Made by a program: the position numbers and the translations under genes. Under the pieces are notes generated by a model. It was not told the origin of the DNA. It made no database searches and saw only the letters and a list, made by a program, of their open reading frames with translations. From positions 1 through 30,560 of IMG/VR virus record IMGVR_UViG_3300035670_000943: DNA of 30,560 bases; one strand, given 5' to 3'. This DNA is from a virus. Below, piece by piece: positions 1 through 30,560 of this stretch (positions are counted from its first letter, which is position 1; each line of letters starts with the position of its first letter).

Positions 1-46
1 GGTCGGCGTGCGTCTCCGCGTATTATCCTTATTTTCCTAAGCCAAA

Positions 47-62
47 TCGGGGAGTTCCCCGA
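47..62. promoter_or_regulatory. Near-perfect palindrome upstream of terS
   Basis: A 16-nt inverted repeat (TCGGGGA, centre GT, TCCCCGA) lies 28 bases before the small terminase start. The two-base centre is too tight for an RNA hairpin loop, so it reads better as a DNA-binding site. Small terminases often bind near or within their own gene, so a packaging (cosB-like) site is one option and an operator is another. The rest of positions 1-89 holds no convincing gene. A weak AGGAA ribosome site sits around 79-83. Confidence 0.35.
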
Positions 63-89
63 AAATCACGAATGGGTAGGAAGAATTAG

Positions 90-563
90 ATGGGCGGCAA
101 GGGATCCGGCCGCAGGCCGAAGCCAGTGGAGCAGAAGGAGCGTCTCGGAAATCCGGGGAAGCGCAAGTTGGTGAAGGCCGAGGTGATCGCGTTGCCGTCT
201 GGCCGTGCTCCGGATCTTGAGCCGTGGCGACCGCTCGGGGAGGCAGGGCAGGCTCTGTGGAACCGGATCTGGACTTCCGGTGCCGCATGGCTGAAGCCGT
301 CGATCGACGGCGAGTTGTCTCTGATGGTCTGTGAGATGACGGACGAGCGTGTCCGTCTCCGAGCGCAGGTGTTCCGATCAGCGGACGACTGGCGCAGCCG
401 TAGGGGACTTCGAGAGTTGGATCGACAGATCGCGTCGCTGCTCGGCCAGTTGGGATTCTCCCCGACCGACCGTGCGACGCTTGGAGTAGGGGAAGTGAAG
501 AATCATGAGTTCGCAGAGTTGCACCGAAAGATCGCCGCGCGTCGACAGGCTGTCTCCGAGTAA
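90..563 (+). CDS. terS: Terminase small subunit, P27 family
   Basis: DNA-recognition subunit of the packaging motor, which binds the packaging site and loads the large subunit. The 157-aa product has the basic N-terminus (GRRPKP, residues 7-12) and GNPGKR motif (residues 20-25) typical of P27-family small terminases, followed by a helical body. The length fits the family. It is the first gene of the window, and its 3' end overlaps the large terminase start by 59 bases, which suggests translational coupling. The ATG at 90 is preceded by a purine-rich stretch. The family call is fairly firm because of the motif and the neighbouring large subunit. Confidence 0.85.
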   Translation: MGGKGSGRRPKPVEQKERLGNPGKRKLVKAEVIALPSGRAPDLEPWRPLGEAGQALWNRIWTSGAAWLKPSIDGELSLMVCEMTDERVRLRAQVFRSADDWRSRRGLRELDRQIASLLGQLGFSPTDRATLGVGEVKNHEFAELHRKIAARRQAVSE

Positions 564-2031
564 GGCGTGGGCACCGGCGTTCTACACGCCGCGCATCTGG
601 AAGCCGTCTGACGGTGCGGACGCGATCGCGTTTGCGCGTGAGCATTTCGTGGTGACGAAGGGATTCCGTGCTGGCGAGCCGCTCGAGTTCCTACCGTGGC
701 AGCGGTGGCTGCTCGGCGCACTGTTAGAGCGTCGCGAGCACGCCGATGGGCGTGCTGGCCGTCTCCGGTATCGGCGTGCTCTGATCGGCCTGCCCCGTAA
801 GCAGGGGAAGTCTCTGATCGGATCGACGCTCGGGATCTACGGGATGGTGGCTGGCGAGGCTGGCGCGGAGGTGTATGCCGTCGCCGGTGACCGGCAGCAG
901 GCAAGGATCATTTTCAATGAGGCGAAGCAGCAGGTGCAGATGTCGCCGCTGCTCTCACAGGAATGCAAGGTGTATCGCGATGTTCTCGAGATGCCGAGGT
1001 TCGGCTCGATCTTTCGCGTGCTCTCGAGCGAGTTCAAGGGACAGGCTGGACTGAATCCAAGTCTGGTGCTGTTCGACGAATTGTGGAACCAGTCGACCGA
1101 TGATCTCTGGGATCAGTTGACGCTCGGCTCCGGTGCTCGCGTCGAGCCGCTCGTGGTGGCGATCACGACCGCTGGCTTCGATCTCGAGACTCCGGCTGGC
1201 CGTCTGTACCAGCGCGGCAAGCGCATCGCGGCCGGCGAGGAGGAGGACGATACTTTCGGATTCTGGTGGTGGGAGGCTCCAGCCGACTGCGACATTCACG
1301 ATCGGAAGGCGTGGCGCATCGCGAATCCGAACATCGCCGCAGGGCTGATGGATCTCGGGGACATGGATGTCGCATCGAAGCAGTCAGCGGAGAACAGTTT
1401 CCGTCGCTGGCGATTGAACCAATGGGCGCGCACCAGCGCGGAGTCATGGCTCCCAGCAGGCGCATGGGAGGCGTGCCAGTCTGATGATGATCTGGATCCC
1501 GATCTGCCGGTATGGGTGGGGATCGACATGGCGATGAAGCATGACTCGATCGCTGTCGTCGTCGCCCAGCCGCAGGACGATCGCATTGTGCTCCGCTCTC
1601 AGATCTGGCGACCCTCTGACGAGGGTGTCGATGTGGCCGGCGTGGAAGCGCACCTACGCGAACTGCACCGCCGCTACACCGTGCAGGAGTTCGCATTCGA
1701 CCCTGCCTACTTTCTGCGCTCTGCTGAGGCTTTGCTCGATGATGGATTGCCGATGGTGGAGTTCCCACAGTCCGGTGCGCGTATGGTGCCGGCGTGCGGC
1801 CACGCATACGAGTTGATCGTTGCCGGCAAGGTGGCACACGATGGCTCTCCCACTTTCACTGATCATGTTCTCTCGGCCGCGCAGCGCATGAGCGACTCTG
1901 GCTGGCGACTCTCGAAGGGCAAGTCCAAGCGCAAGATCGACGCTTGCATTGCTATGGTGATGGCGTTGGATCGCGCCACATCCAAGCCGCGTGAGGTGGT
2001 CGCGCCGAGCGTATTGGATATCTGGGGATGA
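505..2031 (+). CDS. terL: Terminase large subunit
   Basis: ATPase and nuclease that drives DNA into the prohead and cuts it. The 508-aa product shows a Walker A-like GLPRKQGKS (residues 95-103), Walker B LVLFDE (187-192) and a coupling-type TTAG (221-224). Its C-terminal RNase H-like nuclease domain has candidate metal ligands D341 and D347 (in VGIDMAMKHD), D399 and D479. Length and layout fit the Terminase_1-type large subunit of HK97-like phages. The start at 505 has AGGGGAAG upstream at 488-495 and overlaps terS. The stop overlaps the next gene's ATG (ATGA). Confidence 0.95.
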   Translation: MSSQSCTERSPRVDRLSPSKAWAPAFYTPRIWKPSDGADAIAFAREHFVVTKGFRAGEPLEFLPWQRWLLGALLERREHADGRAGRLRYRRALIGLPRKQGKSLIGSTLGIYGMVAGEAGAEVYAVAGDRQQARIIFNEAKQQVQMSPLLSQECKVYRDVLEMPRFGSIFRVLSSEFKGQAGLNPSLVLFDELWNQSTDDLWDQLTLGSGARVEPLVVAITTAGFDLETPAGRLYQRGKRIAAGEEEDDTFGFWWWEAPADCDIHDRKAWRIANPNIAAGLMDLGDMDVASKQSAENSFRRWRLNQWARTSAESWLPAGAWEACQSDDDLDPDLPVWVGIDMAMKHDSIAVVVAQPQDDRIVLRSQIWRPSDEGVDVAGVEAHLRELHRRYTVQEFAFDPAYFLRSAEALLDDGLPMVEFPQSGARMVPACGHAYELIVAGKVAHDGSPTFTDHVLSAAQRMSDSGWRLSKGKSKRKIDACIAMVMALDRATSKPREVVAPSVLDIWG

Positions 2032-2165
2032 GAAGTTGGCTTGCTCTGTTCATTGAGATCGCAGGTGCTGTCGCTCTCGTTACCGGTGTTGCACTAATCT
2101 CGGTGCCGGCTGCACTGATTGTGGGTGGCCTATTGGCGATCATCGGGAGTGAGTTCGGCGCATGA
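2028..2165 (+). CDS. Small membrane protein between terminase and portal
   Basis: A 45-aa reading frame that is almost entirely hydrophobic, with two short helices (about residues 3-22 and 26-40) separated by SVP. It overlaps terL by ATGA at its start and the portal gene by ATGA at its end, so it is locked into the translation chain, which argues that it is real. Tiny hydrophobic ORFs at this place occur in other actinophages. I know of no demonstrated role. It could act at the membrane, or serve mainly to couple translation of the portal gene. Confidence 0.7.
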   Translation: MRSWLALFIEIAGAVALVTGVALISVPAALIVGGLLAIIGSEFGA

Positions 2166-3358
2166 GCATCATCAGGAGAGGACTCGAGCGACGCGCACTT
2201 CCGTCTGATATCGATCCGTATGGGTTGACGGCTCGGCCACAGTTCCAGAACTACTCCGGTGAACTTGTCACCGAGATGACCGCATTCGCGCACACGGCTG
2301 TGCTGTCGAGTTGTATGTTGATCGCTGATTCGCTCGCGTGTATGCCGCTGGAGTTGACGCGCGAACGCACCGGTGGACGCATTGAACGACTGCCGCGTCC
2401 GTCTCTGCTGGAGCAACCGAACGAGCGTCAGACGATGTTCGAGTTCATGCACCAAGCGGTGCTGACGATGGCGATCCACGGATCGGACTTCATCTACGCA
2501 CCGCAAGGCTCTGGCGGTATGCCAGTCGAGTTGGTGAACATTCACCCGATGCTCGTGAAGGATCTGGACAAGAACGAGGACGGCTATCTGTACCAGATCG
2601 GCAAGGAACGCTACGGACGCGATGTCGTCAAGGGTGTGCACTGGATCATGCTGCCGAATCACAAGCGCGGTGTCGCTCCGCTCGAGGTGCTCCGGAACAC
2701 GATCGGTGTCGGACTCGCGATGGACAAGTTTCTGGCGCAGTTCTACGGCGATGGCGCGACTCCGTCGAGCGTCCTCGAGACTGAAGGCACGCTGACGCAG
2801 GAGCAGGCACGGATCGCTCGCGAGACTTGGGAGGACTCTCTGTATCGTCGCCGGCGACCGGCTGTTCTCTCTGGCGGCATGAAGTGGCGACCGGTAGTGA
2901 CCAGCGCGGCTGATGCACAGATGCTTGAGCACCGCGAGGCTGTCGTGCGTGATATCGCACGCGCCTATCGCATTCCTCTGCACTTGATCGGCGGTGTCGG
3001 TGGCCAGAACGAGACCTACCAGAATGTCGAGTCTGCAGGTATTTCATTCGTCCGGTACACGCTGCTGCCGTGGATGCGGCGCATGGAAGATGTGCTGTCC
3101 GGCATGATGCCGGCGACCTATCGCGTCAAGTTCAACGCGGACGAGTTCATGCGTGCAGACATTTCGACGCGCGTCCGTGCGCAGCAAGCAATGATCATGT
3201 CCGGAACGCTGTCCCCGAACGAGGCGCGCCACATGGAGAATCGCGAACCATATGTCGGTGGCGATCAGTTTGTGCTCGGCATTGCCGGTGCTCCGATCGC
3301 CGGTGTCGATGGTGGAGATCTGCCGACGATCGGCAAGGATGCGGAGGTGGCCGAGTGA
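2162..3358 (+). CDS. Portal protein, HK97 type
   Basis: Forms the dodecameric vertex ring through which DNA enters and to which the connector binds. The 398-aa product has the usual features of the Phage_portal family: an N-terminal helical part with a TMAIHGSDF segment (102-110), a central beta wing, and a conserved stem/crown region around IPLHLIGG (271-278) and NETYQNVE (283-290). The C-terminus is SPNEAR...EPYVGGDQF (351-370), as in related HK97-type portals. It lies directly after the terminase block and before the protease, the standard order. Its stop overlaps the GTG start of the next small gene. Confidence 0.93.
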   Translation: MSIIRRGLERRALPSDIDPYGLTARPQFQNYSGELVTEMTAFAHTAVLSSCMLIADSLACMPLELTRERTGGRIERLPRPSLLEQPNERQTMFEFMHQAVLTMAIHGSDFIYAPQGSGGMPVELVNIHPMLVKDLDKNEDGYLYQIGKERYGRDVVKGVHWIMLPNHKRGVAPLEVLRNTIGVGLAMDKFLAQFYGDGATPSSVLETEGTLTQEQARIARETWEDSLYRRRRPAVLSGGMKWRPVVTSAADAQMLEHREAVVRDIARAYRIPLHLIGGVGGQNETYQNVESAGISFVRYTLLPWMRRMEDVLSGMMPATYRVKFNADEFMRADISTRVRAQQAMIMSGTLSPNEARHMENREPYVGGDQFVLGIAGAPIAGVDGGDLPTIGKDAEVAE

Positions 3359-3621
3359 AGGCGTACAAGGTGACGGTGACTGATGTTGTGACGGAATTGG
3401 TTCCGCGCGACAACATCTTTCGCGGTGTATGGGTGCAGATCGAAGGAAACAACACGGTCTACATCGGTGGCTCGAATGTGACTGCTGATCAGGGATTCCC
3501 GATCGTGAAGCACGCTGCTCCGATCGCTGGCCAACTTGGAGCCGGCGACGGACTCTGGGGAATCTGCGCTGCTGGCCAGACCGAAGTCATTCGCATCATC
3601 ACACCGGATCAGGATTCGTAA
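3355..3621 (+). CDS. Hypothetical small head-region protein
   Basis: An 88-aa protein read from a GTG at 3355 that overlaps the portal stop (GTGA). It ends in TAATG, sharing a base with the protease start. The predicted content is mostly beta strand, with a VYIGGSNVT segment near residue 37 followed by a QGFPI turn. Small proteins with a VYIGGS.VT core recur in phage structural modules, but I cannot name a proven function. A minor structural or decoration role is possible from position alone. There is no signal peptide or membrane segment. Confidence 0.75.
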   Translation: MKAYKVTVTDVVTELVPRDNIFRGVWVQIEGNNTVYIGGSNVTADQGFPIVKHAAPIAGQLGAGDGLWGICAAGQTEVIRIITPDQDS

Positions 3622-5213
3622 TGCCTTTCGGGATCTCGCAGACGCAGTCTGATTGCTCCGGCTGGGCAACCGTGAAGCAGGAAGCCGATGGCACCTACAC
3701 GACGATCGGCTGTCATGCATCGAAGCAGGAAGCGATTGACCAGATGGTTGTCGTCTCTCTGGCCGAGGACATCGAGCCGCTCGGGGATGTCGGCTCTCGC
3801 GAGATGATCTACGAGGATGTGCTCGAGCCGGATGAGCCGGAGGATGAAGGCATCGAGGTATCGGACGAGGACATTCTCGAGGTAATGGGTGAGACTGGAT
3901 TGTCGCCGCGCGACGCTGCTCTGTATGAGGCGTATGAAGCGATCGCGGAGAAGTTCGGGATGTGGACGCAGGAGGACGCGCACTACATGGCCGCGTCTCC
4001 ATTTGCGGAGGACGGGATCAAGTGTGGCAACTGTCCTCTGTTCGTCGGTGGCGGTGGCTGCGAGATCGTTGAGGGTGAGATCGCGGCCGAGGGTGTCTGC
4101 AAGTTGTGGGTGATCCGGAAGGATCTGCTCGCTCCGGCTCGCGAGCCTGAAGCCGTCTCTGACCCCTCTGGGAGCCTCACAGCCGCGTCAACCGGCACCA
4201 CGGCTGTCTCTGTCCGGTTCCAAATGAGCGAGCCGTCTGGGGCTGCTCTCGAGGTGCGTGCACCGGTGGATCTGTCTGCTCCGGCTTTCATGCGCTCCAG
4301 CGCGAAGCGTGGACTGGCTCTGCATGAGCAAGGGCTGTCCGGCGATGGGCTGAAGCCGGCGACCGTCGCGGACGCACGCAAGATGGCTGCTGGCACGATC
4401 AGCGAAGCGAAGTGGCGCAAGATCGCACCGTGGATCGCAAGGCACATTGTCGATCTCGAGGCTGTCGAGGGTGACGAGATCACTGCTGGCCTTGTCGCGA
4501 TGCTGCTCTGGGGTGGCGGCTCGAGCGCACAGTCCGCGCGTCGCGCACAGCGATACGCTGAACGGATCGTGGCGCAGTTGGATGAGCGTGGCATAAGATC
4601 GACGCAGGACTTTGACGAGGTAGATATGAGCACTGTCGAGTGGGTGAGCAAGCAAGTGGATGAGCGTCGCTCTGTCGCGTACTCGAATCTCGAAGTGCGC
4701 GCTGCCGAGGACGGAACGAAGTTGATCGGCTACGCGGCCGTGTTCGATTCCCCATCGGAGCCGATGCCGTTCACCGAGTTCGTCCGGCGCGGTGCCTTCT
4801 CCAAGACTCTGAACGACGGAGCCGATGTCCGTCTGCTCGTGGATCACGAAGGCGTGCCGCTCGCACGCACCAAGTCCGGCACGCTCTCACTGGTCGAGGA
4901 CGACCGTGGACTCCGAGTCGAGGCTGATCTGGATCCCACCAACCCTGACGCGGCTCGCATCATCTCGGCCATGCGACGCGGCGATCTGTCGCAGATGAGT
5001 TTCGCGTTCCGCACCATCAAGGACGCATGGAACGCTGACCGCTCCGTGCGCGAATTGCGCGAGGTGCAACTGTTCGATGTTTCCGTTGTGACTTTCCCAG
5101 CGTATGAAGAAACAGTTGCCGAGTTGCGCGCACTGTCCGACGCTGATACTTTGTCGCGCGTGAGTCGCACTCGCTTGCTCGCAAGTGAACTGCGCATCGC
5201 ACGAAGCAAATGA
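3621..5213 (+). CDS. Multidomain capsid maturation protease (S78-like)
   Basis: Prohead protease that removes the capsid protein's scaffold domain. In this 530-aa protein the protease is C-terminal (about 355-500). Catalytic candidates are H409 in LLVDHEG and S460 in QMSFAF, as in the U35/S78 herpes-like fold. N-terminal parts, in order: a small domain with GCHASKQEA (30-38), an acidic stretch (48-90), a four-cysteine cluster (C135, C138, C147, C160; C-x2-C-x8-C-x12-C) that could bind metal or an Fe-S centre, and a helical domain (222-325) containing TVADARKMA and LLWGGG. Such fusions occur in actinophage head modules. An in-frame ATG at 4626 (M336) with GAGGT upstream could give a separate 195-aa protease. 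Confidence 0.88.
   Translation: MPFGISQTQSDCSGWATVKQEADGTYTTIGCHASKQEAIDQMVVVSLAEDIEPLGDVGSREMIYEDVLEPDEPEDEGIEVSDEDILEVMGETGLSPRDAALYEAYEAIAEKFGMWTQEDAHYMAASPFAEDGIKCGNCPLFVGGGGCEIVEGEIAAEGVCKLWVIRKDLLAPAREPEAVSDPSGSLTAASTGTTAVSVRFQMSEPSGAALEVRAPVDLSAPAFMRSSAKRGLALHEQGLSGDGLKPATVADARKMAAGTISEAKWRKIAPWIARHIVDLEAVEGDEITAGLVAMLLWGGGSSAQSARRAQRYAERIVAQLDERGIRSTQDFDEVDMSTVEWVSKQVDERRSVAYSNLEVRAAEDGTKLIGYAAVFDSPSEPMPFTEFVRRGAFSKTLNDGADVRLLVDHEGVPLARTKSGTLSLVEDDRGLRVEADLDPTNPDAARIISAMRRGDLSQMSFAFRTIKDAWNADRSVRELREVQLFDVSVVTFPAYEETVAELRALSDADTLSRVSRTRLLASELRIARSK
4620..4628 (+). promoter_or_regulatory. Possible internal translation start for the free protease domain
   Basis: GAGGT lies four bases before an in-frame ATG at 4626, exactly at the boundary between the helical accessory domain and the protease domain of the 3621-5213 gene. 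Initiation here would give a 195-residue protein, a common size for a stand-alone HK97-type prohead protease. The spacing is short but usable. The site is seen in the sequence; its use is inference. Confidence 0.35.
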
Positions 5214-5294
5214 CACGCCGGAGTTGAGCCGCCGATCTGGGCACTCAGATATCCACTGTCGATCCACACCGATCCGCATGGAAGGAAACCAGAC
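5214..5294 (+). promoter_or_regulatory. Leader of the capsid gene
   Basis: This 81-base gap between protease and capsid genes has no ORF. It holds a short inverted repeat (ATCTG, loop GGCACT, CAGAT) near 5240-5255 and the AAGGA ribosome site at 5282-5286. Strong capsid expression would suit a promoter or processing site here, but I see no clear -35/-10 pair. Confidence 0.25.
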
Positions 5295-6593
5295 ATGGCA
5301 CATTCAGACACTCTCATCGAGAAGCGCGCTGCGCTGATCGCACAGGCAGAGCAGATCGTCGAGACCGCGAAGGTCGAAGAGCGCGATCTCACCGTCGAGG
5401 ACGAGCAGACGATCGACTCTGCGCTCGAGGAAGTTCGCTCGCTGGACGAGCAGATCGCTCGCCACAAGGATCTCGAGGCTCGCGCTGCCGAGGCCGCTGA
5501 TCTCCGCGCCGCCCACAAGATCGAAGAGGCTCCGGCTCGCGTTGTGCGCGAGGCTCGCACCTACTCCGAGCGTGGCGACCACTCGTTCCTCACTGACGCA
5601 TTCAACGCACAGTTCCGTGGCGACTCGCTCGCGAACGAGCGTCTCGCGCGCCACATGAACGAGGAGCGCATCGAGCGTCGCGATGTCACCAGCGCAAACT
5701 TCGCTGGACTCGTGGTGCCGCAGTACCTGATCGACCTCGCTGCTCCTTTCGCACGCGCCGGTCGACCCGTCGCTGACCGCGCACGCAAGCACCAGTTGCC
5801 GGATGCCGGACTCACACTGTCGATCTCGAAGGTGACGACCGGATCGTCCGTCGCGAACCAGACCGAAGGTGCTGCCGTCTCCGAGACGAACATGGACGAC
5901 ACCAAGTTGGACATCTCAGTCGCGACCGTCGCTGGCCAGCAGACCGTTTCGCGTCAGGCTCTCGAGCGCGGCACCGGTGTCGACATGATCGTGATGGGCG
6001 ATCTCATCTCGGCGTATCACACGAAGGTCGACGCGAATGTCGTGGCCGAACTTCTTGCGTCCGCTGGGCAGAGCGTCACGGCCACCGATGCCTCACCGAC
6101 CGTCGCTGAGTTGTACCCCAAGTTGGCTGACGCTGTGCAGAAGGTGCAGACCACTTTCTACGCTGGCCCGAACGCGATCATCATGCATCCGCGTCGACTG
6201 GCGTGGTTCATGGCTGCTCTCGACACGACCAACCGTCCGCTCGTGGTGCCTGCACCGCGTTCGCAGAACGGTGTGGGTGCTGGCGAAGGTTCACCGCAGT
6301 ACGGCAACAGCGGCTACGAGATCATGGGACTCCCGATCATCACCGACGCGAATGTCACGACCGCCGAAGGCGCAGGCACGAACGAAGATGTGATCTTCAT
6401 CGGCAACCTGCAGGAACTGCACCTCTGGGAGCAGGGCAACGGCGAGCCGATGTACCTGCGCTTCGATCAGCCGAAGGCTGCGGAACTCGATGTTCTCGCA
6501 GTGGTCTACGGCTATGTCGCGTACACCGCCAACCGCTACGCGAACGCGTGGGCGAAGGTGACCGGCACCGCTCTCGTCGCACCGACATTCTGA
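5295..6593 (+). CDS. Major capsid protein, HK97 fold
   Basis: Main shell protein. The 432-aa product starts with a long charged coiled-coil segment (about residues 1-80), the delta-type scaffold removed by the protease upstream. The Phage_capsid body follows from about residue 125 onward: PQYLIDLAAPFARAGRP, a P-domain region with an NAIIMHPRRLAWF segment, and a C-terminal strand region. The start is well supported by AAGGA eight bases upstream. An 81-base gap separates it from the protease gene. A strong hairpin follows the stop (6601-6648) and may set the level of downstream message. Confidence 0.95.
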   Translation: MAHSDTLIEKRAALIAQAEQIVETAKVEERDLTVEDEQTIDSALEEVRSLDEQIARHKDLEARAAEAADLRAAHKIEEAPARVVREARTYSERGDHSFLTDAFNAQFRGDSLANERLARHMNEERIERRDVTSANFAGLVVPQYLIDLAAPFARAGRPVADRARKHQLPDAGLTLSISKVTTGSSVANQTEGAAVSETNMDDTKLDISVATVAGQQTVSRQALERGTGVDMIVMGDLISAYHTKVDANVVAELLASAGQSVTATDASPTVAELYPKLADAVQKVQTTFYAGPNAIIMHPRRLAWFMAALDTTNRPLVVPAPRSQNGVGAGEGSPQYGNSGYEIMGLPIITDANVTTAEGAGTNEDVIFIGNLQELHLWEQGNGEPMYLRFDQPKAAELDVLAVVYGYVAYTANRYANAWAKVTGTALVAPTF

Positions 6594-6600
6594 TCTCTGT

Positions 6601-6648
6601 GAGATGATGGGTGGGGCTGTCGCTTGACGGCGGCTCCACTCATCTCTC
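6601..6648 (+). terminator. Strong hairpin after the capsid gene
   Basis: A 17-bp stem (6606-6622 with 6628-6644, four G-U pairs, five-base loop) extends by four more pairs (6601-6604 with 6645-6648) past a single bulged T. It begins eight bases after the capsid stop and ends before the next ribosome site. There is no following T-run, so it may be a weak terminator, an attenuator or an mRNA-stabilising end rather than a full stop. Confidence 0.6.
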
Positions 6649-6663
6649 TCGGAAGGACTGATC

Positions 6664-6864
6664 ATGACTGATTCGATCGTGCAGGCTCTGCTCGCTGAAC
6701 GCGAGGGCTATGTGCGTCGCGGCCTCAAAGACCGTGTCGCGCAAGTGGATGCGCAGTTGGCGCGTTTCGGTATCGCGGTGGATCGCCGCGTCGAGACTGC
6801 TGCTGTGGAAGTGGACTCGGAGAAGGCTGTCTCGAAGCAGGTGGCTCGGAAACGGAAGGCGTGA
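6664..6864 (+). CDS. Hypothetical small protein downstream of capsid
   Basis: A 66-aa basic protein starting ten bases after GGAAGG. The N-terminal half is an amphipathic helix containing LLAEREGYVRRGLKDRVAQV, followed by RFGI and a Lys/Arg-rich tail. Small proteins with an EREGYVRRGLKDR-like segment are common immediately after the capsid gene in actinophages. The function is not established as far as I know. A head-assembly accessory role is a guess from place. It ends three bases before the connector gene. Confidence 0.78.
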   Translation: MTDSIVQALLAEREGYVRRGLKDRVAQVDAQLARFGIAVDRRVETAAVEVDSEKAVSKQVARKRKA

Positions 6865-6867
6865 CGC

Positions 6868-7464
6868 ATGGCGATCACCAACGGATATTGCACTCTCTCC
6901 GAGGTGAAGGCCGCGCTCCGGATCTCTGACTCTGTTGACGACACGCTGCTGGAGAACTCGATTGAGGCGGCATCGCGTCGCGTCGACGGCTACTGCGGCA
7001 GGTTCTTTTATCAGAAGGTCGCGACCGTGAAGTTCTTTCCGCGCGACGAATACAAGTGTCCGATTCCGGATCTCGCGTCATCGACGCTGACGCTGCGCAC
7101 TGACGGTGCCGGCGATGGGACTTTCTCGACCACATGGACGAGCGGCCAGTACCAGTTGGAACCATTTGATGTGGCTCTGCAGGGACGGCCGTACCGCTCG
7201 ATCGTCGCGATCGGCGGCACTACCTTTCCTCTGTTCACGATTCCCTCGATACCGACCGTCGAGGTGGCAGGCACTTGGGGCTGGCCGGCCGTACCGGACG
7301 ATGTGCGTGAGGCGACGCTGCTGCTCGCGATCCGTGGATTTGCGCGCTACAACGCTGCGCTCGGCGTAGTGGGATTCGCGGACATGGCCATTCAGGTGCG
7401 TTCTGTGGATCCGGATGTGCGTGATCTCTTGCTCCCCTACCGGCTGATCGGGATCGGTGGCTGA
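6868..7464 (+). CDS. Head-tail connector, gp6-like
   Basis: Adaptor ring protein that docks under the portal. The 198-aa product begins MAITNGYCTL and continues with helices (VKAALRI, TLLENSIEAASRRVDGYCGR), the usual N-terminal pattern of HK97 gp6-like connectors. A beta-rich insert and a C-terminal helical part (DVREATLLLAIRGFARY) follow. It sits between the capsid and tail completion genes and overlaps the next gene as TGATG. The DNA-packaging connector family call is fairly secure from pattern and place. Confidence 0.85.
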   Translation: MAITNGYCTLSEVKAALRISDSVDDTLLENSIEAASRRVDGYCGRFFYQKVATVKFFPRDEYKCPIPDLASSTLTLRTDGAGDGTFSTTWTSGQYQLEPFDVALQGRPYRSIVAIGGTTFPLFTIPSIPTVEVAGTWGWPAVPDDVREATLLLAIRGFARYNAALGVVGFADMAIQVRSVDPDVRDLLLPYRLIGIGG

Positions 7465-7871
7465 TGCCGGCGACCCCATCTCAGGTGATGGCTGGGATCA
7501 AGACGCGGCTCGCGACGATCTCGGGGCTGCGGACTTTCGACTACCAGCCGGAGCAGGTGAACCCACCGATCGCGTTTCCCTCGATCACGGGTGTCCGCTA
7601 CTACGGTGCCTTCGGCGGCGGTGATGTGCAGTTCGATCTGGATGTGACTGTCGTTGTCGGCCGATACACCGACCGGCTCTCATTCGCACGGCTCGACGAC
7701 TACATGGCATTCAGTGGAGCCTCGAGCATCCGTGCCGCGATCGAAGGCGACCGCACGCTCGGTGGAGTCTGCGCTGATCTGATAGTAGATTCCTCTGCAG
7801 CGATCTCCAGTCTTGCGGCCGGCGATGGCGAATTTCTCATGGCGACTTTCTCAGTCACCGTTCACGGATAA
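7464..7871 (+). CDS. Tail terminator / tail completion protein candidate
   Basis: A 135-aa protein beginning with a helix (PSQVMAGIKTRLATISGLRTFDY), then PPIAFPSI and a beta-rich body containing FDLDVTVVVGR and FLMATFSVTVHG. This helix-then-sheet pattern, length and position between the gp6-like connector and major tail protein match tail terminator or completion proteins of siphophages. The exact family is not certain. The start overlaps the connector stop (TGATG). Confidence 0.7.
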   Translation: MPATPSQVMAGIKTRLATISGLRTFDYQPEQVNPPIAFPSITGVRYYGAFGGGDVQFDLDVTVVVGRYTDRLSFARLDDYMAFSGASSIRAAIEGDRTLGGVCADLIVDSSAAISSLAAGDGEFLMATFSVTVHG

Positions 7872-7881
7872 GGACAAGCAC

Positions 7882-8046
7882 ATGGCGCAATACAAGGTGA
7901 TCTCAGATCGTCTGGTTGACTTCAAGCAAGGTGAGGTCGTTGACGAGAAGGCGTTCGGTGATAGTCTGCAGTGGCTCACCGACGCTGGACACATCGCTCC
8001 GGTTGCGTCGAGCACCAAGACCAAGACCGACGACACGAAGGATTGA
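7882..8046 (+). CDS. Hypothetical 54-aa protein
   Basis: Starts at ATG 7882 with AAGGA upstream and ends six bases before the major tail gene. The product has a small beta-helix core (YKVISDRLVDFKQGEVV, then a helix around FGDSLQWLTDAGHI) and a charged Thr/Lys/Asp tail. Small proteins of this design often precede the major tail protein in actinophages. The role is unknown. It is too short for domain assignment. Confidence 0.72.
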   Translation: MAQYKVISDRLVDFKQGEVVDEKAFGDSLQWLTDAGHIAPVASSTKTKTDDTKD

Positions 8047-8052
8047 TCACAG

Positions 8053-8469
8053 ATGGCACAGTTGGTTCTCAAGGATTGCAAGATCGAGATCGGTGCTACA
8101 CCGGTCACGCTGTCTGACCGCGCGAATTCCGTGACGCTCACCTATGAAATCGAGAGCGTCGAGGTGACTGCCTTCGGTGCCACTGGCCGTTCTTTCACCG
8201 GTGGCTTGCAGAACAACACCGTGGAAATCGAATTCATGCAGGACTTCGCTGCGTCGAATGTTGAGGCGACGATCTTTCCGCTCGTGGGCACCACGACAAC
8301 CGTGGCGATCACGCCGACCTCGAGCGCGGCCTCTGCCACGAATCCGAAGTACACAGTCACTGGCTGCTATCTCGCATCGCACACTCCAGTGGCTGGCGCG
8401 GTGGGCGAACTCGCGATGACCTCGCTCTCGTTCACTGGCGGCGTACTGACCAAGTCGACCGGCGCGTAA
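8053..8469 (+). CDS. Major tail protein
   Basis: Forms the stacked rings of the tail tube. The 138-aa product is nearly all predicted beta strand: VTLTYEIESVEVTAFG, then a loop with FTGGLQNNTVEIEFMQDF, then AVGELAMTSLSFTGG near the end. This resembles small lambda gpV-like or actinophage tube proteins. It lies just before the tail chaperone genes, the expected location. The size is at the low end for tube proteins. An ATG at 8053 follows a weak ribosome site. Confidence 0.82.
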   Translation: MAQLVLKDCKIEIGATPVTLSDRANSVTLTYEIESVEVTAFGATGRSFTGGLQNNTVEIEFMQDFAASNVEATIFPLVGTTTTVAITPTSSAASATNPKYTVTGCYLASHTPVAGAVGELAMTSLSFTGGVLTKSTGA

Positions 8470-8493
8470 GCGTCTCGAGGGAAGGGATCACAA

Positions 8494-8754
8494 ATGAGGA
8501 TCGCACTTACTGTCCAGTTTCAGGAGAGCGAGCAGGTGCACCGCACTGACGCGGTGTTCTCTGACTTCATCCAGTTCGAGAAGCAGTTCAACCGTTCGGT
8601 GGCTGCGTTCGAGCGTGAGTTGAAGTTGACCGATCTCGCGTATCTGGCGTGGTCATCGATGCGTCGCACCGGTATCACCACGAAGTCATTCGACGACTTC
8701 GTCGCGACGATCGAGGACATTTCCATCGCGGACGACGACGACCCAAAAGCCTGA
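8494..8754 (+). CDS. Tail assembly chaperone (G-type), unshifted product
   Basis: An 86-aa protein made by normal termination at 8752-8754. It is helical, with LTVQFQESEQVHRTDAVFS first and an acidic end (DDDDPKA). It is the short partner in the usual G/GT pair that coats the tape measure during tail assembly. It lies between the tube and the tape measure. The last codons contain the slippery CCCAAAA that gives the longer form. Confidence 0.85.
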   Translation: MRIALTVQFQESEQVHRTDAVFSDFIQFEKQFNRSVAAFERELKLTDLAYLAWSSMRRTGITTKSFDDFVATIEDISIADDDDPKA

Positions 8755-8900
8755 CCACCGGCAGCGCGCACGAGATCATCGCGTATCTCGCGTGCGAGAC
8801 CGGCATCGCTCCGGCTGTGCTCGTGGAAGAATCTGAGGAGATGCTGGACGCGATGTTGCAGTATCTGCGACGCAAGTACGAGGCGATGCGGAGGAAGTAG
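8494..8900 (+). CDS. Tail assembly chaperone (GT-type), -1 frameshift product
   Basis: Join 8494-8748 with 8748-8900, total 135 aa. At 8742-8748 the sequence C CCA AAA is a canonical X-XXY-YYZ slippery heptamer. Slipping back one base after the Lys codon continues as SLTTGSAHEII and ends with LRRKYEAMRRK. The downstream frame has no independent start with a good ribosome site at the junction. Its product (about 50 aa, helical) matches the T-domain seen in many siphophages. The ratio of G to GT helps set tail assembly. Confidence 0.85.
8742..8748 (+). promoter_or_regulatory. Programmed -1 frameshift site CCCAAAA
   Basis: Slippery heptamer in the chaperone gene, two codons before the zero-frame stop (TGA at 8752). 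Both tRNAs re-pair well in the -1 frame (CCA to CCC, AAA to AAA). I did not find an obvious long stem just downstream, so efficiency is unknown. Confidence 0.85.
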
Positions 8901-9538
8901 TGGCGCGGAAGGTCGAGTCTGGCTACGGCAAGGTGAATGTTCTCGGGCTGGCCGAGTTCCGGAAGTATGTGAAGCAGGCGACTGCTGACGGCTCCGGCGA
9001 GGAGGCTCTGAAGGAAGCGAACTACCGTGTCGGGCTGCAGGTGATCCGATGGGCGCAGCGTGAGGCTGCTGGCGACGCGCAACGCGCACAGGCTGCGGAC
9101 ACTCTCACTTCTACGCGGCGTGCCTATGGCGTGTATGTGACCGGAGGCGATCGGCAGACACCGTGGTTCGGCGGTGCGAACTTTGGCTCCGATCGCGATG
9201 TGCGTCGACTCGTGAAGGCTCCCAAGCAAGGGAAGCGATCACGCGCTACGCGTGTCCGGAATGACGAGGACATTGAGAAGGTTGTGCGGCGTGTCGAGGC
9301 GCAGTTTGTGGATCGTCGCGGCCGCACTGTCACCCAGCGTGAAGGCGGCAAGCGTGTCCGGCTCGCACGCACCAAGTCCGGATCTGTTCGCGTGATCCGA
9401 GGCTGGAACCAATTCGACAAGTGGAAGAAGGGGAAGGACTACTTCCTCTATCGCGGCATCGCAAAGCACTCTGATGATCTCGAGCGCATCTATCTGGACG
9501 AGATGGAAGCGGCTCTGCGTCAAGTGTTCCCCGACTAG
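8900..9538 (+). CDS. Putative tail/neck protein, weakly HK97 gp10-like
   Basis: A 212-aa basic protein from GTG at 8900, with GGAGG just upstream and a one-base overlap with the chaperone stop (TAGTG). It has an N-terminal helical part (VLGLAEFRKYVKQA, LKEANYRVGLQVIRWAQREA), then a Gly/aromatic region around WFGGANFGSD, a basic middle, and a C-terminal helix (ERIYLDEMEAALRQVF). Helix-loop-helix with a Gly/aromatic centre resembles gp10-like tail completion proteins, but the similarity is loose. Placement after the chaperones and before the tape measure is less usual for gp10. The function stays tentative. Confidence 0.6.
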   Translation: MARKVESGYGKVNVLGLAEFRKYVKQATADGSGEEALKEANYRVGLQVIRWAQREAAGDAQRAQAADTLTSTRRAYGVYVTGGDRQTPWFGGANFGSDRDVRRLVKAPKQGKRSRATRVRNDEDIEKVVRRVEAQFVDRRGRTVTQREGGKRVRLARTKSGSVRVIRGWNQFDKWKKGKDYFLYRGIAKHSDDLERIYLDEMEAALRQVFPD

Positions 9539-9552
9539 GCTCGACTCCGATC

Positions 9553-12138
9553 ATGGCTGGCACACGCAAACTCACGCTGCAGATCCTCGGTAATGCGAAG
9601 GGTGCTCTGACTGCTCTCGGACAGACCGATTCCGCGAGTGCGAAGTTCGGCACCCAGATGAGCGCAGTCTCGAGGAAGGTGGGATTGGCATTCGCCGGTA
9701 TCACCGCTGCTGCCGGCTACATGGGCACCAAGTTTGTGTCGGCCGCGTATGAGTCGCAGAAGGTGATGAAGCAGACCGAGGCTGTGATCGCGGCTACCGG
9801 CAAGGCCGCTGGCATGACTTCGACGCAGGTGGCCGATCTCGCAGAGTCGCTGTCAATGAAAACCGGTGTCGACGACGAACAGATCCAGTCGTCTCTCAAC
9901 ATGCTGCTCACTTTCAAGCAGGTGCGAAACGAGATGGGTGCCGGCAACGATGTGTTTAACCGTGCTAGCGCGGTGATGCTCGATCTGGCGAATGTGTTCG
10001 GCTCGACTGACTCGGCCGCGATGCAGTTGGGCAAGGCTCTGTCTGATCCGGTGCGTGGTGTGACCGCTCTGCGGCGCGCCGGTGTGAACTTCACTGAGCA
10101 GCAGCAGGAGCAGATCAAGACGCTTGTCGCGTCTGGCAGGACTCTCGAGGCGCAGAAACTGATTCTGGCTGAGGTCGAGTCTCAGGTAGGTGGCACTGCT
10201 GCCGCGTCTGCGACGGCCTTCGACAAGATGCGTGTCGCTGTCGGGAATGTGCAGGAGGAGATCGGCGGCTTGCTGATTCCAGTTGTGGAGCGCATCTCGA
10301 ACTATGTGATCTCAAATGTCGTGCCGGTGTTCGAGGAATTCGCTGCGATCACTGGCGAGCAGGGACTTGGGGCTGGGATCGAGTATCTGTCTGGCTCGAT
10401 TCTGAATCTGTTCACCGGACTTGGCACTGGCGGCAAGATCGTGCTCGGCCTTGTGTCCGGATTCGCTGCTCTGAAGGTAGCGACGCTCACCTACTCCGGT
10501 GTGATGGGTGCTCTGAATGTGATCACGACCGTCACGAGTGGCTCACTGTCGACGCTGATCACACGGCTCGGCGCGGCGAAGGTTGCGATGATGGCGGCTG
10601 GCGGTGTGACCGCTCTGCTCTCTGTGGCCGCGACTCTGTACGGCGTGTACTCATCCAAGAAGGCTGACGCTGCGAACAAGACGATGGATCTGGTCAATGC
10701 GTTGAAGCAGGAAGGGCAGGCGCAGAAGGAGGCTCTGGCGCAGGCGTACCGCAATGATTCGCAGTTCCGGAAGTCGATCGACACGCTGACTTCTCTCGGC
10801 CACCAGACGAGCGCGTTCAGCGCGTATGTGCAGAACGGCACTGGCATTCTGTCGATCTACGAGCGGTATGTGAAGGAATACAACGCGTCGCTTGCAGAGA
10901 TGAATGTCGTGACCGGCAACGCATCTCCGGCTCTCGATCGCAAGGCTGCTGCCATCGACGCGCTCCGCGAGAAGATTCCGCGTCTGCGGAATGCGACTGA
11001 TGATCAAGTTGTGGGATTCCTCAACATGATGAAGGTGATGTCCGGTGTCCGTGCCGAGTTCAAGGCCGGCGAGGAAGCGATGAAGGTGTTCGGCGCGACC
11101 GCTGCCAGCGTGACTCCGACCGTCACCGGCACTGGCACGGCCGCTGATGAGACAGGCAAGAAAACCAAGACGCTCGCGGAGAAGATTCGTGACTTCAAGA
11201 CTGCGCTTGAGTCTGCGTCCGGTGCGCAGCGATCCTTCCAGTCTGCTGTCGGGGATACGAAGAAGGCGCAGGACGCTCTCGCAACTGCGACGACCAATGT
11301 CGCGAACGCGCAGGCTCACTTCGATCAGATCGTCCGTGGCTACGGTGCCGGCTCCACACAAGCAGCCGATGCTCAGGGTGTGCTCGAGCAGGCGCAGCGT
11401 GACGCGACCCGTGCCGGTTTCGATCTGGAGCGCGCCAACTACGCAGTGACCGACGCTGTCGAAGCATTGAACGAGGCGCGTGCTGGCGGCAACGCAGAGG
11501 AGATCAGGCTCGCGGAGATCGCTCTCGCGGAGGCGCAGTTCGCTGTCACCGAGCAGCAGATCCGGCAGCGTGAAGCAACGGACGCTGTGACGGCTGCGCA
11601 GACCCGTCTGAACGAAGTGGTGAACGGTGCGGCTGAAGGATCGACGACCTACAAGGCTGCGCAGGATGCTCTCACTGCCGCCCAGCAAGCACAGGTCGAT
11701 GCGACCGATCGTCTGACTGATGCGAAGTATCGCGAGGGTGAAGCGACGCGCCGGCTCGCGCAGGAAGAGGCACGGCTGCTCGCGCTGAAGTCGATCGTCA
11801 AAACGAAGAAGGGGAAGAAGGCTGTTCAGGGATTCGTCATGGGTGGCGGTGTGCTGCCGCAGAAGGTGATCGATGTTCTGAACAAGTTGGGTGCGAACAT
11901 TCCGGCTCTCGCGTCCGGTGGCATCGCGACGAAGGCGACGCTGGCTCTGATCGGGGAACGCGCTCCGGAGGCTGTCATCCCTCTCGACCGGCTCGGGGAC
12001 ATGGGTGGCGGCGGTGGCGACACTTTCATTGTGAATGTGAACAGCAAGATCGCGGACGAGACGCTGCCGGATCTGCTCGTGGCCGAGTTGCGGAAGTTCA
12101 ACCGCCGCTCCGGTGCGATCAACATTCAGGTGGCGTGA
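9553..12138 (+). CDS. Tape measure protein
   Basis: Sets tail length and is ejected ahead of the DNA. At 861 aa it is by far the largest product. The N-terminal third is Ala/Gly/Ser-rich and helical. Residues about 296-366 are a hydrophobic block with candidate membrane helices (IVLGLVSGFAALKVATL, MMAAGGVTALLSVAATLYGV). Residues about 546-746 are a long Ala/Gln/Glu coiled coil. The C-terminus has LIGERAPEAVIPLDRLG (about 800-816) and a Gly run, a common tape-measure end. At about 0.15 nm per residue the tail would be near 130 nm, which is an inference. Confidence 0.93.
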   Translation: MAGTRKLTLQILGNAKGALTALGQTDSASAKFGTQMSAVSRKVGLAFAGITAAAGYMGTKFVSAAYESQKVMKQTEAVIAATGKAAGMTSTQVADLAESLSMKTGVDDEQIQSSLNMLLTFKQVRNEMGAGNDVFNRASAVMLDLANVFGSTDSAAMQLGKALSDPVRGVTALRRAGVNFTEQQQEQIKTLVASGRTLEAQKLILAEVESQVGGTAAASATAFDKMRVAVGNVQEEIGGLLIPVVERISNYVISNVVPVFEEFAAITGEQGLGAGIEYLSGSILNLFTGLGTGGKIVLGLVSGFAALKVATLTYSGVMGALNVITTVTSGSLSTLITRLGAAKVAMMAAGGVTALLSVAATLYGVYSSKKADAANKTMDLVNALKQEGQAQKEALAQAYRNDSQFRKSIDTLTSLGHQTSAFSAYVQNGTGILSIYERYVKEYNASLAEMNVVTGNASPALDRKAAAIDALREKIPRLRNATDDQVVGFLNMMKVMSGVRAEFKAGEEAMKVFGATAASVTPTVTGTGTAADETGKKTKTLAEKIRDFKTALESASGAQRSFQSAVGDTKKAQDALATATTNVANAQAHFDQIVRGYGAGSTQAADAQGVLEQAQRDATRAGFDLERANYAVTDAVEALNEARAGGNAEEIRLAEIALAEAQFAVTEQQIRQREATDAVTAAQTRLNEVVNGAAEGSTTYKAAQDALTAAQQAQVDATDRLTDAKYREGEATRRLAQEEARLLALKSIVKTKKGKKAVQGFVMGGGVLPQKVIDVLNKLGANIPALASGGIATKATLALIGERAPEAVIPLDRLGDMGGGGGDTFIVNVNSKIADETLPDLLVAELRKFNRRSGAINIQVA

Positions 12139-12926
12139 TGGGTGGGCTGGCTGCTCTCGGCGCGTACAAGGTGGAGTTGGACGCTGGGTTCATCCGGAAC
12201 CAGTTCATTCTGGGATCGTCTCTGCTCGGCGGTGAGGACAGGCTCGGCGGCACGACTTCATTCTTCGATGTGACGGAGTATGTGACGAATGTGCAGATCA
12301 AGCGTGGCCGCGATTCGCAGGACGCACAGTTCGGTGCGTCGACTTGCACGATCACGATCGACGATCTGCTCGGGGAGGACAAGTTCTCTGTCGCGAATCA
12401 AGCGTCACCGTATTGGAACAACGAACGCGGCCGTCTCGGATTCGAGCCGCGACGCAAGGTGCGCATCTCGAGGGACGGCGAGTATCTGTTCGTCGGCATC
12501 ATTCAGGCATATGACACGGAGTTCTCGATCGACGGGCACAACATTGTGACGGTGCGCTGCGCTGATGCCTTTTCGCTGCTCTCTCAGACAGTGATCCAGC
12601 CGTTCACGCCGCCATCGGAATACTCCGGTGTCCGTGTCGACCGGATTCTGGCGCGACCGGAAATCTCATACCCTCTCGACCCTGTGCCGATCATCGCGAC
12701 CGGTGTCGCGCTGCTCTCCGAGGTGGAGGTGACCGCGCAGACACCGCTGGCCTACTTCAACACGATCATCGCATCTGCGGAACAAGGCCGGCTGTATGTG
12801 AACCGTTCCGGTGCTCTTGTCTGGGAGGCACGCACTCCGAAGGCCGTGTCCACCGTTGCGTCGATCATTTTCACAGATGACGGCTCCGGCTACCCCTACT
12901 CGACTCTCGAGGTGATCTACGAATGA
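12138..12926 (+). CDS. Minor tail protein (N-terminal half of a commonly single family)
   Basis: A 262-aa beta-rich protein. ATG at 12138 overlaps the tape measure stop (TGATG); a GTG one codon earlier is the alternative. The middle (QIKRGRDSQDAQFGASTCTI, then SPYWNNERGRLGFEPRRKVRIS and LFVGIIQAYD) follows the pattern of actinophage minor tail or hub proteins. It ends FTDDGSGYPYSTLEVIYE, which in relatives I know runs on into the region found here in the next gene. It overlaps that gene by ATGA. It probably forms part of the tail tip. Confidence 0.75.
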   Translation: MGGLAALGAYKVELDAGFIRNQFILGSSLLGGEDRLGGTTSFFDVTEYVTNVQIKRGRDSQDAQFGASTCTITIDDLLGEDKFSVANQASPYWNNERGRLGFEPRRKVRISRDGEYLFVGIIQAYDTEFSIDGHNIVTVRCADAFSLLSQTVIQPFTPPSEYSGVRVDRILARPEISYPLDPVPIIATGVALLSEVEVTAQTPLAYFNTIIASAEQGRLYVNRSGALVWEARTPKAVSTVASIIFTDDGSGYPYSTLEVIYE

Positions 12927-13462
12927 GTCTGTTCACATCGCAGTCGATCCGGCCGGACTCGCTCGTCAACTATGTGTCGATCGTTGTCTCCCCTAATCCG
13001 CTCGAGCCGACACCGTCAATTCAGACCGTCGAGGACGCGGACTCGCAAGGCAACTATGGTGTGCAGTCGATCTCGATCGACGGCTCGCTGCTGGCCACCA
13101 ACGCAGACGCGGAACTGCTCGCGGACTATCTGATCCGACCCGACCCTAACTTCTGGTTCACCGGACTGTCATTCGAGATGGCTGCTCTCACTGAGGCACA
13201 GCGTGACGCGATCACGACGCTTGAGATCGGCTCCCTCGTGGCGGTGCGGAAGTCATTCAAGTACGGCACACCATCTGTGGTGACTAAGACGCTGTATGTC
13301 GAGGGGATCGAGCACCGTCTGACTCCAGCAGGGCACCGCGTGGATCTGTATTTCTCGCCGGTGGGATTCAGCGAGGCATGGCAGGATGTGACTGGGACGC
13401 TGCAGTGGGGACAAGTCGCGGCTGGCCTATCGTGGACTAATCTGATCTGGAACCAGTTGTAG
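12923..13462 (+). CDS. Minor tail protein (C-terminal half)
   Basis: A 179-aa protein starting at an ATGA overlap with the previous gene. It opens with SLVNYVSIVVSPN and a SQGNYGVQSISIDGSLLATNADAE-type segment, then GIEHRLTPAGHRVDLYFSP and ends with LQWGQVAAGLSWTNLIW. In other actinophage minor tail proteins these pieces follow directly after the IPY-type strand that closes the upstream gene here. The two genes together therefore look like one protein split in two but kept translationally coupled. Likely a tail-tip component. Confidence 0.75.
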   Translation: MSLFTSQSIRPDSLVNYVSIVVSPNPLEPTPSIQTVEDADSQGNYGVQSISIDGSLLATNADAELLADYLIRPDPNFWFTGLSFEMAALTEAQRDAITTLEIGSLVAVRKSFKYGTPSVVTKTLYVEGIEHRLTPAGHRVDLYFSPVGFSEAWQDVTGTLQWGQVAAGLSWTNLIWNQL

Positions 13463-13469
13463 GAGAAGC

Positions 13470-14537
13470 ATGGGAAGCACCACCACAAACTTTGCGATTC
13501 CGTATCCTGCCGTCACCGACTTCGTCACTGATGGTGCGCAGAACATGGAGGACATTGCCGAGCGTGTCGACGCTGTGCTCGGCGCGGTGACCGGTGGACG
13601 CAACCGTCTGATCAACGGCGACTTCCGTGTCGCCCAGCGCGGCACCAGTTTCGTCGCCGGCGCGAACAACGACGACACCTACAACCTTGATCGCTGGACT
13701 CTGCTCTCTGACGGCAACGACATTGTCGATGTGACGCAAGCGAATGTGGCACCGACCGGTGGGCTGTTCTCGATCGGGCTGGATGTCGAGACCGCGAACA
13801 AGAAGTTCGGGATTCTGCAGATCATCGAGCAGCGGAACATCATCGGCTGCTATGGCCAGCAGTGCACCCTGTCGTTCAAGTTCCGCACCAGCGGTTCGTC
13901 GATCAACAATGTGAAGGCGGCGATCCTGTCGTGGACTGGCACCGCGGACACGGTGACGAGCGATGTCGTCTCAGCGTGGAATGCGGACAACACGATTCCG
14001 ACTTGGGCGACGAACTGGACAGCGGAGAACACGCCAGCGAACTTGAATCCATCTAACAGTTGGCAGACCGCGACGATCACTGCGCTCGTGGACACGGCCA
14101 GCGTCAACAACATCGCGGTGTTCATTTGGTGCGATGATCTGACGACAACGATCGGTGACTTTCTGTATGTCACTGATGTGCAGTTCGAGGTGGGTGAGAC
14201 CGGCTCGACATTTGAGCGGCGACAGATGCAACAGGAACTTGCACTCTGCCAGCGGTATTACCAGCGACTAGGTAATGCGAACCTCGGTATCTGGGGAACG
14301 GGCTACACGCCTACATTTTCGCAGTATGTAAGTGTCTATCTTGCTTATCGGGTGAACACCAGAACGACGTCACCGACGATTACGAAAGTCGGCACATGGG
14401 GTGGAGTATCAACAAACTTCATTGGCATCACCGACTCTGGTGTGACGATCTATCACGGTGGAAGTGCGTCAGCAGGATTCTGGGAGTTCTACACTCTCTC
14501 TGCAAGTACCTATGTCGAGGTATCTAATGAACTTTGA
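13470..14537 (+). CDS. Tail fibre / receptor-binding protein with carbohydrate-binding-like domain
   Basis: A 355-aa structural protein with AGGAG before its ATG. Residues 1-43 attach to the tail (FAIPYPAVTDFVTDGAQNM). NRLINGDFRVAQRG (45-58) followed by a YNLDRW turn starts a jelly-roll domain like carbohydrate-binding modules in many phage fibres. FEVGETGSTFERR with ELALCQRYYQRL (about 238-266) is a widespread phage fibre linker. The C-terminal part (from about 14240) has lower G+C and freer codon use than the rest, and carries the only ACGT word in the window. Its role is likely host-surface binding. Confidence 0.8.
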   Translation: MGSTTTNFAIPYPAVTDFVTDGAQNMEDIAERVDAVLGAVTGGRNRLINGDFRVAQRGTSFVAGANNDDTYNLDRWTLLSDGNDIVDVTQANVAPTGGLFSIGLDVETANKKFGILQIIEQRNIIGCYGQQCTLSFKFRTSGSSINNVKAAILSWTGTADTVTSDVVSAWNADNTIPTWATNWTAENTPANLNPSNSWQTATITALVDTASVNNIAVFIWCDDLTTTIGDFLYVTDVQFEVGETGSTFERRQMQQELALCQRYYQRLGNANLGIWGTGYTPTFSQYVSVYLAYRVNTRTTSPTITKVGTWGGVSTNFIGITDSGVTIYHGGSASAGFWEFYTLSASTYVEVSNEL

Positions 14538-14691
14538 TATTGAATACTGGCTGGCCGTTGACGGTTGGATTCATTGGTCAAGCGACGACGAGAGTGGCGT
14601 GTTCAACGAGACTGATACCACGGGTCGATACGACAAATATTTGCTGTGGCTTGCTGACGGCAACGAGCCACAAGAATGGAGTGGCAAGTAA
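14527..14691 (+). CDS. Hypothetical 54-aa acidic protein in the fibre region
   Basis: Starts at ATG 14527 with GAGG upstream, overlaps the fibre gene's end by 11 bases and ends in TAATG shared with the next gene. The product is rich in Asp, Glu and Trp (FDIEYWLAVDGWIHW, then YDKYLLWLADG). It could be a fibre chaperone or a small structural partner. I recognise no family. The tight overlaps at both ends support a real gene. Confidence 0.6.
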   Translation: MNFDIEYWLAVDGWIHWSSDDESGVFNETDTTGRYDKYLLWLADGNEPQEWSGK

Positions 14692-15446
14692 TGGCTGGTG
14701 CTGGAGCGAAGTTGTTCGTTGATGGTGAGGCTCTTGATGCGGCCGAGGTGAACACTTATTTGATGGATCAGTCGATCATGCGTTTCGCGACGACAGCAGC
14801 GCGTGACGCTGCGTTCGGCGGTGTTGGTGAGCCTGCTCTCGCTGAGGGTATGACTTGCTACATCGATGCGGATAACTCGATCTATACCTATGACGGTGGC
14901 TCGTGGGTGAAGATGGTCAGCACAAGCCAACCGAACGGACTTTGGCTGATCAGTTCAGGAACCAATAGCGGTGCGACTGGCTACAACCACGATTCAGTAT
15001 TTACTTCAGAGTTTCGCAACTATCGAGTTGTTCTTACCAATGTAGAAGTCTCAACCGCAGGTCGTGCGATACGACTGAACTATCGAAGTGCTGGCTCAAC
15101 GAATAACACAAGCAACTACAACTATGCGTATCGTGGCTTGCGTGAAACAGGTGTGACTGCTGATACAAGTTCAGGTGGTGCGGTGGGCTTCGCTGAGGTA
15201 GGTATTTACATCGACAACTTTCCTGATACTCCGCTTGCTGGTGCGTCGTTCGACATTTATTCGCCTCAGTTAGCGGCGCGAACTGGCGCAACTTCTATCG
15301 CGTATGCCTATGAAGGTCTGGCGTTTCAATACAGGCAGGGTGGGTTCCTCTTCAACCAAGCGAATACATTTGACGGCTTCAGGCTATTCCTCTCTGGGTC
15401 AGGCAACTTCAAATACGAGTTCGCTATTTATGGGTACGGCGACTAA
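14691..15446 (+). CDS. Minor tail protein with variable C-terminal receptor-binding region
   Basis: A 251-aa product. ATG 14691 overlaps the preceding stop (TAATG) and is preferred over an in-frame ATG at 14676. The N-terminus (AKLFVDGEALDAAEVNTYLMDQ-type, residues 6-27) is a common actinophage tail-attachment module, followed by a GMTCYIDADNSIYTYDGGSWV strand unit. After LWLISSG the C-terminal 160 residues are beta-rich and Asn/Ser/Tyr-rich, typical of a receptor-binding tip. The DNA is clearly AT-richer: 25 of 60 bases G+C at 15001-15060, against 40 of 60 at 10021-10080. Probable exchange hotspot. Confidence 0.78.
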   Translation: MAGAGAKLFVDGEALDAAEVNTYLMDQSIMRFATTAARDAAFGGVGEPALAEGMTCYIDADNSIYTYDGGSWVKMVSTSQPNGLWLISSGTNSGATGYNHDSVFTSEFRNYRVVLTNVEVSTAGRAIRLNYRSAGSTNNTSNYNYAYRGLRETGVTADTSSGGAVGFAEVGIYIDNFPDTPLAGASFDIYSPQLAARTGATSIAYAYEGLAFQYRQGGFLFNQANTFDGFRLFLSGSGNFKYEFAIYGYGD

Positions 15447-15487
15447 TGGCTACTGAGGTTGTCGTTGCTCTCATCGCTGGCGGCTGA
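15446..15487 (+). other. 13-codon mini-ORF bridging tail and surface protein genes
   Basis: ATG 15446 overlaps the fibre stop (TAATG), and its stop overlaps the next start (TGATG). The product is MATEVVVALIAGG. It may only carry ribosomes across to the next gene. It also resembles the first residues of small one-helix phage membrane proteins, so it may be a truncated remnant. Confidence 0.25.
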
Positions 15488-16419
15488 TGCGATCGCGGTG
15501 GATCGTCTTTCTGCCGGCTGCGTGTCTCGCATTCTTTAGTGCTCCGGCTGGAGCGTCTGATCTGATCACGATCTCTGTCGAGCAGCCGTCTGTGCTGCTG
15601 CCGATCTTGGCTGGGGACTTCGAGGTGATTGCGCATTCCGATCGGGATTGCAGCGTGCTCGAGGTGGATCCGTTCCTCGAGTTGCTGGATCCGTCTGGGG
15701 CTGTGATGGCGGCTGATGACGATGGCTGGCACCGGCAGGGTGATTGTCTGGCGAGCCGGCTGGCCGGTGTCGCTGGGGATGGGTTCTCGATCCGTGTGTC
15801 TGGCTGTTGTGGCCGGCCGTATGGGGTGATCCGGCTGGAGTGGCTGTCTGGCGGTGCTCCGGAGTCTGCTCCCAGCACGGCTGTATCGGTGCCTGAGACG
15901 CTCCCAGAGGCGACTTCCACGCTGCCGGCTGTCTCGACCACTCTGGAAATGAGCGAACCGTCTGTGACGCTCCCAGCCTCGACCGTTCTCGAGCCGGCCA
16001 CGACCGTGGCTCTCGAGGTGACCTCGACCACGGTGCTCGAGGTTCCGATCCCGACCGAGCCGGCGACAACGCTGCCGGCTCCCACTACCAGCGAGGTGAT
16101 CTCATGGCCGACCACGACCATCCCCGACCGGCCTACTGCTACGGCTGTGCTCCCCGATCCAGTTGTGTCTACGAGTGTCCAGAGTTCCACGACCGTGTCG
16201 ACTCTGTCACCCGATCCGACAACGACCGTGCCGACGAAGGTGCCGCCGCCGATCGTCGAGCGTGATCTGTTCGACGGAACGCATGACGATGTCGTGCCAG
16301 AGGGATCAACGATCAGCATCGCGCAACGCAGAACTGTCGTCGCTGTGTCTGCTGTATTCTTCATCGCGGCACCGCGCCCGAGTTCCGGTGGCAACGGATC
16401 ATCTAGGAGGCGCAGGTGA
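15487..16419 (+). CDS. Secreted surface protein with PPC-like domain and Ser/Thr/Pro stalk
   Basis: A 310-aa protein with a clear Sec signal peptide (RSRW, hydrophobic 5-19, AGA before S24). Residues about 27-120 form a beta domain with FLELLDPSGAVMAADDDG (63-80) and four cysteines (C55, C87, C107, C108), like pre-peptidase C-terminal domains. Residues 121-258 are a Ser/Thr/Pro/Val-rich stalk, a likely glycosylated wall-spanning region. Residues 283-295 are hydrophobic (short for a membrane helix), and the end is SSRRRR. The protein would sit outside or across the host membrane, odd for a phage gene. It lies between fibres and lysis genes. It could be a virion appendage, a superinfection blocker or a lysis aid; none is shown. 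Confidence 0.7.
   Translation: MRSRWIVFLPAACLAFFSAPAGASDLITISVEQPSVLLPILAGDFEVIAHSDRDCSVLEVDPFLELLDPSGAVMAADDDGWHRQGDCLASRLAGVAGDGFSIRVSGCCGRPYGVIRLEWLSGGAPESAPSTAVSVPETLPEATSTLPAVSTTLEMSEPSVTLPASTVLEPATTVALEVTSTTVLEVPIPTEPATTLPAPTTSEVISWPTTTIPDRPTATAVLPDPVVSTSVQSSTTVSTLSPDPTTTVPTKVPPPIVERDLFDGTHDDVVPEGSTISIAQRRTVVAVSAVFFIAAPRPSSGGNGSSRRRR
16405..16418 (+). promoter_or_regulatory. Strong Shine-Dalgarno encoded in the previous gene's end
   Basis: AGGAGG at 16405-16410 is five bases before the GTG at 16416. The same bases encode part of the terminal Arg run of the surface protein, so that basic tail may exist because of this ribosome site. Confidence 0.75.
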
Positions 16420-16574
16420 AGCAATTTCTCGAGGACAACATTTGGGTGTGGGCAGGCACCGCACTTGTGTTGATCACACTCTCTGGCCAGACGCGGCGGC
16501 TCGGACTCTGGATTAGTGCTGGAGCGGTACTGATAACTTTGGTGCTGTTCGCACTGGGAAAGGACGACGAATGA
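16416..16574 (+). CDS. Small two-helix membrane protein, holin-like
   Basis: A 52-aa product from GTG 16416 with a perfect AGGAGG. Two hydrophobic segments (about residues 9-23 and 29-48) are joined by a GQTRR turn, and the end is acidic (GKDDE). The size, topology and place directly before the holin-like gene and endolysin fit a lysis membrane protein such as a second holin or antiholin. It overlaps the next gene by ATGA. Confidence 0.7.
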   Translation: MKQFLEDNIWVWAGTALVLITLSGQTRRLGLWISAGAVLITLVLFALGKDDE

Positions 16575-16837
16575 ATCTCTCGATCGCGAAGGATGTGGCG
16601 ACTCGGCTGCTGGCTCTGTTCATCTCGAGCGCGCTCGGCATCATCACCGGCACCGGTGTGATCGACGCATTCACCGACCAAGTGTCTGTTCCGCTGTGGT
16701 TCCAAGCACTGCAGGCCGGTGGCGCAGCCGTGGCTCTCGTGGTCTATGACTTGTCGAAGTCTCTGAATGACGGCAAGTTGACGAAGGCCGAAGTCGACAA
16801 GGCGTTCGGGATCGACCGCGCGAAGCATGAGGGCTGA
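16571..16837 (+). CDS. Holin
   Basis: An 88-aa membrane protein. The N-terminal part (KDVATRLLALFISSALGIITGTGVI) and middle part (FQALQAGGAAVALVVYDL) give two helices, followed by a soluble tail with NDGKLTKAEVDKAFG. The helix pair plus a DGKLT.AEVD-type tail is typical of r1t-like holins of actinophages. It forms holes that release the endolysin, which starts two bases after its stop. ATGA overlap with the previous gene. Confidence 0.82.
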   Translation: MNLSIAKDVATRLLALFISSALGIITGTGVIDAFTDQVSVPLWFQALQAGGAAVALVVYDLSKSLNDGKLTKAEVDKAFGIDRAKHEG

Positions 16838-16839
16838 TC

Positions 16840-17457
16840 GTGGCTGAGTTCAAGAATCCCAGCAAGGCGAAGCAGGCCGCGCGGAAGGTCGCTGCGAAGG
16901 CGACGCGGAAATCTGCACTGGTCTACCCCTACAAGCGGCTCGTGCTCCCCTCTGCGCTCGCTGGCCAGAAGAACGGCCGTCTGCATCCGGAGTTGCTCGC
17001 TCGCATCAAGTGCGGAGGGCAGATGTGGACTGGCGCGGCGCGCGCATTCAACGCGATGTATGACCATGCGAAGCGTGACGGGATCGTGCTGCGCAACATC
17101 GGGGACTACCGGCCGTATGAACGGATTCTGGCTCTGTTCCACGACCGGTACTCGCTGAAGGATCAAGGCCGGAAGCCGCAGGTGACGCGGCGTTTCGACG
17201 GCAAGGTGTGGTATCTGAAGAAGGGGAAGGCTCCAGCGGCTGCTCCGGATCCGACCGGCAAGACCGGCTCGAACCACGGCTGGGGACTTGCGATCGATCT
17301 CGATGTCACGAACGGCAAGGTGCTCCGGTGGCTGTGCACCAACGCGCCGACCTACGGGTTCTATCTGCAAGGCTCCGATCCGAAGTCGCCGGAGTTCGAG
17401 GCATGGCATTGGCAGTTTGTGCTCGGGGACAAGTCTCCCGATGTGCTCAGCAAGTGA
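16840..17457 (+). CDS. Endolysin, peptidase M15 (VanY-like) domain
   Basis: Peptidoglycan hydrolase cutting stem peptides. The 205-aa product has a basic N-terminal 30 residues and an M15 domain: SNHGWGLAIDLD gives zinc ligands H146 and D153, and EAWHWQF gives the catalytic E187 and third ligand H190. This is the D-Ala-D-Ala carboxypeptidase or L-Ala-D-Glu endopeptidase fold. There is no signal peptide, so export depends on the holins. The start is GTG at 16840. There is no separate wall-binding domain unless the basic N-terminus plays that part. Confidence 0.9.
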   Translation: MAEFKNPSKAKQAARKVAAKATRKSALVYPYKRLVLPSALAGQKNGRLHPELLARIKCGGQMWTGAARAFNAMYDHAKRDGIVLRNIGDYRPYERILALFHDRYSLKDQGRKPQVTRRFDGKVWYLKKGKAPAAAPDPTGKTGSNHGWGLAIDLDVTNGKVLRWLCTNAPTYGFYLQGSDPKSPEFEAWHWQFVLGDKSPDVLSK

Positions 17458-17470
17458 GCCGAGGTGACCG

Positions 17471-17722
17471 ATGGATCAGGGTATGGCTGCTGTCGTCGCT
17501 GCTGTGGTGGCTGCTGGCTCTAGCATTGCTGTTGCGCTGATTCAGAAGTTGCGCAAGGAGAACCGCGAGGATCACGCGACCGTGAAGCAGGCTCTGGACT
17601 GGATCCATAGCGCGGTGTCGAGGGTTGAGGATAAAGTCGACGGACATATCCACTGGCACTTGGAAGGGGAAACCGATGGGGGATCTGATGAAGGAGATCG
17701 AGGCGGCACGACCGCTGCCTAG
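17471..17722 (+). CDS. One-helix membrane protein of the lysis cassette
   Basis: An 83-aa product with an N-terminal membrane helix (Ala/Val-rich, residues 5-24), then a charged helical region (LRKENREDHATVKQALDWI, VSRVEDKVDGHIHWHLEGE) and a Gly/Asp-rich tail. Small phage proteins with one N-terminal helix and a NREDH-like cytoplasmic part are common beside endolysins. Holin-partner or antiholin roles are suggested but not proven. It overlaps the following gene by 47 bases. Confidence 0.72.
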   Translation: MDQGMAAVVAAVVAAGSSIAVALIQKLRKENREDHATVKQALDWIHSAVSRVEDKVDGHIHWHLEGETDGGSDEGDRGGTTAA

Positions 17723-17918
17723 CGGCCGGCGCGGTGCGCTCGAGGATGTTCTCGAGTCGCTCCCACCAGACGATCGGCGTGATCTGCTCGAGGCTCTGAA
17801 TAATCTGTCGATCCCAGCGGCGGTGATCTCGCGCGTCATGACGGCTCGCGGCTACACGCTGCCGACTTCTGCGATCACGCGGCACCGTCGCGGCGAGGCG
17901 GCGTATGTCCCTGAGTGA
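17676..17918 (+). CDS. Predicted HTH protein
   Basis: An 80-aa product, start chosen at ATG 17676 because GGAAGGGGA lies just upstream. Helical throughout. The C-terminal part (residues 46-73: SIPAAVISRVM, then SAITRHRRG) looks like a helix-turn-helix whose recognition helix ends in RHRRG. Small proteins with a RHRRG-like end are frequent in actinophages. The DNA target is unknown. It overlaps the phosphoesterase start by 14 bases, so the two are probably coupled. Confidence 0.65.
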   Translation: MGDLMKEIEAARPLPSGRRGALEDVLESLPPDDRRDLLEALNNLSIPAAVISRVMTARGYTLPTSAITRHRRGEAAYVPE

Positions 17919-18966
17919 TGACTTCCAGCAGGCCGGTGGGGAGGCTCTGCGTGCTGAGTTGATCAAGGCTCGCCGGCAGCGTGACTCTGCCGTGCATGAA
18001 GCCGTGCGTCTGACGGAGGCTCTCGAGGCTGCGCAGCGTGCTCTGACTGTGGTCGAGTCTGCTGAGGGTGCTCGGCTCCAACCACCGACTTGGCTGTCCC
18101 CAGCGAAACCGAAGCGGCAGGCTGCGACTCTGATGGTGATGCTGTCTGATACGCACTTCGACGAGGTAGTGCTCCCCGACGAAGTGGACGGACTGAACGC
18201 ATACAACCGAGACATCGCTGTGCTCCGGCTCCAGCGGTGGGCGCAGAATGTCGTGAAAGTCGCTCGGCACTATCTGGCCGGCATGGACTATGACGGGATC
18301 GTGGTGCTGCTCGGCGGCGACATTTTCTCTGGCGATATCCACGAGGAGTTGGCGCAGACGAACGAGGACACGATGCTCGGCTCGCTGCTGTTCTGGAGTG
18401 AGCAGTTGGCGGCTGCTCTCGATCTGCTCGGGACGGAATTCAAGAAGGTTCATGTCGCAGCGGTGATGGGGAACCACGGCCGCATGACGAGGAAGCCACG
18501 CATGAAGTTGCGTGCGAGAACGAACTTCGACTGGCTGCTCGCGAAGATGATCGAGCGGCATTTCGTTGCGGACAAGCGTTTCACTTTCCAAGTTCCGGAG
18601 TCTGCGGATGTGCTCGTGCAGGTCTACGGACACGGGATGCTCATGACCCACGGCGATCAGGTGACCGGTGGCGGCGGTATCGGCGGCATCTACCCACCGA
18701 TCATGCGGCTGCGTGCACGGAAGCAGCAGCGGCACATGGCGATCGGCTCCGAGTTCAGCACGCTCTGGATGGGACACTGGCACCAGTATCTGTCGACCCC
18801 ATCGCTGATCGTGAACGGCTCACTGAAGGGATACGACGAGTATGCGTTCATCAACAACTTCAGTTTCGAGGTTCCGCAGCAGGCTCTCGCTGTCGTCGTT
18901 CCGGATCGCGGCATCACGATTCAGGCACCGGTGTTCTCACTTGATCGCAAGAAGGAAGGCTGGTGA
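17905..18966 (+). CDS. Calcineurin-like metallophosphoesterase
   Basis: A 353-aa predicted two-metal phosphoesterase. Metal-ligand motifs in order: SDTHFDE (D82, H84), GGDIFSG (D139), GNHGR (N190, H191), MTHGDQ (H249) and GHWHQ (H291, H293). Residues 10-55 are a coiled coil. The GNH motif lacks the usual following Asp/Glu (GNHGR), which may shift specificity. The substrate (nucleic acid, nucleotide or phosphoprotein) cannot be read from sequence. It lies between lysis genes and the early region and overlaps the HTH-like gene, which hints that the pair acts together. Confidence 0.85.
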   Translation: MSLSDDFQQAGGEALRAELIKARRQRDSAVHEAVRLTEALEAAQRALTVVESAEGARLQPPTWLSPAKPKRQAATLMVMLSDTHFDEVVLPDEVDGLNAYNRDIAVLRLQRWAQNVVKVARHYLAGMDYDGIVVLLGGDIFSGDIHEELAQTNEDTMLGSLLFWSEQLAAALDLLGTEFKKVHVAAVMGNHGRMTRKPRMKLRARTNFDWLLAKMIERHFVADKRFTFQVPESADVLVQVYGHGMLMTHGDQVTGGGGIGGIYPPIMRLRARKQQRHMAIGSEFSTLWMGHWHQYLSTPSLIVNGSLKGYDEYAFINNFSFEVPQQALAVVVPDRGITIQAPVFSLDRKKEGW

Positions 18967-18970
18967 CGCG

Positions 18971-19201
18971 ATGCAGGTTGTGCGTGTGATCTGGCATGAC
19001 GCACACTCAGAGTGCGAGTCGTGGATCGAGATCGATGGCATTGATCCGGAACCGCGACCGATCGACTCTGTGGGGTTTCTGATCCCTGATGCGAAGGAAG
19101 GCCATGTGACGATCGCGCAGTCGCACGACGCGGAGACGCACATCGATTCTGTGCTGTCGATCCCTGTCGCGATGGTGCAGTCGATGCAGGTACTGTGCTG
19201 A
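18971..19201 (+). CDS. Hypothetical 76-aa protein
   Basis: Starts at ATG 18971, four bases after the phosphoesterase stop. Predicted beta sheet (VVRVIWHDAHSECESWIEI, SVGFLIPDAKEGHVTIAQS) then SIPVAMVQSMQVL. A small protein with a V.W.DA...W start and an IP..MV end recurs in many phages and is usually unassigned. It is the last gene before the strong hairpin at 19232-19280, so it closes the late transcription unit. Confidence 0.7.
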   Translation: MQVVRVIWHDAHSECESWIEIDGIDPEPRPIDSVGFLIPDAKEGHVTIAQSHDAETHIDSVLSIPVAMVQSMQVLC

Positions 19202-19231
19202 GTCTCGCCGCTGTTCCCCTTCTCCGGCGGT

Positions 19232-19280
19232 GAGCGGTGGGCGCGGCTGTGCTCGGGCGTGGCCGCGCCCATTTCCGCTC
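19232..19280 (+). terminator. Strong hairpin closing the late operon
   Basis: A perfect 10-bp G+C-rich stem (19238-19247 with 19262-19271, 14-base loop) is extended by six more pairs (19232-19237 with 19275-19280) past a TTT bulge. It starts about 30 bases after the 19201 stop and is followed by a pyrimidine-rich stretch. Best reading: a terminator between the late region and the promoter-like element at 19313. Confidence 0.7.
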
Positions 19281-19312
19281 TCTGTTCTCTCATCTCGAAG
19301 TGTCGACCTCGT

Positions 19313-19374
19313 GAAACCCTTGTGGCACTAGGGAAAGAATGACTTGCATTGTGTCGCGATCTATGCACAAATAG
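19313..19374 (+). promoter_or_regulatory. Promoter/operator element, copy 1
   Basis: A 62-bp block that is 55/62 identical to 26104-26165. A possible promoter is ATGACT (19339-19344), 17 bases, TATGCA (19362-19367), but it is not a textbook match. TGCAT and ATGCA inside it form an inverted repeat. It stands after a terminator-like hairpin and before the first small early gene. Duplication of a non-coding block with so few changes implies a shared control role. Confidence 0.7.
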
Positions 19375-19379
19375 TTGCA

Positions 19380-19393
19380 CCGGCGAAGACCGG
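19380..19393 (+). promoter_or_regulatory. Leader hairpin, copy 1
   Basis: CCGG, loop CGAAGA, CCGG, lying between the promoter-like element and the ribosome site of the 19411 gene. The second promoter copy has ACGGC, loop CGAGGA, GCCGT at the same place. Different stem bases that still pair, with a near-identical loop, suggest a selected RNA structure. Confidence 0.5.
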
Positions 19394-19410
19394 AGAGAGA
19401 AGGAAAACCA

Positions 19411-19620
19411 ATGGCAACCACATCCACCCACCACCGCGTGATCGGCCAGATCACTCGAGGCATTTTCAAAGGCGCGCTCGTGCGGCCTTGCACCGACTCG
19501 ATGGAGTGTCCGTTCTTTTTCGGAGCGGACGGCAAGGAAGTCGCGATCTGCTACATCACCGAAGGCATGGATCGCGGCATGATCGTCGCGCTGAAGTCGA
19601 CCGAAATGAAGTGGCTCTGA
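19411..19620 (+). CDS. Hypothetical early protein, 69 aa
   Basis: First gene after promoter copy 1, with GAAGGAAAA upstream of ATG 19411. Predicted beta-rich (VIGQITRGIFKGALVRP, KEVAICYITEGMDRGMIVALKS) with two cysteines. The first codons (MATTSTHH) resemble the start of the gene behind promoter copy 2 (MSTSTEH), although the rest does not. Its position suggests expression early in infection. No family recognised. Overlaps the next gene as TGATG. Confidence 0.7.
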   Translation: MATTSTHHRVIGQITRGIFKGALVRPCTDSMECPFFFGADGKEVAICYITEGMDRGMIVALKSTEMKWL

Positions 19621-19868
19621 TGACTCTGGACGAACTGATCGAGCGGCTCGAGGAGATCCGCGACGAGGTCGGCGGCGATGCCACGGTGCGTGGCGTGCTC
19701 CAACCGAACTACCCACTCATCGCACGCATCGATGCGATCACGACCATCATCGACTCCGGCAAGGAGGACGGTGTGTTCATCGGTCTGGCCGAGGCACGCG
19801 AGTACGGCTGCTCCGAGCACTACGCAGACGACTTCGTCTCGATCGATCAGGACGACGACGATGAGTGA
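19620..19868 (+). CDS. Hypothetical early protein, 82 aa
   Basis: Acidic product beginning TLDELIERLEEIRDEVGGDATV, then LQPNYPLIARI. Small phage proteins with an ELIE.L...-QP..P pattern are common and unassigned. The tail is an Asp run (DQDDDDE), which could mimic nucleic acid charge, but that is speculation. It is coupled at both ends by overlaps (TGATG before, eight bases after). Confidence 0.7.
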   Translation: MTLDELIERLEEIRDEVGGDATVRGVLQPNYPLIARIDAITTIIDSGKEDGVFIGLAEAREYGCSEHYADDFVSIDQDDDDE

Positions 19869-20082
19869 CGCGATCCACATCTCTGCGGCCGCTGATGTCA
19901 CGCCGGCCACGATCCAGACCGCGATCGATGTGTTCGAGGGATTTTTCGACCACGACGAGCCGATCGACTGGTTCTCATTCTTCGACCGGCTCGAGGCATG
20001 GGGATGGTGCGTCACCGATGTGCTCTCACCGGCCGCGAAGAAGATCCAGCGCGAGGTGCGCAAGTGGAAGGCAGGTGCGTGA
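19861..20082 (+). CDS. Hypothetical early protein, 73 aa
   Basis: A 73-aa product starting at ATG 19861 inside the previous gene's end. Helical, with TPATIQTAIDVFEGFF, an aromatic WFSFFDRLEAWGW patch, and a basic end (KKIQREVRKWKAG). No family recognised. Ends in TGATG with the next gene. Confidence 0.65.
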   Translation: MSDAIHISAAADVTPATIQTAIDVFEGFFDHDEPIDWFSFFDRLEAWGWCVTDVLSPAAKKIQREVRKWKAGA

Positions 20083-20264
20083 TGAGGATCATCACTGCTG
20101 TCCCGACTCCGTGTCCGTGCTGCGGCCGCACATGGAGCAGTGTCGTGGCGATCACTGTCGTCGACGGTGTCATCCCCGAAGGCACTGTCGCGTGTCTGCT
20201 GGCGTGCCGGAACACCGGCATGGAGTTCGAGGGGACTGCTCGAGTCTGGGAGGCCGAGTCATGA
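20082..20264 (+). CDS. Small cysteine-rich (zinc-ribbon-like) protein
   Basis: A 60-aa product with CPCC at residues 11-14 and a second pair C38-x3-C42. This spacing suggests a zinc knuckle. It may bind nucleic acid or protein. It overlaps both neighbours (TGATG and ATGA). No family recognised. Confidence 0.62.
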   Translation: MRIITAVPTPCPCCGRTWSSVVAITVVDGVIPEGTVACLLACRNTGMEFEGTARVWEAES

Positions 20265-20425
20265 GCGAGCACACATTCATTGTCCGTGTCGCCCAGCGCG
20301 ACGATCTTGAGCCGGTGTCCGCTGCCGAAGTTGAGCGCACTGTCGCTGCTCTGCTCGTGCAAGGTGCGTGGCTCGATCTCGTGGAGATCGTGCCGGTGAA
20401 GGAGGTGCGCGATGTCGCCCACTGA
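20261..20425 (+). CDS. Hypothetical early protein, 54 aa
   Basis: A 54-aa product with a beta strand (HTFIVRVAQ), a helix (AAEVERTVAALLVQG), then WLDLVEIVPVKEV. A compact alpha/beta unit with no family recognised. ATGA overlap with the previous gene and 14-base overlap with the next, whose ribosome site lies within it. Confidence 0.6.
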   Translation: MSEHTFIVRVAQRDDLEPVSAAEVERTVAALLVQGAWLDLVEIVPVKEVRDVAH

Positions 20426-20780
20426 GATCGTCCGTGCCGCGCTCGAGGAGCACGGCCGTCCGGCATGGCTCGGCCATGTGCCGTTCAGAATCGTTAAGCA
20501 GGTGCCGGCTCCGGTGCTCGAGGAGATGCTGGCCGGCGCACGCCGATCGACCCCTCGAGGCGAGAAGGAGGAGCGGTACGCCGCGTTCGACCGGTGGCTC
20601 TCCGAGCATCTTTTCGACGAGGTGACCATTCCGTTCATCTGTGAGCGGCTCGAGATCTCTGTCGGCCACGCACGCAGGTTCATCGCTGACCGTCCGGATC
20701 AGTTCCGGAAGATCGGACGCGGTGTCTGGGAGGTGCGCGATCCGCGTGAGGATCGGAAGCGTGATCGGGCTGGAGCGTGA
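20412..20780 (+). CDS. Predicted winged-helix DNA-binding protein
   Basis: A 122-aa product with GAAGGAGG before ATG 20412. The C-terminal half reads as helix-turn-helix plus wing: VTIPFICERLEISVGHARRFIAD (71-93), then FRKIGRGVWEVRD (98-110) and a basic tail. The N-terminal half (SPTEIVRAALEEHGRPAWL, VPAPVLEEMLAG) may be a second helical domain. Likely a regulator of phage or host genes in the early region. The target is unknown. Confidence 0.68.
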   Translation: MSPTEIVRAALEEHGRPAWLGHVPFRIVKQVPAPVLEEMLAGARRSTPRGEKEERYAAFDRWLSEHLFDEVTIPFICERLEISVGHARRFIADRPDQFRKIGRGVWEVRDPREDRKRDRAGA

Positions 20781-20995
20781 CGCTGCAGTTCATTGTGTTC
20801 GAGCATCTCGTGGAGGTGCGGCCACCCGTCGCCGCTGGCATCGAGCAGTTCTCACATCCGCAAATGGTGCGCGTCTGGATCGCGCGCGACAACATCGACG
20901 GGGAGGTGCTGATCCAGTCGCGCTATCTCGAGGCTGTTCTCGACATGGTGCGGCGGCACCAAACCGAAGTCACCGTGTTTCTCCGCGAGGACTGA
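20777..20995 (+). CDS. Hypothetical early protein, 72 aa
   Basis: Read from GTG 20777, overlapping the previous stop (GTGA). Alternating strands (TLQFIVFEHLVEVRPPV, QMVRVWIARDN) and a final helix (YLEAVLDMVRRH). No family recognised. It ends 40 bases before the recombination gene, closing this run of small genes. Confidence 0.62.
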   Translation: MTLQFIVFEHLVEVRPPVAAGIEQFSHPQMVRVWIARDNIDGEVLIQSRYLEAVLDMVRRHQTEVTVFLRED

Positions 20996-21035
20996 CACAC
21001 CCATTCGTCATCATCAACCATGAGAAGGAGGATTC

Positions 21036-21986
21036 ATGAAGACGATCCCGAAACCTATCCACGGCTCTGCCGACTGGCTGCTGGCACGCTGGCGCGACGA
21101 GCATGATCGAGTTGTGTTCGGAGCCAGCGACGCGCCGGCTCTGATGAACGCATCTCCCTACAAGACGCGCGGTGATCTGTTCGTCGACAAGTTGCACCGG
21201 CCGGCTGTGCAGGAATCCAACGCGGTGTTTCACCGTGGCAATGTGCTCGAGCCTGCACTCGTCTCTGAGGCCGCGCGTGTGCTCGGCATCGAGGCGGTGA
21301 CTCCGGATCTGATGTATTGCTCTGACCGGTTCCGGATCTCGCTGGACGGTGTCAATGACGAGGCTGATCCCGATGTGGTGATCGAGGCCAAGACGACGAC
21401 GCGGTACCGGATCGACGGTGCTGATGATCTGCCACCGGAATGGCTGTGGCAGGCGTGGGCGCAGACCGCTGTGACCGGTGCACCGGTGTGGTTCTCTGTG
21501 CTTGATCGCGACATGAAGATCACTGTCGTCGAGGCTCCAGCGAACGCTGGCGCGGTGGACGCGCTGCTCGAGGAGGCTGAGATATTCGCTGCGCTCGTGG
21601 AGGCCGGTGCTCTGCCGGACGCGCTGGACGACTTCAGTTCGGAGCACATCGCGGCGATCGCGAAGCCGGAGCCGACACGGATCGAGTTGCCGGCTGACGC
21701 TCTCGCACTCGTGGAGCAGTTGGAGATGGCTCGAGGTGTGAAGAAGTCTGCGGAGCAGGAGGAGAAGCAAGCGCGTGATGCTCTCGCGCGTCTGCTCGGC
21801 ACCAACGAGGTGGGCACTGTCGCTGGGCATGATGTCATCTCGTGGAAGCAGCAGAAGGGACGATCGCGTGTCGACACGCGCGCTCTGCTCGAGGCGTATC
21901 CTGATCTGCGTGAGCAGTTCACCGTGACCGGTGAGCCGATCCGCGTGATGCGAGTTCTCATCAACACACACAAGGAAGGGGAATGA
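21036..21986 (+). CDS. YqaJ-type PD-(D/E)XK recombination nuclease
   Basis: A 316-aa exonuclease candidate. Motifs: WLLARW and GASDAPALMN at the N-terminus, RGNVLEP (E72), SLDGV (D104), IEAKTT (E117, K119) and WQAWAQ (Q139, Q143). These match the lambda exonuclease/YqaJ fold used with a single-strand annealing partner. The C-terminal third is a coiled coil plus a small domain. AAGGAGG before ATG 21036 makes this a well-translated gene. Its partner is the next gene. Confidence 0.88.
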   Translation: MKTIPKPIHGSADWLLARWRDEHDRVVFGASDAPALMNASPYKTRGDLFVDKLHRPAVQESNAVFHRGNVLEPALVSEAARVLGIEAVTPDLMYCSDRFRISLDGVNDEADPDVVIEAKTTTRYRIDGADDLPPEWLWQAWAQTAVTGAPVWFSVLDRDMKITVVEAPANAGAVDALLEEAEIFAALVEAGALPDALDDFSSEHIAAIAKPEPTRIELPADALALVEQLEMARGVKKSAEQEEKQARDALARLLGTNEVGTVAGHDVISWKQQKGRSRVDTRALLEAYPDLREQFTVTGEPIRVMRVLINTHKEGE

Positions 21987-21989
21987 GAG

Positions 21990-22649
21990 ATGGCGTTCAA
22001 TGACGACTATGTCGATGTGGCTGAGAGGCTGCGTCTGTTCAAGGCGGCTTACCCAACGGGGTGTCTGCGACCAGCGAATCCGGAGCAGCCATTCACGGTG
22101 CAGGAGATCGGTGGACGAGAGTTCATTGTGTATGTTGCGGCCGCGTATCGGACACCGGATGATCCGATGCCGGCGATCGCGGTGGCGGCTGAACCGGCTG
22201 TCGGCAAGACGAACTTCACGCGCGATTCTGAGGTGATGAATGCGGAGACGAGTGCGTGGGGACGAGCGATCCTTGCTGCTCTCGCTGCTGACTCGAAGAA
22301 GATCGCGTCGCTGGACGAGGTGCGGAACCGTCGCGCCGAGCAGGATCGACCGCCGCTCGAGGATGTCTCGAGGCCGAAGGCACCGCCGCGCGTGAAGGCT
22401 GGCTCGGCCGCGCGGAGCGTGACGAAGGATCAGGCTGATCATCCGTCGATGCAGCCGGCACCGTCCGGCAAGATCTCTGCTCCCCAGATGAAGTTGATTC
22501 AGAAGTTGATGGGTGAGACCAGCAGTGATGTGTCATTCGTTTCGTCTGTCGTCGGGCGCGACATTGAGCCTGTCGGCCTTGTGGATCTGTCGAGCAGGGA
22601 AGCGTCCGGTGTGATCAAGGCTCTGATCGAGCGGAAGGACAGTCAGTGA
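21990..22649 (+). CDS. Putative single-strand annealing / recombination partner
   Basis: A 219-aa product just after the nuclease. The N-terminal domain has YVDVAERLRLFKAAYPTG, then strands, then NAETSAWGRAI (84-94), a segment typical of a phage protein group often noted as Erf-like or ssDNA-binding. A Pro/Ala/Lys linker (about 115-158) leads to a small helical C-terminal domain (KISAPQMKLIQKLM, SSREASGVIKALI). The exact family is uncertain. A role in annealing or ssDNA binding is inferred from context. Confidence 0.65.
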   Translation: MAFNDDYVDVAERLRLFKAAYPTGCLRPANPEQPFTVQEIGGREFIVYVAAAYRTPDDPMPAIAVAAEPAVGKTNFTRDSEVMNAETSAWGRAILAALAADSKKIASLDEVRNRRAEQDRPPLEDVSRPKAPPRVKAGSAARSVTKDQADHPSMQPAPSGKISAPQMKLIQKLMGETSSDVSFVSSVVGRDIEPVGLVDLSSREASGVIKALIERKDSQ

Positions 22650-22867
22650 TGGGTGTGTTTCTGATCATCGCGTATGTCGTGATCGCGGCTCTGATGGCGC
22701 GACACGCAGTTCGGTATGGGGCTGCGACCGGCGAGTTCGATCTCGAGGATCCGATGCAGGTAGTTGCGCTCGGCGCGATGGCTCTCGCCGCTGGCGCGGT
22801 GTGGCCATTCGTGATCTCAGCCGGTGTTCTCGTGCGGCTCGTGCGGAGGGAGGCGAGCCGTGACTGA
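22649..22867 (+). CDS. Small two-helix membrane protein
   Basis: A 72-aa product, ATG 22649 (TGATG overlap) preferred over GTG 22646. Membrane helices at about 1-18 and 38-60, separated by GAATGEFDLEDP. A basic end (VRREASRD) predicts a cytoplasmic C-terminus. It lies among replication genes, away from the lysis cassette, so an exclusion or membrane-anchoring role is possible. No family recognised. Confidence 0.65.
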   Translation: MGVFLIIAYVVIAALMARHAVRYGAATGEFDLEDPMQVVALGAMALAAGAVWPFVISAGVLVRLVRREASRD

Positions 22868-23333
22868 TCTGTTCCCCTACGCCGGCTCACAAGGCCATGT
22901 CGAGCAGCCTGCATCGCTGGAGCGTGCGCGGCGTGAGCGTGCCTCTGGCGCGTTCTCAGCGCGCGTACAGAGCGTGCTGACGGAGTTGCAGCGTCGAGGG
23001 CTGCATGGCGGCACTTGGCAAGAGTTGGGTGATGTGCTCGGCCTGCACCACGGCCAGATCTCCGGTGCTCTCTCTGTGCTCCACAAGGCCGGCGCGGTAT
23101 TCATGACTCGATCCCAACGCGGCCGGTGTCATGTGTATGTCCATGCTGCGCTGCGTGATCAGTTTCAGGAGACGCAACGGATCGACGAGCCGGTGCGTAC
23201 CAAGTCCGCGATCCGGCGTGAGGCTCTCGAGGCTGTGCTGCTCGCAGCCGAATTGGTGCTCCGATTCGACGGCACCGATCGGCTGTCGCTCGAGCAGTTG
23301 CGTGAAGCCGTCTGGGAGGTGCGCTCTCTGTGA
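22860..23333 (+). CDS. Winged-helix DNA-binding protein, MarR-like pattern
   Basis: A 157-aa product read from GTG 22860, with GGAGGGAGG upstream inside the previous gene. Residues 35-95 form a winged helix: VLTELQRRG, TWQELGDVLGLHHGQISGALSVLHKAG (52-78), then the wing FMTRSQRGRCHVYVH. The C-terminal helical part may dimerise. Such proteins are common in actinophage replication regions. Overlaps the WhiB gene by four bases, so the two regulators are probably made together. Confidence 0.75.
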   Translation: MTDLFPYAGSQGHVEQPASLERARRERASGAFSARVQSVLTELQRRGLHGGTWQELGDVLGLHHGQISGALSVLHKAGAVFMTRSQRGRCHVYVHAALRDQFQETQRIDEPVRTKSAIRREALEAVLLAAELVLRFDGTDRLSLEQLREAVWEVRSL

Positions 23334-23608
23334 CCAAGAAGTATTGGCAGGATGATGCGGCGTGTCTCGGGGAACCACTATCTGTGTTCTTTCCCGAGGG
23401 GACGACCGACAAGAAGTGGCAGCGCGCGATCGCGATCTGTCAGCAGTGCACGGTGCAGAAGCAATGTCTCGATCTCGTGATCGGGCTGGACGAGTTGTCT
23501 GACCGGTACGGAGTGTTCGGTGGACTCACCCCATATCAGCGGATGTTGGAGCGTGATCGACGGAACGGAATTGTCAGGACAGTCAAGTTGAAAGGATCAG
23601 TGTCATGA
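23330..23608 (+). CDS. whiB: WhiB-family iron-sulfur regulator
   Basis: A 92-aa product from GTG 23330. The four WhiB cysteines are present: C12 in DAACLG, then C37-x2-C40-x5-C46. GVFGGL, the turn that follows the cluster, is also present. WhiB proteins bind a [4Fe-4S] cluster and the primary sigma factor, and occur only in Actinomycetota and their phages, which is the best host marker here. Phage copies may redirect host transcription. The basic C-terminus (ERDRRNGIVRTVKLKG) suits DNA contact. Confidence 0.93.
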   Translation: MTKKYWQDDAACLGEPLSVFFPEGTTDKKWQRAIAICQQCTVQKQCLDLVIGLDELSDRYGVFGGLTPYQRMLERDRRNGIVRTVKLKGSVS

Positions 23609-23892
23609 CGGCAAGGAAGAAGGAGGCTGCGGCCGAGCCGCAGTCAGCGGAGATCACATTCATCTGTGAGTCGTGCCGGAGCGAGACGAGCGTGACGATG
23701 TCTAACGGCAGGAGGAACTGGCGGCTGCATCTCGGCTGCAGTTGCTCCGTCACGATGTCTCGTGAGACGGAGAACGGGATCGGACATGGCCGGCTGGCGC
23801 GGCTCCAGACGATCATCGAGTTCGCGTCGCTGCTGCTGGACGATCGGAAGCGGAAGGCTCTCGAGATGTACCAGAAGGAGTTGGACTGGTGA
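23605..23892 (+). CDS. Small zinc-ribbon-like protein
   Basis: A 95-aa product, ATGA overlap with the WhiB gene. C21-x2-C24 and C45-x-C47 suggest a zinc ribbon around ICESC and LGCSC. The C-terminal helix (LQTIIEFASLLLDDRKRKALEMYQKEL) could mediate contacts. No family recognised. Confidence 0.65.
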   Translation: MTARKKEAAAEPQSAEITFICESCRSETSVTMSNGRRNWRLHLGCSCSVTMSRETENGIGHGRLARLQTIIEFASLLLDDRKRKALEMYQKELDW

Positions 23893-23972
23893 TCTGGATC
23901 ATCGCTGCTGTGTATGCCGTGTGGGGATTCTTGCTCGGCCGGCTGTATGAGCGGTATCGGCTCGACTCGTGA
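23889..23972 (+). CDS. 27-aa single-helix membrane peptide
   Basis: Starts and ends in GTGA overlaps with its neighbours. The product is one hydrophobic helix (IWIIAAVYAVWGFLLG) followed by RLYERYRLDS. The positive-inside pattern puts the C-terminus in the cytoplasm. The reading frame is short, but the double coupling supports translation. Unknown role. Confidence 0.45.
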   Translation: MIWIIAAVYAVWGFLLGRLYERYRLDS

Positions 23973-24181
23973 TCGAGCCGGACTGGGAGATCGCTCCCAA
24001 GACTGTCGAGGCTCTGATCTGTGCTCTGGCGGCGCAGTCGATGTGGGAGGCGACGCACCGGCGAAGTGCACCGCGCGAAGCGCACATCATTCTCACGAGC
24101 AGGGTGATGGCTGAGGTGGCCGCGCGTATCCTCGTGCTGGAGGAGAAGGTTGCTGCTCTCGAGGAGGGGATCAGTGAGTGA
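23969..24181 (+). CDS. Hypothetical helical protein, 70 aa
   Basis: From GTG 23969, overlapping the previous stop. Helical throughout: WEIAPKTVEALICALAAQSMW, then VMAEVAARILVLEEKVAALEEG, a leucine-heptad end likely to dimerise. No family recognised. Overlaps the next gene by eight bases, with that gene's GAGGAGG ribosome site inside it. Confidence 0.62.
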   Translation: MIEPDWEIAPKTVEALICALAAQSMWEATHRRSAPREAHIILTSRVMAEVAARILVLEEKVAALEEGISE

Positions 24182-24644
24182 GTTGAATTTGAAGCCGAAG
24201 GCCGAGTGTGAAGGCCGGCGTGACAAGTGCACGCTCGCGGAGAAGTGTCCGCTGTTCGGGACGCTCGGCTCTGCTGGCCGCGATGGGAAGCGTCGAGTGA
24301 AGGGCTGTGGTGATCCGGTGGCTCGTGGCAAGCGGAACCGGCAGAAGGGTGATGCGAAGGCGCGTCGCGCTCGGAAGGCTCTCGGGATCGCTGGCGCGAA
24401 CACGCGGCACGAGGAGCACTGGGGTGGCGAGGTGCGTGTCGAGATCAAGGCTGGCAAGCAGGTGTCCCCGATCTACACGCGATTCCAGTTGGCTGAGAAG
24501 CAGTCGGAGGCTGCTCGGGCGATCGCTGATCATCGGCCTTTCGTGATGATCGCGATGCCGGACGACACCACCGATGGGATCGTTCTGTTTCGGCTGTCTG
24601 ATCTGTGGCGTGTCGTCGCTGGCATTGTGGAGGGGAGCGAATGA
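24174..24644 (+). CDS. Putative PD-(D/E)XK-like nuclease / resolvase candidate
   Basis: A 156-aa product; GTG 24174 is preferred over an upstream in-frame start because GGAGG precedes it. N-terminal cysteines C12, C19, C25 and C45 may bind zinc. CGDPVARGKRNRQKGD-AKARRARKALG is a basic helix, then HEEHWGGEVRVE and IKAG (E90, K92, an E-x-K pair), and FQLAEKQSE (Q110). This order resembles Holliday-junction-type or VRR nucleases. The protein is common in actinophages, usually unassigned. The nuclease call is inference. Confidence 0.6.
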   Translation: MSELNLKPKAECEGRRDKCTLAEKCPLFGTLGSAGRDGKRRVKGCGDPVARGKRNRQKGDAKARRARKALGIAGANTRHEEHWGGEVRVEIKAGKQVSPIYTRFQLAEKQSEAARAIADHRPFVMIAMPDDTTDGIVLFRLSDLWRVVAGIVEGSE

Positions 24645-25435
24645 GTGTCCGGTGGATGAGCCATGTCTGGGAGTGCTCTCCGTTCAAGGGTGAGCGGCTG
24701 CTGCTGCATCTGGCTCTGGCTGATTTTGCGAATGATGAGGGTGAGTGCTGGCCGTCGCAGCCGACGCTGGCGAAGAAGGCTCGCTGCTCTGTGACTTGGG
24801 TGCGGCTCGGGCTGCGTGATCTCGAGCGTGAAGGGCTGCTCGAGGTGCTGTCTGCTGGCTCGGGACGCGGCCACAGGACGCAGTATCGGCTGCTCCGCAA
24901 AGGTGCAACTGTGAATGGGGTTTCCGTGAAAGGGGAAACTTCAACGCAGGAAAGGGTGCACTCTGACGATGATCCATCCATATATAGGAACCATCAAGAA
25001 CCATCATTAGATCTTGATTCTGAGTTCGAGCGTTTCTGGAAGGCGTACCCACGCCGCGTCGCGAAGGCTGCTGCTCTGAATGCGTTTCGTCTCGCTCGCC
25101 GCAAGAAGCAATTGCCGGCGATCGACGATCTGCTCGCGGCCGTCGAGCGGTATCAGCGATCGGTGAAGGATCCGCAGTTCATCTGTCATCCTGCGACATG
25201 GCTGCGGCAGCAGCGATGGCTGGATCATGTCGAGGAGACGGTGTCTGCTCCGGAGCCGTATGACCCGTGGAAGGGTGAGAAGAACAACGCGTCCGGCACG
25301 ATCTGTGCACTGGCTCGCGCCGGCAAGACCGATGAGGATATTCTGGACTTCATTCACGGAAGGCCGACCGAGGTTCAGGAGTACCTCACGAATTTCCTAG
25401 TTGAGTTCCGTCAGCATCTCGCGACGGGAAGGTAG
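24641..25435 (+). CDS. Winged-helix replication initiation protein
   Basis: A 264-aa product, ATGA overlap upstream with GGAGGGGAG as ribosome site. Residues 15-85 are a winged helix (LLLHLALADFANDEGECWPS, TLAKKARCSVTWVRLGLRDLEREG), as in phage replication organisers. A linker (88-125) is coded by AT-rich DNA. The C-terminal domain (FWKAYPRR, 132-139, to HPATWLRQQRW, 183-193) is of the type found with DnaA/O-like phage initiators. It probably binds an origin within its own gene and recruits the host helicase. No phage polymerase is present, so host replication is used. Confidence 0.8.
   Translation: MSVRWMSHVWECSPFKGERLLLHLALADFANDEGECWPSQPTLAKKARCSVTWVRLGLRDLEREGLLEVLSAGSGRGHRTQYRLLRKGATVNGVSVKGETSTQERVHSDDDPSIYRNHQEPSLDLDSEFERFWKAYPRRVAKAAALNAFRLARRKKQLPAIDDLLAAVERYQRSVKDPQFICHPATWLRQQRWLDHVEETVSAPEPYDPWKGEKNNASGTICALARAGKTDEDILDFIHGRPTEVQEYLTNFLVEFRQHLATGR
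24920..25020. other. Candidate replication origin inside the initiator gene
   Basis: Positions 24968-25020 contain 19 G+C of 53 (36%), well below the rest of the window. The stretch includes a TATATA core and two tandem 10-mers (GGAACCATCA 24987-24996, AGAACCATCA 24997-25006). Just upstream lies an inverted repeat, GTTTCC (24920-24925) and GGAAAC (24934-24939). An AT-rich region with repeats in the linker of the initiator gene recalls the lambda O arrangement. Confidence 0.5.
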
Positions 25436-25437
25436 AT

Positions 25438-25476
25438 CGCGCTATCGGAGAGCGCGGCCAGCACCACCGTGTGCTG
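25438..25476 (+). terminator. Two consecutive hairpins between initiator and Rpf-like gene
   Basis: CGCGCT, seven-base loop, AGCGCG (25438-25456), then CAGCAC, six-base loop, GTGCTG (25459-25476). Both stems are perfect six-mers and fill most of the 62-base gap. They could terminate or attenuate the upstream transcript, or limit expression of the secreted muralytic gene that follows. Confidence 0.5.
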
Positions 25477-25497
25477 TCGATCCGAAGGAGCACCACG

Positions 25498-25980
25498 ATG
25501 AAAAGTCTGGGCGCAGCCATATCTGTTCTCTGTTTCCTAGTTCCGAGCACTGCGCTCGCTGATCGCGGCGGTGTGCCGGAGTCAATGCAGCGGTGGCAGA
25601 ACGCGAAGCCTGTGATGCCGAAGCGATTCTGGGAGATCATCGCGCAGTGCGAGACCGGTGGCGAGATTGGGAATACAAAGCATTCGACTCGGAGTTACAT
25701 CACTGCGTTCGGCTTGAACCGGCAGACGGCATCGACTTGGAGTGATCACAACGCGATGTCGAAGCGCGGTGCTCGTGCTCTGCGCTCGCTGTCGTGGAAG
25801 GAGCAGCGTGTGATCGCGGAGCGCATCGCGTTCAAGGGATTCTGGAACGAGCGGCAGGGACGATTCGTCTGGCCGGTGGGAGTTCGAGGCTGGGGCTGTT
25901 TCAAGATCCGGCCGTCTGCGCAGCGGCTGCTCTGCGAGTCGCGGCACCCATTGGTGCAGCGGTGGAAGCGTGGCTGCTGA
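25498..25980 (+). CDS. Secreted Rpf-like muralytic protein
   Basis: A 160-aa product with AAGGAG before ATG 25498. The signal peptide is MKSLGAAISVLCFLVPSTALA, cleaved before D22. The mature part has FWEIIAQCETGGEIGN (44-59), with E52 in the place of the catalytic Glu of resuscitation-promoting factors and lysozyme-like transglycosylases. AFGLNRQTASTW, then QRVIAERIAFKGFW and WPVGVRGWGCF follow. C51 and C134 match the Rpf disulfide. It would cut glycan strands outside the cell independently of the holin. Unusual location among replication genes. Confidence 0.72.
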   Translation: MKSLGAAISVLCFLVPSTALADRGGVPESMQRWQNAKPVMPKRFWEIIAQCETGGEIGNTKHSTRSYITAFGLNRQTASTWSDHNAMSKRGARALRSLSWKEQRVIAERIAFKGFWNERQGRFVWPVGVRGWGCFKIRPSAQRLLCESRHPLVQRWKRGC

Positions 25981-26103
25981 CCGGCTCTAGAAGGCCGTGA
26001 GACGCGCTGGGTGGCTCTCTGGCGGCTCTGTGTTCCGGCTGGGGTGCTCGGCTGGGGTGGCAAATGAGCGTTTCTCTGGGGCTGCTCCGATGCTCGAGCC
26101 TCG
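25981..26103. other. Non-coding region before promoter copy 2
   Basis: No convincing gene. The DNA is rich in GGCTCTC/GGCTGGGG-like runs (CGGCTGGGGTGCTCGGCTGGGGTGG is a short tandem repeat of CGGCTGGGGTG around 26036-26060). I do not see a long perfect stem like the one before promoter copy 1. Confidence 0.4.
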
Positions 26104-26165
26104 GAAACCCTTGCGGCACTAGGCAAACAATGACTTGCATTGCGTCCGGATCTATGCCCAAATAG
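26104..26165 (+). promoter_or_regulatory. Promoter/operator element, copy 2
   Basis: Matches 19313-19374 at 55 of 62 bases, including the TGACTTGCAT and GATCTATGC blocks. The possible promoter is ATGACT, 17 bases, TATGCC (26153-26158). It precedes the second run of small genes. The inverted TGCAT/ATGCA of copy 1 is broken here by one base, so it may be less strongly regulated or not regulated through that repeat. Confidence 0.7.
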
Positions 26166-26169
26166 ACCC

Positions 26170-26185
26170 ACGGCCGAGGAGCCGT
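26170..26185 (+). promoter_or_regulatory. Leader hairpin, copy 2
   Basis: ACGGC, loop CGAGGA, GCCGT, located between promoter copy 2 and the GAAGGGAAA ribosome site of the 26204 gene. Stem bases differ from copy 1 yet still pair, and the loops differ by one base. Confidence 0.5.
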
Positions 26186-26203
26186 TCGAGAAGGGAAACC
26201 GAA

Positions 26204-26482
26204 ATGTCCACATCCACCGAGCATCCGATCCGGATCTCATTCGCGCTCCGGTACGGCACCGCTGTCGACGGGCTGGCGCAGTTCGAGATGCGTGCCGACA
26301 CCGGCGCGACCTACACCGGCATCTGCGGCTCGATCACTCTGATCGGGCACACTTTCACCGAGCCGGCCACCGGCCTTCGCTGGACGATCCAGCGTTGCTG
26401 GACTGGCGCGTACCCCACGGTGCACGGCGCGACTGTCTACTACGCGGAGGCTGCTCCGGCTCTCGAGGAGGTGGCACGATGA
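26204..26482 (+). CDS. Hypothetical early protein, 92 aa
   Basis: First gene of the second small-gene run. ATG 26204 follows GAAGGGAAACC. Mostly beta (IRISFALRYG, QFEMRADTGATYTGICGSITLIG, TIQRCW, ATVYYAEAA). The MSTSTEH start resembles the MATTSTHH of the gene behind promoter copy 1. No family recognised. Ends in an ATGA overlap. Confidence 0.68.
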   Translation: MSTSTEHPIRISFALRYGTAVDGLAQFEMRADTGATYTGICGSITLIGHTFTEPATGLRWTIQRCWTGAYPTVHGATVYYAEAAPALEEVAR

Positions 26483-26823
26483 ATCTCCGGATCATGCTCT
26501 CCGAGCGCAACGAGAAGATCGCGCGTCTGGCTCGAATCAAGGCTGCGATCATCAAGGGTGTCGCGACCGATGAGCAGCGCACCGAATGGGATGCAATCCC
26601 GACCGCTAATGCCGACGCTCGCTGGGGTGATGTCGTGATCGACCGCTCTGTCGATGCTCTCGGAGTCGCCGGCCTTGTCGGGATCCCCGAGCAGATCACG
26701 AAGCGCGATGGCCGCGCGGCTGTCCGATTCACGATCGAGTTCATGTCGCACACCACCGTCGATCGCGGCGGCTCTGTCCGCACACGCCGGCTCGAGTTCA
26801 TCCTCGAGGAGGTGGCGCGATGA
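26479..26823 (+). CDS. Hypothetical early protein, 114 aa
   Basis: ATGA overlap with the previous gene. The N-terminal helices (RIMLSERNEKIARLARIKAAI, VATDEQRTEWDAIP) precede strands (FTIEFMSHTTV, TRRLEFILEEVAR). The C-terminus EEVAR is identical to that of the preceding protein and is coded by the same bases that carry the next gene's GGAGG ribosome site. No family recognised. Confidence 0.65.
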   Translation: MNLRIMLSERNEKIARLARIKAAIIKGVATDEQRTEWDAIPTANADARWGDVVIDRSVDALGVAGLVGIPEQITKRDGRAAVRFTIEFMSHTTVDRGGSVRTRRLEFILEEVAR

Positions 26824-27071
26824 AACTGATCCACGCGAAGGCGCGTTTCACCGAGGACATTCAGTACGCGCGGCACTGTCTGCGTCTGATCGAGGCCGGT
26901 CTGCGCTCCGGCGACTGGGAGGAGATCTCGGATGTCGCGATGGAGATGGAAGGGCTGATCTCGAGCCTGCGTTCCTACGCCGACGACAACCACCACGGCA
27001 TCGAGCAGTCGCACTGTCTGCCGGCGTGGGAGATCGCGGAGATCAAGGCTGCTCGAGGAGAGGTGGCGTGA
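26820..27071 (+). CDS. Hypothetical early protein, 83 aa
   Basis: ATGA overlap, with GGAGG upstream. Entirely helical (DIQYARHCLRLIEAGLRSGDW, DVAMEMEGLISSLRSYADD, WEIAEIKAARG). Acidic and probably a helical bundle. No family recognised. Ends in TGATG. Confidence 0.65.
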   Translation: MKLIHAKARFTEDIQYARHCLRLIEAGLRSGDWEEISDVAMEMEGLISSLRSYADDNHHGIEQSHCLPAWEIAEIKAARGEVA

Positions 27072-27301
27072 TGTCGACGATCAAGACACGCATCGCTGCT
27101 CTCTCACCCGTGGAGGAGTTCGGCATGATGATCCTCTGGGGCTGGGACGAGAACATGATCCCAACTCCGGCGATCTACCACGGCTGGTTCCGGCTCTCTG
27201 TCGACGGACGGTCGATGGAGTACCGGAAGAAGGGTGGCCGCAAGTGGGTGCACTTTGGCCGCGTCGATCGGGATCATGAATTCTGGGTGGAGGTGAAGTG
27301 A
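27071..27301 (+). CDS. Hypothetical early protein, 76 aa
   Basis: TGATG overlap at both ends. FGMMILWGWDENMIPTPAIYH, then a basic strand region (MEYRKKGGRKWVHFGRVDRD) and FWVEVK. Unusually rich in Trp and Met. No family recognised. Confidence 0.62.
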   Translation: MSTIKTRIAALSPVEEFGMMILWGWDENMIPTPAIYHGWFRLSVDGRSMEYRKKGGRKWVHFGRVDRDHEFWVEVK

Positions 27302-27477
27302 TGACGCTGCCTTCGAGCATGGCCTTCGAGATCGCGAAGTGGCGACTCAGGATGGCTGTCATTGATTCCCAGATCGCGCACGCACGCGCGCATCTGGAGT
27401 ATGTGCAATTCGTCGCGGACGCTCTGGATGAGGCTCTGTCCGATCCACGACCGAAGGAGGGAACCAATGAGGAATGA
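27301..27477 (+). CDS. Hypothetical early protein, 58 aa
   Basis: ATG 27301 overlaps the previous stop (TGATG). Helical throughout (SMAFEIAKWRLRMAVIDSQIA, AHLEYVQFVADALDEAL). Its last codons contain the AAGGAGG ribosome site of the next gene, which it overlaps by 11 bases. No family recognised. Confidence 0.55.
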   Translation: MTLPSSMAFEIAKWRLRMAVIDSQIAHARAHLEYVQFVADALDEALSDPRPKEGTNEE

Positions 27478-27646
27478 TTACCCCGACGCGCAGCCGCTGT
27501 CGCTGAAGGAGATCTCTGATCGGGACACGGTGCTGCTCGCTGCTGATGTTCTTACTCGCGCCGCGCTCGGCTCCGAGTGGACTCTCGAGGCTCACCGGCT
27601 GCTGAAGCGTGCTCTGCTCGGCATTGTGGACGGAGTCCGGCCATGA
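27467..27646 (+). CDS. Hypothetical early protein, 59 aa
   Basis: ATG 27467 has a very good AAGGAGG six bases upstream. Helical (SLKEISDRDTVLLAADVLTR, EAHRLLKRALLGIVDG). ATGA overlap with the next gene. No family recognised. Confidence 0.6.
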   Translation: MRNDYPDAQPLSLKEISDRDTVLLAADVLTRAALGSEWTLEAHRLLKRALLGIVDGVRP

Positions 27647-27915
27647 TCCCCGAGCCGGCACGCACGATCCTTTCCGAGTCGACCACCGTCGATCTCGCTG
27701 CTGGGCTGGCCGCGTGCGACGCGCTCCCACCGGACGAGCATCTCGACAACCGGACGCTCCGCGCATGGATCATCGACACGCTCTCCGCTCGGCACCCTGA
27801 GGTGCGTCGCGCTCTGGATCTCTGGCTCGCTGATCTGGCGCACCCAGCGTCGATGTCGGAGATCGTGCTCGGCACCCTGCACCGAGCCGGACTGATCGAG
27901 GAGGTGCCGGCATGA
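27643..27915 (+). CDS. Hypothetical early protein, 90 aa
   Basis: Helical, Leu/Ala/Asp-rich (TTVDLAAGLAACDALPPDE, TLRAWIIDTLSARHPEVRRALDLWLADLA, SEIVLGTLHRAGLIEEV). Weakly like a small helical adaptor. It shares the L-R-W-L style with neighbours but I cannot claim homology. ATGA overlaps on both sides. Confidence 0.62.
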   Translation: MIPEPARTILSESTTVDLAAGLAACDALPPDEHLDNRTLRAWIIDTLSARHPEVRRALDLWLADLAHPASMSEIVLGTLHRAGLIEEVPA

Positions 27916-28169
27916 GCGGCGACGAATGGATCCTGACCTACCGTGTCCCCGATCCCGAGTTCGGCTGGCCGATGGAGCGGTACGAGCAGATCCGTGTGCC
28001 GGTGCTGCTCCGGCCGGAGCACGCTGTGGAGATCGAGCGCGTTATGCACAGGCTGTCCACGCTGGCTGTGGAAGCCGACACTCAGGCACGCCGGCTCGAG
28101 CAGGAAGTGCACCGGCTCGAGCGACTCTCTGTGTCGATCTGGCAACGCATCCGAGGAGGCCGCGCATGA
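27912..28169 (+). CDS. Hypothetical coiled-coil protein, 85 aa
   Basis: N-terminal strand part (EWILTYRVPDPEFGWPMERYEQIRVPVLL), then a coiled coil (EIERVMHRLSTLAVEADTQARRLEQEVHRLERL) and a basic end. No family recognised. Its end carries the GAGGAGG of the next gene. Confidence 0.62.
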   Translation: MSGDEWILTYRVPDPEFGWPMERYEQIRVPVLLRPEHAVEIERVMHRLSTLAVEADTQARRLEQEVHRLERLSVSIWQRIRGGRA

Positions 28170-28402
28170 ACGACCGTGACGCTGTCCGTCGCTGGCTGCT
28201 GAATGTCCATGTCGCGGATTGGGATCGCTGGCAGCGCACCAAGCGCGTCTGCGCTCTGCTCTGCTGGATCATCGGCATCGCCGCTGTCGGCGGCACCGAG
28301 TGGGATCCCACCACACCGGACAACGCGAACTACGGGCTGGCTCTGTTCGCTCTCGCAGCCGCTGCTGGATTTATGTGGAGCGTTCATCACAGGGAACGCT
28401 GA
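28166..28402 (+). CDS. Two-helix membrane protein, 78 aa
   Basis: The N-terminal 28 residues are basic and cytoplasmic (RRWLLNVHVADWDRWQRTKR). Helices run about 29-44 (VCALLCWIIGIAAVGG) and 57-71, with a Trp/Asp/Pro loop between and a basic end (HHRER). Both ends inside. Possible membrane-acting early protein such as an exclusion factor; unproven. Well supported by GAGGAGG upstream. Confidence 0.65.
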   Translation: MNDRDAVRRWLLNVHVADWDRWQRTKRVCALLCWIIGIAAVGGTEWDPTTPDNANYGLALFALAAAAGFMWSVHHRER

Positions 28403-28434
28403 TCCGTCTCGCTGTACGATCCTCTGCTCTGAGT

Positions 28435-28481
28435 GGCGGTGCTGCGGCCATTGGTGTGGTTGCCGGTACTGCGGCACCGCC
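28435..28481 (+). terminator. Long-stem hairpin before the last early genes
   Basis: GGCGGTGC (28435-28442) pairs with GCACCGCC (28474-28481). Five further inner pairs (28443-28447 with 28469-28473, two G-U) make about 13 bp. It lies in the 104-base gap after the 28402 stop and just before the AGGAGG of the 28507 gene, so it is more likely an attenuator than a full terminator. Confidence 0.45.
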
Positions 28482-28506
28482 TCTCACCTATCCCTGAGGA
28501 GGATCT

Positions 28507-28662
28507 ATGTCTGCCAGCCGTCTCACCGTCACCGATCTCGAGTGGGCTGTGCACTTCCTACGGCGCACTGTGGTGCTCGGAGTGGACGATCAGGAACGGC
28601 TGATTGCTACGGTGGAGGCACTCGAGGCCGAGATCGCGCGCCGGAGGAGGAAGCATGACTGA
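28507..28662 (+). CDS. Hypothetical 51-aa protein
   Basis: ATG 28507 has AGGAGG seven bases upstream. Helical: DLEWAVHFLRRTVVLGVDDQERLIATVEALEAEIARRRRKHD. The pattern of two helices with a D-D-Q turn suggests a small dimer. Its end overlaps the next start by eight bases and holds that gene's GGAGGAGG. No family recognised. Confidence 0.6.
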   Translation: MSASRLTVTDLEWAVHFLRRTVVLGVDDQERLIATVEALEAEIARRRRKHD

Positions 28663-28867
28663 CGCAATGGAAACCGAGTTGCTGCTCGAACGCATCGACT
28701 CGCTGTCTGTCGCTGCCGAGGCAGTGCGCGAGGAGCGTGACCGTCTCCGCACCGAGTTGATCGAGGTGCTCGACTCTCTGACTCTCGCTGTGCAGGAACG
28801 CGACCGTCTCCGATCGGATGTCTCGAGACTCCAGCGGCTGCTCGCGACTGGCGACACCGAGGACTGA
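28655..28867 (+). CDS. Hypothetical coiled-coil protein, 70 aa
   Basis: ATG 28655 with GGAGGAGGA upstream. Almost all coiled coil (LLLERIDSLSVAAEAVREERD, LIEVLDSLTLAVQERDRLRSD, VSRLQRLL), acidic. Likely oligomeric. No family recognised. Confidence 0.62.
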   Translation: MTDAMETELLLERIDSLSVAAEAVREERDRLRTELIEVLDSLTLAVQERDRLRSDVSRLQRLLATGDTED

Positions 28868-28891
28868 CCAGCAACCGAGGAGGGTGCACAA

Positions 28892-30226
28892 GTGAACAAA
28901 CTCAAGTTGAAGTCGATCGATGTCGCAGTCGATCAGATCGTTCCCCATCCGGAGAATGTCCGGCAAGGCGATGTGGGTGCGATCTCACAGTCGCTCGAGA
29001 AGCACGGCCAGTACCGACCGATCGTGGTGCAGGAATCCACGCGGCACATCCTCGCCGGCAACCACACCTATCGTGCTGCTGTCTCGCTCGGCTGGAAGAA
29101 GATCGCGGCCGTGTTCGTCGATGTCGACGACGAGACCGCGCGACGGATCATGCTCGTCGACAACCGACTGAACGATCTCGCGACCTACGACGAGGACGCA
29201 CTCGTGGCTCTGCTCTCCGAGTTGGCCAAGACCGAGGACGGACTCGAAGGCACCGGATACTCCGGAGACGATCTGGACGATCTCATCGCCGCAATGGACG
29301 ACACCCCACCGATGAAGCCAGACCGCGACTCTGTCCCCGACACCGTGCGAGCGATCTGCTCCCTCGGAGATATCTGGATCCTCGGCCAGCACCGTCTGAT
29401 CGTCGGAGACTCCACCGATCCCGACACTTACGCTCGGCTGCTCGATGGCAAGCCAGCACAGGCTGTGTGGACTGATCCACCGTACAATGTCGCTGTCGAA
29501 GGCAAGGCCGGCACGATCATGAACGACGACATGGCGACCGCCGAGTTCGCTGTGTTCCTACGCTCTGTGTTCACCGCGCTTGCCCAGCACACCGCGAAGG
29601 GTGCACCGATCTATGTCGCCCACTCCGAGACCGAGCGTGCCGCATTCACCAACGCATTCCTCGAGGCAGGATTTAAGTTGTCGTCGGTGATCATCTGGCG
29701 CAAGTCCAGCATGACGCTCTCACGCTCTGACTACCAATGGCAGCACGAACCGATCCTCTACGGCTGGCGCGAAGGCGCAGGCCACAAGTGGCACGGCGGC
29801 AGGAAGCGCACCACGATGGCCGAAGCCGACTTCGACGCTGTCACCCAGATCGACGACCACACATGGCACATGAGCGTTGGCAACCAGTTGCTGGTCATCT
29901 CCGGCACTGATCTCACCGTGGAAGCATTCGAGTCGACCGTGCTCGAGATCTCGAAGCCCAAGTCCAGCGACCTGCACCCCACCATGAAGCCAGTCGGCCT
30001 TGTCGCTCGGCACCTACTGAACAGCACACGCACCGGCGCGACCGTGCTGGATCCATTCGGCGGCTCCGGCTCAACATTGATCGCGTGTCAAGAAACAGGG
30101 AGGGCTGCAAGACTGATCGAGTTGGATCCCCACTACGCCGATGTGATCTGTGGAAGGTTCCAGCAGCAGACAGGGATCAAGCCAGTGCACGCTCTCACCG
30201 GCGCAGAAGCCGATTGGCTGCTCTGA
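28892..30226 (+). CDS. ParB-like domain fused to DNA methyltransferase
   Basis: A 444-aa product from GTG 28892 with GAGGAGGG upstream. Residues about 8-110 are a ParB/Srx-like domain (VDQIVPHPENVR, RPIVVQ, ILAGNHTYRAA). Residues about 160-425 are an amino-methyltransferase of the beta class: catalytic TDPPYN (194-199) comes first, HPTMKP (362-367) and the AdoMet-binding DPFGGSGST (387-395) follow. It would methylate adenine N6 or cytosine N4 in phage DNA. No restriction partner is near, so protection of phage DNA is the likely role. The target site cannot be read from sequence. Overlaps the HNH gene by one base. Confidence 0.9.
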   Translation: MNKLKLKSIDVAVDQIVPHPENVRQGDVGAISQSLEKHGQYRPIVVQESTRHILAGNHTYRAAVSLGWKKIAAVFVDVDDETARRIMLVDNRLNDLATYDEDALVALLSELAKTEDGLEGTGYSGDDLDDLIAAMDDTPPMKPDRDSVPDTVRAICSLGDIWILGQHRLIVGDSTDPDTYARLLDGKPAQAVWTDPPYNVAVEGKAGTIMNDDMATAEFAVFLRSVFTALAQHTAKGAPIYVAHSETERAAFTNAFLEAGFKLSSVIIWRKSSMTLSRSDYQWQHEPILYGWREGAGHKWHGGRKRTTMAEADFDAVTQIDDHTWHMSVGNQLLVISGTDLTVEAFESTVLEISKPKSSDLHPTMKPVGLVARHLLNSTRTGATVLDPFGGSGSTLIACQETGRAARLIELDPHYADVICGRFQQQTGIKPVHALTGAEADWLL

Positions 30227-30528
30227 TGCCGCGCGTCCCAAAGCCATGCCTGAACTGTGGCCGCCTCACCACACGCATCTCCCGATGCGAACCTTGTCAG
30301 CGACACCACGACGGCCTCTACGACTCCGAGTACCGGAGGCTCGCCGCTGTCGTCCGCGCCACCGCTGTCCTCTGCCACATCTGCGGAGAAGGCGAACGCA
30401 CTGACGATCCGTGGCAAGCCGACCATGTGGTGGCCGGCGACCGATCGTCCCCACTCGCCGCTGCACATCGATCGTGCAACATCCGGAAGGGCGACCGTCG
30501 AGAGTGGGACGGACGCGACCGTCGATGA
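30226..30528 (+). CDS. HNH endonuclease next to the packaging end
   Basis: A 100-aa product, TGATG overlap with the methyltransferase. A zinc-type N-terminus (C8-x2-C11, C21-x2-C24) precedes the HNH domain: C50-x2-C53, ADHVVAG (D66, H67) and HRSCNIRKG (H81 to K88, with C84 and N85). HNH proteins beside the terminase genes help the large terminase cut cos ends in HK97-like phages. If the two window ends join, it sits just before terS, as expected. Confidence 0.88.
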   Translation: MPRVPKPCLNCGRLTTRISRCEPCQRHHDGLYDSEYRRLAAVVRATAVLCHICGEGERTDDPWQADHVVAGDRSSPLAAAHRSCNIRKGDRREWDGRDRR

Positions 30529-30560
30529 ATTTTCCGGAGAGGGGGAAGGGGCTGCGACAT
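30529..30560. other. Right-end non-coding tail, possible cos side
   Basis: These 32 bases are purine-rich (GAGAGGGGGAAGGGGCTG). Joined to the left end they give CGACATGGTCG across the junction, a short inverted repeat. I see no direct repeat between the two window ends. Confidence 0.35.

What the first reader, a model, noticed from the sequence alone, without database searches (positions are those of the whole stretch)
1..30560. AGCT is absent and ACGT almost absent from the whole window
Reading every line, I found no AGCT and only one ACGT (14367-14370). With about 62% G+C (an eye estimate), roughly 100 of each would be expected by chance. The codons are visibly bent to avoid them: Leu after a codon ending in AG is written TTG (GAGTTG, AAGTTG, CAGTTG), and Asp, Asn, Tyr or His before Val ends in T (GATGT, AATGT, TATGT). 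Two unrelated palindromes being removed this thoroughly points to long selection, most simply host restriction at A(CG)T and A(GC)T, or a phage nuclease with the same targets.
Basis: seen in the sequence. Interest (0 to 1): 0.85.

Follow-up and report, generated by a model that had tools for sequence, protein, structure and literature searches.

The report
Phage purged of many restriction sites
This small aquatic phage has erased at least eight different enzyme cutting sites from its DNA, so thoroughly that two amino-acid pairs, Pro-Gly and Gly-Pro, have almost vanished from its proteins because they cannot be encoded without such a site.

Summary
Confirmed: AGCT occurs 0 times and ACGT once in 30,560 bases, where 104-108 of each are expected from synonymous-codon shuffles. 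At least eight Type II-like palindromes are gone: AGCT, ACGT, CCNGG (1/167), GGNCC (1/137), RGCGCY (0/72), GRCGYC (1/63), GRGCYC (0/44), CCWWGG (0/21). So are the asymmetric words CCCGC/GCGGG (0/118) and GGCGGA (0/39). GATC, TCGA, CCGG, GCGC and CGCG are abundant. Metagenomic relatives (terminase 68-90% identical) have lost 6-20 palindromes each, in changing sets.

The purge reaches proteins. Pro-Gly always spells CCNGG and Gly-Pro always spells GGNCC. The proteome has one of each (about 32 expected); these are the only two such sites left. In relatives, Pro-Gly is lost where CCNGG is lost (22 of 660 expected, 54 contigs) but kept where only CCWGG is lost (178 of 200, written CCG/CCC). Cultured cyanophages A-4L and N1 have no GGNCC and no Gly-Pro.

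Best explanation: long selection by many host Type II restriction systems. Host (probably an aquatic actinobacterium, from WhiB) and enzymes were not identified. Site avoidance is known; this extent and the dipeptide ban seem undescribed.

The parts
1..30560 (.). Whole phage genome: eight Type II-like palindromes (AGCT, ACGT, CCNGG, GGNCC, RGCGCY, GRCGYC, GRGCYC, CCWWGG) together occur at 4 positions against 694 expected; CCCGC/GCGGG and GGCGGA/TCCGCC are absent on both strands
14367..14370 (.). The only ACGT (inside GACGTC 14366-14371, the only GRCGYC); not forced by the protein sequence
153..157 (+). The only CCNGG: an in-frame CCG GGG = Pro-Gly in the small terminase, which no synonymous codon can avoid; at the same place in L081 and L083
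6165..6169 (+). The only GGNCC: an in-frame GGC CCG = Gly-Pro in the major capsid protein, which no synonymous codon can avoid; at the same place in L081, L082 and L083
505..2031 (+). Large terminase, used to collect the clade of relatives
23330..23608 (+). WhiB-like regulator, a phylum-level marker of an actinobacterial host
   Evidence: PMC6802176, PMC12143481
28892..30226 (+). ParB-N / N6-N4 DNA methyltransferase fusion (DPPY motif); could protect one retained word, target unknown
5295..6593 (+). HK97-type major capsid protein, carries the single Gly-Pro
90..563 (+). Small terminase by position (no Pfam match), carries the single Pro-Gly

Best explanation
The phage is a tailed actinophage whose lineage has been restricted for a long time by many different Type II restriction-modification systems carried by its hosts. 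When a phage genome with an unmethylated site enters a restricting cell it is cut, so variants lacking the site survive, and repeated rounds remove the word almost entirely. Where a synonymous codon offers a way out, only codon choice changes. Where none exists, as for Pro-Gly with CCNGG and Gly-Pro with GGNCC, the protein changes instead, usually at one of the two residues (Ala-Gly, Pro-Asn, Ser-Gly, Pro-Thr; Ala-Pro, Gly-Thr). Shown: the word losses, their specificity, the turnover among relatives, and the protein-level loss that tracks each word. Inferred: that Type II enzymes are the agent, that there are about eight to ten specificities, and that the host is an aquatic actinobacterium.
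For: Near-total loss of at least eight words that have the form of ordinary Type II sites, against codon shuffles, with other palindromes untouched and no false calls in shuffled copies. Sets change among close relatives: min. 7 changes for CCGG, 6 for TCGA, 5 for RGCGCY on a terminase tree; L081 (terminase 90% identical) has 9 RGCGCY and 9 GRCGYC sites of which the window keeps none, while 26 of 71 GCGC and 42 of 64 GATC are kept. Pro-Gly and Gly-Pro are 1 each against 31.9; in the clade Pro-Gly is lost with CCNGG (22/660) but kept, in CCG/CCC codons, when only CCWGG is lost (178/200). Cultured phages A-4L and N1, on hosts known for such enzymes, have GGNCC 0 and Gly-Pro 0 with normal Pro-Gly. 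Elimination of Type II sites is an established phage strategy (PMC6286503).
Against: No host and no host enzyme was identified, so the agent is inferred. Eight to ten specificities are many for one streamlined aquatic actinobacterium. CCCGC and GGCGGA are asymmetric, and asymmetric sites are rarely avoided (PMC6286503). One ACGT remains that the protein does not force. The actinophage phiPsal1 with the same gene order shows no such avoidance.
Confidence: 0.85

Rival explanations
1. Restriction as above, but with all the enzymes in one host strain (an arsenal like that of bloom-forming cyanobacteria) rather than spread over the strains of a host population.
For: Cyanophages A-4L and N1 show 9 and 6 eliminated palindromes in their first 30.6 kb, partly the same words (GGNCC, GGCC, RCATGY), and their hosts are known for several Type II enzymes per strain (general knowledge).
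Against: Sets differ between phages with 88-90% identical terminases, which fits a shifting population better; WhiB and the phiPsal1-like order point away from cyanobacteria.
Confidence: 0.3
2. Mutation bias: methylated cytosines in these words deaminate, and the words decay without selection.
For: All the words contain C and G, and Ser-Gly, a C-to-T product of Pro-Gly, is among the replacements (12 of 78).
Against: The commonest replacements of Pro-Gly are Ala-Gly (19) and Pro-Asn (14), which are not deamination products, and Leu-Gly, the other expected C-to-T product, is not seen. Residual counts of 0-1 against 20-167 and the override of protein sequence need selection; mutation at constrained sites would leave the functional residues.
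Confidence: 0.04
3. The proteins avoid Pro-Gly and Gly-Pro for translational or folding reasons, and the DNA words follow.
For: The two dipeptides are the most depleted of all 400 in the window.
Against: Each dipeptide is lost only with its own word: A-4L and N1 have Gly-Pro 0 but Pro-Gly normal; relatives that lost only CCWGG keep Pro-Gly. Out-of-frame CCNGG and GGNCC are gone as well, and AGCT, ACGT and RGCGCY are forced by no dipeptide.
Confidence: 0.01
4. The phage carries its own nuclease, or uses a modification scheme, that makes these words harmful to itself.
For: It carries a ParB-methyltransferase fusion.
Against: No restriction-type nuclease was found among the proteins scanned with Pfam, PHROGs or PADLOC; about ten unrelated words and changing sets do not fit one enzyme; phages elsewhere with related ParB-methyltransferases show almost no avoidance.
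Confidence: 0.02

Closest known systems
Restriction-site avoidance by non-temperate phages (Rusinov et al. 2018, PMC6286503)
   Same: Near-complete loss of Type II palindromes; explained by selection from host restriction; near-elimination known in about a tenth of viral genomes
   Different: Eight or more words lost at once in 30 kb, two asymmetric words as well, and protein sequence overridden; the paper text does not mention codons, amino acids or dipeptides
Cyanophages Anabaena A-4L (KF356198) and Nostoc N1 (KU234532)
   Same: Several palindromes lost (9 and 6 in the first 30.6 kb); GGNCC 0 and, as found here, Gly-Pro 0
   Different: Unrelated phages of cyanobacteria; CCNGG and Pro-Gly are kept; fewer words lost
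Pontimonas phage phiPsal1 (MG835450)
   Same: 31 kb, same gene order from small terminase to capsid, WhiB, N6 DNA methylase, phosphodiesterase-like gene; TerL 37% identical
   Different: No comparable avoidance: one weak palindrome, AGCT 54 and ACGT 145 present

Membership tests
Type II restriction-site avoidance in a phage | Palindromic words of Type II form nearly eliminated (observed/expected below 0.1) | tested here: met
   Eight palindromes at 0-1.6% of expectation
Type II restriction-site avoidance in a phage | Host encodes restriction enzymes with these specificities | not testable with these tools
   Host unknown; terminase scan of genomes gave only one small contig in an unrelated bin
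Type II restriction-site avoidance in a phage | Loss not explained by codon usage or base composition | tested here: met
   Synonymous-codon and Markov nulls
Type II restriction-site avoidance in a phage | Phage is non-temperate | tested here: inconclusive
   No integrase among the proteins scanned with Pfam, but many proteins have no family; phiPsal1 is described as lytic (PMC6106888)
Type II restriction-site avoidance in a phage | DNA is not protected by genome-wide base modification | not testable with these tools
   Only one methyltransferase found; no data on bases
phiPsal1-like aquatic actinophage | Similar gene order with WhiB and N6 methylase in a genome of about 31 kb | tested here: met
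phiPsal1-like aquatic actinophage | Infects an actinobacterium | not testable with these tools
   Inferred from WhiB only

The most novel reading that the evidence does not exclude
Host restriction edits phage proteomes by a simple rule of the genetic code: where CCNGG is fully restricted, Pro-Gly disappears from nearly every protein, and where GGNCC is, Gly-Pro does. Restriction enzymes thus act as long-term selection on amino-acid sequence, and a missing dipeptide in a phage proteome tells which enzyme its hosts carry.
Probability: 0.8. Interest if true: 0.8.

Novelty: new variant of a known kind. Interest (0 to 1): 0.74.

Why it matters
It shows how far a phage can go to escape restriction by mutation alone: not two but at least eight different sites cleared, and proteins changed where codons offer no way out. 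The relatives form a natural experiment (CCWGG lost against CCNGG lost) that separates synonymous from protein-level escape. The lost words predict the restriction specificities of an unknown aquatic host population and could help find that host. The dipeptide rule can be checked at once in every phage database, and it matters for reading phage protein conservation, where a Pro-Gly or Gly-Pro may be missing for DNA reasons.

Tried and rejected
Chance, base composition, codon usage: rejected. General palindrome avoidance: rejected. Protein-level selection against Pro-Gly or Gly-Pro: rejected by the dissociation. Phage nuclease or defence gene: none found by Pfam, PHROGs or PADLOC in the proteins scanned except a methyltransferase. 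Host through prophages or genome contigs: only a 4.6 kb contig in a 'Proteobacteria' bin; that bin has a WhiB match on another contig and was not pursued. Search for the HaeII family in that bin and five genomes of its phylum: nothing, uninformative. Relatives by nucleotide search among isolated phages: one short tape-measure match only. Weaker candidates (GCCN5GGC 0/18, RCATGY 1/12, CCGCGG 1/20, CCGNCGG, TA-rich words) are left open, as they may follow from composition or from other lost words. Literature: no paper found on dipeptide loss by restriction, in a library that lacks most subscription journals.

Full report
What the window is. The window is a whole virus record of 30,560 bases, a tailed phage with all called genes on the + strand: large terminase (505-2031), portal (2162-3358), prohead protease (3621-5213), HK97-type capsid (5295-6593), tape measure (9553-12138), VanY-type peptidase (16840-17457), YqaJ recombinase (21036-21986), WhiB (23330-23608) and a ParB-N / N6-N4 methyltransferase fusion (28892-30226). 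The nearest isolate by terminase is Pontimonas phage phiPsal1 (37% identity), of similar size, with a similar gene order, WhiB and methylase. WhiB is used as a phylum-level marker of actinobacterial hosts (PMC6802176, PMC12143481). Gene calls are my own (92% coding).

The observation. AGCT 0 and ACGT 1 are exact. In 200 synonymous-codon shuffles the means are 104 and 108 and the minima 85 and 91. Leu after a codon ending in AG is written TTG or TTA 56 of 56 times, against 39 of 720 elsewhere; Asp, Asn, Tyr and His before GTN end in T 95 of 95 times.

More words than two. A greedy search over 4,112 palindromic IUPAC motifs, masking each motif once found, returned first CCNGG, GGNCC, AGCT, ACGT, RGCGCY, GRCGYC, GRGCYC and CCWWGG. 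Full counts: CCNGG 1/167, GGNCC 1/137, RGCGCY 0/72, GRCGYC 1/63, GRGCYC 0/44, CCWWGG 0/21. All have the form of ordinary Type II sites (general knowledge: the ScrFI, Sau96I, AluI, MaeII, HaeII, AcyI, BanII and StyI types). Together the eight occur at 4 positions, against 694 in shuffles. The asymmetric words CCCGC/GCGGG (0/118) and GGCGGA/TCCGCC (0/39) are gone on both strands. GATC (467/258), TCGA (370/245), CGCG (402/298), CCGG (275/220), GCGC and GGCC are not depleted. The same kind of search with a Markov-2 expectation calls nothing in 10 Markov-2 and 15 codon-shuffled copies of the window.

The clade. Sets differ: some also lack GATC, TCGA, CATG, GGCC, CCGG, CGCG or GTYRAC, while L104 keeps AGCT (90/76) and CCCGC (31/32). 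On a terminase tree the minimum number of state changes is 7 for CCGG, 6 for TCGA, 5 for RGCGCY and 3 for CCSGG (many inner branches are weakly supported). L081, with a 90% identical terminase and 75% nucleotide identity over the head genes, has 9 alignable RGCGCY and 9 GRCGYC sites; the window keeps none of them, while it keeps 26 of 71 GCGC and 42 of 64 GATC sites.

Proteins change too. A Pro-Gly dipeptide is CCN GGN and therefore always a CCNGG; a Gly-Pro is always a GGNCC. The one CCNGG left (153-157) is the only Pro-Gly in the called proteome, in the small terminase, and the one GGNCC left (6165-6169) is the only Gly-Pro, in the capsid protein; both are present at the same place in close relatives. 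Among 400 dipeptides these two are the most depleted, 1 against 31.9 each; residue-shuffled proteins give 60.7 for the pair (sd 7.3, minimum 40 of 2,000). Of 78 aligned Pro-Gly in homologues that still have them the window keeps 1, while Pro-Ala, Ala-Gly and Pro-Ser are kept 57-63% of the time; the replacements are mostly one-residue changes (Ala-Gly 19, Pro-Asn 14, Ser-Gly 12, Pro-Thr 9). These counts pool related phages and are not independent.

Natural experiment. In 54 contigs of the clade that lost CCNGG, Pro-Gly is 22 against 660 expected. In 12 that lost only CCWGG, where CCG and CCC offer a synonymous way out, Pro-Gly is 178 against 200 and is written CCG or CCC 176 of 178 times, although CCA and CCT make up 42% of all Pro codons there. 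Gly-Pro is 33 against 649 where GGNCC is lost. Correlations across 69 contigs: CCNGG with Pro-Gly 0.95, GGNCC with Gly-Pro 0.91, the crossed pairs 0.53 and 0.58. The contigs are related, genes were called by a simple rule, and Gly-Pro is somewhat low even in controls (17 of 43 in phiPsal1), so the Pro-Gly contrast is the cleaner one.

Independent check. Two cultured, unrelated phages with known hosts follow the rule: Anabaena phage A-4L has GGNCC 0 and Gly-Pro 0 (35 expected, sd 5.6, shuffle minimum 19) with Pro-Gly 33 against 35; Nostoc phage N1 has GGNCC 0 and Gly-Pro 0 (34 expected) with Pro-Gly 36 against 34; phiC31 keeps both. Anabaena and Nostoc are classic sources of enzymes that cut GGNCC and GGWCC (general knowledge).

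Mechanism. The simplest account is selection by host Type II enzymes. Shown: the word losses, their specificity, the turnover and the protein-level consequence. Inferred: the enzymes, their number, and whether they sit in one strain or across a population. Changing sets between close relatives favour a population with many specificities. The phage methyltransferase may protect one retained word; its target is unknown.

Novelty. Site avoidance is well described: complete or almost complete elimination in about a tenth of viral genomes (PMC6286503), and that paper does not mention codons or amino acids. I found no description of eight to twenty lost words per genome, nor of dipeptide loss, but the paper library is incomplete. 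I file it as a new variant of a known kind.

Noticed in passing
L023, L025, L047, L068: Four AT-rich viral contigs (36-40% G+C) with a related ParB-methyltransferase, unlike the other methyltransferase relatives, also lack many palindromes (GGCC, CCNGG, CCGG, TCGA, GCWGC, GGNCC): probably a second, unrelated phage group with multiple site loss.
   Followed up: no
L223, L226 (A-4L); L225, L227 (N1): Cultured cyanophages with GGNCC 0 have no Gly-Pro at all in about 12,000 residues each.
   Followed up: yes
window 1-30560: GATC (467 against 258) and TCGA (370 against 245) are well above the codon-shuffle expectation, and CCC/GGG runs are rare.
   Followed up: partly
L107 (G018), L099, L113, L114, L126: These relatives lack GATC and TCGA almost entirely, words that are abundant in the window.
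   Followed up: partly
L163: A 4.6 kb phage contig of this clade (terminase 71% identical) is binned in a MAG titled Proteobacteria bacterium WB5_2B_004, probably a binning error.
   Followed up: partly
L162 (phiPsal1): RAATTY is the one depleted palindrome in Pontimonas phage phiPsal1 (3 against 32), a hint to a restriction specificity among its hosts.
   Followed up: no
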